Notes under the pieces: generated by a model
What the model was told of the DNA's origin: nothing
The model's input: only the letters and a program-made list of their open reading frames with translations
Database searches by the model: none
Assembly: GCA_021815405.1 (NCBI GenBank)
Contig: JAKAGV010000016.1
Span: forward strand, 62,001 to 126,000
DNA from: Bacteroidota bacterium
GTDB lineage: Bacteria > Bacteroidota > Ignavibacteria > Ignavibacteriales > Ignavibacteriaceae
DNA length: 64,000 bases
Reading direction: 5' to 3'
Shown: in pieces, positions 1 through 64,000 of the stretch
Numbering within the stretch: the first letter of the stretch is position 1
Layout: each line of letters starts with the position of its first letter
Position numbers and translations under genes: made by a program

Positions 1-1
1 C

Positions 2-1654
2 CCTATTGCAGCAAGAGCTAAAAGTTTTCAGGATGCAGTTTCAAAAAAAGGAGTTCCTTGTTTTCCTATAAAGGATTGGCAGGCAGTAGTTGATGAAGGA
101 TGGGGAACAGCTGAAGATGCTGCAGGACCAGGTACATGGGATGGAGTTCCATTAAAATCTCCTTCCATACCCGGTTTAGCCGGAGAAGGACCTTTCAAAC
201 CCGAATGGGATTCACTTCTAAATTATGAAGCGCCGGACTGGTACCGGGATGCTAAGTTTGGTATATGGGCTCATTGGAGTCCGCAATGCGTCCCTGAAGA
301 CAGCGATTGGTACGCGCGTAATATGTACCAGCAAGGTCAGAGACAGTATGACTACCAGGTTAAACATTATGGTCATCCATCTAAGTTCGGTTATAAAGAT
401 CTCTGCGCTCAGTGGACTCTGCTGAACTGGGATCCGGAAGGTTTGATTGAACGTTACAAAAGAGCAGGAGCGAAATTATTTCTTGCCCTCGCAAATCATC
501 ATGATGGTTTTGATTCATGGAATTCCAAATATCATGAATGGAACGCAGTTAAGATAGGACCTAAGCGCGATGTAATTGGTGCATGGGCAGCCGCGGCGCG
601 GCAGCAAGGTCTTCACTTTGGAGTTACTGTTCACGCTGCACGGAATTGGTGGTGGTTCCAGGTCGCTCATCTATGCGATAAAACAGGAGCGCTTGCCGGT
701 GTACCTTATGATGGTCAGTTAACCAAGGCAATGGGCAAGGACCAATGGTGGGAAGGCTTTGAACCTCAAGAACTGTATGGACGAAAACACGGTATTAAAG
801 AGAATCCGGATGAGAAATATGTACGAAATTTTTATAATAGAGTACGCGACCTCATTGATCAGCATGACCCTGATTTGTTGTATTTTGACAACGGCGGACT
901 GCCGCTTGGCTGGGCTGGAATGAACATCGGCGCATATTTTTATAATCATAATCTTAAGACTCATAACGGAAAGCTTGAAGCAGTTTTAAACATTAAGCAG
1001 GTCCCGGATAAACATGCAAAGGCAGTGGTAGCTGATTATGAAAGAGGCGTAACTGAAAGCATAATGCCGCATGCATGGCAATCTGAAACATGCATCGGCG
1101 ACTGGCATTATAACAGGTGGCGGTATCTTAACCACAGTTACATGAAGCCAGAAGAAGTTATTCATTGGATGGTTGATGCCGTTAGTAAGAATGGAACTTT
1201 CATTTTGAACATTCCGGGTAAACCGGATGGAACAAATGATTCTGACGAAATTAAAATACTTGAACAGATCGGAAGTTGGATGCAGACAAACGGCGAGGCA
1301 ATCTATTCAACAAGACCATGGAAGACTTTCGGAGAAGGACCCCATTCGGTAAAGTCAGGCGCTTTTGCAGGCAATAGTACTGCTGTTCTTGATTCAAGCG
1401 ACATCAGGTTTACAAGCAGTAAAAACGGAAAGACTGTTTATGCGATAATTCTTGGCTGGGGGAAAGAAAGGACTTTCCAAGTAAAGAGCCTTGGTACTTC
1501 TTCGTCTTTAAATCCAGGTAAGGTTGAGAAAGTTGAGCTTCTCGGATGTGTGGACAAGCTTAATTGGAATCAGCGGTCTGAATTTTTATCGGTTGATAAA
1601 CCGTTAATTAAGCCATGCGATTTTGCGTACGCATTAAAAATCAGTTTGGCTTAA
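2..1654 (+). CDS. Alpha-L-fucosidase, GH29 (5' truncated by window edge)
   Basis: Releases terminal alpha-L-fucose from glycans such as fucosylated xyloglucan by a retaining mechanism. The frame is open from base 2, so the first ATG inside it (323) is internal: the upstream codons encode PDWYRDAKFGIWAHW, the GH29 N-terminal motif. Further family signatures are the NHHDGFDSW block, the KRDVIGAW block and LLYFDNGG, whose Asp is the expected nucleophile. A C-terminal beta-sandwich follows the barrel. The signal peptide, if any, lies left of the window. It is followed after about 160 bp by an esterase in the same direction. FucU and GH95 farther on support a fucose theme. Family assignment is firm; the substrate linkage is inferred. 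Confidence 0.93.
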   Translation, partial: PIAARAKSFQDAVSKKGVPCFPIKDWQAVVDEGWGTAEDAAGPGTWDGVPLKSPSIPGLAGEGPFKPEWDSLLNYEAPDWYRDAKFGIWAHWSPQCVPEDSDWYARNMYQQGQRQYDYQVKHYGHPSKFGYKDLCAQWTLLNWDPEGLIERYKRAGAKLFLALANHHDGFDSWNSKYHEWNAVKIGPKRDVIGAWAAAARQQGLHFGVTVHAARNWWWFQVAHLCDKTGALAGVPYDGQLTKAMGKDQWWEGFEPQELYGRKHGIKENPDEKYVRNFYNRVRDLIDQHDPDLLYFDNGGLPLGWAGMNIGAYFYNHNLKTHNGKLEAVLNIKQVPDKHAKAVVADYERGVTESIMPHAWQSETCIGDWHYNRWRYLNHSYMKPEEVIHWMVDAVSKNGTFILNIPGKPDGTNDSDEIKILEQIGSWMQTNGEAIYSTRPWKTFGEGPHSVKSGAFAGNSTAVLDSSDIRFTSSKNGKTVYAIILGWGKERTFQVKSLGTSSSLNPGKVEKVELLGCVDKLNWNQRSEFLSVDKPLIKPCDFAYALKISLA

Positions 1655-1739
1655 AAAACTTTAAAAGAATTAACGTCTCATGATAGACATCCTTTGGTTA
1701 ATGGAATTGTGGATAATGGAATTAATTCCACTACTCAAT

Positions 1740-1761
1740 AATTCCTCCAAAGGAATTTTTT
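1740..1761 (+). terminator. Weak hairpin plus T-run after GH29
   Basis: Stem AATTCCT (1740-1746) pairs with AGGAATT (1751-1757) across a CCAA loop and is followed by TTTT. It sits between the GH29 stop and the esterase start. The stem is short and AT-rich, so it may be only a partial terminator. A 14-bp palindrome TGGAATTAATTCCA lies just upstream. Confidence 0.4.
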
Positions 1762-1817
1762 GATATACAATTGAATAAAGTTTACAAAATGTAATTAGGA
1801 AATCATAGGATTAGGTT

Positions 1818-2720
1818 ATGATGAAAACAATAAAAATTATTTTTGCTTTTTTATTTGTCCTGTCATTTAATATGAATGCACAGGAAGTAATAAATTTATA
1901 TCCTGGCGCTATCCCAAATTCGAAGCCATCAGATATAAAAGAAACCGAAAGAATGGGAATGTATGCGGGAGTAACAAAACCGACATTAGAAATCTTTTTA
2001 CCGGAAAAAGAAAAAGCTACCGGTGTCGGAGTGGTTATTTGTCCAGGCGGCGGATATTCCGTTGTAGTCTATCAAGCTGAAGGAGTAAGAACAGCGGAAG
2101 AATTTGCAAAAGAAGGCGTTGCTGCTTTTGTTTTGAAATACAGGCTTCCCAGCGACTCAACAATGATTGATAAAGAAATCGGTCCTTTGCAGGATGCGCA
2201 GCAGGCAATTAAAGTTGTTAGAGAGAATGCTGCAAAGTGGGAAGTAGATACAAGCAAAGTCGGCATAATGGGATTTTCTGCCGGCGGACATGTCGCCTCA
2301 ACAGAAGCTACTCATTATCAAAAGGCGCTTATAGAAAATAAAGACAATATAAATTTGCGTCCTACTTTCCAAATACTGGTTTACCCGGTAATAAGCATGG
2401 AAGATAAACTTACGCATCTCGGTTCAAGAACAAATTTATTAGGCGAGAATCCATCGCAAAAAGAAAAGGATGAATTCTCAAGCGAACTGCATGTAGATGC
2501 AAATACGCCGCCGGCATATATAACACAAGCCGGGGACGATACTACTGTTGATGTTGATAACAGCATTGTTTATTATGAAGCATTGAGACATCATGGCGTT
2601 GCTGCAGAACTTCATTTATATCCGCATGGAGGTCACGGCTTTGTCTTAAGGTATAAACCTTCAGACTGGATGGCGCCAATATTCAAGTGGATGAGAAGCT
2701 CGGGATGGATTAAAAATTGA
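1818..2720 (+). CDS. Secreted alpha/beta-hydrolase, acetylxylan-esterase-like
   Basis: Probably de-esterifies (deacetylates) xylan or xylo-oligosaccharides. The 300-residue protein starts with a signal peptide ending near NMNAQ, followed by an alpha/beta-hydrolase fold. The oxyanion-hole motif is CPGGGYS. The nucleophile elbow is GFSAGG with Ser154. A late Asp in AGDDTT and a His in HGGHGF complete the triad. This is the esterase/lipase type often annotated as 'endo-xylanase B' in xylan loci. Two adjacent ATGs (1818, 1821) are possible, preceded by an AGGATTAGG purine stretch. The GH51 gene follows after 32 bp, so the two are likely co-transcribed. Exact ester specificity cannot be read from sequence. 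Confidence 0.85.
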   Translation: MMKTIKIIFAFLFVLSFNMNAQEVINLYPGAIPNSKPSDIKETERMGMYAGVTKPTLEIFLPEKEKATGVGVVICPGGGYSVVVYQAEGVRTAEEFAKEGVAAFVLKYRLPSDSTMIDKEIGPLQDAQQAIKVVRENAAKWEVDTSKVGIMGFSAGGHVASTEATHYQKALIENKDNINLRPTFQILVYPVISMEDKLTHLGSRTNLLGENPSQKEKDEFSSELHVDANTPPAYITQAGDDTTVDVDNSIVYYEALRHHGVAAELHLYPHGGHGFVLRYKPSDWMAPIFKWMRSSGWIKN

Positions 2721-2752
2721 AAAATAAAACCATAAAATACTAAGGAGTAATC

Positions 2753-4282
2753 ATGAAAAAATTGTTTTATACATTACTGTTTGTTTTTCCATTAACGTTG
2801 TTTGCTCAAACAGCGACAATTAAGATTGATGTTTCCAGAACTATTGGAAAAATTGATCCTAAAATTTACGGCGTATTTATGGAGCCAATCCATTTTAACG
2901 GAAGTAGAATGGGTTTACCTGATACTGTTAACTTCAATACAGTTTATGGAAATTTATATGATCCAACTTCGCCGTTAGCGGACAAAGACGGATTCAGAAA
3001 AGATTATATTGATGCAATGAGAGAATTAAAAATAGAAGACATGCGCTGGCCCGGTGGAAATTATGTTATGGGCTATAACTGGATGGACGGAATCGGACCA
3101 AAGGACAAGAGACCTGTCAGAATAAATTTAGCCTGGGGCGGAACTGATAATAATCATGTCGGCATCGATGAATGGGTTGAACTAAACAAGTCTATTGGAA
3201 GTGAAAATGTTCTTTGTGTAAATCTCGGCTTAGGTACGATAATGAATGCAGTCCGAGAGGTTGAATACTGCAACTATCCCAAAGGAACTTATTATTCTGA
3301 TCTGCGCGCTAAATACGGTCATCCAAAACCTTACGACATAAAATTATGGGACCTCGGAAACGAAGTGGACGGTGCGCCGTGGGAACTTGGTCATAAAGAT
3401 GCTAATGACTATGTAAAGATTGCAAGAGAAGCTGCAAAGGCTATGAGATCGGTAGACCACTCAATTGATTTTGTAGCTTCGGGTTCTTCATATTACGAAC
3501 CTACCGGACAATGGGTTGAATGGAACAGGAAAGTTCTAGAAGGGCTTGGCGACATGATAAGTTATATTTCAATTCATCGCTACTGGGAAAATTCTCCCAA
3601 CTATTATGATTTCATGGGACAGAGCGCCATGGACTTTGATGAAAAGATTAGAGTTACAGCCGATGAAATTGACGCGGTAAGAACGATGAAAGACTTTAAA
3701 AATCCGATCTATATTTCAGTTGATGAGTGGGGTTCTTTTGGAAGAGACTTTGAATCTGTACTGCCGATAGCGCAATGTTTAAATTCGTTTATTCGTCATG
3801 CTAATATTGTTAAGATGGCAAACTTTACAATGATGACATCACTGTTAAGCTCTGATAGAGAACATGGAACTTATAAATCACCATTGTTCTACACATATCA
3901 ACTTTTTTCAAACAATTGCCGCGGCAATTCAATTGACACTTACGTTAAATGCGATACCTTCAATACAGCAATGTATAAAGGCATTCCGTATCTTGATGTA
4001 ACATCAACTTATTCAAAAGAATCACACACTGCTTTTATCAACGTGGTAAATAGAAATGAAGATAAGGCAATCGAAGCGAATATTATAAGTGATGCGGGAA
4101 ATTTTACCGGCAAAGCTGAAGCATCAATACTTGACAGCAAGTCGATTACGGAACCATTTACTTACGACAAGCGCGAGGAATATAAACCTGTAGTGAAGGA
4201 AGTAAAAGTCGAAGGGAATAAAATTTCTTATTCATTTCCTGCACATTCGTTCGTTCAGATTAAAGTAAAGGTGAATGAGTAA
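2753..4282 (+). CDS. Alpha-L-arabinofuranosidase, GH51
   Basis: Removes alpha-L-arabinofuranosyl side chains from arabinoxylan or arabinan by a retaining mechanism. A signal peptide ends near LFAQ. The MRWPGGNY motif is characteristic of GH51. The acid/base is Glu204 in LGNEVDG and the nucleophile is Glu325 in VDEWGSFG. A C-terminal beta-sandwich ends in SFVQIKV. Length (509 aa) is normal for the family. A strong ribosome site AAGGAG precedes the ATG. It lies directly after the esterase and before a GH43 gene, a classic arabinoxylan side-chain set. The signal peptide implies periplasmic or surface location, whereas many GH51 enzymes are cytosolic. Confidence 0.95.
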   Translation: MKKLFYTLLFVFPLTLFAQTATIKIDVSRTIGKIDPKIYGVFMEPIHFNGSRMGLPDTVNFNTVYGNLYDPTSPLADKDGFRKDYIDAMRELKIEDMRWPGGNYVMGYNWMDGIGPKDKRPVRINLAWGGTDNNHVGIDEWVELNKSIGSENVLCVNLGLGTIMNAVREVEYCNYPKGTYYSDLRAKYGHPKPYDIKLWDLGNEVDGAPWELGHKDANDYVKIAREAAKAMRSVDHSIDFVASGSSYYEPTGQWVEWNRKVLEGLGDMISYISIHRYWENSPNYYDFMGQSAMDFDEKIRVTADEIDAVRTMKDFKNPIYISVDEWGSFGRDFESVLPIAQCLNSFIRHANIVKMANFTMMTSLLSSDREHGTYKSPLFYTYQLFSNNCRGNSIDTYVKCDTFNTAMYKGIPYLDVTSTYSKESHTAFINVVNRNEDKAIEANIISDAGNFTGKAEASILDSKSITEPFTYDKREEYKPVVKEVKVEGNKISYSFPAHSFVQIKVKVNE

Positions 4283-4319
4283 GTTGTTTAGATCAAGCAA
4301 TCTTCATTGTAGAAATGAA

Positions 4320-4418
4320 GAATTGGAATAATGGAGTATTGGAGTGACAGAAAAGAGATTCAAATTTCAGTCGACAGCTATTTCTACTTGGAGAATCAAC
4401 TCCATTACTCCAAAATTC
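4320..4418. repeat. Imperfect dyad built on TAATGGAGT
   Basis: The left arm (about 4320-4338, GAATTGGAATAATGGAGT) is roughly complementary to the right arm (about 4400-4418), both centred on TAATGGAGT. Related GGAGTAATGGAGTAAT text recurs at about 59133 and a looser version at 1699-1735. All three copies lie between genes. This looks like a small dispersed palindromic repeat family rather than a gene. Confidence 0.45.
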
Positions 4419-4445
4419 TAATGTCTAAGTTTTCGAGTTAATTAG

Positions 4446-6179
4446 ATGAAAGTTTTCATGAAAAAAATAATTATCTTATCATTGTTGGTACTTTTGTTTG
4501 CATCGTTAATGTCCTATTCACAATCAAATTATAAAAAAGGACAGACAACAATCTGCAATCCGGTAAATCTTAGTTACAGATTTTGTCTTGATAAACCGTC
4601 GCGGCGTGAGGCTGCAGATCCAACAATGGTTTTGTATAAGGGAGAATATTATTTGTTTGCTTCAAAGTCCGGAGGATACTTTCATTCCACTGATTTAATT
4701 CATTGGGATTTAATTACAACAGAAGATCTTCCGATAGAGGATTACGCGCCTACTGCATTAGTAATGAATGATACTTTATATTTTTTAGCTTCATCGGATA
4801 ATCCTAAAATTTATAAAACCGGCGATCCAAAGTCAGGTAAATGGCAGGTAGTTAATCCTGCGTTTCCGATTGGAATGATTGATCCGGATTTGTTTTTAGA
4901 TGACGACGGCAGATTGTATTTCTATTACGGCTGTTCAAATTCAAAACCGATTTATGGAGTTGAGTTAGACCCTAAAACTTTTAATCCGATTGGAAAGCCT
5001 AAAGCTCTCTTTAACAGCCACAAGGATATTTACGGCTGGGAACGTTCCGGAGATTATAACAACTTGCCGGACAATCCATGGATTGAAGGTTCATGGATGA
5101 CGAAGCATGACGGTAAATACTATTTGCAGTATGCTTGCCCAGGTACTCAATTTAAAAGCTATTGCGACGGTCTTTATGTTTCCGATAAACCACTTGGAGA
5201 TTATAAGCTTGCGCCAAACAATCCGTGCTCATCAAAGCCGGAAGGCTTTATTGCTGGCGCGGGGCATAGCAGCACATTCCAGGATATTTACGGCAACTAC
5301 TGGCATATCTCCACTATGACTATTTCAGTCAAGCACATGTTCGAAAGACGCCTCGGACTTTTCCCGATGTTCTTCGATAAGGATGGAGAGCTTTATGCAT
5401 ATACCGGCTTTGGCGATTTTCCTTTTAAAGTTCCTAAAAAGAAAATTTCAGGTCCGGAAGATTTAGCAACCGGTTGGATGCTGCTTTCATATAAAAAACC
5501 AGTTGAAGTTTCATCCGAGCTGCCAGATCATCCAAAAGATTTTGCTGTTGATGAAAATATCCGCGATTACTGGAGCGCAAAGACCGGCGATAAAGGCGAA
5601 TGGATTTCGATTGATTTGCAGAAGAAATGCACTGTGAAAGCTGTTCAAATTAATTTTGCTGAAAATGAAACACAAATATACGGGCGCAATCCTGATATCT
5701 ATTATCAATACCTTCTGAAATATTCCACAGACAATAAAACCTGGCATACACTGGTAGATAAAACTGAAAATAAAACAGACGTGCCGCATGATTATGTTGA
5801 GCTTCAGAAACCTGTAGAGGCGCGCTATATTAGACTAACCAACTACCATATTCCGGGAGGAACTTTTGCGGTTTCAGGTCTTCGTATCTTCGGAAACGGA
5901 GGTGGAACAGTCCCTTCAACAGTTGAAAATTTTATTGTTGACAGAATGAAAACCGATAGATGTATAGTAAATCTTAAATGGAAGAAGAACACGGATGCAG
6001 TCGGTTACAACATCCGCTACGGAACCGGGAAAGATAAATTATATCATAATTATGAAGTGCTTGGTTCAGATTCAATTACAATAAGAAGTTTGAATAGTTT
6101 GGAGAAATACTATTTTACTATTGATGCATTTAATGAAAACGGAATTAGAAAAGGAAGCAGAATAATTGAAGTGGAATGA
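4446..6179 (+). CDS. GH43 glycosidase with F5/8 type C and FN3 domains
   Basis: Probable beta-xylosidase or arabinofuranosidase of the inverting five-blade GH43 family. After a signal peptide (to about residue 25) the catalytic propeller spans about residues 45-335. Expected residues are Asp58 (general base, EAADPTM), Asp146 (pKa modulator, GMIDPDL) and Glu214 (acid, WIEGSWM). A discoidin-like F5/8 type C domain (about 360-490) and a fibronectin type III domain (about 495-577) follow and may bind glycan. The start could be 4446 or the in-frame ATG at 4458; the latter gives a more conventional MKK signal peptide. The linkage cleaved is not determinable by eye because GH43 is functionally broad. 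Confidence 0.9.
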   Translation: MKVFMKKIIILSLLVLLFASLMSYSQSNYKKGQTTICNPVNLSYRFCLDKPSRREAADPTMVLYKGEYYLFASKSGGYFHSTDLIHWDLITTEDLPIEDYAPTALVMNDTLYFLASSDNPKIYKTGDPKSGKWQVVNPAFPIGMIDPDLFLDDDGRLYFYYGCSNSKPIYGVELDPKTFNPIGKPKALFNSHKDIYGWERSGDYNNLPDNPWIEGSWMTKHDGKYYLQYACPGTQFKSYCDGLYVSDKPLGDYKLAPNNPCSSKPEGFIAGAGHSSTFQDIYGNYWHISTMTISVKHMFERRLGLFPMFFDKDGELYAYTGFGDFPFKVPKKKISGPEDLATGWMLLSYKKPVEVSSELPDHPKDFAVDENIRDYWSAKTGDKGEWISIDLQKKCTVKAVQINFAENETQIYGRNPDIYYQYLLKYSTDNKTWHTLVDKTENKTDVPHDYVELQKPVEARYIRLTNYHIPGGTFAVSGLRIFGNGGGTVPSTVENFIVDRMKTDRCIVNLKWKKNTDAVGYNIRYGTGKDKLYHNYEVLGSDSITIRSLNSLEKYYFTIDAFNENGIRKGSRIIEVE

Positions 6180-6243
6180 AAAATTACTTTGATGAAGAAA
6201 AATAATTTTTAATAAGTTTATAGGGAAAAGGAAATTTAATTTG

Positions 6244-8184
6244 ATGAAAATAAAATTACTGCTGCTAATTATAATGACATTTGCTGCCAGTGTTTTTTGC
6301 GCCAGCAGGTATTCTATAAAAAGTCCTGACAATAAAATCTCCGTCCACTTTTGGCTTACCTCAAAAGGAGAGCCGGTATATTCAGTAGCTTCTGAGGGAA
6401 CTACTATTCTGAAACAATCCAAGTTAGGAATTCTTAGAAGCGATGGAGATTTTACAAATGCTCTTGCACTCGATTCGGCTTCAAATGTAAACTTAGTTTC
6501 CGAGCATTATAAACTGCTGCATGGGAAAAGATTGGACTGCAGCTATACCGGCAATAAGTGTGTCTTTTATTTGAAGAATGCGGATTCGAAAAAAATGGAA
6601 ATCATTTTCCAGGTATCAAATGACGGCGTTGCTTTCCGATATTATTTTCCGGGGAAAAACGATACAACATTAGAAATCTATAAAGAGCTGAGCTCATTTC
6701 ATTTTGAACCATCTGCAAAAGCCTTCCTGCAGCCATGCGATGATGCGCGGATTGGATGGAGCTTTGCTTCGCCTTCGTATGAAAATTATTATCAAATGGA
6801 TATTCCGGTAGGAACGGTTTCGCCGAACCGGGCTGGTTGGGTAATGCCGGCGCTTTTTCATTCCGGGAAATTTTGGATTTGCATTACGGAGACTGCTCTG
6901 GATATCAACTACTGCGGGTCGCGTTTAAGCTGGCTTTCTCCCGGCGGTGATTATTCAATAGAATTTCCTGAGCCGCAGGAAACCAAATCCGGCGGACCGG
7001 TTTTGCCTGAATCGAAATTGCCATGGTTAACTCCGTGGCGTGTTATAGCTATTGCAAACAACCTCGGCGGTTTGGTAGAATCAACGTTGGAAACAGACTT
7101 AGCCGAACCTGCAAAGTATGATGTTTCCCAATGGCTGAAGCCCGGGATTGCTTCATGGAGCTGGATTATTTTAAAAGATGATTCTACAGTTTATAATGTT
7201 CAAAAAGAATATATTGACTTTGCTTCTTCAATGCACTGGAGATACTGCCTGATAGATGCTTTGTGGGATACCCAGATTGGATATGAAAAGATTAAAGAGC
7301 TTGCTGATTATGCGAAGACGAAAAATGTAGAAATTTTGTTGTGGTACAATTCGGCTGGGGACTGGAATACAACTCCGCAAACACCGCGCAGCAAGCTCCT
7401 TACTCACAAAGAGCGGATGGTTGAGTTTCAAAAATTAAAAGACATGGGCATTGCAGGTATTAAGGTTGATTTCTTCGGCGGCGACGGGCAGTCGATGATA
7501 AAATATTATATTGATATTCTTGAAGACGCCGCAAAGTTTAATCTTGCCGTAAACTTTCATGGCTGTACTTTCCCGCGAGGATGGTATAGAACATATCCCA
7601 ATCTGGTTAGCATGGAAGCAATACGGGGAGAAGAATATGTAACATTCGGACAGTATTTTGCGGATAACCAGCCTTCTCATTGCACGATGATTCCATTTGC
7701 AAGAAATCTTTTTGACCCGATGGATTTCACACCGGTAAACTTCTCAGGCATTCCAAACATAAAGCGCAGAACAACCGATGGCTTCGAAATAGCACTGTCC
7801 GTTATATTCACTTCTGGCATTGAGCATATTGCTGAAACACCATACGGAATGGCTGCCCAACCAGAATTTGTTCAGGAATATATGAGAACATTACAGGAGA
7901 GATGGGATGATGTGAAATTTATCGACGGCTATCCTGGTAAATTTGTTGTACTTGCAAGAAGAAGCGGAAGTACTTGGTACATTGCCGGCATCAACGGAGA
8001 AAATTCGGAACGAAATCTAAAATTAGATTTATCTTTTATAAATAAATCAGCCAAAGGCTTTTTAATTACTGATTCTGACAATTCAAAAGGATTTGTTAAG
8101 AGTAATGTAAACTTTTCATCTACTCTTGAAATTAGAATGCATCCTTACGGCGGGTTTGTAATTAAAACCCTATCAAACAATTAA
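6244..8184 (+). CDS. GH97 alpha-glycosidase
   Basis: GH97 enzymes cleave alpha-glucosides or alpha-galactosides. The N-terminal beta-super-sandwich (SPDNKISVHFWL onward) is followed by a TIM barrel with ASWSW, WYNSAGDW and the GIKVDFFGGDGQ strand, then a C-terminal sheet. Asp409 in KVDFF sits where retaining GH97 enzymes (B. thetaiotaomicron BtGH97b alpha-galactosidase type) carry the nucleophile; inverting SusB-type enzymes lack it. An alpha-galactosidase-like retaining activity is therefore favoured. ATG 6244 is chosen over a TTG at 6241. A signal peptide ends near VFCAS. It is the last large enzyme of the first gene run. Confidence 0.9.
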   Translation: MKIKLLLLIIMTFAASVFCASRYSIKSPDNKISVHFWLTSKGEPVYSVASEGTTILKQSKLGILRSDGDFTNALALDSASNVNLVSEHYKLLHGKRLDCSYTGNKCVFYLKNADSKKMEIIFQVSNDGVAFRYYFPGKNDTTLEIYKELSSFHFEPSAKAFLQPCDDARIGWSFASPSYENYYQMDIPVGTVSPNRAGWVMPALFHSGKFWICITETALDINYCGSRLSWLSPGGDYSIEFPEPQETKSGGPVLPESKLPWLTPWRVIAIANNLGGLVESTLETDLAEPAKYDVSQWLKPGIASWSWIILKDDSTVYNVQKEYIDFASSMHWRYCLIDALWDTQIGYEKIKELADYAKTKNVEILLWYNSAGDWNTTPQTPRSKLLTHKERMVEFQKLKDMGIAGIKVDFFGGDGQSMIKYYIDILEDAAKFNLAVNFHGCTFPRGWYRTYPNLVSMEAIRGEEYVTFGQYFADNQPSHCTMIPFARNLFDPMDFTPVNFSGIPNIKRRTTDGFEIALSVIFTSGIEHIAETPYGMAAQPEFVQEYMRTLQERWDDVKFIDGYPGKFVVLARRSGSTWYIAGINGENSERNLKLDLSFINKSAKGFLITDSDNSKGFVKSNVNFSSTLEIRMHPYGGFVIKTLSNN

Positions 8185-8253
8185 CTAAGAGAAAAGCTTA
8201 ATGAAAAATTCATCTAAAAAAAAAGTTATTCACAAATTATGAAAGGATTCGTC

Positions 8254-8628
8254 ATGAAACATTTGTTTTATTTTTGTCTAGTAATCTTCTTAGCAATAGG
8301 TATTGCTAATGCCCAAAGTATTGACGGGAAATGGAAAGGTGTAATGCAAGGTCCGAACGGAGCTTTTGACTTAACATTCAATTTTCATGTAACCGGAGAC
8401 AGCTTAACCGGCTCTGTTGAAAGTCAAATGGGAGAGACTCCTATCAGCAACGGAAAATATAATGATTCAACTTTTACATTCGATGTAAGCTTTAACGACA
8501 TGACCATTCATCATGAGTGCACTGTTACGAGCGATTCGACTATTTCAATGAAGGCTGAAGGAATGCAAGGAAATCCTATGGAGTTGATTCTGAATAGAGT
8601 GTCTGAATCGAAAGATGAATCTAAGTAA
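8254..8628 (+). CDS. Small secreted beta-rich protein, unknown function
   Basis: About 124 residues: a signal peptide (to about IANAQ) and a compact domain with alternating polar and hydrophobic strands, including DGKWKGVMQGPNG, the SLTGSV turn and SDSTISMKAEG. It resembles small beta-barrel or lipocalin-like 'extracellular' proteins in FCB genomes, but I do not recognise a named family. An upstream in-frame ATG at 8239 exists, but AAAGGA lies 7 nt before 8254, which supports the later start. It sits about 70 bp after GH97 and may be part of that transcript. The charged tail (SESKDESK) suggests a soluble protein. Confidence 0.6.
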   Translation: MKHLFYFCLVIFLAIGIANAQSIDGKWKGVMQGPNGAFDLTFNFHVTGDSLTGSVESQMGETPISNGKYNDSTFTFDVSFNDMTIHHECTVTSDSTISMKAEGMQGNPMELILNRVSESKDESK

Positions 8629-8951
8629 AAAATTTAATTGATATAAGAAAAGCTGCAGCAATGGAAAATCTAAAGAATCAAATTTCTATATATAAGCGCA
8701 GAGAAATTTACATGCGGCACTTTGTGAAAAGTGCAGAAATATTTTCCGCAGCAACACCAGAATTTTTATGAGGGAAATTGAAGATATGTCCTGGATTTAT
8801 AATTCTCTTCAATATTATTTTAAATTAAGAGAAAATCCGGTGTATGCATGGTTGTAATTGGGCTTATCTACAAAGCTGATATAGCAGCCGTACTTTATTT
8901 TAAGGAGGTTATGATATGTACAAATACTTTTATTTTTGGGAGGTGGCTTAA
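8629..8951 (+). other. Leader region upstream of LacI gene
   Basis: Holds no conventional gene. It contains a small hairpin (GCACTTT...AAAGTGC, about 8714-8731) and two tiny ORFs overlapping by ATGA: 36 codons at 8661-8771 and 29 codons at 8768-8857. Neither has a good ribosome site. The region ends with a short leader ORF listed separately. Confidence 0.4.
8916..8951 (+). CDS. Putative 11-residue aromatic leader peptide
   Basis: ATG 8916 lies 7 nt after a perfect AAGGAGG (8902-8908) and encodes MYKYFYFWEVA, then TAA. Six of the eleven residues are aromatic. The stop falls immediately before the LacI ATG at 8952, and that gene's own ribosome site GGGAGG (8938-8943) lies inside the leader. 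An alternative 14-codon ORF from 8911 ends in TGA overlapping the LacI ATG but is only 2 nt from the ribosome site. This arrangement suggests translational coupling or leader control. The peptide itself may be irrelevant. Confidence 0.3.
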   Translation: MYKYFYFWEVA

Positions 8952-9989
8952 ATGAACAAGATAAAAGAAATAACCATAAAAGAAATAGCGAAAAGAGCGG
9001 GAGTTTCAAAAGCAACAGTCTCTGCAGTTCTAAATGAGAGATCTACGGTAAAACAATCTACGCGAGAACATGTCTTGCAATTAATGAGAACCCTGAATTA
9101 CCGTCCAAAGGGTTTTGCCAGAAATATGAAATACGGCGATGCCGGGAAATGTATCGGTATCATAGTTAAAGAACTGAATTATCCTTTCTTTACTACAATA
9201 GCAGAAGGCGCAAAAGAATATGCCAGATCTAAAGGTTATTCTCTGGTAATAGCAAGTTCAGACTATAATCATGAAAGTGAAAAAAAATTTACGAATCTAT
9301 TTTCGGCAAAGGATATACGCGGTGCTATAATAGCGCCAATTGCAGAAGGCAATTCCGAAATTGAACATCTTTTCAAATTGAAGATGTTAAATTATCCATT
9401 TGTTTTATTAGCGTCTGTTAAAGGCATAACAGCCAACGTTGTAGAGATAGACAATAAAGGAGCGGTCAAAAAAGCTGTAGAATATTTAATAAAGAACGGG
9501 CATAAAAAAATTGTACATTTTGCCGGTCCTCCGGAATCAGCGCACACTAAAGAACGTGTTGACGGTTTCCGCAATGCGTTTAGCGAAAGCACACTAGCTT
9601 TTAATGACAAAATGATTATTTCAATTGGATCCAATACAAAAGTTAGTTATGAAAAGACAATAAAATATTTTCGAAGCAGGAAACGAAAAGATTATCCGAC
9701 TGCAATTGTATGTTTTAATGATTTGCAGGCATTGGCTGTCATGACTGCACTAAGAGATCTAAAAATAAAAATCCCAAAAGATATTTCAATTATTGGTAAT
9801 GATGATATTCATTATGCTGAGATATATTCTGTACCTCTTACAACTATTAGATCTCCTCAAAGAGAAATTGGTCAAAGAGCTGCCGAGATATTAATAAATA
9901 ATATTGAATCGTCAACTTTAGTTCCAATCGAACATATTGTCATTGATACTGAATTAGTAGTTAGAAAATCGACAAGGAAATTGGACTAA
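8952..9989 (+). CDS. LacI-family transcriptional regulator
   Basis: DNA-binding sugar-responsive repressor or activator. The N-terminal helix-turn-helix and hinge helix are clear: TIKEIAKRAGVSKATVSAVL, then the NYRPKGFARNM hinge. A periplasmic-binding-protein-like sensor domain (about residues 62-340) follows, with typical IVKELNYPFF and ISIIGNDDI blocks. Length (345 aa) is normal. The start is fixed by an in-frame TAA three bases upstream and a GGGAGG ribosome site. It lies between the GH29-GH97 run and the esterase/xylanase run, so either could be its regulon. The effector is unknown. Confidence 0.93.
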   Translation: MNKIKEITIKEIAKRAGVSKATVSAVLNERSTVKQSTREHVLQLMRTLNYRPKGFARNMKYGDAGKCIGIIVKELNYPFFTTIAEGAKEYARSKGYSLVIASSDYNHESEKKFTNLFSAKDIRGAIIAPIAEGNSEIEHLFKLKMLNYPFVLLASVKGITANVVEIDNKGAVKKAVEYLIKNGHKKIVHFAGPPESAHTKERVDGFRNAFSESTLAFNDKMIISIGSNTKVSYEKTIKYFRSRKRKDYPTAIVCFNDLQALAVMTALRDLKIKIPKDISIIGNDDIHYAEIYSVPLTTIRSPQREIGQRAAEILINNIESSTLVPIEHIVIDTELVVRKSTRKLD

Positions 9990-10029
9990 ATGAATTTCCA
10001 TTTACTTAAATTAGATGAGGCATCAAATC

Positions 10030-10911
10030 ATGAGATATAGTTATTTTGTTTTTCTATTTATGGGATTACTATTAACAACGAGAGTTTTTTCACAAGATAA
10101 GAATTTTTATATTTATATCTGCTTCGGGCAGTCAAACATGGAAGGCTTTCCCGGAGTTGAACCGCAGGATACAGTAAACGTGGATAGCCGTTTCCAGGTT
10201 CTTGCAGCAGTTGACTTTCCAAAACTCGGAAGGGTAAAGGGACGTTGGTATACTGCGGTACCTCCGTTGTGCCGCCCATTCACTGGTCTTTGTCCTGCAG
10301 ATTACTTTGGCAGAACAATGGTATCCAATCTTCCGAAGGACATCAAAGTTGGAGTTGTTGTAGTCGCCGTCGCCGGATGCAAAATTGAATTATTTGAGAA
10401 AGACAAGTATCAGGCGTATGATTCTACAACTCCCGGATGGATGAAAGATATTATCAAGCAATATGACGGTAATCCTTATCAATATCTTGTCGACATAGCA
10501 AAACTTGCGCAGAAAGACGGTGTCATCAAGGGAATTCTGCTGCATCAAGGAGAATCAAATACAGGTGATAGTACCTGGGCTTCTAAAGTAAAATATGTTT
10601 ACGACAATTTAATTAAAGACCTGGACCTCAATCCCGAAAAAGTGCCGCTGCTTGCCGGAGAAGTTGTGAATGCAGATGAGCAGGGTGCTTGCGCAAGTAT
10701 GAATAAAATAATTGACGAACTGCCTAAGACAATTCCAAATTCTTATGTAATTTCTTCTGCAGGTTGTCCTTCAAGACCACCGGATCATTTGCATTTTACG
10801 CCGGAAGGTTATAGAATTCTTGGAGAGCGGTATGCGGAAAAAATGCTTTCTCTTATGGGATATAAAATTGATGATATAAAGTTGCCGCCAACCGCCGAAG
10901 AAAAAAAGTAG
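10030..10911 (+). CDS. Secreted SGNH esterase, SASA/CE6-like
   Basis: Likely acetylxylan esterase or sialate-O-acetylesterase-like deacetylase. The block-I motif FGQSNMEG carries the nucleophile (Ser35), and the C-terminal PDHLHFTPEGY carries the Asp/His pair. A GESNT-type block follows HQ around the middle, as in SGNH enzymes. The signal peptide ends near RVFSQ. ATG 10030 is preferred over 10015 because GAGG (10017-10020) lies 9 nt before it. The domain matches the DUF303/SASA family found in CE6. It is the third distinct esterase fold in the locus, after the alpha/beta-hydrolase and before the type-B carboxylesterases. Confidence 0.85.
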   Translation: MRYSYFVFLFMGLLLTTRVFSQDKNFYIYICFGQSNMEGFPGVEPQDTVNVDSRFQVLAAVDFPKLGRVKGRWYTAVPPLCRPFTGLCPADYFGRTMVSNLPKDIKVGVVVVAVAGCKIELFEKDKYQAYDSTTPGWMKDIIKQYDGNPYQYLVDIAKLAQKDGVIKGILLHQGESNTGDSTWASKVKYVYDNLIKDLDLNPEKVPLLAGEVVNADEQGACASMNKIIDELPKTIPNSYVISSAGCPSRPPDHLHFTPEGYRILGERYAEKMLSLMGYKIDDIKLPPTAEEKK

Positions 10912-11223
10912 AGAAAAAACTAAAATCAGGATAAAAGATTTTGATGCTATTCAGATTTAAAAACTTACCCGGGAAAGTATTTGAATGTTTTTCTTATTTC
11001 TTAGTAGAGAACTTAAGAAGAAATAAATTCTCGACTAATTAATACAATGAGTCCGCTCTAAAAAGGTCATTCCCGTGTAAACGGGAATCCAAAAAGTTTT
11101 GATTATCGAATAGATTCCCACTTTCGTGGGAATGACATTTAGTTTTTTTAGCTTTTTAGAGCGAACTCATACAATTAAAATTTTTCTTTAATAAAATAAA
11201 ATTTAATTAAAGGAACCAATAAT
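10912..11223. other. Intergenic region holding a MITE-like element
   Basis: No coding capacity seen. About 10988-11030 has an AT-rich imperfect stem (TTATTTCTT against AAGAAATAA) that could end the SASA transcript. The 124-bp inverted-repeat element at 11047-11170 is listed separately. The final 50 bp is an AT-rich promoter/leader for the carboxylesterase. Confidence 0.6.
11047..11170. mobile_element. MITE/REP-like palindromic element, copy 1
   Basis: Outer inverted repeats ATGAGTYCGCTCTAAAAAG at 11047-11065 and 11152-11170 match with one mismatch. Inside, two hairpins are arranged head to head: one starting GTCATTCCCG (11066-11090) and one ending GGGAATGAC (about 11113-11136). It has no ORF. 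The nested layout (outer arms, then GTCAT hairpin, then ATGAC hairpin) is the same as in the element at 19644-19771, though the arm sequence differs. GTCATTCCC/GGGAATGAC hairpins are a common dispersed repeat style in bacteria. Confidence 0.7.
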
Positions 11224-12783
11224 ATGAAAATATTAACTTTTTTACTCGCAGTATTTTTTGCCGGTGGACTTTGTTCTGCTCAACAACCTGCACCGGTAAA
11301 AGTAGAGGACGGATTATTACAAGGTAAGTATGAAGATGGATTGACCGTTTATTTGGGAATTCCTTTTGCTGCACCGCCCGTAGGCAAGTTAAGATGGCGC
11401 CCGCCTCAACCCGCTGCAAAATGGCAAGGCGTTAAGGAAGCTACTAAATTTGGTCCGTCTCCAATCCAGGGATCTGGAAGCGGTCCTAATATGAGCGAGG
11501 ACTGCTTATACCTGAATGTTTGGACACCGGCAAAATCCGCAAACGACAAAATACCTGTCTTTGTTTGGATTTACGGAGGAGGATTCAACTTTGGTTCTAC
11601 TTCTGATCCAAATTACAACGGTGCAAATTTAGCTAAGAAAGGTGTAGTATTAGTTAGTATTGCTTACCGTGTCGGTCAACTTGGATTTCTTGCACTCCCG
11701 GAACTAAGTGCTGAAAGTCCGCATCATGTTTCGGGGAACTACGGCATTCTTGATATGATTGCCGGTCTTAAATGGGTAAAGAAAAATATTGCAGCATTCG
11801 GAGGCGACCCGAACAAGGTTACTATATTCGGCGAATCAGCCGGAGGAATTGCAGTGAGTATGCTTTGTGCATCTCCGCTGGCAAAGGGATTATTCGAAGG
11901 TGCAATTTCGGAAAGCGGCGGTAACTTTGGTCCATCAAGAGTAACAACTTATCCGGGCGAGAATATGAAACTTCTTTCCGATGCTGAAAAAGATGGTGAA
12001 GCGTACATGAAAAAAGCAGGAGCATCATCACTTGCAGAACTTCGTAAGATTCCGGCAGACAAGCTTCCGCCAAGCAGTTTCGGACAAGGTATGGCGTGGC
12101 CCATAGTTGACGGTTGGGTTATCCCGGGTGACCAGTACAAGCTTTATGAAGAAGGCAAGTTCAACAATACTCCGATTCTTGTAGGATATAACTCAGATGA
12201 AGGTGCAAGCTTTTCGCCACCAAGTACGATAGAAGATTATATTGCAAGCGTTAAGAAACGCTACGGACCTTTTGCCGATAAACTCTTAAAAGCTTATCCG
12301 CCTGGTACCGGAAAAGTAGCAAAGACTGCAAGAGACCTTACACGCGATGCTGCATTCGGGTGGCATACCTGGATTTGGGCTCGGCTTACATCGAAGATAG
12401 GAAAATCAAAAGTTTATTATTACTATTTTGATCAGCACCCTGACTATCCAAAGGATTCACCTCGTTTTGGATTTGGTTCACCGCATGGTCAGGAAGTGGC
12501 TTATGTTTTCGAACATCTGAATGCTTCTAATCCTAACATTACCAAATCAGATATAAAAATCTCGGAGGACATGGCGACCTACTGGACAAACTTTGCAAAG
12601 TACGGAAATCCGAACGGCAAAGGAGTTGCTGAATGGAAACCCTTCAGCGATGCACATCCAGACGTAATGTACTTTAGTAAAACGCCGCACATTGGACCGG
12701 TGCCGAGCGCAAGTTCTCTTAAAGTTTTAAATGTTTATTTCAAATGGCGAATAACACCAGAAGGAGAAGCCTGGGCGAAATAA
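11224..12783 (+). CDS. Type-B carboxylesterase, secreted (paralogue 1)
   Basis: Alpha/beta-hydrolase of the carboxylesterase type-B/para-nitrobenzyl-esterase family. It has a signal peptide (to about LCSAQQ), the GIPFAAPPVGKLRW entry motif, the SEDCLYLNVW motif, the oxyanion hole YGGGFNFGS and the nucleophile elbow GESAGG (Ser205). The catalytic His is probably in the SPHGQEVAYVF block. Length (519 aa) is normal. In a xylan locus it plausibly removes acetyl, feruloyl or other acyl groups, but specificity is not visible. A second paralogue lies at 15613. AAAGGAACC precedes the ATG. Confidence 0.92.
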   Translation: MKILTFLLAVFFAGGLCSAQQPAPVKVEDGLLQGKYEDGLTVYLGIPFAAPPVGKLRWRPPQPAAKWQGVKEATKFGPSPIQGSGSGPNMSEDCLYLNVWTPAKSANDKIPVFVWIYGGGFNFGSTSDPNYNGANLAKKGVVLVSIAYRVGQLGFLALPELSAESPHHVSGNYGILDMIAGLKWVKKNIAAFGGDPNKVTIFGESAGGIAVSMLCASPLAKGLFEGAISESGGNFGPSRVTTYPGENMKLLSDAEKDGEAYMKKAGASSLAELRKIPADKLPPSSFGQGMAWPIVDGWVIPGDQYKLYEEGKFNNTPILVGYNSDEGASFSPPSTIEDYIASVKKRYGPFADKLLKAYPPGTGKVAKTARDLTRDAAFGWHTWIWARLTSKIGKSKVYYYYFDQHPDYPKDSPRFGFGSPHGQEVAYVFEHLNASNPNITKSDIKISEDMATYWTNFAKYGNPNGKGVAEWKPFSDAHPDVMYFSKTPHIGPVPSASSLKVLNVYFKWRITPEGEAWAK

Positions 12784-12836
12784 AAGATTATTTAGTCAAT
12801 TAAAATAATTACAAACTAATCCTCAAGGAGGAAGAT

Positions 12837-15491
12837 ATGTATACTTTAAAACATCTTGTTTTACCTTTATTGATTATTCTATTATCGGCTGTTACAATTT
12901 CAGCACAGATAGATCCGGGTATAGCAAACCTAACCCACTCGTGGACTTTTGACGATGGAACTACCAATGATTATGTAGGACATCTTACCGGCAAATTGGT
13001 AGGCGGCGCAACAGTGCAGGGCGGTTCTCTTGTAATTTCTGCCCAGGGTCAATGGATGGAAATGCCAGCGGATTCTATTGCAATAAATAAATACCAGGAA
13101 ATTTCATTAGAGGCATGGTATATACCGGCTAAAAACTCTAATCCTAATTTTACGATGCTGGCGTATTTCGGCGATACACAGAATTCTATTGGTGTGAATT
13201 ATTATTTTATGACGGCTGCCAGACAGGACAGTGTAAGCCGGACTGCTATCTCATGCGGTAATACTTCAACTCCTTGGTCTGCAGAGACTGGTGTTAACGG
13301 TCCCGAATATGATGACGGCAGACTACATCATATGGTTAGTACTCTTACCAGCGACTCAATCAAATTATATATTGACGGTACTTTGCGGAGTGCCGCGAAG
13401 CTGGATACAAACAACAGTATCAGTCGCTTAAGTACAGCCTTTGCTTATCTTGCCAAGAGTGGCTATACTGGCGATTCTCAATGGCTCGGCAGGATTGAAG
13501 AATTTAATATATACAATAAGGCGCTTAGTGCGGATGAAGTTGCTTTCCTTTATCAAAAAGGACTTCCGGGTACTGCAAACTTAACACACTCATGGACGTT
13601 TGACGATGGAACAGCGAATGATTACGTTGGACATCTTACCGGTAAATTGGTAGGCGGCGCTTCTATTAGCGGCGGAGCGCTGCAAACTTCCGCTCAAGGA
13701 CAATGGATGGAATTGCCTGCGGATTCAATTGCATTGAATACTTACAAAGAAGTTTCACTTGAAGCTTGGTATACTCCTGCAAAAAACTCAAATCCAAATT
13801 TCACCATGCTGGCATATTTCGGCGACACACAAAACTCAATTGGCGTTAATTATTATTTTATGACTGCAGCCAGACAGGACAGCGTTAGCCGAACTGCTAT
13901 CTCGTGCGATAACACTTCAACTCCTTGGTCTGCTGAAACCGGCGTGAATGGTCCCGAATATGATGACGGCAATCTGCATCAAATGATAAGTACGCTAACA
14001 AGCGACTCAATCAAATTATATATTGACGGTACCTTGACAGGCGCAGCAAAATTGGACACCAACAACAATATCAGCCGTATAAGTACTGCCTTTGCATACC
14101 TTGCTAAGAGTGGTTATACGGGGGATTCACAGTGGCTCGGCAGAATTCACGAATTTGATATTTATGATACTGCATTAAGCCCGACTCAGGTTACTTTCCT
14201 TTATAATAAAGGTGTTTATACTATGCCTGGTGGACCAGATACAACTACAAGCCCAGGTTGGAAGGGACCAGCACTTGCTGAAGGGCAGAGTAAGTTTTTA
14301 GGCAGTTCTTTCAACAATACCGATCCGAATTTTAAAAATTATTGGACTCAACTTACTCCGGAGAACGCGGGCAAATGGGGCTCCGTTGGAGTTTCATCCG
14401 ATACGACTAAGTGGACCTGGGGCGGTCTTGATGCTGCTTATAATTATGCCATAAATAATCATATACTTTTTAAAGATCATAATTTAATCTGGGGTCAGCA
14501 GCAGCCAACCTGGTTGTCCAGCCTTGATTCTGCTACTCAATATAAATATATCGAAACATGGATAAGGCAAGTCGGACAAAGATATCCCAAGACCGATATG
14601 ATCGATGTTGTCAATGAGCCGCTGAACGGGCATAATCCGCCCGATGGTTTAAATGGGCATGCTAATTATGAAAACGCTCTTGGTGGTAAAGGAAGCACAG
14701 GCTGGGATTGGGTAATAAACGCTTTCAAATTAGCGAGGATGTATCTGCCTAACGCAAAATTATTAATTAATGATTATGGTATTATTAACGACAACAACGC
14801 CACAACACAGTATCTTCAAATAATTAATTTATTACAGCAAAGAGGATTGATAGACGGTATTGGCGTTCAGGGGCATCGCTTCGAACTAGAGAGTGCTGAT
14901 ACTACAACTTTAAAAAATAACCTGGCAAGGCTTGGAGCTACAGGCTTACCGGTTTATATCTCTGAATTTGATTTAGGTAATATCGGTAATACCGGTACAC
15001 CGGATGATAATATGCAACTGCAGTTGTATAAAAAGATATTCCCTATTTTATGGACAAACCCGGCAGTAAAAGGAATTACTCTTTGGGGATACCAGCAAGG
15101 CTTAATATGGCAATCCACTTGCTACCTGGTAAATTCAGACGGCAGTCTTAGACCGGCGTTCGACTGGCTTGCTCAATATATTAAAGATAACCCAACCGGT
15201 GTAGAAAATACGGTATCAACTATACCGGCTGAATTTAAACTGGAACAGAATTATCCAAATCCATTTAATCCGACTACTAATATCAGGTACAGTATTCCAA
15301 AATCATCAAAAGTAATTTTAAAAATTTATGATGTTCTGGGAAGAGAAGTAATGACCTTAGTAAATACTGTGCAGTCACCGGGTGAATATACCGTGCCTTT
15401 CAATGCACAAAACCTTGCAAGCGGTGTTTACTTCTATAGGCTTGAAGCTGGAAGTTTTATAAATACTAAAAAATTAATGCTTCTTAAATAG
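12837..15491 (+). CDS. Endo-beta-1,4-xylanase GH10 with two LamG domains and T9SS tail
   Basis: Cleaves xylan backbones outside the cell. Order: signal peptide (to about ISAQ); two LamG/concanavalin-like domains of about 217 residues each (about 30-240 and 247-460); GH10 barrel (about 478-785); T9SS type A sorting domain (about 795-884, NYPNPFNPTT and terminal KLMLLK). The barrel has HNLIWGQQQP, acid/base Glu594 in DVVNEPL and nucleophile Glu710 in YISEFDLG. The LamG pair probably binds glycan. Its catalytic half closely resembles that of the GH10 at 59227, indicating duplication. A strong CAAGGAGG site precedes the ATG. Confidence 0.96.
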   Translation: MYTLKHLVLPLLIILLSAVTISAQIDPGIANLTHSWTFDDGTTNDYVGHLTGKLVGGATVQGGSLVISAQGQWMEMPADSIAINKYQEISLEAWYIPAKNSNPNFTMLAYFGDTQNSIGVNYYFMTAARQDSVSRTAISCGNTSTPWSAETGVNGPEYDDGRLHHMVSTLTSDSIKLYIDGTLRSAAKLDTNNSISRLSTAFAYLAKSGYTGDSQWLGRIEEFNIYNKALSADEVAFLYQKGLPGTANLTHSWTFDDGTANDYVGHLTGKLVGGASISGGALQTSAQGQWMELPADSIALNTYKEVSLEAWYTPAKNSNPNFTMLAYFGDTQNSIGVNYYFMTAARQDSVSRTAISCDNTSTPWSAETGVNGPEYDDGNLHQMISTLTSDSIKLYIDGTLTGAAKLDTNNNISRISTAFAYLAKSGYTGDSQWLGRIHEFDIYDTALSPTQVTFLYNKGVYTMPGGPDTTTSPGWKGPALAEGQSKFLGSSFNNTDPNFKNYWTQLTPENAGKWGSVGVSSDTTKWTWGGLDAAYNYAINNHILFKDHNLIWGQQQPTWLSSLDSATQYKYIETWIRQVGQRYPKTDMIDVVNEPLNGHNPPDGLNGHANYENALGGKGSTGWDWVINAFKLARMYLPNAKLLINDYGIINDNNATTQYLQIINLLQQRGLIDGIGVQGHRFELESADTTTLKNNLARLGATGLPVYISEFDLGNIGNTGTPDDNMQLQLYKKIFPILWTNPAVKGITLWGYQQGLIWQSTCYLVNSDGSLRPAFDWLAQYIKDNPTGVENTVSTIPAEFKLEQNYPNPFNPTTNIRYSIPKSSKVILKIYDVLGREVMTLVNTVQSPGEYTVPFNAQNLASGVYFYRLEAGSFINTKKLMLLK
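12937..14215 (+). repeat. Tandem intragenic repeat encoding two LamG domains
   Basis: The WTFDDGT...NDYVGHL coding block recurs with a 651-bp period (TGG at 12942 and 13593). The copies are close to identical in protein sequence over about 200 residues but differ at many third codon positions. This points to an old in-gene duplication kept by selection. Confidence 0.9.
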
Positions 15492-15530
15492 TATCGAATG
15501 ATGCTGAAGAAAAGATAAAATAAAATTAGA

Positions 15531-15570
15531 TGTCAGCCGGTAATATATTGAAGTACGGGCTGACACCATT
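15531..15570 (+). terminator. Probable rho-independent terminator after GH10
   Basis: TGTCAGCC (15531-15538) pairs with GGCTGACA (15558-15565) around a 19-nt loop, followed by CCATTTTTA. It separates the GH10 gene from the second carboxylesterase. Confidence 0.6.
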
Positions 15571-15612
15571 TTTAGAATTATCTCTTTTACGATTTTATTA
15601 ACCGGGAAAATT

Positions 15613-17163
15613 ATGATAAGACAAATTCCATATGTAGCGGCGTTCTTATTATTTATTGTGGGATTTACTATTGCGCAGCCTGTGCCTGTAAAAGTAGAAC
15701 AAGGATTATTACAGGGAACGCTCCATGATGGAGTAATGGTTTACGAAGGAGTCCCGTATGCCGCACCTCCGGTTGGTGAACTACGCTGGCATGCACCGCA
15801 GCCTCCGGCGCATTGGAAAGGTGAGCGGAAAGCCGACAAGTTTTCGCCAAACCCCGAGCAAGTAATGGTAAAAGAGTACGGACCCTGGACACAGGAATAT
15901 CAGCCTCAAGGCGCTGTAAGCGAAGACTGCCTGTACTTGAACATCTGGACTGCTGCAAAATCATCAAATGAAAAAAGACCGGTAGTTATGTATATTCCTG
16001 GCGGTGCATTTACCGGCGGATCAGGCAATTGTCCTGTTTATAACGGTGAGAACCTTGCAAAGAAGGGATTGGTTGTTGTTACAATCAACTATAGAGTAGG
16101 AGTGTTTGGTTTCTTAGCTCTTCCTTCATTAACAAAGGAATCGAAGCATCATTCTTCCGGGAACTACGGACTGCTGGATCAATTAGCGGCGCTTAAATGG
16201 ATTCATAAAAATATTAAAGCATTCGGCGGAGATCCGGATCGAGTAACAATTATGGGACAATCCGCAGGGGCATTGTCCGTAAACTACCTGACCGCATCAC
16301 CGCTTGCGAAAGGGCTGTTCATCCGGGCAATCGCAGAAAGCGGTACCGACTTCAGAAGCGGTCTGGAAGAAAATTTGAATACGGCTGAACAATATGGAGT
16401 TAAGTTCGAAAAAGCAATGGGTGCATCTTCATTAGCAGAGTTAAGAGCGATGTCTGCCGGTGAATTGGTCGATTCTACTAATAACAAATATCATTTTCTT
16501 CCAATTGTAGACGGATGGTTCTTGCCAAACAAGGTCAATGATATATTTAAAGCCGGAAAGCAAAATGATGTAGCTACAATAACCGGCTGGGTTGCCAACG
16601 AAGGCAGTTTCATGAATAACTATAGTAAGATTCCTGCGGAAGAGTTTCGTAAGCAAGTGAAACAGCAGGCAGGCGAACTTGCGGATCAAATTCTTAAGCT
16701 TTACCCTGCTTACACTCAAGCCGAAGCCTCGGAGTCGCAGAAGAAATTAGCACGGGACGTTTCATTAGTATCGTTGTACCTGTGGGGTGTAAATCGAGAG
16801 AAGACTGCAAGAACAAAATTATACACGTACCTTTTTACTCATCAACAACCGGGAGCCACAAGAGAGCGCTATCTTACTTTTCATTCATCTGAACTGCCAT
16901 ATGTATTCGACAATCTGAAGATGTCGCCCCGACCCTGGACATCGGAGGATAATCAGATAGAGAAAATTATGTCGGACTATTGGACGAGCTTCATCAAGAC
17001 AGGAAACCCGAACAGAAAGGGATTGCCTGAGTGGAATTCGTTTCATATAACTCCACCTGAGACGATGGAATTAGGAGATGAAATGAAACTAAAACTAATT
17101 ACAACCAATGAGAAATTTGAAGTGTTGAAAAAGCTGCTTCAGGATTCAATAAATAAGAATTAA
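15613..17163 (+). CDS. Type-B carboxylesterase, secreted (paralogue 2)
   Basis: Same family and architecture as the gene at 11224. It has a signal peptide (to about TIAQ), the GVPYAAPPVGELRW and SEDCLYLNIW motifs, the oxyanion hole IPGGAFTGGS and the nucleophile elbow MGQSAGA (Ser217). The elbow has Gln where paralogue 1 has Glu (GESAGG), so the two copies may differ in specificity. The likely catalytic His is in FHSSELPYVF. It ends only 14 bp before the GH31 gene and is probably co-transcribed with it. The ester substrate is unknown; acylated xylan or oligosaccharides is the contextual guess. Confidence 0.91.
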   Translation: MIRQIPYVAAFLLFIVGFTIAQPVPVKVEQGLLQGTLHDGVMVYEGVPYAAPPVGELRWHAPQPPAHWKGERKADKFSPNPEQVMVKEYGPWTQEYQPQGAVSEDCLYLNIWTAAKSSNEKRPVVMYIPGGAFTGGSGNCPVYNGENLAKKGLVVVTINYRVGVFGFLALPSLTKESKHHSSGNYGLLDQLAALKWIHKNIKAFGGDPDRVTIMGQSAGALSVNYLTASPLAKGLFIRAIAESGTDFRSGLEENLNTAEQYGVKFEKAMGASSLAELRAMSAGELVDSTNNKYHFLPIVDGWFLPNKVNDIFKAGKQNDVATITGWVANEGSFMNNYSKIPAEEFRKQVKQQAGELADQILKLYPAYTQAEASESQKKLARDVSLVSLYLWGVNREKTARTKLYTYLFTHQQPGATRERYLTFHSSELPYVFDNLKMSPRPWTSEDNQIEKIMSDYWTSFIKTGNPNRKGLPEWNSFHITPPETMELGDEMKLKLITTNEKFEVLKKLLQDSINKN

Positions 17164-17177
17164 AAAAGAGTAATTAT

Positions 17178-19598
17178 ATGAAAAAAATATTTTTGACCGC
17201 TGTATTCTTAGCGTCCTTTTGGGCTGCTGTATCTAATGCCCAATCTTTTAAAAAAACCAAGCTTGGAATTAATACAACAATACACTCTCTTAACATTGAA
17301 ATTCAATTTTATAATCCGTCAACAGTACGAATAATAAAATTTCCCGAAGGCAAAGCATTTACCAAGAAAAGTCTTTCGGTTATTGAAACTCCGCATAAGA
17401 CTGCATTTGATATGAAGCAGAATGGCGATAATCTATTTTTGAAAAGTGAAAAGGTTCTGGTTGAACTTAATTTGAAAGACGGTAAAATTTCCTTTTTCAC
17501 TGCGGCGGAAGAGCCGTTATTAAAAGAGAAAAAAGACGGCATTTCGTTTACGGATTTTAACGATGCAGAAGTTAAGACTTTTACAGTAAGCCAATCATTT
17601 GTCTTAGATAAGGATGAAGCTATTTACGGATTGGGCCAGCAGCAGCAAGGTAAGATGGATCAGCGCAATGATACATTACACATGATTCAGGGAAACACCG
17701 ATGATTATATTCCGTTCTTTCTATCGGTAAAGGGATATGGATTGTTCTGGGATAATTACTCGCCGACTCTTTTTGTTGACAACCAGGACAGTACAACGTT
17801 CAAATCCGACGTCGGCAATTGTGCAGATTATTATTTTATGTATGGCGGCAATGCAGATGGTGTGATTGCTCAAATGCGTGACTTAACCGGTCAGGTACCT
17901 ATGGAGCCGCTCTGGACTTACGGTTACTGGCAAAGCAGAGAACGATATAAAAGTCAGGACGAAATAGTTGGAGTTGTAAAAAAGTACCGTGAGCTTGGAG
18001 TTCCATTAGACGGTATCATTCAAGATTGGCAGTACTGGGGTGATAACTACCACTGGAACGCGATGCAGTTCCTTAATCCTGAATTTCCACATCCTCGAAA
18101 AATGATTGATGAAATTCATGCGATGCATGCGCATATAATTATTTCAGTCTGGGCATCATTCGGACCTAAAACTGAACAATATAAAGTACTGGATAAAAAA
18201 GGAATGCTTCTGGATTTTAAGACCTGGCCGCTATCTGCTACAGATGCATGGCCGCCGGATATGAGCAAACCTTCCGGAGTTAGAGTTTATGATGCCTACA
18301 ATCCCGAGGCAAGAAAAATATTCTGGAAGTTTTTAGACAAAGGACTTTTTTCCTTAGGCATCGACGGCTGGTGGCTTGATTCATCCGAGCCTGATCATTT
18401 GGATGTAAAGCCTTCGGACTTTGATGATCATACTTATCTCGGTTCATTTCGTAAAGTTCGAAACGCTTTTCCCTTAATGCACGTTGGCGGAGTATATAAG
18501 GGACAGCGATCCGTTACTTCCGCTAAACGGGTTTTCATTCTTACACGTTCTATGTTTGCAGGTCAGCAGCGCTACGGTGCAGATACATGGTCGGGTGATG
18601 TAGTTGCATCATGGAAAGCATTAAGAGATCAGATTTCTGCAGGATTAAATTTTTCACTCTGCGGTTTACCTTATTGGAACAGTGACATCGGCGGATTCTT
18701 TCTTTGGAATTTTCCGCAGAAGCTGAAAGATGCCAATTACCGTGAGCTGTATGCCCGCTGGATTCAGTTCGGTGCGTTCTGTCCGATGATGCGTTCGCAT
18801 GGTACTGATGCACCAAGAGAGATTTACCATTTTGGAAAGAAAGGCGACGAGATTTATGATGCAATAGATAAATATATTAATCTTCGTTACCTTCTCCTAC
18901 CTTATATATATTCTGATTCCTGGCAGGTAACCGACCATCAATCAACAATGATGAGAGCATTGGTAATGGATTTTCCGAAAGATAAAGATGCACTTAACAT
19001 TAATAATGAATATATGTTCGGCAAAGAAATTTTGGTTTGCCCTGTTACAAAGCCGATGTACTCCAGAATAATAGTTCAAGGCAATGATACTACCAAAGTC
19101 GGAGATTTCAGTAAAATAAAAAGTGATGAGGTCTATCTTCCCAAAGGAACTGATTGGATTGATTTCTGGACCGGAGAAAAATATAGCGGAGGTCAAAGAG
19201 TAAATAAAGAAACGCCGATTGATATCATGCCTTTGTATATAAGAGCAGGTTCAATTCTGCCGGTTGGTCCTAAAGTTCAATATGCTTTGCAGAAGAAGTG
19301 GGACGACCTTGAAATACGCGTTTATCCCGGCGCCGACGGCAAGTTCACTTTGTATGAAGATGAAAACGACAACTACGACTATCAAAAAGGACTTTATTCC
19401 TTAATAACTTTTCAATGGAATGATGCCGGGAAAAAGTTAACCATAAGCGAACGCAAAGGCTCTTTCCGCGGAATGTTGAAGGAGCGTAAATTCAGAATTG
19501 TAGTCGTAAGTCCTAAAGAAGGCATCGGGATGGCTCCGGTTAATAAATATAATAAAGTAATTAAATATGACGGGAAAGAAGTATCAGTTAAACTGTAA
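17178..19598 (+). CDS. GH31 alpha-glycosidase, probable alpha-xylosidase
   Basis: Retaining alpha-glycosidase. After a signal peptide (to about SNAQ) come the N-terminal beta-sandwich, the (beta/alpha)8 barrel and two C-terminal beta domains. Nucleophile Asp401 lies in GWWLDSSEPD and acid/base Asp474 in TWSGDVV. The WLDSSEP pattern and IQDWQYWG are shared with alpha-xylosidases that remove xylose from xyloglucan, which fits the GH95, GH29, GH9 and GH35 genes nearby. Length (806 aa) is normal. It starts 14 bp after the carboxylesterase. Its C-terminal PGADGKFTLYEDENDNYDY block is shared with the second GH31 at 23502. Confidence 0.92.
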   Translation: MKKIFLTAVFLASFWAAVSNAQSFKKTKLGINTTIHSLNIEIQFYNPSTVRIIKFPEGKAFTKKSLSVIETPHKTAFDMKQNGDNLFLKSEKVLVELNLKDGKISFFTAAEEPLLKEKKDGISFTDFNDAEVKTFTVSQSFVLDKDEAIYGLGQQQQGKMDQRNDTLHMIQGNTDDYIPFFLSVKGYGLFWDNYSPTLFVDNQDSTTFKSDVGNCADYYFMYGGNADGVIAQMRDLTGQVPMEPLWTYGYWQSRERYKSQDEIVGVVKKYRELGVPLDGIIQDWQYWGDNYHWNAMQFLNPEFPHPRKMIDEIHAMHAHIIISVWASFGPKTEQYKVLDKKGMLLDFKTWPLSATDAWPPDMSKPSGVRVYDAYNPEARKIFWKFLDKGLFSLGIDGWWLDSSEPDHLDVKPSDFDDHTYLGSFRKVRNAFPLMHVGGVYKGQRSVTSAKRVFILTRSMFAGQQRYGADTWSGDVVASWKALRDQISAGLNFSLCGLPYWNSDIGGFFLWNFPQKLKDANYRELYARWIQFGAFCPMMRSHGTDAPREIYHFGKKGDEIYDAIDKYINLRYLLLPYIYSDSWQVTDHQSTMMRALVMDFPKDKDALNINNEYMFGKEILVCPVTKPMYSRIIVQGNDTTKVGDFSKIKSDEVYLPKGTDWIDFWTGEKYSGGQRVNKETPIDIMPLYIRAGSILPVGPKVQYALQKKWDDLEIRVYPGADGKFTLYEDENDNYDYQKGLYSLITFQWNDAGKKLTISERKGSFRGMLKERKFRIVVVSPKEGIGMAPVNKYNKVIKYDGKEVSVKL

Positions 19599-19643
19599 AA
19601 TTGAAACACTTAAAAAAATGAAGTTAGTGGAGATTTTAATTAT

Positions 19644-19771
19644 TAACTGAAGTTACGCAATTGTCATGCTGAACTTGTTTCAGCATCTAAAAACAGCTTA
19701 AAAATAAAGATTCCGAAACAATTTCGGAATGACAAATGGATCATTTTATTCATTTTGCGTAACTTCAGTTA
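19644..19771. mobile_element. MITE/REP-like palindromic element, copy 2
   Basis: Outer inverted repeats TAACTGAAGTTACGCAA (19644-19660) and its exact complement (19755-19771). Inside are two hairpins: GTCATGCTGAAC...TTCAGCATC (19663-19687) and GATTCCGAAAC...CGGAATGAC (19709-19733). Total 128 bp, no ORF. The nested order and the GTCAT/ATGAC hairpin edges match the 124-bp element at 11047-11170, but the arms are unrelated in sequence. It lies just upstream of the GH67 gene and may affect read-through. Confidence 0.7.
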
Positions 19772-19797
19772 TTAATTTGAAGTAACCGGTTGAGGAA

Positions 19798-21861
19798 ATG
19801 AAAGTTTTAATTTCAATTTGTATTTTGTTAACAGTTTTAACCCTGCATGCCGAGAACGGACACAAACTTTGGTTTCGCGCCAAAAGCACCGGTTCGGTAA
19901 AAATTATCTGCTCAAAAAGCTCTGCCACTTTAGACATTGCAAAACGGGAGCTGAAGCAAACCTGGCAGGGAAAATCCGGTGCAACTATTACGCTGCTGAT
20001 GGTTAAATCAGACCCGTTAATTAAAGGAGACGGGTTTAGACTTAGCCCCGGGAAGATTCAAGCGAAAACTGATTTAGGCATTTTATACGGCGTGTTCGAA
20101 TTGCTTCGCCGTCAGCAAACAGGCGAGCAGGTCATTGAAGAAGTATTTAATCCTTCGTATGAACGGCGGCTGCTGGACCACTGGGATAACCTCGACGGAA
20201 CCATAGAACGAGGATATGCGGGACATTCAATATTCTGGCGAAAAGGGAAAGACTCATTAGTCGTTACAGAAAACGATAAGAAACTATGGAGCCAATATGC
20301 ACTTGCCAATGCATCAATAGGAATTAACGGAGCGGTTCTTGATAACGTAAACGCATCGCCGTTGATACTGACGAAGGCATACTTAGTCAGGGTACAAGCT
20401 ATTGCGAAAGTGCTGCGCCCTTACGGTATGAAAACATATCTATCGATTAATTTTGCCTCTCCTTCAGTAATCGGAGGATTAAAAACTTCGGATCCGCTTA
20501 ATCCTGAAGTTATAAAATGGTGGCGCGAAAAAGTAATAGAGATTTACAAATTGATTCCCGACTTCGGCGGCTTCTTGGTGAAAGCCAGCAGTGAAGGGCA
20601 GCCAGGTCCGCAGGATTACGGACGCACGCATGCCGACGGCGCAAATATGCTGGCAGATGCACTAAAGCCTTTTGGCGGAATTGTAATGTGGCGGGCTTTT
20701 GTATACAGCGCTTCAGGCGATGACCGTGCAAAGCAGGCGTATTCGGAATTTATGCCGCTTGACGGGAAGTTCCGGGATAATTTAATTATACAGGTCAAAA
20801 ACGGTCCGGTAGACTTTCAGCCTCGCGAGCCTTTCAGTCCGCTTTTCGGAGCTATGAAAAAAACTTCACTCATGCCTGAATTGCAGATAACGCAGGAATA
20901 TCTCGGTCAATCAATTCATCTTGTTTTTCTTGCAACAATGTGGGAAGAATTTTTAAAGAGCGATACTTACCAGGAAGGCGTCGGCAGCACTGTAGCCAGA
21001 TGTACCGATGGAAGTATTTACCCGCAGAAGCATACGGCAATAGCTGGAGTCTCAAATATCGGGTTGGATACCAACTGGTGCGGTCATACCTTTGCACAAG
21101 CCAACTGGTATGCGTTCGGTCGTTTGGCTTGGGACAATACTTTGTCCAGCAGTCAAATTGCAGACGAATGGATAAAGCTTACCTTCGGACAGACATCTAA
21201 AGATACTAATGATTTTACCACACCTATTTATGCGGACAGGAATGAGAATTTTCTAAGACCTGTTAGACAAATGATGCTTGAAAGCCGCGAAGCTGCCGTA
21301 AACTACATGATGCCTCTCGGATTACATTGTCTTTTTTCACCGTACGACCATTATGGTCCGGGACCCTGGTGGGCTCCAAAATATGTCCGGAAAGATTGGA
21401 CTGCACCTTACTATCATCAAGCCGATACTAACGGTATTGGGTTCGACCGTACGCAAACAGGAAGCAATGCCGTAAGTCAATATCACGAGCCATTAAGGTC
21501 CATAATTAATAATGTAAAAACATGTCCCGAAATTTATCTATTATGGTTCCATCATCTACCCTGGGATTATAAAATGAAGAGCGGACTTACTCTGTGGGAT
21601 GAAATGTGTTATCATTATGAAGAAGGACTGCAGGAAGTCCGCCGGTTTCAAAAAATTTGGGATAAAGCAAAGCCTTATGTTGATGCGGAAAGATTTTCAT
21701 TAATACAAAACAAGCTGCGCAAGCAATGCGAGAATGCTCAGGTTTGGAAAGATGCCTGCCTGCTGTATTTTCAGCAGTTCAGCCGTCTGCCGATTCCGTA
21801 TAATATTGAACGTCCTGTTCATAACCTGGATGATTTAGAAAGTGCCAGGAGCTTTTATTAA
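19798..21861 (+). CDS. Alpha-glucuronidase GH67
   Basis: Removes (4-O-methyl-)glucuronic acid from the non-reducing end of xylo-oligosaccharides by inversion. It is a three-domain enzyme: N-terminal domain, barrel starting near NPSYERRLLDHWDNL, and a C-terminal helical domain (VNYMMPLGLHCLF onward). The HWDNLDGTIERGYAG motif and KASSEGQPGPQDYGRTHADG with the likely acid Glu266 are hallmarks. Length (687 aa) is normal. A signal peptide is present (TLHAENG), implying export, unlike many cytosolic bacterial GH67 enzymes. It works naturally with GH10 products in this locus. The start is preceded by GAGG only 2 nt before the ATG, so initiation may be weak. Confidence 0.95.
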   Translation: MKVLISICILLTVLTLHAENGHKLWFRAKSTGSVKIICSKSSATLDIAKRELKQTWQGKSGATITLLMVKSDPLIKGDGFRLSPGKIQAKTDLGILYGVFELLRRQQTGEQVIEEVFNPSYERRLLDHWDNLDGTIERGYAGHSIFWRKGKDSLVVTENDKKLWSQYALANASIGINGAVLDNVNASPLILTKAYLVRVQAIAKVLRPYGMKTYLSINFASPSVIGGLKTSDPLNPEVIKWWREKVIEIYKLIPDFGGFLVKASSEGQPGPQDYGRTHADGANMLADALKPFGGIVMWRAFVYSASGDDRAKQAYSEFMPLDGKFRDNLIIQVKNGPVDFQPREPFSPLFGAMKKTSLMPELQITQEYLGQSIHLVFLATMWEEFLKSDTYQEGVGSTVARCTDGSIYPQKHTAIAGVSNIGLDTNWCGHTFAQANWYAFGRLAWDNTLSSSQIADEWIKLTFGQTSKDTNDFTTPIYADRNENFLRPVRQMMLESREAAVNYMMPLGLHCLFSPYDHYGPGPWWAPKYVRKDWTAPYYHQADTNGIGFDRTQTGSNAVSQYHEPLRSIINNVKTCPEIYLLWFHHLPWDYKMKSGLTLWDEMCYHYEEGLQEVRRFQKIWDKAKPYVDAERFSLIQNKLRKQCENAQVWKDACLLYFQQFSRLPIPYNIERPVHNLDDLESARSFY

Positions 21862-21895
21862 GATTTTATAATGATAAATATTAAGACAAATTAAA

Positions 21896-23416
21896 ATGAA
21901 AATTAAAAATGCATTGCTCATATTACTTTTTTGCAGCTCTGTACTTTTTGGTCAGGTAAAGGTAGAAAGATGGAAAGTCTTCGAATTAACCTTAAGCGGA
22001 CAAAGTACAGGCAACCCTTTTACAGATGTTAAATTAAGCGGGCTGTTTATTCAAGACAACGATACTATTTCCGTCGCCGGTTTTTATGACGGCAATGGAA
22101 TTTACAAGATAAGGTTCATGCCAGAAAAAATAGGAAAGTGGAATTACATTACTGCGAGCAATGTTAAAAGTCTTGATGACAAAACCGGCAGCTTTGTTTG
22201 CACCCCTGCCAGAGCTGGTAACCACGGACCGGTAGCTGTGGCAGATACATTTTATTTTGCTTATGCAGACGGAACTCCTTACTACCCGTTCGGAACAACG
22301 TGCTATGCCTGGGTACACCAGGGCGACAGCTTAGCAGATGTATCGCTTAAAACTTTGTCAAAAGGTTACTTTAATAAAATACGGATGTGCATTTTCCCCA
22401 AGAGCTACGATTGGAACCATAATGAACCGGTTTACTATCCATTTGAAGGCAAACCGTTGACGCACTGGGATTACACCAGATTTAATCCGGCATTCTTCAG
22501 GAACATTGAAAGAAGAATTAAGCAACTCGATTCACTTGGCATTCAAGCGGACCTGATAGTCTTTCATCCATACGATAGGTGGGGATTCAGCAAGATGGAC
22601 AGCACGGCTAATGACAGATATATTGATTACATTATTGCGAGGTTTGCCGTTTATAAAAATGTTTGGTGGAGTATGGCTAATGAGTATGATTTTATGGAAT
22701 CAAAAACGTTAAGCGATTGGAACCATTATATTAAAAAATTTTCAGCGGAAGATAAATTTCATCACCTCTTAAGCATTCACAACGGAGCTAAGCTTTTCGA
22801 TTATTCAAATCCGCTTATTACTCATGCCTGCATTCAAAGCGAAGATACATATAAGGCAAAGATATACAGACAGGAATATAAGAAGCCGGTTATATTTGAC
22901 GAGTGCAGATACGAAGGAAATATACCTTGGTCCTGGGGCAACTTAACGCCGCAATCGATGACCGAAAAATTTTGGAGAGCCGTTACCAACGGCGGATATG
23001 CCGGACACGGAGAAACTTATGTTACAGAATATCCGGTTAAGTTTCCGGATAAATCAAACACCATTTTGTGGTGGTCGAAAGGCGGTATATTAAGAGGGAA
23101 AAGTCCTGAGCGAATAAAATTCCTCCGTAAGATTTTAGAAGCCGCACCGCTTCACTTAAAACCAATACCGATATTTACCTGGATGCCGTTCTCTTGTGTG
23201 GGCATTGAAGATAAATATTATTTATGCTATCTGAATGATGCTCAGCCGCGAAGTGTAGTAATTGAACTTCCCAAAGATTCCTTTTTTAAAGTTGAAGTTA
23301 TCGACACCTGGAACATGACGATTACTCCATTACAAAAAAAGTTTTCGGGACGAAGTTTAATACAATTACCCCAAAAGCCTTATACGGCATTAAGAATTAC
23401 CAGGTGGAAATCATAA
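21896..23416 (+). CDS. DUF5060-type TIM-barrel glycoside hydrolase
   Basis: Secreted protein (signal peptide to about LFGQ). An N-terminal immunoglobulin-like DUF5060 domain (about 20-105, VERWKVFELTLSG) precedes a TIM-barrel region (about 115-420) and a small C-terminal sheet. Likely catalytic carboxylates are the Glu in WSMANEYDF (acid/base position of clan GH-A) and the Glu in VIFDECRYEG (nucleophile position). This architecture is related to DUF5605/DUF4038 hydrolases near GH5/GH140. The real substrate is unknown; a branched side chain of xylan or pectin is a contextual guess. It begins 34 bp after GH67, suggesting co-transcription. Confidence 0.75.
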   Translation: MKIKNALLILLFCSSVLFGQVKVERWKVFELTLSGQSTGNPFTDVKLSGLFIQDNDTISVAGFYDGNGIYKIRFMPEKIGKWNYITASNVKSLDDKTGSFVCTPARAGNHGPVAVADTFYFAYADGTPYYPFGTTCYAWVHQGDSLADVSLKTLSKGYFNKIRMCIFPKSYDWNHNEPVYYPFEGKPLTHWDYTRFNPAFFRNIERRIKQLDSLGIQADLIVFHPYDRWGFSKMDSTANDRYIDYIIARFAVYKNVWWSMANEYDFMESKTLSDWNHYIKKFSAEDKFHHLLSIHNGAKLFDYSNPLITHACIQSEDTYKAKIYRQEYKKPVIFDECRYEGNIPWSWGNLTPQSMTEKFWRAVTNGGYAGHGETYVTEYPVKFPDKSNTILWWSKGGILRGKSPERIKFLRKILEAAPLHLKPIPIFTWMPFSCVGIEDKYYLCYLNDAQPRSVVIELPKDSFFKVEVIDTWNMTITPLQKKFSGRSLIQLPQKPYTALRITRWKS

Positions 23417-23501
23417 TGATTAAAAAAGATTGTGAAAAAAAAACTGTGCAGTCTGAGATTACTGTTTTTATAAATTCAAAAATTATACTTAAAGAATTAC
23501 T

Positions 23502-26105
23502 ATGAAGTCTTTCCTTGCAGTTTTGCTAATACCATTTTTATGCTATGGGCAGGTGGTAAAGAGTTATGAAAAATTGAATAGCGGAATCAACATTAAGCTT
23601 TCCAGCGGTACTCTTAGTATTTCTCCAATGACAGAAAATGCTTTACGCATAAAATTTTATATTGGTACTGAACCCAAAGTGCCGGAGCTTATTTTTACTT
23701 CGCATTATTCAACTCCAAAATTCAAAATTACGGAGTCATCTTCGAAGATTGAACTAAAGGAGAAAAAGATTGCAGTCATCATAGATAAGCAAACCGGCAG
23801 TTTGTCATTTGAGAATAATTCCGGAAAAATATTTTTAAGCGAAAAAGCAGGCACCAGAAAGTTAGTGCCAGGTACCGATATGGGTGAGCCTTGTTATACG
23901 GCAGAGCAAAGTTTTATGTCACCTGAAGGTGAGCATATATTTGGACTGGGTCAGTTTCAGGACGGGCAATTCAACTTAAAAAATGTTACGCGCAGATTAA
24001 CACAGGTTAATTCGCAGATTTCATTACCGTTTATTTATTCAAGTGAAGGATACGGAATATTATGGCATCAATATGGGCTGACTGAATTTAATCCTGCCGA
24101 CAACTTCATTGCGCTCAACAAGCAAGAACAATCTGCGAATGATAATAACAATTCAATTGAAGTTACTACAACATCGGGTGCTCAAAAAGTTTCGCAGAAT
24201 CAATCTCTATACAATGGGAAATTGATTGTGCCGGAAGATGGTTGGTATTCTATCTTTCTTAATCTTGGAGATATGGATAACCGTCAATATGTTTCAATCG
24301 ATGGAAAGCCTTGTATAGACATCAGCAACTTTTGGCTTCCACCAACTGCAGATGCTTTGGTGAATTTAAAAGCCGGAGAACATAATGTTCAGGTCGTCTG
24401 CAAATCAAGCAACGTACCTAAATTATCATGGAGACTTGCAAACGATGAAACAACATTTCGTTCACCAAATGCAAAGTTGATTGATTATGTCGTGTTTTAC
24501 GGTCCTTCGGCGGACAGTGTTATCGAAACCTACAGAAGATTGTCCGGAAGCGTTCCGATGCTTCCTAAATGGGCTTACGGCTTCTGGCAGTGCCGCGAGC
24601 GTTATACTTCCGGTAAAGAACTTGTTGAAACAGTAAATGAATTCCGAAAAAGAAAAATTCCGATGGACGTTATTGTACAGGACTGGCAGTACTGGGGCAG
24701 CAACGGCTGGGGTGTTCCTGAGTTTGATACAGCCAATTATCCAAATCCATCCGGCTTCATCAAAGAATTGCATGATGCTAATGCTCATTTTTGTATTTCT
24801 ATCTGGTCTAATCCTGATAAGAACTCTGCAATAGGAAAAGTGTTCGCTTCAAAAAATCTTTACATACCTGGTAGCAAGTGGCTGGATTATTTCAATCCGG
24901 TTACAAGGGAAATGTACTGGAATGTTTTAAAACAAAATCTTTTTAGTCATGGTGTCGATTCATGGTGGATGGATGCTACCGAACCTGAGAACGATGCATT
25001 GCATGGCGCGAAGACTTATCTTGGTTTGGGTGATTTCTACCGGCTGACATATCCGTTGTTCGTCAGCCGTTCGGTTTACGAAGGGCAACGAAAAACAACA
25101 TCTAAAAAAAGAGTTTGCATTTTAACAAGATCGGCTTTCCTCGGTCAGCAAAGATATGGAACAATAAATTGGTCGGGAGATGTTGGCGGGACATGGGATT
25201 CTTTTAGAAGACAAGTTGTTGCCGGGTTAAACTATTCAATTACCGGCATGCCCTACTGGACTACAGACATCGGCGGATTTTTCCGTCCAGGTAAATTGCA
25301 ATACACTGATAAAAATTATGAAGAGCTGCTCATCCGGTGGTACCAGTGGGGCGCGTTTAATCCAATTTTTCGTATTCATGGATTTCAATCCCAGACCGAA
25401 CCATGGCATTACGACAACCAAGTTCAGGATGATATGCTGAAGATGCTGCATTTGCGCTACCGTCTGCTTCCTTATATTTATTCCGGAGCATGGCAGATTA
25501 CAAAAAAGGGATTTACCATTATGCGTCCGTTGGTTATGGATTTTAACGGCGATACCGCTGCCATAAATCAACATTATGAATTTATGTTTGGAAAAGCAAT
25601 TCTTGTATCACCTATTATCGAACCTAAAAAAACAGAACAAAATGTTTATCTTCCCGAGCATTCCGGTTGGCTCAACTTCTGGACCGGAGAAAGTTTTAAC
25701 GGCGGGCAATCAGTAAAAACGGAAGCGCCGCTTGACAAAATTCCTCTTTATGTAAAAGCCGGTTCAATTATTCCAATGGGACCTTCAATTCAATATGCAA
25801 CAGAAAAAAATGATCCGATTGAAATCAGAATATATCCAGGCGCTGATGGTGTGTTTACTTTATATGAAGATGAAAACAATAATTATGATTATGAGAAAGG
25901 AATGTATTCCACAATAACTTTTTCGTGGAATGATAAAGACAAAGTTTTAACAATCGGCAATCGCAAGAACTCATTTCCCGGAATGTTTAAGGTACATAAT
26001 TTCAGAGTAGTTAAAGTTTCGAAAGATAACGGAGCTGGAATTGATACCGTTAATAAATTTAAAGTTATTAAATATATTGGTAAGAAAGTCACGATTAAGC
26101 TTTAA
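23502..26105 (+). CDS. GH31 alpha-xylosidase-like enzyme with PA14-like insert
   Basis: Second GH31 of the locus. Signal peptide to about LCYGQ. An insert at about residues 230-325 (VPEDGWYSIFLNLGD, then LKAGEHNVQVVC) looks like a PA14 domain placed within the N-terminal sandwich, as in xyloglucan alpha-xylosidases. Nucleophile Asp491 is in WWMDATEPE and acid/base Asp560 in WSGDVGG. At 867 aa it is longer than the 17178 paralogue because of the insert. It likely removes alpha-1,6-xylose from xyloglucan oligosaccharides. It lies 85 bp after the DUF5060 gene and ends the run before the LacI-led operon. Confidence 0.91.
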   Translation: MKSFLAVLLIPFLCYGQVVKSYEKLNSGINIKLSSGTLSISPMTENALRIKFYIGTEPKVPELIFTSHYSTPKFKITESSSKIELKEKKIAVIIDKQTGSLSFENNSGKIFLSEKAGTRKLVPGTDMGEPCYTAEQSFMSPEGEHIFGLGQFQDGQFNLKNVTRRLTQVNSQISLPFIYSSEGYGILWHQYGLTEFNPADNFIALNKQEQSANDNNNSIEVTTTSGAQKVSQNQSLYNGKLIVPEDGWYSIFLNLGDMDNRQYVSIDGKPCIDISNFWLPPTADALVNLKAGEHNVQVVCKSSNVPKLSWRLANDETTFRSPNAKLIDYVVFYGPSADSVIETYRRLSGSVPMLPKWAYGFWQCRERYTSGKELVETVNEFRKRKIPMDVIVQDWQYWGSNGWGVPEFDTANYPNPSGFIKELHDANAHFCISIWSNPDKNSAIGKVFASKNLYIPGSKWLDYFNPVTREMYWNVLKQNLFSHGVDSWWMDATEPENDALHGAKTYLGLGDFYRLTYPLFVSRSVYEGQRKTTSKKRVCILTRSAFLGQQRYGTINWSGDVGGTWDSFRRQVVAGLNYSITGMPYWTTDIGGFFRPGKLQYTDKNYEELLIRWYQWGAFNPIFRIHGFQSQTEPWHYDNQVQDDMLKMLHLRYRLLPYIYSGAWQITKKGFTIMRPLVMDFNGDTAAINQHYEFMFGKAILVSPIIEPKKTEQNVYLPEHSGWLNFWTGESFNGGQSVKTEAPLDKIPLYVKAGSIIPMGPSIQYATEKNDPIEIRIYPGADGVFTLYEDENNNYDYEKGMYSTITFSWNDKDKVLTIGNRKNSFPGMFKVHNFRVVKVSKDNGAGIDTVNKFKVIKYIGKKVTIKL

Positions 26106-26271
26106 GAATTCTTCGGCATAGTATGCTAATGAATGATTTGACTTGGCATGTTTATTCATCATTTGAAATAAAAACAATTAAAAATTTCTTATTTACAAAC
26201 TTGAATATTACCAATCAGTTTCTTAGCTTTACACGAGTAAGTAAAGCAAAAATTAAATTTTCTTCAATATC

Positions 26272-27288
26272 ATGGCACATTCAACTCAATCTGATATAGC
26301 AAAAAAATTAAACGTTACTCGTATTACTGTATCCAAAGCTTTACGGAATCACCCGGATATATCTGCCGAAATGAAGAAAAAAGTACTGGCTGCTGCAAAG
26401 GAGCTTGGATATATTCCGAATCTGATAGCTCAGAATTTAACCTCCCGAAAGACGTTTACATTAGGATTAGTTATTCCTGACCTGGAAAACAGTTTCTTCT
26501 CTTATGCAGCTGACAGTATTATAGATTGCGCGTCTGAAAAAAATTACAATGTATTTGTAACGGTATCCAGGGAAAACGAATACATCGAAAAGCGGAATAT
26601 TGAAAAGCTGATAGGTATGAGAGTTGACGGGCTGCTTGTATGTGTTTCGCAGCAGACTAAAGATTCCCGGATTTTTGAACAAGTAAAAAAATTGAATGTC
26701 CCGCTTGTATTCTTCGATCGTCAATTTGAAGGACTTGATTTACCCAGAGTTGTATTTGACGATAGAAAAGGAGCCATTGCCGCATTGGAAAAAATAATTA
26801 ACCAAGGCTATACTAAGGTTGCACACTTTGCAGGCTATTCTAATGTAAGCATTGGAAAAGAACGGTGTGCAGGTTATAAGCAGGCACTAAAGAAAAAGGG
26901 AATTAAAGTAAGACCGGAATGGATTTTCGAAGGAGGATTTGAGATAAAGGATGGATATGAAGCCTTTATGAGCTTATACCGGGCGGATAATCTTCCTGAA
27001 ATAATATTTACTGTAAATGACCGTGTAGCATTAGGAGTTTACAAAGCAGTTAATGAAGTAGGGCTTAAGATACCACAAGATATTGGTATCCTTGGATTTG
27101 GCTTCAACGAGACTGTACAGACTTTTTCTCCGCCTCTTACAGTTATAAGTCAGGATCCACGAAAAATTGGTAACGCTGCAGCATCACTTATATTCAAGTT
27201 AATCGATAACCGGAAGGCGGATGTGCAGCGGAATCTTTTAATTAAGGAAGAGTTTGTCTGGAATAATTCCATCCTAATTAAAGAGTAA
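26272..27288 (+). CDS. LacI-family regulator heading the AKR-FucU-GH95 operon
   Basis: Helix-turn-helix near the start (QSDIAKKLNVTRITVSKAL, then the hinge PNLIAQNLTSRKT), then a sugar-sensing domain (LGLVIPDLENSFFSYAA and ILGFGFNETVQ). 338 aa, normal length. It is followed after 31 bp by the aldo/keto reductase, and all downstream genes to GH95 are spaced by 30 bp or less, so it probably controls its own operon. No obvious ribosome site precedes the ATG, which is common in this phylum. The inducer could be fucose or another aldose released by GH29/GH95. Confidence 0.92.
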   Translation: MAHSTQSDIAKKLNVTRITVSKALRNHPDISAEMKKKVLAAAKELGYIPNLIAQNLTSRKTFTLGLVIPDLENSFFSYAADSIIDCASEKNYNVFVTVSRENEYIEKRNIEKLIGMRVDGLLVCVSQQTKDSRIFEQVKKLNVPLVFFDRQFEGLDLPRVVFDDRKGAIAALEKIINQGYTKVAHFAGYSNVSIGKERCAGYKQALKKKGIKVRPEWIFEGGFEIKDGYEAFMSLYRADNLPEIIFTVNDRVALGVYKAVNEVGLKIPQDIGILGFGFNETVQTFSPPLTVISQDPRKIGNAAASLIFKLIDNRKADVQRNLLIKEEFVWNNSILIKE

Positions 27289-27319
27289 ATTCAGAAAAGT
27301 AAAAGATCAATATTTAATA

Positions 27320-28357
27320 ATGAATGGACAAAAAGAATTGACTTCTTTACCTAACATAAAAAATATAAATCCAGAATTAATTCCCGAAATTAAACTTTCA
27401 AACGGCAACAGAATTCCATGCATTGGACTTGGAACGTTCGGTTCCGATTCGGTCAATGCCGAAACTATCGCAGATACGGTTAGGAAGGCTGTTTATGCAG
27501 GTTACAGGCACATAGACTGCGCTTCGGTTTATGGTAATGAAAGGAATATCGGAAAAGCTCTTAATGAAATATTTAAAAGTGGATTTCTTAAGAGAGAAGA
27601 TTTATGGATTACATCCAAAGTCTGGAATGACATGCATGAAAAAGTTGAAGAATCATGCATACAGACATTGGCGGACCTTCAAATAAATTATTTAGACCTT
27701 TATCTTGTGCACTGGCCCTTTCCAAATTTTCATCCGCCAAAATGCGATGTAACATCCAGAAGCCCGAATGCAAAACCGTACATTCATGAAAATTTTATGA
27801 AAACCTGGTATCAGATGGAAAAGTTAGTTGATAAAGGTCTGGTAAAAAATATCGGAACTTCAAACATGACTATTCCAAAGCTGACGCTGCTGCTTAAAGA
27901 TGCAAGAATAAAACCTGTTACAAATGAAATGGAACTCCATCCGCATTTTCAGCAAACAGAGTTGTTTGAGTTTTGTTTGAAGAATAATATTCAGCCGATA
28001 GCATATTGTCCGCTTGGTTCGCCTGGAAGACCTGAGCGCGATAGAACTCCGGATGATACTGTTGATCTTGAAGACAAAGTGATTTTATCGATAGCAGAAC
28101 GTTTGAATATTACGCCTGCGCAGGTTGCTATCAAGTGGGCAGTTCAACGCGGACAAATTCCAATTCCATTTTCTGTAAATCATTTTTTTGAAAATCTTGA
28201 AGCCGTGATAACTCCCTCTCTAACTAAAAAAGATATGGAAGACATTTCGAAGATAGATAAAAACTGCAGGTTAATTAAAGGACAGGTCTTTCTCTGGAAA
28301 AATAACCAGAGCTGGGAAGATTTATGGGATTTGAATGGCGAGATTATTTCTGCATAA
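27320..28357 (+). CDS. Aldo/keto reductase, aldose-reductase type
   Basis: NAD(P)H-dependent (beta/alpha)8 reductase of the AKR1/AKR2 style. The full catalytic tetrad is visible: Asp66 and Tyr71 (HIDCASVYGNE), Lys100 (ITSKVW) and His131 (LYLVHWPF). The NEMELHPHFQQ and VAIKWAVQRG blocks are typical. 345 aa with no signal peptide, so cytosolic. By family resemblance it could reduce xylose, fucose or a related aldose to the alditol. The next gene, a zinc alcohol dehydrogenase, could re-oxidise such a polyol. The actual substrate and direction are inference. Confidence 0.9.
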   Translation: MNGQKELTSLPNIKNINPELIPEIKLSNGNRIPCIGLGTFGSDSVNAETIADTVRKAVYAGYRHIDCASVYGNERNIGKALNEIFKSGFLKREDLWITSKVWNDMHEKVEESCIQTLADLQINYLDLYLVHWPFPNFHPPKCDVTSRSPNAKPYIHENFMKTWYQMEKLVDKGLVKNIGTSNMTIPKLTLLLKDARIKPVTNEMELHPHFQQTELFEFCLKNNIQPIAYCPLGSPGRPERDRTPDDTVDLEDKVILSIAERLNITPAQVAIKWAVQRGQIPIPFSVNHFFENLEAVITPSLTKKDMEDISKIDKNCRLIKGQVFLWKNNQSWEDLWDLNGEIISA

Positions 28358-28381
28358 AATAATTTTAAATAGAATTTAAAA

Positions 28382-29443
28382 ATGACAAAAATGAATGGTG
28401 CAATTTTACCGGGTGACAGTTCAATCCAATTAAAGAAGTTTGATATACCGGTTCCGGGACACGGTGAAGTCCTAATTAAAATGAAGTCTTCTACAATTTG
28501 CGGCTCTGACATCAGATGCATTTATCACGAGCATCTCGGTAAAGGACCGGAAGGGTATCAACCCGGAATTATTGCCGGGCATGAACCGAGCGGACAAATA
28601 GTTGAGACTGGTCCCGGCTGCAGGCGCTTTAAGAAAGGCGACCGCGTAATTGTCTATCATATTTCCGGCTGCGGTGTTTGCAATGATTGCCGTCGCGGTT
28701 ATATGATTTCCTGTACAAGCGAGTACAGGCGTGCTTACGGCTGGCAGCGCGACGGCGGCATGGCTGAGTATTTATTAGCCGAAGAAAAAGATTTGGTTTA
28801 CTTACCGGATGAATTAAGTTATTCCGACGGCGCTCAGGTTGCATGCGGTTTTGGAACTGTTTACGAAGGTTTGGAAAAAATCGGAATCTCGGGTAACGAT
28901 GCTGTCTTGATTACAGGCTTAGGTCCGGTTGGACTTGCATCGGCTATGCTGTGCAGAGCGATGGGCGCACAGAAAATTTTCGGAGTCGAAGTTATAGAAG
29001 ATAGAATGTCAATTGCGAAAAATCTCGACTTGTTCGATCAGGTGATTAAAGCAGGAGAAAAAAATGTTGAGCAGATAAAAGACTTAACCGGCGGAAACGG
29101 AGTTGAAAAATCAATCGATTGTTCTGCAAACAACAAGGCACGCCTTACGTGCATTCAAGCTGCGCGAAAATGGGGCAAGATAGTTTTTATCGGTGAAGGC
29201 GGCACTGTTGAATTTCAGCCTTCAAGAGATATAATTCACGATCAGAAAACTATTTTCGGTTCGTGGGTTACTAGCATCTGGAAAATGGAAGAGCTTGTTG
29301 AAAAGCTGGTAAGATGGAAAATTAAACCCGAAAAATTAATTACACACAGATTCAAACTGGATGATGCCGATGCCGCTTATTCTTTAATGGCGAGTGGCAA
29401 ATGCGGCAAGGTTGCAGTTGTATTTGATGAAGAAATTAAATAA
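28382..29443 (+). CDS. Zinc-dependent medium-chain alcohol/polyol dehydrogenase
   Basis: MDR-superfamily oxidoreductase. Catalytic-zinc ligands are the Cys in STICGSD and the His in IAGHEPSG. A structural-zinc loop is present as CGVCNDCRRGYMISC. The nucleotide-binding turn is GLGPVGLAS. 353 aa, no signal peptide. Similar to L-iditol/sorbitol-type or sugar dehydrogenases. It sits 24 bp after the aldo/keto reductase and 16 bp before FucU, so it probably acts on the same sugar route. Start may be 28382 or the ATG at 28391. Substrate not resolvable from sequence. Confidence 0.9.
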   Translation: MTKMNGAILPGDSSIQLKKFDIPVPGHGEVLIKMKSSTICGSDIRCIYHEHLGKGPEGYQPGIIAGHEPSGQIVETGPGCRRFKKGDRVIVYHISGCGVCNDCRRGYMISCTSEYRRAYGWQRDGGMAEYLLAEEKDLVYLPDELSYSDGAQVACGFGTVYEGLEKIGISGNDAVLITGLGPVGLASAMLCRAMGAQKIFGVEVIEDRMSIAKNLDLFDQVIKAGEKNVEQIKDLTGGNGVEKSIDCSANNKARLTCIQAARKWGKIVFIGEGGTVEFQPSRDIIHDQKTIFGSWVTSIWKMEELVEKLVRWKIKPEKLITHRFKLDDADAAYSLMASGKCGKVAVVFDEEIK

Positions 29444-29459
29444 AGAAGGAGAACGATAA

Positions 29460-29888
29460 TTGCTAAAGAATATACCGAGTATTTTAAGTCCTGATTTATT
29501 AAAGATACTAATGGAAATGGGGCATGGGGATGAGTTAGTAATTGCAGATGGAAATTTTCCTGCCGCTTCGATTGCACAAAGACTTGTACGGCTGGATGGT
29601 CATGGGGTATTCGAAGTATTGGAAGCCGTAATGAAGCTTTTCCCGCTTGATCCTTATGTTGAAAAACCGGTTAGCCTGATGGAAGTGGTGCCGGGTGATA
29701 ATGTAAAGCCTGTAATCTGGGAATCATATAATAAAATAGTTAGTGAGGAATACAAACGTTTTAATGGATTTGAATTCATAGAAAGGTTCGCTTTCTATGA
29801 AAGAGCAAAGAAAGCTTACGCCGTAATTGCCACCAGTGAATCTGCTTTATACGCAAATGTTATTTTGAAAAAGGGAATAGTCGTTTAA
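29460..29888 (+). CDS. fucU: L-fucose mutarotase family protein (RbsD/FucU)
   Basis: Interconverts anomers of a free sugar, most likely L-fucose. The N-terminal signature LSPDLLKILMEMGHGDELVIADGNFPA is the FucU/RbsD active-site region, containing the conserved His and Asp, and the protein keeps the family length (142 aa). The start is TTG 29460, fixed by AAGGAG (29446-29451) 8 nt upstream and the lack of a better in-frame ATG. Retaining GH29 and inverting GH95 release different fucose anomers, so a mutarotase here makes sense. The FucU rather than RbsD assignment rests on similarity plus context. Confidence 0.88.
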   Translation: MLKNIPSILSPDLLKILMEMGHGDELVIADGNFPAASIAQRLVRLDGHGVFEVLEAVMKLFPLDPYVEKPVSLMEVVPGDNVKPVIWESYNKIVSEEYKRFNGFEFIERFAFYERAKKAYAVIATSESALYANVILKKGIVV

Positions 29889-29917
29889 CATTTAATAAAC
29901 CATTTCCGGGAAAAATT

Positions 29918-31597
29918 ATGACTCCAATACATCTCAGTATTTTCGACTGGATAATAATGCTTATCTATTTCGGTTTTGTTGTGTGGATGGGTTTTTATCT
30001 TAAAAAATTCACAAGAACCGATGAAGATTTTTTTCTTGCAGGCAGAAGAAACAGCATGTGGGTTTGCGGCATTGCTTTCATGTCTGCAAACATGGGCTCG
30101 ATGGAAGTAATAGGTTATGCAGGTCAGAGTGTGAAGTATGGACTGTATGCTGCACACTTTTACTTAATCGGAGCTGTCCCGGCAATGCTGTTCCTCGGCG
30201 TTTTTATGATGCCGTTTTATTATCATAGCAAAATCAAATCTATACCGGGTTATTTAAAAGCCCGCTTTAACGAGAGCACAAGAGTTTTTAATGCCGGAAT
30301 GTTTGTTGTAAATATGATTCTCGTTTCCGGCATTGCATTGTATCTGCAGGCATTAATCTTTCATACTTTTTTGGGATGGAACTGGGATTTAAGCATTTGG
30401 CTGTCCGCAGTTTTTGTTGCACTTTATGTTACTTTAAGCGGACTGCTATCGGCAATGTTTACTGAAATTCTCCAGTTCTTTTTAATATGGGCTGGAATTT
30501 TAATCCTACCGATTTTAGGATTAACAGACATCGGTGGTCCAGCGGCATTTGCAGCTCATCTTAGCGAAGGCTTTAGAACACTCTGGTCAACCTCCAGTAG
30601 TCCGGATAGCAATCCAATGTATATTACCTGGGGCGGTTTGGTATTGGGGCTCGGTTTCGCAATTGCATTTGGTTACTGGACAACTGACTTCCTAATTATT
30701 CAACGCGCATTCTCCGCAAAAGATTTACGTTCCGCAAGGATGACTCCGATTATTGGCTCTTACTTTAAACTGCTTTTAGGTGCCGTGGTTGTTGGAACTG
30801 GAATGATTGCTCTAGTTCTGCTTAAAGAGCCTTCCAGCGGATTTAAGTTATTAGTTGAGAATGGGAAAACAAATTATGATTCGGTCTTGCCGTTATTAAT
30901 ACGGCGATATTTTAATACTGGCTTATTAGGCGTAGGCGTTACCTCGATGGTTGCAATGTTTATGGCTGGCATGGCAGGCAACATGAGCTCATTTAATGCT
31001 GTGTGGACGTACGATATTTATCATTCAGTAATAAACAAGAACGCAACTCCGCAAAAGCTTTTACATGTAGGAAGAGCTGCAACTATAGCGGGAATTATTT
31101 TGAGCATCGCTGCTGCTTACATTGCTCGCAGCATGCCTTCGGTAATTGATTATTTGCAGGCAATCAGCTCGATGTTTTTAGCGCCGTCTGTTGCAATAAT
31201 TATTCTCGGCATGTTTTGGAAATTTATTACACCCAAAGGCGGATTGTGGGGAATGTTGATCGGAACTTTTGCTGCAGTTCTATTATTTATTTTGCAGGAG
31301 GTAAAATTAATTTCTGTTAGCTTTGTTATTCCGGATTTCAGCGGACCCGGTTCTCAGACATTTATGGCTGCAAATTTCTGGCGTGCAGTTTGGGCATGGT
31401 TAATTTCTACAGGAACCGCTATTGTTATCAGCTTCTTTACAAAAAACAAAAGCGATGATGAATTGAGAGGCTACGTCCGGAGTTTAGTAGATAAGAACAA
31501 AAATGATGGACCAAAGGTAGCGCTTTATAAAACGCCGGAATTCTGGGGTGCTGTAACTTTCATTATCTTCATCATCATTAACATAATTCTTTGGTAG
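29918..31597 (+). CDS. Sodium:solute symporter (SSS/SGLT family), sugar transporter
   Basis: Inner-membrane protein of 559 aa with about 14 hydrophobic helices, beginning FDWIIMLIYFGFVVWMGFYL. The TDEDFFLAGR motif is typical of SGLT-like members, as are the aromatic-rich TM2 region and YWTTDFLIIQRAFSAKD. It likely imports a monosaccharide with sodium. Position between FucU and GH95 suggests fucose or a related sugar. It starts 29 bp after FucU. Confidence 0.93.
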   Translation: MTPIHLSIFDWIIMLIYFGFVVWMGFYLKKFTRTDEDFFLAGRRNSMWVCGIAFMSANMGSMEVIGYAGQSVKYGLYAAHFYLIGAVPAMLFLGVFMMPFYYHSKIKSIPGYLKARFNESTRVFNAGMFVVNMILVSGIALYLQALIFHTFLGWNWDLSIWLSAVFVALYVTLSGLLSAMFTEILQFFLIWAGILILPILGLTDIGGPAAFAAHLSEGFRTLWSTSSSPDSNPMYITWGGLVLGLGFAIAFGYWTTDFLIIQRAFSAKDLRSARMTPIIGSYFKLLLGAVVVGTGMIALVLLKEPSSGFKLLVENGKTNYDSVLPLLIRRYFNTGLLGVGVTSMVAMFMAGMAGNMSSFNAVWTYDIYHSVINKNATPQKLLHVGRAATIAGIILSIAAAYIARSMPSVIDYLQAISSMFLAPSVAIIILGMFWKFITPKGGLWGMLIGTFAAVLLFILQEVKLISVSFVIPDFSGPGSQTFMAANFWRAVWAWLISTGTAIVISFFTKNKSDDELRGYVRSLVDKNKNDGPKVALYKTPEFWGAVTFIIFIIINIILW

Positions 31598-31605
31598 GAG
31601 TGAAA

Positions 31606-31830
31606 ATGCAAACAGAAAAAAAGATGAGAAATATCTGGTTCTTTGTCGGATGGATTTTACTCTTAATCGGTTTGGTAGAATTAAGTGCTGGAATTTATAA
31701 TTTATACTTCCCTTCAGGCGAAAATATAAAACTTATAGACTTACACGCGAATATTTGGTGGGGAATAATAATCATTATTGCTGGAATTGTTTACTTATTA
31801 AAAAATTGGAATAAATATATTGATGTCTAA
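31606..31830 (+). CDS. Small two-helix membrane protein in sugar-transport operon
   Basis: 74 residues with two hydrophobic segments ([20 protein letters not shown] and [15 protein letters not shown]) separated by a short polar loop. ATG 31606 is chosen because GGTAGGAG (31593-31600) lies 5 nt upstream; a TTG at 31591 would overlap the symporter stop. Its last codons overlap the GH95 start by 8 nt. I do not recognise a family. Tight placement after the symporter suggests an accessory subunit or assembly factor, but that is inference only. Confidence 0.7.
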
Positions 31831-34321
31831 AAATAATTTACTCAAGTCGGGTTCAATATTCCTTTCAATATATTTTCTTGCAATGATAAAAGTATTTGCG
31901 CAGAGCGATTCATTAATGAAGCTGTGGTACAATCATCCTGCTCAGCAGTGGGTTGAAGCATTGCCTATAGGAAATGGCAGATTGGGTGCAATGATTTACG
32001 GCGATCCATACAAAGAAAAAATTCAGCTTAACGAGAATACAATCTGGGCTGGGAGTCCTAATCGTAATGATAATCCGGATGCGTTAAAGGCGCTGCCAAT
32101 GGTTAGAAAATTAATCTTTGAAGGCAAATACAAAGAAGCTCAGGATCTGGTTAATAAAAATTTTATCAGCAAGACATCACAGGGTTGTCCATATCAAACT
32201 GCCGGTGAACTCAATCTGTATTTCCCCGCTAATCAAAATTATTCTAACTATTACCGCGAGCTTGATATAAAAAATGCTGTGGAATCTACCCGTTACAAAG
32301 TAAACGGAGTAAATTATCAAAGTACTGCTTTTGCTTCTTTCTCAGATCAAGTAATTATAGTAAGATATACCGCAGACAAACCCGGTTCTATTAACTTTTA
32401 TGCGTCAATGAACAGACCTTCCAATGTTGACATTTTTAATTTAGGTAATAACGAATTAATAATGAAAGGAATAACAAGCAATTATGATTCCGTGAAAGGT
32501 GAAGTAAAATTTCAGGTACAAGTTAAAATACTAGCCTCCGGAGGATCTGTATCTGCTTCAGATACTTCTCTGCAAGTAGCTAATGCGGATACCGCAACTG
32601 TCTATATTTCGATCGCCACTAATTTTAAGAACTATCATGATATAAGTGCGAGCGCTGGAGAAAGAGCGGCAGAATATTTGTATAATGCTGTGAATAAAAA
32701 TTATGAACAGGAATTAGGTGATAACATCGCAGCTTATCAAAAATATTTCGATCGTGTCAATATAAATCTTGGCGTAACCGATTCTGTAAAGAATCCCACC
32801 GATGTGCGAATAAAACAATTTCATGAAGACGATGATCCTCAGTTGGCGGCTTTATATTTTCAATTTGGTCGATACTTGTTTATCTCATCATCGCAGCCAG
32901 GTGGTCAGCCGGCGAACTTGCAGGGAATTTGGAACAATCAAATGTTTCCTCCATGGGGAAGTAAATATACCGTCAACATTAATTTAGAAATGAATTACTG
33001 GCTTTCAGAAATTACTAATCTAAGTGAGCTTGATGAACCTCTTATTCAATTGATAAAAGATCTTTCAGTTACAGGAAGAAAAACTGCAGAAGATATGTAC
33101 GGTGCGAAAGGTTGGGTACTTCACCATAATACAGACATCTGGCGCATTAACGGGCCTATCGATGGCTCGTTCTGGGGAATGTGGCAAATGGGCGGCGCAT
33201 GGCTTTGCCAGCATCTTTGGGATAAGTATGAATTTAACGGGGACAAGAAATACCTGAAGTCTGTTTATCCGGTAATGAAGGGTGCAGTAAAATTTTTCTT
33301 GAACTCGCTTGTTAAATATCCAGGTCATGATTGGCTGGTTGTTTGTCCGTCTGTCTCTCCGGAAAATGCACCGTCAATTCATCCGGATGTTTCTATTACG
33401 GCAGGAACAACGATGGATAATCAACTTCTGTTCGACCTTTTTACCAAAACGATTAGAGCCGCAAGAATTTTGAATATCGATAAAAATTTCATTTCTAAAA
33501 TTGAATATGCTTTAAAGAGATTGCCTCCTATGCAGATTGGAAAGTACGGACAATTGCAGGAATGGATTAAAGACTGGGATAGTCCGAAAGATCATAACAG
33601 GCATGTCTCGCATCTTTACGGTGCTTATCCATCAAATCAGATTTCACCAATCCATACTCCCGAATTATTTGATGCATCACGAACATCATTAATTTTCCGA
33701 GGTGACGAATCAACTGGCTGGTCGATGGCGTGGAAAATAAATTTGTGGGCTCGATTTTTAGACGGCAATCATGCATATAAGTTAATCAAAGATCAGATTA
33801 AACTCGTACCGGATTTGAATTATAAACATATAAATTTCAGTGAAGGAGGAGGCACATATCCGAACCTATTCGATGCTCATCCTCCTTTCCAGATAGACGG
33901 TAACTTTGGATATACTGCAGGTGTTGCTGAAATGCTTTTGCAAAGTGATGATGGTGCAGTCTTTATACTTCCGGCTTTGCCCTATGCATGGAAAGATGGT
34001 AATGTTGAAGGACTGCTTGCACGCGGCGGATTTGAAATTAAAAATATGGTATGGAGAGACGGAAAGATTTCAAGATTGACAATAAAATCCAACCTTGGCG
34101 GTAACCTGCGTATTCGTTCATACTCACCTTTGAAAGCTGAAGGAACTGAAAAACTTGTACAAGCCGTCGGATCAAATCCAAATCCTTTTTACCGGATACC
34201 GCATATAAAGAAACCGCTGATTTCACCGATGGCTAAGCTGCATAAAGTTAAAATTAGAAAGACCTACTTGTATGATTTTAGCACCCGGAAAGGAAATAGT
34301 TATTCATTTGAAATAAATTAA
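31823..34321 (+). CDS. Alpha-L-fucosidase/galactosidase GH95
   Basis: Inverting (alpha/alpha)6 enzyme that removes alpha-1,2-L-fucose, or in some members L-galactose, from glycans including xyloglucan. The N-terminal [20 protein letters not shown] and [10 protein letters not shown] blocks are diagnostic. By comparison with Bifidobacterium AfcA, Asn385 and Asn387 ([10 protein letters not shown]) match the base-assisting pair, Glu580 (QEWIKDWD) the acid, and Asp692 (FQIDGNFG) the probable base-associated residue. A signal peptide ends near VFAQ. ATG 31823 overlaps the previous gene by 8 nt. Last gene of the LacI-led operon. Confidence 0.94.
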
Positions 34322-34330
34322 AAATCTTTA

Positions 34331-34393
34331 TTGCCTTTTTGAAATTTATTTTCTATTATTGAAACGTTTCAATAATCATTTAACCTTTTTAAT
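34331..34393 (+). promoter_or_regulatory. Conserved promoter/operator cassette, copy A (before GH9)
   Basis: Order: TTGCCTTTT (34331), TATTATTG (34354-34361), the perfect palindrome TTGAAACGTTTCAA, and TAACCTTTTTAAT (34381-34393). TTG-20 nt-TATTATTG resembles the Bacteroidota TTG/TAnnTTTG promoter with one mismatch. The palindrome resembles a LacI-family operator and would overlap the transcription start. The distances TTGCC to GAAACG (30) and GAAACG to TAACC (20) are identical in copies B and C. Confidence 0.75.
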
Positions 34394-34455
34394 TAAAAGC
34401 TTATTTATCACATTATAAAATAATATTCCCTTTAATCAATAAATATGGATCTGCT

Positions 34456-37026
34456 ATGAAAAGTACTGTTACATTATTTAAAAAAAATTATAGTCTAATT
34501 AAGTTGATACCGGCTGTTATCCTGTTTGTGTTGATTTATTATTCTACCTCTTTTGCTCAAGATGCAAAACTCAAGTTGAATGATCTCGGATATTTTCAAA
34601 CCAGGGGATTGGATGTTTTGGTTTTCAGTAATCAATATAACGGTTATTTTTTTGATGAAAAAACTGCAGGTATAGAACTTATACATTACGGCGTAAGAAC
34701 AGCTACAAACGGGGCTGTTAGGCTAAGATGTACTCCGGAACAGTGGGATCTAGTACCGATGGTTACTAATAGAAAAGTTGACAAGCAGAATAACAGTATC
34801 GAGGTAGATCTTCAATATAAGCAATATGATTTTAATTCGAAGGTTGTAGTTACGGCAAAAGATCAGGGAGTATTAATTGATGTATTTCTTGATAAGCCGT
34901 TACCTAAAAAACTTGAAGGTCATGCAGGCTTCAATCTTGAATTTTTACCTTCCGCATATTTTGGAAAGACGTATTTAATGGATGGTAGTCCTAGAATATT
35001 CCCAAAATATCCTGCCGGACCTATGGAAGTAAAACCGAGGAAGGATGGAATTCCTCAATTGTTCGGACTCTCTACTTTCGATGATAGAGGTAAAGATGTT
35101 TATGTTGATCCACTTCCAATGGCAACGGGGAAAACAATTGTGCTTGCACCGGAAGATTCCTTGCAGCGGGTTGAGATTGAATCTTTGGAAGGTAATCTGA
35201 TGCTTTACGACGGACGCAATGTTGCACAGAACGGTTGGTTTGTTGTGCGAAGTCTTATTCCCCCGAATAAAACAGGTAAGGTGGTTGAATGGTATCTGAC
35301 TGCAAGTACAATTAATAATTGGATCCGAAAGCCGGTAATCGGTTTTTCTCAGGTTGGTTACTATCCTACTCAGGAAAAGGTTGCGGTGATAGAACTTGAT
35401 AAACATGATACGCCGGAAAAAACAGCCTCTCTTTATAAGGTTATGCCTGATGGAAATTTTAAGGAAGTGTATACAGGCGATGTAAAATTATGGGGATCTT
35501 TTCTTCGTTATAATTACGCAAGGTTTGATTTTTCTTCTATTAAAGACAGCGGACTTTATGTTATTCAATACGGCAATGAAAGAACCGACGCCTTTCCTAT
35601 CGATAAACATGTTTATGATAATATATGGCATCAAACCCTGGATGTATTTATGCCGGTACAAATGGATCATGTTTTCGTTAAGGATGCATACAGGGTTTGG
35701 CATGGAGTTTCTTATTTAGATGATGCAAGGCAGGCACCACCAAATCTGCAACTAATGGATAATAAAAGAATGGGACCGGTTACTGGCACACGCTATAAAC
35801 CGGGAGAACATATTCCCGGATTAAATGTAGGCGGCTGGTTCGATGCGGGTGACTTTGATGTTGAAGAAAACTCTCAATGCGAAGCAATATCTTCTCTGGC
35901 TGATACATGGCTGCAGTTCAAGCCGAAATTAGATGAAACTTACATTGATGAAAACCAGCGTTATGTTTGTATTCATGACCCGGATGGCAAACCTGACATT
36001 CTACAGCAAATTGAACATGGCGTTCTTCTTCAACTCGGAATGCAAAAAGCATTTGGACGTGCTATTCCTTCACTCGAGATGCCTCATCTTTATCAATATG
36101 TTCATCTCGGTGATGCATCTACAATAACTGATAACTTAATTTATGATCCTAAGTTAAAACCGTATGAAGTTAAAGGCGATTACAGCGGAACCCCAGATGA
36201 TAGATGGGCGTTTACTACAGACGAACCCTGGATGAACTATAATTCCATAGCTTGCCTTGCAAATGCAAGCCGTGCTTTTAAAGGATATGATGATAAGCTT
36301 TCCAATGAGTGCTTAACAACTGCCGAAAAATCATTTGACCGCCAGCTAAAGGATACAAGCGGCAGCTCAAACAGATTTGCAAGATTCTTTGGGGCAGGCA
36401 TGTCAACTTCTGCTGCCTTGCAGCTATTCATCGCTACAAAAGACAAAAAGTATGAAGACATATTCCTTAAAGATATTCGCGTAGGACTTGAAAGATTTCC
36501 TGAAATGAGCATTGAAAATGCACTAATTGCAATTCCATATTTAGGAAGCGAATATAAAGCGGAGTTGGAACCTTACATTAAAAAATTAAAGACGATGGAT
36601 GATTCGCTCCTTATACAAAATCCCTACGGCGTACCGATTGGAACCAGGCATTGGGGCGGTGATGATGAAGTAATTAGTTGGGCTACAATAAATTATTATG
36701 CACACAAGGCTTTCCCAGAAATTATAGGTCCGGAATATACGCTCCGCGGGATAGATTATCTTTTCGGATGCCATCCGTATTCAAATCTTTCGTTTGTTGC
36801 AGATGTAGGTACACGCTCTAAGAATGTTGTTTACGGACGTACCAGAGCAGACTTTTCAAATGTTGCCGGTGCAGTTGTCCCAGGCTTGCTTATGCTTCAG
36901 CCGGATTTCCTAGAAAACAAAGACGACTGGCCGTTCTTCTGGGGAGAGAATGAAGCCGTTATAAGTACTGCCGGTGAATATATATTCCTTAGCAATGCAG
37001 TAAAAGAATTATTGAATACTAAATAG
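34456..37026 (+). CDS. GH9 endoglucanase with large N-terminal beta region
   Basis: Likely inverting endo-beta-1,4-glucanase or xyloglucanase. Signal peptide to about STSFAQ. Residues about 35-290 are a beta-rich region I cannot assign. A CelD_N-like Ig domain (about 293-385, KPVIGFSQVGYYP) precedes the (alpha/alpha)6 barrel (about 400-856). Catalytic residues: Asp463 and Asp466 in WFDAGDFD, and Glu833 in GENEAVIS. 856 aa, longer than a minimal GH9 because of the N-terminal region. No sorting tail is present, unlike the xylanases. It has its own copy of the conserved promoter/operator upstream, so it probably shares control with the TonB receptor. Confidence 0.92.
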   Translation: MKSTVTLFKKNYSLIKLIPAVILFVLIYYSTSFAQDAKLKLNDLGYFQTRGLDVLVFSNQYNGYFFDEKTAGIELIHYGVRTATNGAVRLRCTPEQWDLVPMVTNRKVDKQNNSIEVDLQYKQYDFNSKVVVTAKDQGVLIDVFLDKPLPKKLEGHAGFNLEFLPSAYFGKTYLMDGSPRIFPKYPAGPMEVKPRKDGIPQLFGLSTFDDRGKDVYVDPLPMATGKTIVLAPEDSLQRVEIESLEGNLMLYDGRNVAQNGWFVVRSLIPPNKTGKVVEWYLTASTINNWIRKPVIGFSQVGYYPTQEKVAVIELDKHDTPEKTASLYKVMPDGNFKEVYTGDVKLWGSFLRYNYARFDFSSIKDSGLYVIQYGNERTDAFPIDKHVYDNIWHQTLDVFMPVQMDHVFVKDAYRVWHGVSYLDDARQAPPNLQLMDNKRMGPVTGTRYKPGEHIPGLNVGGWFDAGDFDVEENSQCEAISSLADTWLQFKPKLDETYIDENQRYVCIHDPDGKPDILQQIEHGVLLQLGMQKAFGRAIPSLEMPHLYQYVHLGDASTITDNLIYDPKLKPYEVKGDYSGTPDDRWAFTTDEPWMNYNSIACLANASRAFKGYDDKLSNECLTTAEKSFDRQLKDTSGSSNRFARFFGAGMSTSAALQLFIATKDKKYEDIFLKDIRVGLERFPEMSIENALIAIPYLGSEYKAELEPYIKKLKTMDDSLLIQNPYGVPIGTRHWGGDDEVISWATINYYAHKAFPEIIGPEYTLRGIDYLFGCHPYSNLSFVADVGTRSKNVVYGRTRADFSNVAGAVVPGLLMLQPDFLENKDDWPFFWGENEAVISTAGEYIFLSNAVKELLNTK

Positions 37027-37041
37027 ATCAAGTTGACAATT

Positions 37042-37377
37042 TTATTTGCAAATTAAATTTAAAATCCACCTTCTCAGAAGGTGGATTTTTAATTTCGGAT
37101 AGCTCTTGAATATCTTTATCGCCGTCTTCGCATTCAATACTCTCATTACTTTTGATATTAATAATTTCGGCGGTATGCTTACTTCTGGATGAATATGGTC
37201 TATTTGTATATTTAATTCTTTTTTCTGACAGCCTAACCATTCTAATAACATCACTAGATCTTCTTGTAGTTGTTGCTTTCTTATTCCTTCTAATATCTTG
37301 AATCTGTACTTCAGTGTCCAGACCATGTGATAATCACATCGATATATTACATGGCTTAATTTCTTGAATTCACTCAT
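37042..37377 (-). pseudogene. IS200/IS605 TnpA transposase remnant
   Basis: The reading frame MSEFKKLSHVIYRCDYHMVW matches Y1 transposases of the IS200/IS605 family. The HUH-like DHIH motif and the SIPPK and KTAIKIFKSYP blocks are present. The protein is only 111 aa: after SYPKLK the normal C-terminal third, which carries the catalytic Tyr, is missing and is replaced by about 15 residues read through the terminal hairpin. Substitutions in conserved spots (HPEV after HIH) also suggest decay. It lies between GH9 and the TonB receptor and is the only believable minus-strand gene. Confidence 0.85.
37061..37090. terminator. Strong hairpin after GH9, also the IS200 end palindrome
   Basis: AAAATCCACCTTCT (37061-37074) is complementary to the following AGAAGGTGGATTTT, with almost no loop, and runs into T residues. 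It can serve as a bidirectional terminator for GH9. It also matches the subterminal hairpin expected at an IS200/IS605 end, since it borders the broken transposase. A second GTGGATTTC at about 37436 may mark the other end. Confidence 0.7.
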
Positions 37378-37568
37378 CTGCCCATTTTACTGTTTTTCTG
37401 GCAGAGCCGAAAGAACATCACCACCATCAAAAAAAGTGGATTTCTTAGTTTCATTAAAATTTATAATTTAAGAATAGGACCAAGTAGTTTGAAAAAAAAT
37501 TTTCATCAAATAGACTTTGGTTATATCGGATAAAAAGATAACGATGTTATTAATAAATAATTTTTTCC

Positions 37569-37631
37569 TTGCCTTTTAGAAATTTATTATTTATTATTGA
37601 AACGGTTCAAATAATATCTAACCTTTTTAAT
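37569..37631 (+). promoter_or_regulatory. Conserved promoter/operator cassette, copy B (before TonB receptor)
   Basis: Order: TTGCCTTTT (37569), TATTATTG (37592-37599), TTGAAACGGTTCAA and TAACCTTTTTAAT (37619-37631). The palindrome has G instead of T at its centre-right, the only change from copy A within the 14-bp core. Spacing is identical to copies A and C. The leader to the receptor ATG at 37849 is unusually long (about 230 nt) and contains a small AGGGA...TCCCT hairpin just before the ribosome site. Confidence 0.75.
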
Positions 37632-37848
37632 GGATATTATAAACGCCAGTTACTATTTATTAAGATATAGAATTGATTGTGTGTTCCTACAGAATGAATT
37701 TGAGGGATTTGATAGTTGTTATTAAGCGCTATTATTGAAGTTGAAAAAAGTTAGACAAAAATAAATTGTTCTCAAATAAATAATAATTATCTAAATATTG
37801 AGGGAAAAAAAATCCCTTAAGTCATTAAAAATATTCCTTGGAGGAAAA

Positions 37849-40800
37849 ATGATCATTGATAATTACCGTTTCGGAGGCAAATTAGCTTCGGTAATAATCC
37901 TTTTATTGTTCCTTTCTTTTCAAACAAAAATATTTGCCCAATCTGGTACAATTAAGGGACGCGTTTTTGATAAACAAAGCAAAAGCGCCCTGGTTGGGGC
38001 AAATGTTATTATTAAGGGGACAAGCCTTGGTGCTGCAGCAGATTTGGATGGTAACTATATTATCCACAATGTTCCGGGTGGCAGACATATTTTTATTGTA
38101 TCTTATATTGGTTACATATCGGATACAGTTGCCATTATCATGTCAGAAAACAGAATTGAGGATCATAACTTTTATCTTGAGCCAAAAGCGATCCAAGGGA
38201 AAACTATAACAATAACAGCTCAAGCACAAGGACAAGTCTCCGCAATTCAGCAGCAGTTATCTTCAAATAAAATCGAGAATGTTGTATCTGAAGCAAGGAT
38301 ACAAGCGCTGCCGGATTTCAATGCGGCGCAGGCTATAGGTCGTCTTCCGGGTATTTCTACATTGCAGAGTTCAGGCGAAGCTAATAAAATTGTAATCAGA
38401 GGCTTAGCACCAAAATATAATAGAATAGAAATTGGCGGTGTTGAACTCGCTTCAACCGGAAGTTCACAAATTGGTATTACATCGCAGGGAGGAACCGCAG
38501 GAAATATTAGTAACGACAGAAGTGTAGATTTATCCTCTATATCATCATATATGCTAAAAAATATAACAGTATATAAAGAACTTACTCCTGATATGAATGC
38601 TGATGCTATTGGCGGCGTTGTTAATATGCAATTGAGAGAAGCACCTTCGAAGTTTCATACCGATTTGTTATGGCAATCAGGCTATACTGCAAAAAGTAAA
38701 ACCTATGGAAACTACAGGGCGATGGGAGCCGTGAGTGATCGCTTTTTCAATGAAAAGTTTGGTGCTTATGTACAAGGAAGTATTGAATCTTACGATCGAA
38801 ACGCTGATAATATGAACGCATCGTATTTTACTACTAACACGGATATTGATTTAGCAACCGGGTATCGTCCTGTTAGGGTTGGTACTGTTCAACTTATTCA
38901 CCATATTGAAACGAGGAAAAGATACGGCGCGAATCTCGTGCTTGATTATAGACTGCCGAACGGTTCTATTAAGCTTATCAATATGGCAAGCCGGCTTAGT
39001 TCTAATTACCAAGACTATAATACAACCCTAAACTATCAAACTAACGATCTTCAATTCAATTTTAGCGGAGGGGATAATACAACTGATTTAGCACTTAATT
39101 CCTTAGACATTACAAATGACTTTGGCTTTATGCAGTTTCATTTTACTGCAGCTAATAATTATTCCAGGAATTTTCTGCCGGAAACACCACGTATTCAATT
39201 TACACAAACAAGAGGAGTGGGAACATCTACAGTAAATACTCCGCCAGAAGATCTTACCAATCTTGTTGGTTATTCAGGTCCTTCAGGCAGTTATTTAGAT
39301 TATTTAGGTTTGTACAGTTCAGACTATAAAGAAAATGATCAATCATATAAAACTTCTTTCAAGATTCCTTTTAATTTTGCTCAGGAACTTGTGGGATATC
39401 TTAAAGTTGGTGGAGAATACTCTTATAGGCTACATAAGAATAACCAAAATACACCTTATGCAAATATTGGAGGAACAGATTCTATCCAAACCCGAATGAC
39501 GAATGGTATACTTTCCCAATGGCCCCAATTAGCAAGTTCTTTTGATAGAGGTTTAAACAGATTTTACTCTTCCGGCTTTGGCTCTCTTTATAATGATTCT
39601 TTCCTTAGTAACAGGTTCGGAGATTTGCTGTGGACTACGAACCCAGGATTGCTGAATGATATAACTCACTATTTGGCAACAGATCCATACTTTAGTTCTA
39701 CTGTTAACTCATCGGCAGCCAATCCGGGCGGATGGTTTGACGGAGTGTTCCAGACTATGGCAAACACTTATAAGTATATTGAAAGATATTATGCCTTCTA
39801 TGCTATGTCTGAATTGAATTACGGGAACTTGATGGTTGTTGGAGGTGTACGTTATGAAGATTTAGAAGGTTTATATGAAGCATTTAATCTATTAGACGGA
39901 CGTAATCCAGCAACAGATAAAGCTTTTCTAGTCAATTCATATCCTAAAAATCATTACTGGTTTCCAATGGTTCAGGGAAAATATATGCTGACTGATTGGC
40001 TTGATCTTCGCGCAGCATATACTCAAACTCTTGCACGACCCGATTATCATCAACTTTCGCCTCATTTTACAATCGCCTACGGTGGAGGTTCTGTTACAGC
40101 AGGTAATCCGAATTTAGTGCCTGCCCAGGCTTACAACGATGAGGTTTCTCTAACGTTCCATTCCAATGATCTCGGTCTTGCTTCAATAAGCGGTTTCTAT
40201 AAAGAAGTAAAGAATTTTACATACTCGACAAATTATCCTTTATACAATACTGCCCCTGCAGGATATGATACGGTTGGCAAGTATAATATAGGCGGACATT
40301 TGCCTGTTTCTGGTGCAACGTTATTTACTTATATAAATACTCCGTACACTGCTTATATTAGAGGAGTAGAAGTCGATTTACAGCACACATTCTGGTATTT
40401 ACCTGCTCCGTTTAATGGATTATTAATTGGGGTTAATTATACTCATATAAGTTCTAATGCCAGATATCCGTTGCTGACTACAAAGACTACTTACCGACCC
40501 AGACCTCTACCTCCTTTAACTCAAATAATTGATAGCAGCCGTGCAGGTCGTTTAATTGATCAACCAAATGATGTAGTAAATGCATGGATCGGTTATGATT
40601 ATGAAGGCTTTTCTGCAAGAGTTTCCTTCTTATTCCAGGGCAATGCCGTTAGTTATATTGGAAACTACCCGGAACAAGATGGATTTACTAGAGATTATTT
40701 TAGGATTGATGCTACAGTAAGCCAGATATTACCATGGCAAGGTATCCGAGTTTACCTGGATTTAAACAATCTTAACAATGAGGACAATACATCTGCTCAA

Positions 40801-40875
40801 AAGTCTATTGGCGGATTTACAAATGAACAAAACTATGGTCTTACGGCAAATCTTGGTATAAGGTATACATTATAA
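37849..40875 (+). CDS. TonB-dependent outer-membrane receptor with regulatory-like N-domain
   Basis: Active importer of oligosaccharides across the outer membrane. Order: signal peptide (to about FAQ), carboxypeptidase-regulatory-like beta domain (GTIKGRVFDKQSKSALVGAN), plug (about 110-250, RLPGISTLQ, VIRGLAPKYNRIEIGGVEL, MNADAIGGVVNMQLRE) and a 22-strand barrel ending in an aromatic-rich strand (GIRYTL). ATG 37849 with GGAGG (37840-37844) is preferred over the TTG at 37798, giving 1,008 aa. It is followed not by SusD but by a beta-helix protein, so it looks like an orphan receptor rather than a SusC/D pair. Xylan or xyloglucan fragments are the contextual substrate. Confidence 0.93.
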   Translation: MIIDNYRFGGKLASVIILLLFLSFQTKIFAQSGTIKGRVFDKQSKSALVGANVIIKGTSLGAAADLDGNYIIHNVPGGRHIFIVSYIGYISDTVAIIMSENRIEDHNFYLEPKAIQGKTITITAQAQGQVSAIQQQLSSNKIENVVSEARIQALPDFNAAQAIGRLPGISTLQSSGEANKIVIRGLAPKYNRIEIGGVELASTGSSQIGITSQGGTAGNISNDRSVDLSSISSYMLKNITVYKELTPDMNADAIGGVVNMQLREAPSKFHTDLLWQSGYTAKSKTYGNYRAMGAVSDRFFNEKFGAYVQGSIESYDRNADNMNASYFTTNTDIDLATGYRPVRVGTVQLIHHIETRKRYGANLVLDYRLPNGSIKLINMASRLSSNYQDYNTTLNYQTNDLQFNFSGGDNTTDLALNSLDITNDFGFMQFHFTAANNYSRNFLPETPRIQFTQTRGVGTSTVNTPPEDLTNLVGYSGPSGSYLDYLGLYSSDYKENDQSYKTSFKIPFNFAQELVGYLKVGGEYSYRLHKNNQNTPYANIGGTDSIQTRMTNGILSQWPQLASSFDRGLNRFYSSGFGSLYNDSFLSNRFGDLLWTTNPGLLNDITHYLATDPYFSSTVNSSAANPGGWFDGVFQTMANTYKYIERYYAFYAMSELNYGNLMVVGGVRYEDLEGLYEAFNLLDGRNPATDKAFLVNSYPKNHYWFPMVQGKYMLTDWLDLRAAYTQTLARPDYHQLSPHFTIAYGGGSVTAGNPNLVPAQAYNDEVSLTFHSNDLGLASISGFYKEVKNFTYSTNYPLYNTAPAGYDTVGKYNIGGHLPVSGATLFTYINTPYTAYIRGVEVDLQHTFWYLPAPFNGLLIGVNYTHISSNARYPLLTTKTTYRPRPLPPLTQIIDSSRAGRLIDQPNDVVNAWIGYDYEGFSARVSFLFQGNAVSYIGNYPEQDGFTRDYFRIDATVSQILPWQGIRVYLDLNNLNNEDNTSAQKSIGGFTNEQNYGLTANLGIRYTL

Positions 40876-40951
40876 TAATAGCAAAATTTTAAACTTATTT
40901 TTAATAAGTATATGAAAGTAAATCAGAAACATAATCAAGGAGGTATATAGT

Positions 40952-42742
40952 ATGAAATATTTATTCACATTACTTTTTTTCACAATAGTCATCTCACTGC
41001 CCATATATGCGCAGAAGGATACTGTATACGTTCCCGATACCTATGATATGGGTGGTCAGGAAGGTACTCTAAACAATGCTGTAGATTCAGTTCAGAACGC
41101 TGGCGGGAATATATCCAATGTTGTTTTTAAACTGAAACCTTACGGTTTATATGTGCTCAGCGGAACGATAACTACCAAAGCAGGTCAAACACTTGAGATA
41201 GACGCCGATCCTCCGGGTAATACTCAGGCAACAGCCCCGCCTATGATTGCATGGACTGAAAACACTGCACCGAATAAGGCATATTATTTTGATATACCAG
41301 GTACACTTATAATGAATAATCTTTGGCTGTTATGGTCAGGTACTAATGGAACACGCTTCGCATCTACTATACGTATCGGTGATTCAGCTTCAGTTGCAGG
41401 CGGACGTATTACAGCCAATAACGTTATCTTCGATTATGTTGATCAATCCTCAAGCGGTGCAATACAGCCCTACGCAACTCACTTCGTAGGACATTTCACA
41501 AATTGTTATTTTAGAAATTGTACGGATAATCATTTCAGGTATTACAGTAGGGCTGTTTCCTGGCCTTATAATACTACCGGACTGCATAATGATACTGTTT
41601 CATTTGAGAATTGTACTTTCGCTAATATAGGATATGTTTATATGCAGGAAGGAGGGGAGTATGGAGACAATGTCTTCTTTAACCACTGTACTTTTTATAA
41701 CGTTGTTATGTATACACTGGAATCCGGCTGGTGGTGGAATATGTATGTTACAAATTCATTGTTTATAAATACATATATGGTTGGCATGATTCCTCTTACT
41801 GATGGCGGAGGAGCCGGAGGAACTATAAGCATTGCACCCGTGGACACTACAGTTTTTGCAAACAATGATACTGTTGCAGGCTTCGGGTTTACTGTTCCTT
41901 TTAAAGAACAGGATCGTCATATTCTTTTTGTCAATAACGACTATCATTTAGATTCCTGGCTGGTTAGCTGGATGGCGAATAATCCTTACAGTATAAGTCT
42001 TCACCAAAACAGGCATGATAATCAAATACCAGTACCGCAGCCAGCTATCAATAATCTTACAAAAATGTTTTTTGATACGACAAATGCTGATGGAAGCAAA
42101 ATGTTCCCTTATATGAATATGGCTAACCTCGATACTCTCGATCCAGGCTTTAAGAATCCTCCAATTAATTTAGATTCACTAAAGCAATTCCTCTATCATA
42201 AATGGTTTGACAACGGAGATGTAGGTTGGGCATGGAAGCCTGAAAATAGCTACCAAAAACAATTGTGGCCTCCCGAAGAGGATATGTCATACACAAACAG
42301 CACTTTAGAAACTGCAGCGATGGGCGGCTTCCCTCTAGGAGATCTATATCATTGGTGGCCCGCTCAGTATCAACAATGGGCGGCACAAGCGGATGCCGAA
42401 CACAACAGAATTAATACCTGGCTTATGACAGGCAAAGATCCACTTACTGGTGTCGTTGATTTAAAGAGTGGTATTCCTGTAAGTTATTCGCTTAGCCAAA
42501 ACTATCCGAATCCGTTCAATCCAACAACAAATATAGAATATTCTGTTCCGAAGAGCGGATATGTAACGCTTAAGGTATTCAATATACTTGGACAGGAAGT
42601 GGCGACCATTTACCAGGGTTACCAGAAGGCAGGTACATATAAAGCTGACTTTAACGCCACTGAATTAGCGAGCGGCATCTATTTATACCAATTGCGGGCT
42701 GGAAGCGTTACTCTTACAAAAAAATTGGTTTTAATGAAATAA
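40952..42742 (+). CDS. Secreted beta-helix protein with T9SS tail, unknown activity
   Basis: Signal peptide to about IYAQ. Residues about 60-330 show right-handed beta-helix character: repeated short strands with NCYFRNC, ENCTFANIG, NHCTFYNV and TNSLFINTY steps, as in pectate-lyase-like folds. A less regular tail follows. The T9SS type A sorting domain occupies about 512-596 (NYPNPFNPTT, terminal KLVLMK). 596 aa. I see no confident catalytic signature. It follows the TonB receptor after about 75 bp with an AAGGAGG site and may be its surface partner in place of SusD, which is speculation. Could be a lyase, esterase or glycan-binding protein. Confidence 0.75.
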   Translation: MKYLFTLLFFTIVISLPIYAQKDTVYVPDTYDMGGQEGTLNNAVDSVQNAGGNISNVVFKLKPYGLYVLSGTITTKAGQTLEIDADPPGNTQATAPPMIAWTENTAPNKAYYFDIPGTLIMNNLWLLWSGTNGTRFASTIRIGDSASVAGGRITANNVIFDYVDQSSSGAIQPYATHFVGHFTNCYFRNCTDNHFRYYSRAVSWPYNTTGLHNDTVSFENCTFANIGYVYMQEGGEYGDNVFFNHCTFYNVVMYTLESGWWWNMYVTNSLFINTYMVGMIPLTDGGGAGGTISIAPVDTTVFANNDTVAGFGFTVPFKEQDRHILFVNNDYHLDSWLVSWMANNPYSISLHQNRHDNQIPVPQPAINNLTKMFFDTTNADGSKMFPYMNMANLDTLDPGFKNPPINLDSLKQFLYHKWFDNGDVGWAWKPENSYQKQLWPPEEDMSYTNSTLETAAMGGFPLGDLYHWWPAQYQQWAAQADAEHNRINTWLMTGKDPLTGVVDLKSGIPVSYSLSQNYPNPFNPTTNIEYSVPKSGYVTLKVFNILGQEVATIYQGYQKAGTYKADFNATELASGIYLYQLRAGSVTLTKKLVLMK

Positions 42743-43040
42743 TAATTTTACAGCTTACCCCGGATTAGATTAGACACAATGATCTTACTAACCGGGGTAA
42801 GTAAAAAATATCTTCCGTGTTAATTAAAGGAAGGAAGAAATTTTGATAAAGAAATTTTTATTATGTCCTAAAACCTATTTTGTTATTATAAATTTTTTGA
42901 GCTTAAAATAATTAACCTAATTCAAAAAGTTGTTCCGGCTGAATAATAACTTGCTAAGTTTAGAATTCTTCGTAAGCTATTTTTAGGAGGACACTTTATA
43001 TATTATTTCTTTACTTATTATAAATCGTTAAGGAGGATTA
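42743..43040. other. Intergenic leader before the repeat protein
   Basis: Contains the hairpin at 42754-42801 and then AT-rich sequence. Two ribosome-site-like stretches (TAGGAGG near 42983 and AAGGAGG near 43030) flank a segment with no ATG, so only the second is used. No ORF seen. Confidence 0.5.
42754..42805 (+). terminator. Hairpin after beta-helix gene
   Basis: CTTACCCCGG (42754-42763) pairs perfectly with CCGGGGTAAG (42792-42801) across a 28-nt loop; an A-rich stretch follows. Likely ends the TonB/beta-helix transcript, although the missing T-run leaves room for another role. Confidence 0.55.
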
Positions 43041-46000
43041 ATGAAAAAGTTGTTCAATTTGATGATAACTATAATCATCACCTTCTTCTTTATTTCTGCC
43101 GGTACTCTGTGGGCACAGAATATAACGCAGAATTTTGAAGGTTTTTCCATTGGTGATTCTACATCAATAGGTCACATAAGTTGGGCTCCTACGGATATAA
43201 AAACCGTAATTGTTGCAGATCCGCTTGGCAGCGGAAGTAAAGTACTAAAAGTGACATCAACTAATTACAATGCAGCGCCTGTTCTTATGTTTGTTCTGCC
43301 CGCGGGAAAAACTCTAGCTGATTATGATTCAGTCACTTTTGACGGGTATTTTCAAGCTGGAGATGTAAGTTATAAATTAATTATAGCTGAAGCCTATCAG
43401 ACAAATCCTATCGGGCATCATTTCCTCGACGCCGATACAAATTATTCCTATAATCGTGCTCAGGGTGTTTCTACAGGTTGGGAACATATAAGCCTTGCAC
43501 CAAATAAAGCTTCTACTTTTTCTGATACTGTTTATATCGCTATTGGAACAAACAATTCAGGTGCTACTTGGTATATGGATAACGTTACTCTAGTGGCTAA
43601 AGCAGCATCAGGTTCATCTCTAGTTTCACAGTGGGGAAAAACTAGTCTGGGTACGGCATGGCCTCTTGTTCCAAATGCTAATGCAGGTAATATAGGCATA
43701 GGCAACGGAAAAGTTCCAACCGGATGGGCCACAGTTAGTGGTCACTTCGGCACACTAACAGCAACCACCACACAAGCAGTTGTTGTAACCGGTCAGATGC
43801 AGTTTGTTGGCGGCGGAGGAGCCAGCGCCTATACCTGGCTGCGTTATGCGTTAACATTCCAAGATAGTGCAACACTTAATTATGCAGGTACCGATTCAGC
43901 TTTGTGGGTTAGTAGCCTTAAACATTACGGTTATGAATTTGACCCGATAAGCGGTGCTGGTACCATGGCTAATAGTAATGCGGGTCAAGGAACTATATGG
44001 GCAGTAAATAACGGTAACTGGTCAAGTACATACAGTAATGGAGGACCTCCGCTTGCAGCAATAATGAACCAACCTTATAATGCTGAGGCAATAGCCGGAA
44101 CATACAACTTTGCTATTTCTGTTGAATCAGTTAACGACACTGTAAATCAATTAAATTGGTACTTGGAAGAGCAGAACAATAAATATTGGTTCGGCGGTTC
44201 AATTCAAGTTGTATCAACTTCTAAAAAATTCAATGCAATAAGTTTTGGCTTTAACAATGACTTCCAGGGAACTCAAGTTAATTTTACTAATGTCCAAGCT
44301 CAGTTAGGTGCGCCTATTACAGTTCCAGCGGCACCATGGGAATCTTATTATCTTAAGCAATGGGGTATAACATCACCAGGTGGTTATTGGCCGATAACGA
44401 ATGATTCAACAACTATAATCGGTAATGGAACAATAAAAGGCAGTGCACCAGTAAACGGATCTGGCTGGGCAACAATAGAAGGCGGATTCGGTCAAGCGCT
44501 TAAGGTGCCAACGAACGCAGATTCAGCTCTTTTAGTAACCGGACAACTTGTATTTACGGGTACAAAAGGCGGAGATGACAGCTATACACCACTTCGTTAT
44601 GCAATAGCATATGAGGATAGCGCAACACTGAAGAATGCGTTAACAGATTCAGCCAAGTGGGTATCAGGTTCGGGAAGTTACACTGGTTATGGATTCATGC
44701 CGGTATCAGGTGCTGGCACCATGTCGAATGCTTCTGGTAAAGGACAAGGTACAGTCTGGACGATAAATAATGGTACCTGGTATAGTACCTATGCAAACGG
44801 CAATCCTGTTTCACAAGCGCTACAGCAGCCATACCAAGCGAGTATAATACCCGGGACATATAATTTTGCATTTTCCATTACACAAGTAAATGATACAACC
44901 AACGAAATAAGATGGTACTTGATAGAACAAAATAACAAGTACTGGTTCGGAGGTACAGTAATGGCACCGGCAAACACGAATAAATTTAATGCAATATGTT
45001 TCGGTGTAAATACTGGTGACTGGACACAGCTTGATGTTGAAAATGCAATGGTAGATTATGGTAAACCAATAACAGTTCCCGCTGCACCATGGCAGTCATA
45101 TTATTTGAAGCAATGGGGTATAACATCACCTGGAGGTTATTGGCCGATAACGAATGATTCAACAACAGTAATTGGAAATGGAACAATAAAAGGCAGTGCA
45201 CCAGTAAACGGATCTGGCTGGGCGACAATAGAAGGCGGGTTCGGTCAAGCACTTACTGTGCCTATGAGTACTGACTCAGCTTTAATTGTTACCGGACAAC
45301 TTGTATTTACCGGTACAAATGGTGGAGATGACAGCTATACACCACTTCGTTATGCAATAGCATATGAGGACAGCGCAACACTGAAGAATGCGTTAACAGA
45401 TTCAGCCAAGTGGGTATCAGGTTCTGGAAGTTACACTGGTTATGGATTCATGCCGGTATCAGGTGCTGGTCAAATGTCGAATGCAGCGGGCAAGGGACAA
45501 GGTACGGTTTGGACAGTAAATCACGGTACCTGGTATAGTACCTATGCAAACGGTAATCCAGTTTCACAAGCACTTCAGGCTCCATATCAAGCGAGTATAA
45601 TACCCGGGACATATAATTTTGCATTTTCAATTAGTCAGGTAAATGATACAACCAACGAAATAAGATGGTATCTGATAGAGCAAAATAACAAGTACTGGTT
45701 CGGCGGTACAGTAATGGCACCGGCAAACACGAATAAATTCAATGCAATATGTTTTGGTGTAAATACTGGTGATTGGACACAGCTTGATGTTGAAAATGCA
45801 ATGGTGGATTATGGTAAAGCGATAACAGTACCTTCAGCACCATGGCAGGATTTCTATGTAAAGAACTGGGGATTCTATCAAGGTCAAATGGGCGGATGGT
45901 TGTTTATGCCTGGTGACGTAGTTGGTAATGCAGGCATTGGCGGTTCTAAAGCTAATACCGGCTGGGCAGCTATTCGCGGCGATATTACCGGAGCTGCTCC

Positions 46001-46895
46001 ACGCAACGGCGTTGACTCTTCCCTTGTAATTAATGGACAGATAGAACTTGACGGCGGCGGCTTCCAAAGCGCAGGCAGCCTACGTTTTGGATTGTTCAGC
46101 AATGCCAATCCAGGAAAAGTAACGGTAATTTCCGATACAGTTAATGGTGTTGTTTACGATTCTACAAACTGGACAGGATCGAATGCTCATGAATCAGGTT
46201 ATCTTTTCATTCCTCCAAGCGGATCTAACCCGCTTGTTAACTGGGGTTCAACACCTGGTACTTGGGGAAGTGTTATAAACGGAGCCTGGGATAGTACAAA
46301 TACCGGTTATGTTCTCGGTTCAGATGCAGTTGTTCCTGCTAATGCAGAAGGAACTGCCGGGACATACAATTTTGCGATTTCCGTTGCACCGGCAGGAAAC
46401 GGTAAACAAGAAATAGCTTATGAATTGAAAAAAACGGATAACTCTTACATCTTAACAGGCGCTGCTATTGATAACCACAGTACGCTCCCGGCTACTCAAT
46501 TCAATGGTATTATCTTTGCTCTTGGACCAGGTAATACAACCACTGCATTGAAGCTGACAAACGTCCAGGTAACGTTGGGTAAACCACTTGTTGTTACATC
46601 TGTTGATAACGAGCCTAATTCGGGATTACCGATGAGTTATTCTTTGAGCCAGAATTATCCGAATCCATTCAACCCATCTACGACAATTAATTTTGCTTTA
46701 CCGAAGAGCGGTAATGTAAGCTTGGTTGTTTATGATATTTTGGGAAGGGAAGTAGCTCATTTGGTAAACGGCGAATTGCAAGCCGGATATCATAAAGTCG
46801 AATTCAATGCCGACAATCTTGCCTCCGGAGTTTATTTCTATAGACTTAAGGCGGGAGACTTTGTTAGTGTTAAGAAACTTATGTTACTCAAATAA
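43041..46895 (+). CDS. 1,284-aa secreted protein: shared N-module plus four ~250-aa repeats and T9SS tail
   Basis: Signal peptide to about LWAQ. A beta-sandwich module (about 30-195) is nearly the same as two modules in the GH10 at 59227 and probably binds glycan. Four tandem units then begin at Trp198, 441, 692 and 943 (periods 243, 251 and 251 aa). Each has WGxxxxxGxWP, GNGxxxxxxGWAT, LRYAxxxEDSATL, EEQNNKYWFGG and KFNAIxFG-type landmarks. Units 2 and 3 are almost identical, also at DNA level; unit 4 is the most divergent. A T9SS sorting domain occupies about 1200-1284. No catalytic motif is recognised. The EQNNKYWFGG block is rich in aromatics, as in sugar-binding surfaces. Probably a surface xylan-binding or scaffold protein (inference). 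Confidence 0.85.
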   Translation: MKKLFNLMITIIITFFFISAGTLWAQNITQNFEGFSIGDSTSIGHISWAPTDIKTVIVADPLGSGSKVLKVTSTNYNAAPVLMFVLPAGKTLADYDSVTFDGYFQAGDVSYKLIIAEAYQTNPIGHHFLDADTNYSYNRAQGVSTGWEHISLAPNKASTFSDTVYIAIGTNNSGATWYMDNVTLVAKAASGSSLVSQWGKTSLGTAWPLVPNANAGNIGIGNGKVPTGWATVSGHFGTLTATTTQAVVVTGQMQFVGGGGASAYTWLRYALTFQDSATLNYAGTDSALWVSSLKHYGYEFDPISGAGTMANSNAGQGTIWAVNNGNWSSTYSNGGPPLAAIMNQPYNAEAIAGTYNFAISVESVNDTVNQLNWYLEEQNNKYWFGGSIQVVSTSKKFNAISFGFNNDFQGTQVNFTNVQAQLGAPITVPAAPWESYYLKQWGITSPGGYWPITNDSTTIIGNGTIKGSAPVNGSGWATIEGGFGQALKVPTNADSALLVTGQLVFTGTKGGDDSYTPLRYAIAYEDSATLKNALTDSAKWVSGSGSYTGYGFMPVSGAGTMSNASGKGQGTVWTINNGTWYSTYANGNPVSQALQQPYQASIIPGTYNFAFSITQVNDTTNEIRWYLIEQNNKYWFGGTVMAPANTNKFNAICFGVNTGDWTQLDVENAMVDYGKPITVPAAPWQSYYLKQWGITSPGGYWPITNDSTTVIGNGTIKGSAPVNGSGWATIEGGFGQALTVPMSTDSALIVTGQLVFTGTNGGDDSYTPLRYAIAYEDSATLKNALTDSAKWVSGSGSYTGYGFMPVSGAGQMSNAAGKGQGTVWTVNHGTWYSTYANGNPVSQALQAPYQASIIPGTYNFAFSISQVNDTTNEIRWYLIEQNNKYWFGGTVMAPANTNKFNAICFGVNTGDWTQLDVENAMVDYGKAITVPSAPWQDFYVKNWGFYQGQMGGWLFMPGDVVGNAGIGGSKANTGWAAIRGDITGAAPRNGVDSSLVINGQIELDGGGFQSAGSLRFGLFSNANPGKVTVISDTVNGVVYDSTNWTGSNAHESGYLFIPPSGSNPLVNWGSTPGTWGSVINGAWDSTNTGYVLGSDAVVPANAEGTAGTYNFAISVAPAGNGKQEIAYELKKTDNSYILTGAAIDNHSTLPATQFNGIIFALGPGNTTTALKLTNVQVTLGKPLVVTSVDNEPNSGLPMSYSLSQNYPNPFNPSTTINFALPKSGNVSLVVYDILGREVAHLVNGELQAGYHKVEFNADNLASGVYFYRLKAGDFVSVKKLMLLK
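43632..46600 (+). repeat. Four tandem ~750-bp coding repeats
   Basis: Repeat starts (TGGGG codons) fall at 43632, 44361, 45114 and 45867, giving spacings of 729, 753 and 753 bp. Copies 2 and 3 share long runs of identical bases (for example around GGTTATTGGCCGATAACGAA), so they are a recent duplication or are kept alike by gene conversion. Confidence 0.92.
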
Positions 46896-46920
46896 CGTCC
46901 TCTAAATGTAATGTTGTTAG

Positions 46921-46952
46921 CAGTCCCGATTTTTATCGGGACTGTTTTTTTT
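46921..46952 (+). terminator. Strong rho-independent terminator
   Basis: CAGTCCCGAT (46921-46930) pairs perfectly with ATCGGGACTG (46935-46944) over a TTTT loop, followed by eight T residues. It ends the transcript of the repeat protein. Confidence 0.95.
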
Positions 46953-46993
46953 ATCAAGTTTATTTATGTATTATCAATTCATCAAGGGTAATT

Positions 46994-48742
46994 TTGAAAA
47001 AATCTTTACTTAATCTAGTCTGCAAATCTTTTAGATGTTCTTTCTATTTTTCAATAATTTTATCAATTTTAATTTCGTTAAGAGTTTTTTCCCAAACAGA
47101 TCCAATCCAGACAGATGTACCTTCACTTAAAAATGTCTATGCACATGATTTTTATATCGGCTGTCTTTTATCTTACGCGCATGTTGGATTTCCTACAGAT
47201 CCCGTGGTGCCGGGGCAATCGTCAGTAGTTGACCCTAACGGAGGGTATTTAATAAAATTCCATATGAACTCAATGAGCCCAGGTAATTGGATGAAATCAG
47301 CTTACATTGTGGATATAGCCGGCAGCGCTTCGGCTTATGCTGCAGCATCTACTCAGGCTGAGAAAGATTCTATAGATGTGCATCCAATTGTCAAGTTCAA
47401 CGGTAATATTGTTGCTCAACTTAACTGGGCAAAGAGACAGGGCTTTACATTTAGGGGACATACTTTAGTTTGGCACAATCAAACACCGGGCACTGCATTC
47501 TTTCGATCAGGTTACACAACAACAGGTGCACGTCTAACCAAAGATAAAATGAAGGAGCGATTAGAAAACTATATCGAAGAAGTAATACGTTTATTACATG
47601 AAGGTTGGCCAGGACTGCTGTCAGCATATGATGTTGTGAATGAGGCTATAGATGACAATACCGGCGCTGTTCGTACAACCGGAAATGAATGGTACACAAC
47701 TTTCGGCGATTCAACTTACATAATGGATGCTTTTGAATTTGCACGCAAATACACTCAGTTGTACGGCGAAAACCAAATTAGGCTTTATTATAACGACTAT
47801 AATACAGAGAATCCGAAAAAAGCGGATGGCATTGTTCGACTTTTAACACCTATATTCCAAGCAGGATATCTTGATGGTATCGGAATGCAGGAACATAACA
47901 ATCTTTCATCTCCGGTTTCCGCTCAAAGTTTTATTGATTCGTACAATAAATTTTTCCCAATCTGTAATGAGATGGCGGTTACTGAATTAGATGTTGCGAC
48001 CGGAATCAGCACTCCATCCAATGCTGTTCTTGCAAATCAGGCGAATGAATATGGGATGTTATTTAAATGTTTTGTCGAGAGAAGTTACAAATCAGGTCGA
48101 GGTAAAATTATTAACGTCTCGAAGGATGGATTGAACGATGCCTGGACGTTTCAAGCTAATCAATCATCCTCTTTGTGGGATTCTAAAGATCAGTGCAAGC
48201 CTGCGTTTTATGCTGTCGCTGATGTCGGCATATATTATAATTATTTGGATTCTTTAATTTCATATTCAGATTCACTTAAAGAAAATGATTATACTTCTGC
48301 TTCATGGTCAAATTTTTCAGAAGCATTAACTTCAGCAAAAAATGCAATGAGCCAAAATTATTCAGTTTCTGTTTCGGCTGCCGATGCATTAGGCGGAGCG
48401 AAAGATTCTCTTGAAACTGCGATTAACTCTTTGGTGGAAGTAACGTCAGATGTCAGCTCAGCTAATTTAAAAGGACCTCAGTCTTTCTTCCTTAGTCAAA
48501 ATTTTCCAAATCCATTTAACCCGACCACACAGATAAAGTATTCTGTTCCTAATGACGGATTTGTTTCGCTAAAAGTTTACAATCTACTTGGACAGGAAGT
48601 AGCAACTTTATTTGAAGGCAACCGGCATGCAGGAAAATATATTTTAATCTTCGATGGAAGTAAACTGGCAAGCGGAGTTTATTTATACCAGCTTAAATCA
48701 AATGACTTTTTAGATACAAAGAAACTTGTCTTGCTTAAGTAA
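46994..48742 (+). CDS. Endo-xylanase GH10 with FIVAR domain and T9SS tail
   Basis: TTG start at 46994 supported by AAGGG (46984-46988); the encoded signal peptide ends near RVFSQ. GH10 barrel about 45-400 with GHTLVWHNQTP, acid/base Glu217 in YDVVNEAI and nucleophile Glu331 in VTELDVATG. Residues about 410-475 form a FIVAR-like helical domain (YTSASWSNFSEALTSAKNAM), and a T9SS sorting domain ends the protein (NFPNPFNPTT, KLVLLK). This GH10 is distinct from the two close paralogues at 12837 and 59227, so it probably has a different product profile. Short loops after the barrel could affect substrate size. Confidence 0.94.
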   Translation: MKKSLLNLVCKSFRCSFYFSIILSILISLRVFSQTDPIQTDVPSLKNVYAHDFYIGCLLSYAHVGFPTDPVVPGQSSVVDPNGGYLIKFHMNSMSPGNWMKSAYIVDIAGSASAYAAASTQAEKDSIDVHPIVKFNGNIVAQLNWAKRQGFTFRGHTLVWHNQTPGTAFFRSGYTTTGARLTKDKMKERLENYIEEVIRLLHEGWPGLLSAYDVVNEAIDDNTGAVRTTGNEWYTTFGDSTYIMDAFEFARKYTQLYGENQIRLYYNDYNTENPKKADGIVRLLTPIFQAGYLDGIGMQEHNNLSSPVSAQSFIDSYNKFFPICNEMAVTELDVATGISTPSNAVLANQANEYGMLFKCFVERSYKSGRGKIINVSKDGLNDAWTFQANQSSSLWDSKDQCKPAFYAVADVGIYYNYLDSLISYSDSLKENDYTSASWSNFSEALTSAKNAMSQNYSVSVSAADALGGAKDSLETAINSLVEVTSDVSSANLKGPQSFFLSQNFPNPFNPTTQIKYSVPNDGFVSLKVYNLLGQEVATLFEGNRHAGKYILIFDGSKLASGVYLYQLKSNDFLDTKKLVLLK

Positions 48743-48789
48743 AACTAAAATGTTTGACATTATATATTTATGATTTGAAAGATGATGAA

Positions 48790-50673
48790 ATGAAAAAATT
48801 AATCTTTTTATTGTTAATGTTTTTTTCAGTTGCAGGTGCTCAGACATATAAAGTAACCGGAACCGTATCAACATCGACCGGACCGGTTAAGTCTGCATTA
48901 GTTACTTTTGTAAATAATCAAGATACATCACAAACATATTCTGCGGTGACAGATACAAATGGGAAATATCAATTGGATCTAATTACTTCGGTTAATTCCA
49001 GTAATACAATTCTTCCAAATAAATTTGAACTTGGTCAAAACTATCCGAATCCGTTTTCTACGTCGACAGACATTCCTTATAAACTCAACTCTCAGTCCGA
49101 TGTAAGGGTTACTATTTATGATATTCTCGGAAGAGTTGTAAGAAAATTTTCAGCAGATGCTCAAGCAGCGGGAATTCATAGCATTATATGGAACGGAAGA
49201 AATAATTTTGGAGTTAAGGTTGCAACCGGAATTTATTTTTACAGGCTTCAGGCAAACGGCGAAACTTTAGTAAAGAAAATGGTACTTGATGAAGGCGGTA
49301 AAAATTTTTTAATCCCTTCACCTGCAACTTCTCTTTCGCTGAACTCAGGTATTGAAAAAACAGCGGCTGTAAATCTTCAAAGCGGTATATATTCTGTTCA
49401 GATAAATAATACCTCAAACACTTATCCTCTAATTCTACCTCAGCAATTTAATAATATTGAAATACAAAGCGATACCACTTTGAATTTTTCTGTCAGTATT
49501 CCAAGTCAAGACATAGTTTATTTAGACAGCACACAGCAAATTATCAGAGGATTCGGCGCAGCAAATATTGTTCAATGGAGACCCGATATGACTGCTGCTG
49601 AAATTCAAACTGCTTTTGGAAACGGTCCCGGTCAGTTAGGATTTACATTACTACGGCTTAGAATTCCGCCAGACTCAACATCATTCAAGTTAAACGTTCC
49701 TACTGCCAAAGCTGCTTATTCATTAGGAGCTAAAATTATTGCATCGCCGTGGACTCCGCCCGCATGGATGAAAAGCAACAACAGCACTATCGGCGGAACA
49801 CTTGATACCAGCGCATACACTGCTTATGCAGCACATTTAAAAGCATTCGCAGATACAATGGCGAACAATGGCGTTCCATTATATGCCGTCTCTGTTCAAA
49901 ATGAACCTGACGCGCATGTAGGTTATGAATCTTGTTTCTGGGATGGCACACAATTCCTTAACTTCATGAAGTACAATGCACCGGAAGTCGGAGTTCCTGT
50001 TTTCATGCCTGAATCGGAAAGCTTTGTTCACCAATTATCGGATTCAACATTGAATGATTCAATTGCAGCTTCTCATGTTGCATTCGTAGCCGGACATTTA
50101 TATGGAGTGAGTCCTTCTTCTTATCCGCTTGCTCTTTCCAAGGAGAAGGAACTGTGGATGACAGAGCATCTCACTACCACTAGCGATTCATCAAACAGCT
50201 GGTCTACAAATCCTGTTTATGAGTGGCCTGCTGCAATACCTGTAGCTAAGGAAATCAATGATTGCATGAACGCTAACATGAGTGCCTACGTATGGTGGTA
50301 TATTGTTAGATTTTACGGACCCATTAATGAAAATGGAAATGCAACAAAACGCGGCTATATTATGGCACAGTATTCAAAATTTATTCGACCCGGATATTAT
50401 AAAATTGCCTGCAACTATCTTCCGCAAAGAAATGTTTATGTAACTGCTTATAAGGATCCCGCATCTTCAAAAGTGGTAGTTGTTGCGGTTAATATGAGCT
50501 CATCAACATTATATCAAACATTTTTAATTCAAAATGGAATTATGAATTCATTTACTCCCTACACAACTTCTGAAACAGAGAATATTCAGCAAGGAAGTAA
50601 TTTAACAGTAACTAACGGAAGTTTCACTGCTGCTTTGGAACCATCGAGCATAACAACTTTTATTTCTAATTGA
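48790..50673 (+). CDS. GH30 xylanase with internal T9SS-type sorting domain
   Basis: Order from ATG 48790: signal peptide (to about VAGAQ); a regulatory-like beta domain (about 18-70, YKVTGTVSTSTGPVKSALV); a T9SS/FlgD-like sorting domain at about 75-167 (LGQNYPNPFSTST, then GIYFYRLQANGETLVKKMVL); a linker; the GH30 barrel and side sheet (about 241-627). Catalytic Glu372 in VQNEPD is acid/base and Glu459 in LWMTEHL is nucleophile. GFGAANIVQW fits xylan-type GH30. The sorting domain normally sits at the C-terminus, so its internal position is odd. The in-frame TTG at 48754 is rejected because it lacks a signal peptide. It likely cuts glucuronoxylan, as GH30_8 does, but the subfamily is inferred. 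Confidence 0.9.
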   Translation: MKKLIFLLLMFFSVAGAQTYKVTGTVSTSTGPVKSALVTFVNNQDTSQTYSAVTDTNGKYQLDLITSVNSSNTILPNKFELGQNYPNPFSTSTDIPYKLNSQSDVRVTIYDILGRVVRKFSADAQAAGIHSIIWNGRNNFGVKVATGIYFYRLQANGETLVKKMVLDEGGKNFLIPSPATSLSLNSGIEKTAAVNLQSGIYSVQINNTSNTYPLILPQQFNNIEIQSDTTLNFSVSIPSQDIVYLDSTQQIIRGFGAANIVQWRPDMTAAEIQTAFGNGPGQLGFTLLRLRIPPDSTSFKLNVPTAKAAYSLGAKIIASPWTPPAWMKSNNSTIGGTLDTSAYTAYAAHLKAFADTMANNGVPLYAVSVQNEPDAHVGYESCFWDGTQFLNFMKYNAPEVGVPVFMPESESFVHQLSDSTLNDSIAASHVAFVAGHLYGVSPSSYPLALSKEKELWMTEHLTTTSDSSNSWSTNPVYEWPAAIPVAKEINDCMNANMSAYVWWYIVRFYGPINENGNATKRGYIMAQYSKFIRPGYYKIACNYLPQRNVYVTAYKDPASSKVVVVAVNMSSSTLYQTFLIQNGIMNSFTPYTTSETENIQQGSNLTVTNGSFTAALEPSSITTFISN

Positions 50674-50680
50674 GTGAAAG

Positions 50681-52360
50681 ATGAAACGCTCAATTATAAA
50701 AAAAATATTTACATCATTGAGCTTGTGGCTGGTAATAATTTTCATTTCTAAACTCTCAGCTCAACCAAATGAACCAGTAAATAAGAATGATATTCCGCAT
50801 CTTGAAAAACAGGGAACAACAATGCAAATGATAGTCAACGGTAAGCCGTATTTGATGCTTGCCGGTGAGACTGGAAATTCAAGTGCATCGGACTTAAGCT
50901 ATATGAAAACAATCTGGTCAAAGATTGTTGCGGAGCATTTAAATACTCTTGTGGTTCCTGTATACTGGGAACTTATTGAACCCGAAGAAAACGAATTCAA
51001 CTTTACTCTAGTCGACAGTATAATTATCGCAGCCAGGCAAAATAATATTAAGCTGGTATTTCTTTGGTTCGGAACGTGGAAGAACAGTATGTCATGTTAT
51101 GTTCCGCTTTGGATAAAGACTAATGAAGAAAGATTCCCTCGTGCAAGAATGAAAAACGGAAGAGCCGAGGAGATACTTACCGCATTTAATAAATCCAACC
51201 GAGATGCTGATGCATTTGCATTCTCTCATTTAATGAAACACATACGTCAGTTTGATGAGAAAAAGCAGACTGTTATTCTCATTCAAGTAGAAAATGAAAT
51301 CGGAATGATTCCTACTGCAAGAGACTATTGCAAAGAAGCTGACAAGGCGTTCAACTCTGCTGTGCCTGAAGAATTCATTAATTATTTAAAAGGAAACAAA
51401 AATAAGCTGAATCCTTATCTTTATGATTTATGGCAGAAAAACGGATTTAAAACTAATGGCAACTGGGAAGAAATTTTCGGCAAAAGTATAGCGACCGATG
51501 AAGTATTTATGGCTTGGAATTATGCCAAGTACACAAATTATGTCGCTGAAGCCGGCAAGAAAGAATATCCTTTGCCAATGTATGTTAATGCTGCGCTCAT
51601 TCGTCCTGGTTATAAACCAGGGCAATATCCTAGCGGAGGTCCACTGCCTCATCTTATGGATATCTGGAAGGCTGCAGCACCAGCAATTGATTTCCTTGCG
51701 CCTGATGTTTATTTCCAGACTTTTGCTGAGTGGGTTTCAAAATATGATATTCCAATCGGCGAGCCGGGGCAAATTTATAACCAGTTCTTCATACCTGAAG
51801 TCGGAAATAATCAAAGTTTAGTTAATGCTTACTATGCAATTGCAGAGCACAATATAATGGGCTATAGTCCTTTCTCGATTGAATCTCTCAAAGATCCTAC
51901 CAATAATCAAGTGTCGAAGGGATATAAAGTACTCGGAGAGCTTTCTCCTCTTATTCTTGCCAACCAAGGCAGAGGTACAATGGCAGGAGTAATTCTTGAC
52001 AGTGCAAGTCAGGTAGAAAAAATAAAATTAGGAGATTATATTTTCGTTTGTCATCATGAATACAGCTGGCCTTTTGCACCAAAGACTGAGGGAGCCAATC
52101 CAAGGTACGGCGGAATGATAATTATGATTTCACCGAATGAATATTACATTGCCGGACGAGGGTTGGTTGTAACATTTGAGTCCGCTTCTGATGACGGTTC
52201 AATTGCCGGCATCGGTAGTCTTGATGAAGGAAAATTTGTAAACGATAAATGGATTCCGGGATTGAGAATGAACGGAGATCAAAGTCATCAAGGCAGGCAC
52301 ATGGATTTGCCGGGAAATACTTACAGTATCCAGAAAGTAATCCTTTATAAATATAAATAA
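50681..52360 (+). CDS. GH35/DUF5597 beta-galactosidase-like enzyme
   Basis: Secreted retaining enzyme of the GH35 type. Signal peptide to about KLSAQ. The GKPYLMLAGETGNSS strand starts the barrel. VPVYWELIEPEENEFNF, the acid/base Glu206 in VENEIG and the likely nucleophile Glu373 in IPEVGNN fit GH35. A C-terminal DUF5597-like beta domain follows (about 430-559). 559 aa. In xyloglucan or arabinogalactan breakdown it would remove beta-galactose side residues. The gene starts only 7 bp after GH30, so they are probably co-transcribed. No sorting tail is present. Confidence 0.86.
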   Translation: MKRSIIKKIFTSLSLWLVIIFISKLSAQPNEPVNKNDIPHLEKQGTTMQMIVNGKPYLMLAGETGNSSASDLSYMKTIWSKIVAEHLNTLVVPVYWELIEPEENEFNFTLVDSIIIAARQNNIKLVFLWFGTWKNSMSCYVPLWIKTNEERFPRARMKNGRAEEILTAFNKSNRDADAFAFSHLMKHIRQFDEKKQTVILIQVENEIGMIPTARDYCKEADKAFNSAVPEEFINYLKGNKNKLNPYLYDLWQKNGFKTNGNWEEIFGKSIATDEVFMAWNYAKYTNYVAEAGKKEYPLPMYVNAALIRPGYKPGQYPSGGPLPHLMDIWKAAAPAIDFLAPDVYFQTFAEWVSKYDIPIGEPGQIYNQFFIPEVGNNQSLVNAYYAIAEHNIMGYSPFSIESLKDPTNNQVSKGYKVLGELSPLILANQGRGTMAGVILDSASQVEKIKLGDYIFVCHHEYSWPFAPKTEGANPRYGGMIIMISPNEYYIAGRGLVVTFESASDDGSIAGIGSLDEGKFVNDKWIPGLRMNGDQSHQGRHMDLPGNTYSIQKVILYKYK

Positions 52361-52522
52361 CCTGCTTAATTAATGCTTGAAAATTGAAATCATTGAGCAA
52401 GCAGTAGAGAGTCTTCCATGATGAATCTAACTCTAAACTTTTTTTGCATAATTTCATTCATTACATTGGTGAATCCGGCTTTTTGAGCAAGCGAATAAGG
52501 CTTTGCTTAAAATATGATTTAG

Positions 52523-52759
52523 TATCAAATACACGCCAATGCTTCAATCGAAATCAAAGTAAAAGTATTAAACAACGTTAATGTTGATCCTAGGATTATT
52601 ACACTTAAATATCTTGTAAAGGTTGAAGCAGGGAGATCAATCAAATGGAGAGACGGCTTTGTGCTGTATTTCCAGACATTTTCAAAGCTGCTGGTTCATG
52701 CTGGTTTGCCAAAACCGAAACACGATTTAAAATACTATGAAGCTCATAATCCGATGTAA
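52523..52759 (+). pseudogene. Unidentified coding remnant
   Basis: An open frame with no usable start encodes about 78 residues, including VKVEAGRSIKWRDGFVLYFQ and the ending HDLKYYEAHNPM before TAA. Codon texture looks coding and the tail looks like a true protein end, but the frame is closed upstream by TAG at 52520-52522 and there is no ribosome site. I cannot place the family. Confidence 0.4.
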
Positions 52760-52930
52760 AATAATTCTTGAAATTATTCTTTTTTTGAAATTAATTTAAA
52801 CCTGCAGTAAAATTTCATGTATTAAATCAGAATCTTACCTGAAGTCCTTCAGAAAAATAAATTCAATTATCTTCAATCGTAATTTTTATAATTTATAAAA
52901 GGATCAATTTTGGATATGATTATTTTTTCT

Positions 52931-52993
52931 TTTGCCTTTTAGAAAGATATTTGTTATTATTGAAACGTTTCAATGAAAATTTAACCTTTTTAA
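52931..52993 (+). promoter_or_regulatory. Conserved promoter/operator cassette, copy C
   Basis: Order: TTGCCTTTT (52931), TATTATTG (52954-52961), TTGAAACGTTTCAA and TAACCTTTTTAAT (52981-52993), with exactly the same spacings as copies A and B. It lies about 310 bp upstream of the XylR-like regulator. It is followed first by a short ORF resembling a truncated receptor gene, so it may be a leftover of a lost transcription unit or may now drive the regulator. Confidence 0.75.
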
Positions 52994-53062
52994 TAAAAAA
53001 AGATTTAATTAAATCAGGGAAATCAATTCCTTGGGGCAGAAATAAAAAAGAATGACGGTAAA

Positions 53063-53209
53063 ATGATTAAGTATGGTTACCAATTAAGTAGCAAAATAAT
53101 TTCGGAGATTATTTTAAAAAAAATTTTGCATTGCTATCCGCAATACCCTCGCAAATGTATTATATTAAAAAAATATCCTATTCAATCATATGAAAAGTGC
53201 ATTTAAGTT
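53063..53209 (+). pseudogene. Possible 5' stump of a second TonB receptor gene
   Basis: A 48-codon ORF begins MIKYGYQLSSKIISEIIL. Aligned codon by codon with the receptor start at 37849 (MIIDNYRFGGKLASVIIL), eight of the first 18 residues match without gaps, and both follow the same promoter cassette. After residue 18 the similarity ends and the sequence becomes charged and AT-rich, with no signal peptide. Weak on its own, stronger with the shared promoter. Confidence 0.35.
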
Positions 53210-53303
53210 AAGGTAGTTAATAATACAAAATTTTATTTATGCATAATCTGTGTACGTTCAAATGAAGATGCCGGTAAAATATTAATTTGTTGTTGGTTCA
53301 AAA

Positions 53304-54470
53304 ATGAATTCTAAAAATAAAATGAAAAAGATTGGACTTCTTGTAGAAACTTCCCGGGAGTTTGGGAGACAATTGATTATGGGAGTTGCTCGATACTCAA
53401 GAATCCACGGTCCTTGGACTTTTTATAAAGAGCCTATTGATTTGAAATCGGCGATTCCTAATTTGACTCGCTGGAAACCTGACGGACTTATTATACGTGA
53501 TTCTTTGATAACTGAAGAATTACTCAAGATGAAAATACCAACAATTCTTGCAATTCATTGTTCGTCTCAATCTCATAAGTTTCCTGTAATACGAACTGAT
53601 TCAGCATCAATAGCAGAAATGGCGAGTAAGCATCTTATTGAAAAGGGACTAAAGAACTTTGCATTTTGTGGTTTTAAGGATTATGATTGGTCTGAGCAAC
53701 GTGGACTTAATTTTTGCAAATTCAATGAAGAAGCAGGATATAGAACCTATGTCTATGCACCTCCTACGTGCATACCGAATAATGAATGGGAATACGAACA
53801 TAAATATATAAGCAAATGGATTAATGATTTGCCCAAACCTATCGGCATTTTTGCATGCAACGACGATAGAGGACAGCATATACTTGAAGTTTGCAAGGAA
53901 AGTAATTTAAAAGTTCCGGAAGATGTTGCTGTTGTCGGTGTTGATAATGACCCGCTTATTTGCGATATAAGCGATCCTCCTTTAACAAGTATTGCCCTTA
54001 ATGTTGAGCCTGCGGGATATGAAGCTGCAAAACTAATCGACAATATGATTGAAGGCAGGGAGGTTTCAAATAAACATATTTTAGTTACTCCCAGCTTGTT
54101 AGTGCAAAGACAATCTTCAGATATTCTTGCAGTAAATGATGCAGATGTTGCGCAGGCAATTCAGTTTATCATCAATAATGCAAAGAATAAAATTCTTGTT
54201 GAAGATGTTGTAAGAACAACAAGAATAAGTAAACGCACGCTTGAAAGGAAATTTAAACAAACTATTCACAGATCAATTTATAATGAGATCCAATTTGTAC
54301 GCATAAGTTTAATTTCCAAGCTGCTTATTGAAACAAATTTATCTATTTCCAAAATTACCTCACTTTTTGATTTTACAGACATGGAACATATTTCAAGATA
54401 TTTTAAACGCGAAAAAGGAGTCGGGCTTCGTGAATTCCGTAAATACCACAAGCCTGGCAGTTTCAATTGA
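53304..54470 (+). CDS. XylR-like regulator: sugar-sensing domain plus AraC helix-turn-helix
   Basis: Transcription factor of the xylose-operon XylR type. Residues about 7-275 form a LacI/PBP1-like sensor (KKIGLLVETSREFGRQLIMG, then FACNDDRGQHILEVC and VAVVGVDNDPLICDISDPPLTS). Residues about 285-385 form an AraC-type DNA-binding domain with two helix-turn-helices (TTRISKRTLERKFKQTIHRS and TSLFDFTDMEHISRYFKREK). 388 aa, matching E. coli XylR in size and order. It likely senses xylose or a xylo-derived sugar and controls xylan genes here. It precedes GH43 and may control that block. The start may be 53304 or the ATG 18 bp later. Confidence 0.92.
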   Translation: MNSKNKMKKIGLLVETSREFGRQLIMGVARYSRIHGPWTFYKEPIDLKSAIPNLTRWKPDGLIIRDSLITEELLKMKIPTILAIHCSSQSHKFPVIRTDSASIAEMASKHLIEKGLKNFAFCGFKDYDWSEQRGLNFCKFNEEAGYRTYVYAPPTCIPNNEWEYEHKYISKWINDLPKPIGIFACNDDRGQHILEVCKESNLKVPEDVAVVGVDNDPLICDISDPPLTSIALNVEPAGYEAAKLIDNMIEGREVSNKHILVTPSLLVQRQSSDILAVNDADVAQAIQFIINNAKNKILVEDVVRTTRISKRTLERKFKQTIHRSIYNEIQFVRISLISKLLIETNLSISKITSLFDFTDMEHISRYFKREKGVGLREFRKYHKPGSFN

Positions 54471-54611
54471 CTCGAATTGGTTTGTTCATGAGCGAATGTG
54501 GCTTTTATTTAGAATTTGCAGCCTCTAAGTTTAATCGGAAATATGTGATATCCCATTTGCGTTCTTTCGATTACATATTGAAATTTTTTTCGATTATTCA
54601 GGAGTAATAAT

Positions 54612-56876
54612 ATGAATTTTTTTCGGTTACTTTTTTTATTTACAATAATTTTATGTCTAAATATTTGGGGACAATCGGTCTCCTTCAACACTTACATGAA
54701 CCCGGTAATTCCGGGCGATCATCCTGATTGTACTCTAACAAGAGTAGGGAATGATTTTTACACAACCGGTTCTTCCTTTAACGTAACTCCCGTAATTTAT
54801 CATTCAACAGATTTAGTTCATTGGGAAGCAATTGCACAGCCGGTAAGCGCTGCATGGTCCGGTTATGGTGATGCCGCTGGCGGAGGTTGCTGGGGCGGAC
54901 AGGTAGTATTTCACGGAAACAAGTGGTGGGATTTTTTTAAGACTAATAAAGGAATGTGTTTTGCCACTGCAGATAACGTAAAAGGACCATGGTCCTTGCC
55001 TACAGTGATGAACACACCTGCAGGTGTCCCCGGATTAGGATATGACAATTCCATCTTTATTGATGACGATGGAAGCTGGTACTTAGTAGTTAAAAACGGG
55101 CAACCAAATAACTGGATAGTTCAGTTAGGAAATGATGGGCAGCCAAGCGGAAAGGTATTGAATCTTACATGGTTGAATCCTGCTCCTTCATATCCGTATA
55201 GCTGGGCAGAAGGACCGGTAATGTGGAAGCATGACGGATACTATTATTATTCTTTTGCAAGAGATTTAAGCGGGGGACAGTACGTAATGCGGAGTGATTC
55301 TCTTACTGATAATCAATCATCTTGGCAAATGATGGGAAACTTTTTTAATATGAATGATCCTCAGATTAGCGGTTCACTTTTTACAACTCCGAACCATGCC
55401 TCAGCGGTTGTAACACTTGACGACAGCACTTACTGGGTTATGCATCCGCTTTATGCAAAGGGAGAATGGAAAGGGCAGGGAAGGCAAGGGCTATTAAACC
55501 AGGTTCATTATGATGTTACCGGGAAGCCCATTGCCGATTATCCGATTAATAGTAGCTTTATCGCACCGGCTCTGCCGAGCAGCGGCATTCCATGGATGGT
55601 ACCTCATTCGGATTTTTTTAATTCCGATACCTTAAATCCGGAATGGTCTTTTCTCGGATATACACCGAATAATACATGGTCACTTACAGAACGTCCCGGT
55701 TGGCTGGAATTATCTGCCAAGAGTACCTCTGAAGCAAATACAGTAATTAAAAATGACGGCGAACATAACTATTCGCTTATAACAAGACTCGACTTCAGTC
55801 CGTCATCAACATCTGATGAAGCAGGACTTTGGATAATGCGCGGTGATCAGACAATGAATGTTAGGCTTGTTAGTTCGTTATCGAGTACGGGCGATAGAGT
55901 GGTTAGATTTGTTTCCGGCAGCACTCAGTATGAAACTTTAAATAGCATAGGCGATACACTGTGGCTTAAAATGGTGAGGGTTAATCATAAAATAACCGGG
56001 TATTTTAGCGGTAACGGAAATGACTGGACACAAGTTGGTCAAGCTGTGGATATTTCAGCAATAGATTCATATTCCGATTTCTCAACCTTTACCGGTACCA
56101 GGCAAGGATTATACGTTAACGGTATTCAAGACTGCTGGTTCGATCTTTATATTTACCGAGATGCATATACGCCCATATTGGCAGAATGCCCTGCAAATCA
56201 ATTAGGTACAAAAAGAACTGTGTTAAGCACTGATACTACGGTGCTTGATAATATTTATTATAATAATTGGGCATTGTATGCAGGCGTAGAGTTCGGAGGT
56301 TCAGATTATCAGAAGAGCCCGGATTCTGTTTCCTTTGTCGCTTCAAGCGCTAACAACGGCGGTACTGTTGAAGTTTATATTGATTCGATAGATGCGAGCA
56401 CCAAGATTGCCGAATGCAATATTGCAGGTACCGGGTCATGGTCAACCTTTAAAACATTTTCAGCTAAATTATCAAAGCCGGTTTCGGGCAGCCATGATGT
56501 TTACCTTTTATTTACCGGATCGGTTACGGGCAAATTATTCATGCTGCAATCATTCAATTTTACTTCAACAAAAATTACAGATGTAAAAAATATCGAAGGA
56601 GAAATTCTTCCGAAGCAGTATAAGCTGGAACAAAACTTTCCAAATCCTTTTAATCCAACTACGCAGATTAAATATTCAATTCCAAAGCCCGGTTATGTAT
56701 CTCTAAAGGTCTTTAATATTCTTGGTCAGAACCAGGCTACTTTATACGATGGAGAAGAGAAGGCTGGTAATTACTCTATCACTTTTAATGGAGATAACCT
56801 CGCAAGCGGCGTTTACTTATACCAGCTAAAAGCAGGAAGCTTTTTACAAACCAAAAAGCTGGTTCTTCTAAAATAA
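54612..56876 (+). CDS. GH43 xylosidase/arabinofuranosidase with CBM-like module and T9SS tail
   Basis: Signal peptide to about IWGQ. Five-blade propeller about 28-315 with base Asp39 in GDHPDCTL, a GYDNSIFIDDDG block carrying the modulating Asp, and acid Glu200 in WAEGPVMW. A second beta-sandwich (about 330-520, FFNSDTLNPEWSFLG) is the usual GH43 companion domain. A CBM6/36-like module (about 523-655, TPILAECPANQLG) and the T9SS sorting domain (about 672-754, NFPNPFNPTT, KLVLLK) follow. The ATG is preceded by CAGGAG. Probably exported to the cell surface to trim xylan side chains or xylo-oligosaccharides. It differs from the tail-less GH43 at 4446. Confidence 0.93.
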   Translation: MNFFRLLFLFTIILCLNIWGQSVSFNTYMNPVIPGDHPDCTLTRVGNDFYTTGSSFNVTPVIYHSTDLVHWEAIAQPVSAAWSGYGDAAGGGCWGGQVVFHGNKWWDFFKTNKGMCFATADNVKGPWSLPTVMNTPAGVPGLGYDNSIFIDDDGSWYLVVKNGQPNNWIVQLGNDGQPSGKVLNLTWLNPAPSYPYSWAEGPVMWKHDGYYYYSFARDLSGGQYVMRSDSLTDNQSSWQMMGNFFNMNDPQISGSLFTTPNHASAVVTLDDSTYWVMHPLYAKGEWKGQGRQGLLNQVHYDVTGKPIADYPINSSFIAPALPSSGIPWMVPHSDFFNSDTLNPEWSFLGYTPNNTWSLTERPGWLELSAKSTSEANTVIKNDGEHNYSLITRLDFSPSSTSDEAGLWIMRGDQTMNVRLVSSLSSTGDRVVRFVSGSTQYETLNSIGDTLWLKMVRVNHKITGYFSGNGNDWTQVGQAVDISAIDSYSDFSTFTGTRQGLYVNGIQDCWFDLYIYRDAYTPILAECPANQLGTKRTVLSTDTTVLDNIYYNNWALYAGVEFGGSDYQKSPDSVSFVASSANNGGTVEVYIDSIDASTKIAECNIAGTGSWSTFKTFSAKLSKPVSGSHDVYLLFTGSVTGKLFMLQSFNFTSTKITDVKNIEGEILPKQYKLEQNFPNPFNPTTQIKYSIPKPGYVSLKVFNILGQNQATLYDGEEKAGNYSITFNGDNLASGVYLYQLKAGSFLQTKKLVLLK

Positions 56877-56949
56877 AATTTTTGCTTTCGTAAGAGAAAA
56901 AGTATGGATATATCTCTATATAAAAAAGTAAATGTTTAGGATTCTATAA

Positions 56950-59013
56950 TTGAAGCTTAATATCAAATATAGAACTTTAAAAAAAATTACTGGTCCTTTT
57001 CTATTAGCAGCATCGTGCTTGCTTTTTTTGAACTTTTATCTTGGAAGCTTCAACAGCCAGCAGATTCTTGATCATCAAAAGCTTGCGAAGGAATACTATA
57101 ATTCCGATGCTCAATGGTATCTTAAGAATATTCCGTTCTTTGAATGCTCGGATAAGAAGATTCAGGACGTTTATTATTACAGATGGAAGCTTTACAAAGC
57201 TCACATAAGGAATGTCGGTGAGGACGGTTATGTTATTACAGAATTTCTTGATAAAGTTAGCTGGGATAAAGAGCCATACTCTTCTCTTAATGATGCTACA
57301 GGTTTTCATATCCTTGAAGGGCGCTGGTTAAAGGACAGAAAATATATTGACGGTTATATCAATTATATGTACAGAGGCGGCGGCAATGACCGACATTTTA
57401 GTGAAGGCATTGCCGATGCAGCCTACAATTATTACCTCGTGAATAAAGATTCTGCTTTTATCGAAAGCCAACTAAGTGTAATGGAACATATTTATAACCT
57501 CTGGCTGGACCATTACGATTTAAAAAAAGATTTGTATTTCATTGAACCGTTATTAGATGCAACCGAATATACAATCTCTTCAATTGACGCTTCCGGCGGC
57601 GAAGACGGCTTTCGGGGAGGCGATGCTTTTAGACCAACGATAAACAGTTATATGTATGGGAATGCATTGGCAATTGCACACATAGCTTTAATGAAACGCG
57701 ACACAGCACTTTCCAATATTTATTTGCAACGAGCGCAAGAGATAAAGAATAATGTGCAGGCTGATTTGTGGAACGATATGCTGCATCATTTTATCGACAG
57801 GTATAAAGTAAACAATAAATTTGTTCACTACTGGGATTTCATAAGAGGTAGAGAACTTGCTGGTTATGTACCATGGAGTTATAATCTTCCGGATGATAAT
57901 GCAAAATATAATTCAGCCTGGGGAAACTTAATGGATACGACAAAGTTTCTTGGTAAATTTGGCTTGCGTACTGACGAGCCTTCATATCAATATTATATGA
58001 AGCAATACAGATATGAAGGAACTCATCCCGAATGCCAGTGGAACGGTCCAAGCTGGCCATTTCAGGAAACTCAAGTACTGGAGGGGATGGCTAACTTACT
58101 AAATAATTATAAACAGAAAATTATTAATACCTCTGATTATCTAAAGGTACTTAGATTGTATACGCAGCAGCATTATCTTCTCGACGGAAAATTAAATTTG
58201 CAGGAAGATTACAACCCGGATACAGGAAAGCCGATAGTCGGATTGCCAAGAAGCAATCATTACAATCATTCATCTTACAATGATTTGATAATTACCGGGC
58301 TATGCGGTGTGCGTCCTTCTGATGGGAATACGCTTGTTATAAATCCTTTGATAGATAATTCGATAAAATATTTTTGTCTTGATGACGTGCTTTATCATGG
58401 GCATAATTTATCAATAGTCTATGACAGAAGCGGTGAAAAATATAATTTAGGTAAAGGCTTGATTATCTATATAGACGGTAAAAAAGCAGCGATAAAAAAG
58501 ATAGATAACCGATACGAGGTTAATATAGGCTTTCCAATCGTCATTAAGCCGAAAAATAAAATTGACTTGGCTTTGAACATTTGGCGAAGCGGTTATCCTA
58601 AGCCGTCAGCATCCGTTAACTCAGAACCGGATTCGCTTTATCAGGCAATTGATGGTCGCATTTGGTACTTCCCCGAGGTTAATAACTTTTGGTCAACATA
58701 TGGATCTACTTCTAACACTAACTGGTATATGATTGATTTAGGTAAAGCTCAGAAAATATCCTCATCTAAAATATACTTTTATGAAGATGATAAAACATAT
58801 AAAGAACCGGATAATTATAATATCGAATATTGGAATGGAGAGCATTGGCAAAGTGTTGATGAAGTATCCAGAGTTCCCGCTTCACCGGTAGGTAATTCAA
58901 TTAATGCAATTAATTTTAAATCGATTTCAACAAGGAAGATCAAATTTATTTTTAACAATCAGAAAAGAAATCTTGCAGTTGCCGTTGTTGAATTACAGCT
59001 ATTTAAAAATTGA
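56950..59013 (+). CDS. (alpha/alpha)6 glycoside hydrolase, MGH1/GH63-like, with discoidin domain
   Basis: An N-terminal hydrophobic segment (FLLAASCLLFLNFYLG) acts as signal or anchor. Residues about 60-420 form an (alpha/alpha)6 barrel with WYLKNIPFFECSDKKIQDVY, DGFRGGDAFRPTINSYMYGN and CQWNGPSWPFQETQVLEG, typical of MGH1-like/GH63/GH37 enzymes. The Asp residues of the DGFRGGD block and the Glu of the PSWPFQE block are candidate catalytic groups. A small C-terminal sheet follows, and residues about 545-687 form an F5/8 type C domain (WYMIDLGKAQKIS). TTG start, with AGGA about 9 nt upstream. The substrate is not assignable; an arabinose-, rhamnose- or glucose-containing branch is possible. 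Confidence 0.75.
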   Translation: MKLNIKYRTLKKITGPFLLAASCLLFLNFYLGSFNSQQILDHQKLAKEYYNSDAQWYLKNIPFFECSDKKIQDVYYYRWKLYKAHIRNVGEDGYVITEFLDKVSWDKEPYSSLNDATGFHILEGRWLKDRKYIDGYINYMYRGGGNDRHFSEGIADAAYNYYLVNKDSAFIESQLSVMEHIYNLWLDHYDLKKDLYFIEPLLDATEYTISSIDASGGEDGFRGGDAFRPTINSYMYGNALAIAHIALMKRDTALSNIYLQRAQEIKNNVQADLWNDMLHHFIDRYKVNNKFVHYWDFIRGRELAGYVPWSYNLPDDNAKYNSAWGNLMDTTKFLGKFGLRTDEPSYQYYMKQYRYEGTHPECQWNGPSWPFQETQVLEGMANLLNNYKQKIINTSDYLKVLRLYTQQHYLLDGKLNLQEDYNPDTGKPIVGLPRSNHYNHSSYNDLIITGLCGVRPSDGNTLVINPLIDNSIKYFCLDDVLYHGHNLSIVYDRSGEKYNLGKGLIIYIDGKKAAIKKIDNRYEVNIGFPIVIKPKNKIDLALNIWRSGYPKPSASVNSEPDSLYQAIDGRIWYFPEVNNFWSTYGSTSNTNWYMIDLGKAQKISSSKIYFYEDDKTYKEPDNYNIEYWNGEHWQSVDEVSRVPASPVGNSINAINFKSISTRKIKFIFNNQKRNLAVAVVELQLFKN

Positions 59014-59226
59014 TATTAATTCATCTGCTATATGGAGATAATAGTAAACTGAATGTTTAATAAAAAAGGAGTAAATGTTATGATAATTGTATAATTAAAA
59101 AATTCGAAGGGAGTTTAAAAATTGCCGGAGTAATGGAGTAATTAAGTCGTTTTCTTAAATAAAGAATTTCGATGCCGGCAAAAATGCAAAAGTTTCTTTT
59201 ATAAAAAAATTTTCATTGGAGGTATA

Positions 59227-62200
59227 ATGAAAAGTTTTGTTTCAATTTCAAAGTATTTTACAATTGCTTTCATTCTGATGATTGTAGGTACTCTTAAAGC
59301 ACAGAGTATCTTATCGCAGGATTTTGAAAGCTATACTATAGGTGATTCTACATCTATAGGTCATGTTAGTTGGTCGCCTACGGATATTAAAACGGTAATA
59401 GTTGCCGATCCGCTTGGTAGTGGAAGCAAGGTTTTAAAAGTCACTACAACAAATTATGGAGCAGCGCCCGTTCTTATGTTCGTTTTGCCTGCTGGTAAGA
59501 CTCTTGCCGATTATGATTCACTCACTTTTGATGCTTACTATGTGTCTGGAGATTTGTCCTATAAATTAATTGTTGGCTCAGCTTATCAAACGGATCCAAT
59601 CGGACATCATTTCCTTGATGCCGATACAAATTATTCGTACAATCGTACTCAAGGTGCTTCTACAGGATGGGAGCGTATAAGTCTGGCAGCTAATAAAATA
59701 TCAACTTTTTCTGATACAGTTTATATTGCTATTGGAACAAACAATTCCGGTGCAACCTGGTATATGGATAATGTTAATCTTGTAGCAAAACCGGCAACCG
59801 GCCCGATATGGGGCACAGGACAGGATTTTGAAAGCTATACTCTCGGTGATTCTACATCTATAGGTCACGTTAGTTGGGCGCCTACGGATATAAAAACCGT
59901 AATAGTTGCTGATCCACTTGGCAGTGGAAGCAAGGTTTTAAAAGTCACTACAACCAATTATGGGGCTGCGCCTGTACTTGGATTTGTTTTGCCTGCTGGT
60001 AAGACTCTTGCTGATTATGATTCACTCACTTTTGATGCTTATTATCAGTCGGGAGATGTATCCTATAAATTAATTGTCGGCTCAGCTTATCAAACGGATC
60101 CAATCGGACATCATTTCCTTGATGCCGATACAAATTATTCGTACAATCGAACTCAAGGTGTTTCTACCGGCTGGGAACGTATAAGTCTGGCAGCTAATAC
60201 AATATCAACTTTTTCCGACACAGTATATATTGCTATTGGAACAAACAATTCCGGTGCTACCTGGTATATGGATAATGTTAATCTAGTAGCTAAGGTAGTT
60301 ACTCCGCCACCGCCACCTCCGCCACCTTCAAACCCAACACAAATAGTAACAAATGGAGGTTTTGAGGATTCTAATGTTGGCATTATTGATTCGACAACGA
60401 CAATAAAGGGATGGATATTTCAGACTGATGCTGGAATAACTCCGCCTCCATTAATTCAAATTGTAAGTGATACTGTAGAACAAGGAAAACGCGCGTTAAG
60501 TGTAACTGTGCATGGTATTGGAGCTAACCCTTGGTCTATTCAAGCGGTTGCCGATAGTATTCATGTTGTCCCTGGAGTTACTTATAATTATTCTATTTGG
60601 GCAAAAGCATCAAAGAACGGTGCTCAGGCAAATTTCACAATAGGTAATTATTCTTATTCCGAGTATGGAGCCATACGCCCAGCCAATCTTACTACGAGTT
60701 GGCAAAAATTCACTATGCAGTTTAAGGTAAGTGATGGTAAAACTGTCATTCGCGGACCAATTCACTTTAGCATGGCAGTAGATACTGGAGTTACCATTTG
60801 GGTCGATAATTTACAAATTGTAGATGCTAATGCAAGCAAGGAACCGGTAACTGTAGAAGCTGAATCCGGCGTTCTTGGCAGCAATTATAGTATCATGCAA
60901 GATAATGCCGATACTGTTACTTACATTACTCCAAAAAATACTTATACCGGTTTAACAGCCCCGGGAGATACAAGCCACATAGCAACATACCAGGTAACTT
61001 TCCCGGATACTGGATATTATAACCTTTTTGCCAGAGTTCGTGTGGGTTCAGGTGCTTATAACAGCGACAGCTTTTTCTATGGGAAAGGATTCGGTGTAAA
61101 GAATGATACCGCAAGCAGTGATTGGGTTATGATAAATGGATTAGCAAGTTCAGGATTCATTAATTCAAACGATATAGTAGATGGACCCGGAACTCAAGGC
61201 ACTCAAGTATGGAAATGGGTCAATGTAACTAAGAATTTTCATTACGATCAATCTGTCGATTCTTTTTATGTTGGTAATGCGGATAGTCTGACTCAGACCT
61301 TTCAGATAGGCTCTAGAGAATCAGGATTAGACATTGATAAGATTGCATTCGCAACTACCAAACTATATTTTACTGTCAACGATCTCGATAATGGTCTCCC
61401 AGGTCAGGCAACTAATTTTATCGATTCCAGCCAGTTTTATCAAGGTCCGCCATTGGCACAAGGTGCTGCTAAGTTCTTAGGCAATGTAAAAAGTGCATAC
61501 GGCGATAATAACTTTGCAAACTTCTGGAACCAACTGACTCCGGGTAACGAAGGGAAGTGGGGTTCAGTTGCAGTATCTCAAGATACTACTACTTGGAATT
61601 GGAAAGGTCTTGATACTTTATACAATTATGCAATTGCACATCATATGATTTTCAAAGATCATAATTTAATTTGGGGGCAGCAGCAGCCATCCTGGATTTC
61701 AACTCTTGATTCTGCTACGCAGTTAAAATGGATCGAAACCTGGATAAGAATGGTTGGGGAAAGATATCCTAAAATTAATATGATTGATGTTGTTAATGAA
61801 CCTTTACCTGGGCACAATCCTCCTGATGGTCTAAACGGCCGTGCTAATTATGAAAACGCACTTGGCGGTGCTGGTTCTACCGGATGGGATTGGGTAATCA
61901 AAGCCTTTGAATTAGCAAGAAAGTATCTTCCTAATGCTAAGTTATTAATTAATGATTATGGTATTATAAACGATAATACCGCTACCACTAACTATCTTAC
62001 TATTATAAATCTATTGAAAGATAGAGGTTTGATTGATGGTATTGGTGTTCAGGGGCATCGGTTCGAACTTGAAAATGCCGATACTACAACATTGAAAAAC
62101 AACCTGGCAAGGCTTGGTGCAACTGGGTTGCCGGTTTATATATCAGAGATGGATCTAGGTAATATAGGCGATACCGGAACACCGAATGATAATACTCAGT

Positions 62201-62676
62201 TGCAGTTGTATCAAAAGATATTTCCAATATTATGGAACAGCCCTGCAGTAAAGGGAATTACACTCTGGGGATATATGCAAGGCGAAATGTGGCAAACTAC
62301 TTGTTATCTTGTCCGTTCAGATAATACATGGAGACCGGCGATGACGTGGCTGGCGCAATATGTTAAGAATAATCCTTTAACAGGTGTTGATCAAGCCGCA
62401 TCCAATGTTCCGGCAAAATTTGAACTAATGCAGAATTATCCGAATCCCTTTAATCCGAGTACCAAAATTAGTTATAGCTTAGCAAAGCCATCGAAGGTAA
62501 CGCTGAGAGTATACGATATTTTGGGACAGGAAGTTCAAACTCTGGTTAACAGAGAACAAACGGCAGGTAACTACACGGTTACATTCGATGCTCAAAACCT
62601 GGCAAGCGGTGTTTACTTCTACCAGATTCAAGCAGGAAACTTTGTAGCGACCAAGAAACTAATGCTGCTTAAATAA
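59227..62676 (+). CDS. Multi-module GH10 xylanase with four binding modules and T9SS tail
   Basis: 1,149 aa. Signal peptide to about LKAQ; two near-identical 168-aa sandwich modules (about 28-195 and 200-357) also found in the protein at 43041; an eight-proline linker (about 359-366); a CBM4/9/22-like module (about 370-538, TNGGFEDSNV); a CBM6/35-like module (about 540-720, VEAESGVLGSNYS); GH10 barrel (about 735-1050) with HNLIWGQQQP, acid/base Glu858 in DVVNEPL and nucleophile Glu974 in YISEMDLG; T9SS sorting domain (about 1065-1149, NYPNPFNPST, KLMLLK). The barrel is a close paralogue of the one at 12837. Likely the main insoluble-xylan enzyme. TTGGAGG precedes the ATG. Confidence 0.96.
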   Translation: MKSFVSISKYFTIAFILMIVGTLKAQSILSQDFESYTIGDSTSIGHVSWSPTDIKTVIVADPLGSGSKVLKVTTTNYGAAPVLMFVLPAGKTLADYDSLTFDAYYVSGDLSYKLIVGSAYQTDPIGHHFLDADTNYSYNRTQGASTGWERISLAANKISTFSDTVYIAIGTNNSGATWYMDNVNLVAKPATGPIWGTGQDFESYTLGDSTSIGHVSWAPTDIKTVIVADPLGSGSKVLKVTTTNYGAAPVLGFVLPAGKTLADYDSLTFDAYYQSGDVSYKLIVGSAYQTDPIGHHFLDADTNYSYNRTQGVSTGWERISLAANTISTFSDTVYIAIGTNNSGATWYMDNVNLVAKVVTPPPPPPPPSNPTQIVTNGGFEDSNVGIIDSTTTIKGWIFQTDAGITPPPLIQIVSDTVEQGKRALSVTVHGIGANPWSIQAVADSIHVVPGVTYNYSIWAKASKNGAQANFTIGNYSYSEYGAIRPANLTTSWQKFTMQFKVSDGKTVIRGPIHFSMAVDTGVTIWVDNLQIVDANASKEPVTVEAESGVLGSNYSIMQDNADTVTYITPKNTYTGLTAPGDTSHIATYQVTFPDTGYYNLFARVRVGSGAYNSDSFFYGKGFGVKNDTASSDWVMINGLASSGFINSNDIVDGPGTQGTQVWKWVNVTKNFHYDQSVDSFYVGNADSLTQTFQIGSRESGLDIDKIAFATTKLYFTVNDLDNGLPGQATNFIDSSQFYQGPPLAQGAAKFLGNVKSAYGDNNFANFWNQLTPGNEGKWGSVAVSQDTTTWNWKGLDTLYNYAIAHHMIFKDHNLIWGQQQPSWISTLDSATQLKWIETWIRMVGERYPKINMIDVVNEPLPGHNPPDGLNGRANYENALGGAGSTGWDWVIKAFELARKYLPNAKLLINDYGIINDNTATTNYLTIINLLKDRGLIDGIGVQGHRFELENADTTTLKNNLARLGATGLPVYISEMDLGNIGDTGTPNDNTQLQLYQKIFPILWNSPAVKGITLWGYMQGEMWQTTCYLVRSDNTWRPAMTWLAQYVKNNPLTGVDQAASNVPAKFELMQNYPNPFNPSTKISYSLAKPSKVTLRVYDILGQEVQTLVNREQTAGNYTVTFDAQNLASGVYFYQIQAGNFVATKKLMLLK
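59324..60300 (+). repeat. Tandem 504-bp coding repeat
   Basis: The block beginning near GGTGATTCTACATCTATAGG occurs at 59341 and 59845 (504 bp apart) with only scattered base changes, so it duplicated recently. A third, more diverged copy lies in another gene at about 43153-43600. Confidence 0.92.
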
Positions 62677-62709
62677 ATGTAATATACTTTCTTGTAGGTT
62701 CATAATTTT

Positions 62710-62737
62710 CATGGCTGGTAATTTTTTACCAGCCATG
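62710..62737 (+). terminator. Hairpin after large GH10
   Basis: CATGGCTGGTA (62710-62720) pairs perfectly with TACCAGCCATG (62727-62737) around an AT-rich loop. No clean T-run follows (AAATCTTT), so it may be a weak terminator or processing hairpin before the CE15 gene. Confidence 0.6.
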
Positions 62738-62769
62738 AAATCTTTCAAACTTATTGCGGATACAATAAA

Positions 62770-64000
62770 ATGAAAAGCTTTCCTTATCTAATGCTTATTA
62801 TCGGTTTGATTGTCAGTCAATCATTTGCGCAAATAAAAACCAAAACCGAGTCAGATTCATTAAAACCTCCGGTTGAATTAACGGCGCAGCAAGACCATGC
62901 AAGACTGCTGAAGCTGCTTGGAATTGATTCATTACGACCCGGACCATCTGGAGATCCGAAAGCTCCAAATGCAGCCAATTCAAATGAAGCTATAGCAAAT
63001 CCATATCCTAATCTTCCTAATCCTCTGGTGCTGAATAACGGTGAAAAAGTTACAACTCCAGAGATGTGGTGGAACCTCCGCAGACCGGAAATCAAAAAAG
63101 AATTTGATGAAGAAGTTTATGGCATTGTTCCCAATAATGTTCCTAAAGTAAATTGGGAAGTAATAAGCGTTATAAAGAGTACAATAAAAAATATTCCAGT
63201 AATTATTAAGAAACTGAAAGGACATGTTGATAATTCATCTTACCCATTGTTAGATGTAAATATAGATTTAACGTTAACAACACCTGCCAAAATAAAACAT
63301 CCAGTACCGGTGATGATGGAATTCGGATTTATATTTCCAAAGAACTTCAAAATGCCGGAACGCTTTAAGAAGATGATGGATTCAATGTCTAACTGGCAGC
63401 CTATGGTTTTAAGAAAAGGATGGGGCTTTGCGGAATTAATACCGACAAGCTTTCAGGAAGATAATGGTGCAGGATTAACCAAAGGAATAATCGGTTTAGT
63501 TAATGAAGGACAGCCTCGTAAGCTGGAAGACTGGGGCACCCTGCGTGCCTGGGCATGGGGCGCAAGCAGAGCCTTGGATTATTTAAAGACGGATAAATCT
63601 GTCGATGGAAATAAAGTCGGTATCGAAGGTCTTTCGCGTTATGGTAAAGCTGCACTGGTAACAATGGCTTATGATCAGAGATTTGCAATTGGATTTATCG
63701 GCTCTTCCGGAAAAGGCGGCGCTACTTTATTTCGAAGGCATTTCGGTGAGCAGGTAGAGAACCTTGCTTCATCTTATGAGTATCAATGGTTCTGCGGAAA
63801 CTTTTTAAAATATGCCGGACCACTTACGCCAAAAGATTTGCCTGTAGATTCTCATGAGTTAATTGCTATGTGTGCGCCTCGTCCAGTATTTATTAGCTGC
63901 GGCTCACCTAAGGTTGAAGGCAATTGGGTTGATGATAAAGGACAGTTTATGGCGGCAGTTGCCGCTGGTCCAGTTTACAAACTTTTGGGCAAAAAAGATT
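62770..64000 (+). CDS. Glucuronoyl methylesterase CE15 (3' truncated by window edge)
   Basis: Cleaves ester bonds between glucuronic acid of xylan and lignin alcohols. The frame from ATG 62770 is open to the window end (410 residues), without a stop. Signal peptide to about QSFAQ. Alpha/beta-hydrolase features: WWNLRRPEIKKEFDEEVYG, then WGASRALDYL and the nucleophile elbow EGLSRYGKAAL (Ser289), where CE15 enzymes have G-x-S-R-x-G-K. CAPRPVFISCG follows. The late His lies at or beyond the edge. Near complete, as family members have about 400-460 residues. It complements GH67 and GH10 for native glucuronoxylan. Confidence 0.9.
   Translation, partial: MKSFPYLMLIIGLIVSQSFAQIKTKTESDSLKPPVELTAQQDHARLLKLLGIDSLRPGPSGDPKAPNAANSNEAIANPYPNLPNPLVLNNGEKVTTPEMWWNLRRPEIKKEFDEEVYGIVPNNVPKVNWEVISVIKSTIKNIPVIIKKLKGHVDNSSYPLLDVNIDLTLTTPAKIKHPVPVMMEFGFIFPKNFKMPERFKKMMDSMSNWQPMVLRKGWGFAELIPTSFQEDNGAGLTKGIIGLVNEGQPRKLEDWGTLRAWAWGASRALDYLKTDKSVDGNKVGIEGLSRYGKAALVTMAYDQRFAIGFIGSSGKGGATLFRRHFGEQVENLASSYEYQWFCGNFLKYAGPLTPKDLPVDSHELIAMCAPRPVFISCGSPKVEGNWVDDKGQFMAAVAAGPVYKLLGKKD

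Follow-up and report, generated by a model that had tools for sequence, protein, structure and literature searches.

Tandem binding sites of LacI-family regulators lying ∼22 bp apart are already known (PMC4052901). In the excerpts of that source used here, RafR in the Enterobacteriales and ScrR in the Burkholderiales have LacI-family regulogs with double sites only, and spacing peaks at 22 and 32 bp are read as cooperative binding of two dimers (PMC4052901). For Bacteroides, the excerpts used here name UxuR, UxaR and KdgR of the LacI family together with XylR of the NrtR family (PMC3878776, PMC4052901). Among the literature matches listed, there was no description of the glucuronoxylan regulator or motif reported below, and no mention of Ignavibacteria.

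The window (the whole 64,000-nucleotide stretch of DNA analysed) contains three copies of a promoter–operator cassette. We consider it likely, judging from the sequence, that these are primary-sigma promoters under tandem operators for one LacI-family repressor, the best candidate being the product of the gene at C5:128523.

Three cassettes of fixed geometry

Reading the sequence at 34331, 37569 and 52932 confirmed the three copies (A, B and C) at fixed spacing described in the initial annotation; its first two start positions were right and the third, given as 52931, was one base early. In all three copies, measured start to start, TTGCCTTTT is followed after 23 bp by TATTATTG and TATTATTG after 27 bp by TAACCTTTTTAAT, the same geometry as the constant 30- and 20-nt distances first noted but counted from other anchors. 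These three blocks do not vary among the copies, nor do GAAA and TATT within the spacer. The palindrome is TTGAAACGTTTCAA in copies A and C and, as had been pointed out, altered in copy B, where it reads TTGAAACGGTTCAA.

The palindrome alone is not rare: with up to two mismatches it has three matches in the window, and 3 of 100 shuffles get as many. A scan of the whole 4.97-Mb genome for the spaced motif had been suggested as a check; with up to three mismatches, TATTATTGAAACGTTTCAA-N8-TAACCTTTTTAAT was found at copies A, B and C only, and the reversed control gave no matches. A 71-column model built on the three copies gave E values of 3.5e-19 to 5.5e-18 for its own sites and 5.3e-4 for the next match in the genome.

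The Bacteroidota primary-sigma consensus has TTTG at −33 and TAnnTTTG at −7, about 19–20 bp apart, and the E. coli sigma-70 consensus is TTGACA-17-TATAAT. Copies A–C resemble the former as TTG-N20-TATTATTG, with one mismatch in the −7 box. The earlier reading as a Bacteroidota-type promoter is acceptable, this geometry being equally that of a −35/−10 promoter with a 17-bp spacer. A full match to the Bacteroidota promoter lies at C5:33341, 5′ of another operator, and TTTG-N18-20-TAnnTTTG occurs 157 times in the genome versus 109 in the reversed control. Compared with the E. coli consensus the 17-bp spacer is exact, and the −35 element is TTGACA in class I promoters and TTGCCT in A–C. A pure E. 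coli −35/−10 reading is weakened, since the near-exact consensus TTGACA-N16-18-TAWAAT has no genome-wide excess (21 versus 21 reversed).

Transcription is predicted to start at ∼34366 (A), 37604 (B) and 52967 (C). The proposal of a promoter with a LacI-type operator at the start is supported, the central CG of the palindrome (operator 1, O1) falling on that predicted position. O1 also fits the LacI-family operator definition in the excerpts of PMC4052901, an even palindrome with a central CG, here of the TTGAAAC-G/C-GTTTCAA type. Its identification as a LacI-family operator is supported, with binding itself predicted from co-occurrence and from position 5′ of the regulator gene. Exact TTRAAMCGKTTYAA is present at nine places in the genome, seven of them on contig C5 (160,713 of the genome's 4,974,758 bases), which carries seven exact-consensus operator sites rather than three. 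The two off-contig palindromes (C16:118768 and C29:6951) have no promoter, and one is at an ORF start; they were rejected as regulon members. Allowing one mismatch gave 49 places genome-wide, the nine exact ones included, versus 55 in the reversed control, and isolated one-mismatch palindromes were therefore left uncounted.

Table 1. Predicted cassette elements and associated genes (window coordinates)
Feature	Position	Strand	Basis or remark
Copy A −35 element TTGCCT, 17-bp spacer	34331..34336	+	sequence
Copy A −10 element TATTAT	34354..34359	+	sequence
Copy A O1 TTGAAACGTTTCAA	34359..34372	+	palindrome search
Copy A candidate O2 TTTAACCTTTTTAA, 12/14 vs operator consensus	34379..34392	+	covers nearly all of third block
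GH9 protein with CelD_N domain, downstream of copy A	34456..37026	+	
Copy B −35 element TTGCCT	37569..37574	+	sequence
Copy B −10 element TATTAT	37592..37597	+	sequence
Copy B O1 TTGAAACGGTTCAA	37597..37610	+	palindrome search
Copy B candidate O2 TCTAACCTTTTTAA, 11/14 vs operator consensus	37617..37630	+	consensus match
TonB-dependent receptor, downstream of copy B	37798..40875	+	ORF listed from TTG
Copy C −35 element TTGCCT	52932..52937	+	sequence
Copy C −10 element TATTAT	52955..52960	+	sequence
Copy C O1 TTGAAACGTTTCAA	52960..52973	+	palindrome search
Copy C candidate O2 TTTAACCTTTTTAA, 12/14 vs operator consensus	52980..52993	+	consensus match
XylR-like regulator, downstream of copy C	53304..54470	+	periplasmic-binding-like domain and AraC-type HTH
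LacI-family paralog of predicted regulator, not favoured	8952..9989	+	sequence comparison

The identity of A–C would say little about function if they were recent duplicates of one promoter. L106 of a relative, whose cassette is the counterpart of copy A, can be aligned with copy C for 111 bp at 82%, running past the cassette, so part of the A/C identity may be due to duplication. However, the blocks are unchanged while the spacers between them have diverged, and conservation extends to cassettes of other genera and families, including before LacI genes and in genomes whose TonB receptors are 47–62% identical. This cross-genus conservation contradicts duplication as a full explanation, which we rate as exceedingly improbable, and leaves it as a possible origin of the copies.

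The third block and a candidate second operator

The initial annotation had found no standard explanation for the third block. We suggest that it probably belongs to a degenerate second operator (O2) placed 20 bp downstream of O1. In each of copies A–C, the consensus match of the 14-mer at +20 is the best among the flanking offsets tried; that of copy A was reached by 5 of 20 000 shuffles at the fixed offset and by 159 of 20 000 at any offset. All three copies thus have the mark of a double site, a similar second site at a constant spacing near two helical turns, and two dimers may bind cooperatively at O1 and O2.

Half-site profiles made from the primary operators alone peak at +20 in both promoter classes, with z 8.7 for the 15 sites of class I and z 6.3 for the 16 of class II. 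None of 1000 shuffles reached the peak value, and the same was seen in a thinned set of 18, picked by hand, in which two class I sites from one genus (G153 and G155) remain. The site G131:6302 was included in the profiles and dropped for the shuffle test as likely false, and G131b:4119 and G103:10983 were used in both and left out of the alignment. TTGAAC is found at exactly +20 in seven of the eight class I sites taken purely from regulator neighbourhoods. Five sites outside the order likewise favour +20 over the other offsets, a result reached by none of 1000 shuffles, with O2 absent at two of them (L277:10555 and L278:9831); it is also absent at the class I site G131b:4119, and lies at +21 at C5:147954 in the window's own genome. 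Two relatives have fuller versions of O2, TTTAACCGTTTTAA (G118) and TTTAACCAGTTCAT (G176). Wide conservation is limited to the left half. The right half depends on the promoter class, reading TTGAACTGATAAA in many class I sites and TTTAACCTTTTTAA in the window's genus, neither being fully palindromic.

Thirteen class II sites come from genomes other than the window's own, and seven of these were detected by a model in which the third block was already included. Among the six detected otherwise, a clear O2 at +20 is present at G141:15028 alone; G114:2511 has TTGAAC at +21, and no O2 was seen at G101:1461, G114:3730, G103:10983 or the doubtful G131:6302. The third block is missing from these four of six sites and so need not accompany the palindrome, as would be expected if the palindrome were the sole operator and the third block were bound by another regulator, such as the XylR/AraC-type protein encoded at 53304, giving control by a repressor and an activator. 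Such an arrangement would also suit the weaker −35 element TTGCCT of A–C and the CCTTTT that they carry in both the −35 region and the third block, 50 bp apart, the full-TTGACA promoters having neither the weaker −35 nor the CCTTTT pair. The XylR-like gene follows copy C, and in G007 it comes after a GH67 gene behind the counterpart of this cassette. We nevertheless think a second regulator unlikely, given that class I promoters, and likewise C5:33381, have a clear half-operator, TTGAAC or TTGAAAC, at +20.

The third block, which would span roughly +16 to +28 of the transcript, might instead work in the RNA, within the leader's first 30 nt, by affecting initial transcription, stability or translation, in which case its likeness to an operator would be accidental. 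The right half, which is class-specific and in class I reappears as TGATAAA in different families, fits such a role. This is very unlikely, however, considering the spacing of exactly 20 bp from O1, the operator-like half-site shared by both classes and by genomes outside the order, the near-complete palindromes in two relatives, and the leader lengths and downstream sequences, which differ among A, B and C.

A further possibility is that the repressor reads three boxes at −20, 0 and +20 on one helix face, the palindrome at the start being flanked by the downstream half-site and, between −35 and −10, by one that is AT-rich. One good operator would then seed a short repressor filament across the whole promoter. 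Once −28, for which the sites had been selected, and a reverse-strand signal at +18 (z 5.8) overlapping the +20 block are set aside, the next peak in the half-site profile of all 31 sites is at −20 (z 5.7), a value that none of 1000 spacer shuffles attained. In the sites outside the order, −20 is not among the eight best offsets, and we regard a three-box array as quite unlikely.

The predicted regulator and regulon

The regulator is most likely encoded by the LacI-family gene at C5:128523-129554, 2.5 kb past the end of the window, which is favoured by operator-like sites upstream, by its neighbourhood and by its co-occurrence with the motif. The protein matches PF00356 (2e-14), PF13377 (2.5e-34) and PF00532 (1.3e-31), combining the N-terminal LacI HTH and C-terminal periplasmic-binding-like domain of the family, and LacI-family matches in the PDB span nearly its whole length. 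Relatives are present in 22 of the 164 genomes of the order. At E thresholds picked after the lists had been seen, the model of A, B and C only (E ≤ 1e-3) matched seven of eight genomes with the gene and none of 51 without, and a 28-site promoter–operator model (E ≤ 1.1e-4) matched 22 of 22 versus 1 of 142, the exception being G115, which is 66% complete. The six gene-bearing genomes absent from the training of the 28-site model were all matched.

Operators of at least 12 bits were found within 400 bp upstream of 15 of 19 regulator orthologs, compared to 4.6% of random 410-bp windows, which are not fully random since they were drawn from loci picked for weak motif matches or LacI genes. The 19 orthologs and the paralog at 8952 make up the 20 of 25 loci that were readable. 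Four further regulator homologs have sites at most 50 bp upstream, and in G034 and G035 the cassette precedes the regulator gene. No operator of at least 12 bits was found in four of nine out-of-order regions around regulator homologs.

The LacI proteins encoded at 8952 and 26272 had previously been put forward as binding the palindrome. The latter was rejected, its recognition helix being ordinary and an operator of at least 9.5 bits being absent nearby. The paralog at 8952 could be the regulator, or the sites could be common to both paralogs, as its DNA-binding region is 61% identical to that of the C5:128523 protein over 70 residues and the recognition helices are nearly alike (SKATVSAVLN versus SKGTISAVIN). 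However, the 400 bp upstream of 8952 hold no operator (best score −8.2 bits), and in the scan of the order a second such gene beside the main one is found only in G000, G007 and G131, set against motifs in 22 regulator-bearing genomes. A part for this paralog is therefore rather improbable, and the motif evidence points to C5:128523.

The idea that the cassettes mark a regulon hidden from gene annotation is supported, and can be extended to a predicted regulon for glucuronoxylan and glucuronate use. This would include GH3, an MFS_2 symporter, GH8, GH115, UxuA, an SDR, an aldo/keto reductase, GH67 and a xylose-isomerase-like protein. The TonB-dependent receptor ORF has an in-frame ATG at 37849, preceded by GGAGG.

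The model that we propose builds on the computed motif, its geometry and conservation, its co-occurrence with the regulator gene and the operator-like sites upstream of that gene. Each copy would be a primary-sigma promoter, TTG-N20-TATTATTG, with −35 TTGCCT, a 17-bp spacer and −10 TATTAT. Operator 1 would be the palindrome, with its central CG on the predicted transcription start, and operator 2 the degenerate copy that begins exactly 20 bp downstream and includes the third block. Two dimers of the C5:128523 protein would bind cooperatively next to each other, on much the same face of the DNA, and so block RNA polymerase; the protein may also control its own gene. A sugar derived from xylan or glucuronate would release the dimers, and uptake across the outer membrane, the xylan hydrolases and glucuronate catabolism would come on together.

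Comparison with described systems

These results assign a regulator and a binding motif, both predicted, to the whole glucuronoxylan programme in a Bacteroidota order, and give a conserved third block a possible explanation. Because the motif links separated genes (UxuA/SDR, GH3 and TonB receptors) in related genomes, it can aid their annotation.

CcpA and PurR (3oqo, 1rzr and 1bdi) are among the closest solved LacI-family sequences to the C5:128523 protein, sharing the LacI-type HTH, the hinge and the periplasmic-binding-like sensor over nearly the whole length. The recognition helix differs (SMATVSRVVN versus SKGTISAVIN), and whereas CcpA and PurR have roles in global control, a local sugar regulon is predicted here.

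The RafR and ScrR regulogs, as far as the excerpts of PMC4052901 describe them, share with our sites an even palindrome with a central CG and tandem sites about two helical turns apart, but have 21–22 bp spacing rather than 20 (21 in a few sites). Here, in addition, the putative O2 is degenerate and downstream of the predicted start, and the regulator is from a Bacteroidota order; the comparison covers the arrangement of the sites.

The Bacteroides regulators, in the excerpts of PMC3878776 and PMC4052901, likewise control glucuronate and xylose pathways in Bacteroidota, although xylose control there falls to an NrtR-family protein. In contrast, one LacI-family protein is predicted here to control xylan hydrolysis, uptake and glucuronate use together.

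The three cassettes and their promoters

The genome (4,974,758 bases in 31 contigs, with the window at G000:C5:62001-126000) was scanned for the spaced motif, as the initial annotation had advised. With up to three mismatches allowed, the core pattern occurred only at the places of copies A, B and C, and the reversed control gave 0 hits. A gapless alignment over 71 columns bore out the proposed shared-block cassette: the promoter blocks and the third block (block 3) were invariant, and the palindrome (operator O1) differed by a single base in copy B. With R1, a sequence model of A, B and C, the own-genome matches ranking next were C5:147945 at E 5.3e-4 and, ahead of a TonB-receptor gene, C5:33377 at E 0.018.

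All three copies carry TTGCCT, 17 bp and TATTAT (class II promoters). Other genomes, and this contig itself, also contain a second, related class (class I), in which the same palindrome follows TTGACA, a 17-bp spacer and a −10 that resembles TAATAT or TATTAT. The −35/−10 geometry here is TTG-N20-TA. The suggestion of a Bacteroidota-type promoter fits this geometry but, because the geometry is identical, it is the same thing as the −35/−10 reading rather than a distinct one. Genome-wide, the Bacteroidota form (TTTG-N18-20-TAnnTTTG) was modestly favoured, with 157 occurrences versus 109 for the reversed pattern, whereas the near-exact Escherichia coli form (TTGACA-N16-18-TAWAAT) showed no excess (21 versus 21), the reversed pattern being an imperfect control in both cases. 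The predicted transcription start in A, B and C is the central CG of the palindrome.

In G007, another genome of the order, the equivalent of copy A aligns at 82% with copy C along 111 bp, a stretch running past the cassette, which suggests that the copies arose through promoter duplication. Directly upstream of copy C lies a likely C-terminal remnant of a GH67 alpha-glucuronidase. Since G007 has a cassette, an intact GH67 gene and an XylR-like gene in a row, the copy C locus appears to have been rearranged in the window's genome. A short ORF between copy C and the XylR-like gene starts with MIKYGYQLSSK, which looks like the first residues of TonB receptors (MIIDNYRFGGK, MLIDGYRFGSK), and is possibly a leftover leader.

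Block 3 as a candidate second operator

Block 3 had been described as conserved and without a standard explanation. The conservation holds in A–C; the sequence, however, is operator-like. Scored against the operator consensus TTRAAMCGKTTYAA, the 14-mer starting 20 bp past the O1 start (+20; the proposed degenerate operator O2) matched at 12/14 positions in A, 11/14 in B and 12/14 in C, the top offset in each copy among those tried (14 to 79 downstream, 14 to 80 upstream). When the 3′ flank of copy A was shuffled, a score of 12 arose at +20 in 5/20000 cases and at any offset in 159/20000. Of the 63,987 plus-strand 14-mers in the window, 11 scored at least 12, among them the three O1 and two of the O2.

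A seven-column half-site profile, made from primary operators alone, was slid over the flanks of 31 promoter-operator sites. The profile was highest at +20 whether the 15 class I sites (z 8.7), the 16 class II sites (z 6.3) or all sites together (z 10.0) were taken. With one doubtful site removed, shuffling the 3′ flank attained the +20 value in 0/1000 cases; the outcome was the same when the set was thinned by hand to 18 sites and when class II was taken by itself, both in full (n = 15) and thinned (n = 9).

R1, which includes block 3, had led to the stretches from which some of these sites were taken. Eight class I sites were taken purely from regulator-gene neighbourhoods (G155, G146, G147, G101:4357, G141:181, G152, G153 and G131b), and seven had TTGAAC at exactly +20. 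The same neighbourhoods also supplied six class II sites, of which G141:15028 had T[TC]TAACC at +20 and G114:2511 had TTGAAC at +21, and the other four, one of them doubtful, had no +20 half-site. The +20 half-site is therefore near-universal in class I and partial in class II beyond A–C-like cassettes. Outside the order, nine regions from eight genomes were picked by regulator homology alone. Five of them contained operators of 12 bits or more, ten in all, of which five, spread over four regions, passed the promoter criterion; across these five the best offset was once more +20 (z 4.0, 0/1000), owing to three of them.

Block 3 reads TTGAAC in class I and T[TC]TAACC in class II, and its right half is not conserved between the classes. 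The versions in G118 (a site detected with R2, the 28-site model) and in G176 (outside-order test), TTTAACCGTTTTAA and TTTAACCAGTTCAT respectively, resemble a complete operator more than the version in the window does. The operator at C5:33381 is preceded by the full TTTG-N20-TATCTTTG promoter and has TTGAAACC at +20, with a similar site in G007. At C5:147954, the operator lies between divergent genes, with an SDR-side second half-site at +21, also in G007.

A lesser profile peak at −20 (z 5.7) may reflect a third box or spacer composition. As −20 was absent from the best offsets of the outside-order sites, the odds of boxes at −20, 0 and +20 are reduced, and we consider this arrangement improbable. 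A GAAA conserved in the promoter spacer (window 34339-34345 and the corresponding positions of B and C) produces a signal resembling a half-site at −20.

The predicted regulator gene and regulon

LacI-family HTH genes were searched for in 41 related genomes; the window's own genome has ten. Such a gene lies ∼0.1 kb (G034) or ∼0.6 kb (G035) downstream of a cassette, or is the second gene behind it (G041), and all three belong to one subtype, whose own-genome member is the predicted repressor flanked by two sites in the table. The subtype is present in 22/164 genomes of the order (E ≤ 1e-15) and in 13/395 genomes sampled phylum-wide (E ≤ 1e-18), the latter count taking in five genomes of the order as well as some members that are more distant. 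An operator of at least 12 bits lay within 400 bp upstream in 15 of the 19 orthologs read, the others being G007, which reached 8.9 bits, G035, whose cassette lies further upstream, G041, where the gene is second behind a cassette, and G103. In four further homologs (G153, G141 and two in G131, one only 61% identical), sites lie no more than 50 bp ahead of the gene.

Motif and gene also co-occur. R1 matched at E ≤ 1e-3, a threshold chosen after viewing the lists, in 7/8 genomes with the gene versus 0/51 without; G056 was missed, and the nearest gene-free genome stood at E 0.0012. R2 matched at E ≤ 1.1e-4, again chosen after viewing the lists, in 22/22 versus 1/142. The one gene-free match was G115, a 66% complete genome of the same genus as G114; the gene-free genome ranking after it stood at 4.5e-4. 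R2 was trained on sites from 16 of the 22 gene-bearing genomes, and the six outside the training (G061, G103, G118, G131, G142 and G145) all matched. At E ≤ 0.1, some match occurred in 134/164 genomes, which we took as noise.

The proposed regulon of GH9, a TonB receptor and a third unit was supported and gained members on the contig. Operon extents were assumed from gene order and strand.

Sites, genes and neighbouring features of the predicted regulon, all on the window's own contig (plain numbers, window positions; C5, contig positions; L064 and L068, fetched stretches)
Feature	Position	Strand	Genes behind or facing
Copy A	34331-34393		GH9
Copy B	37569		TonB receptor
GH67 remnant	52547-52756		
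Copy C	52932-52994		XylR-like regulator
Short ORF	53063-53206		
Operator, outside window	C5:33381 (L064:13381-13394)		Second TonB receptor
Operator	C5:128463		Regulator gene itself
Regulator gene	C5:128523-129554		
Class I promoter	C5:129649		GH3, then MFS_2, GH8, GH115
Operator	C5:147954 (L068:2054-2067)	minus	SDR and UxuA, facing aldo/keto reductase

Motif-linked genes in relatives encode GH67, GH3, a xylose-isomerase-like protein and a TonB receptor; UxuA/SDR behind the motif were assigned there from their first residues. For the TonB receptor, a single named relative was found, in a Bacteroidetes metagenome bin. The predicted regulon is a glucuronoxylan and glucuronate programme.

Comparison with known systems

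The prediction of a real and conserved regulon, with LacI-family operators arranged in tandem in the cassettes of the window, is well supported. It surprises only modestly, since tandem sites of this family have been described before; what it adds is a named regulator gene, a motif and a directly testable prediction. The regulator was not described among the matches listed for literature on LacI and xylan in Ignavibacteria or on LacI regulons, Bacteroidetes and xylose. For Bacteroides, PMC3878776 attributes xylose control to an NrtR-family protein and that of glucuronate to LacI-family proteins. In a LacI-family regulon survey (PMC4052901), even palindromes with a central CG are the rule, intersite distances peak at 13, 22 and 32 bp, and RafR and ScrR have double sites only, interpreted as cooperative binding. 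By analogy, the A–C cassettes would act as these double sites do, although the RafR and ScrR sites are 21–22 bp apart (PMC4052901), whereas the starts of O1 and O2 are 20 bp apart.
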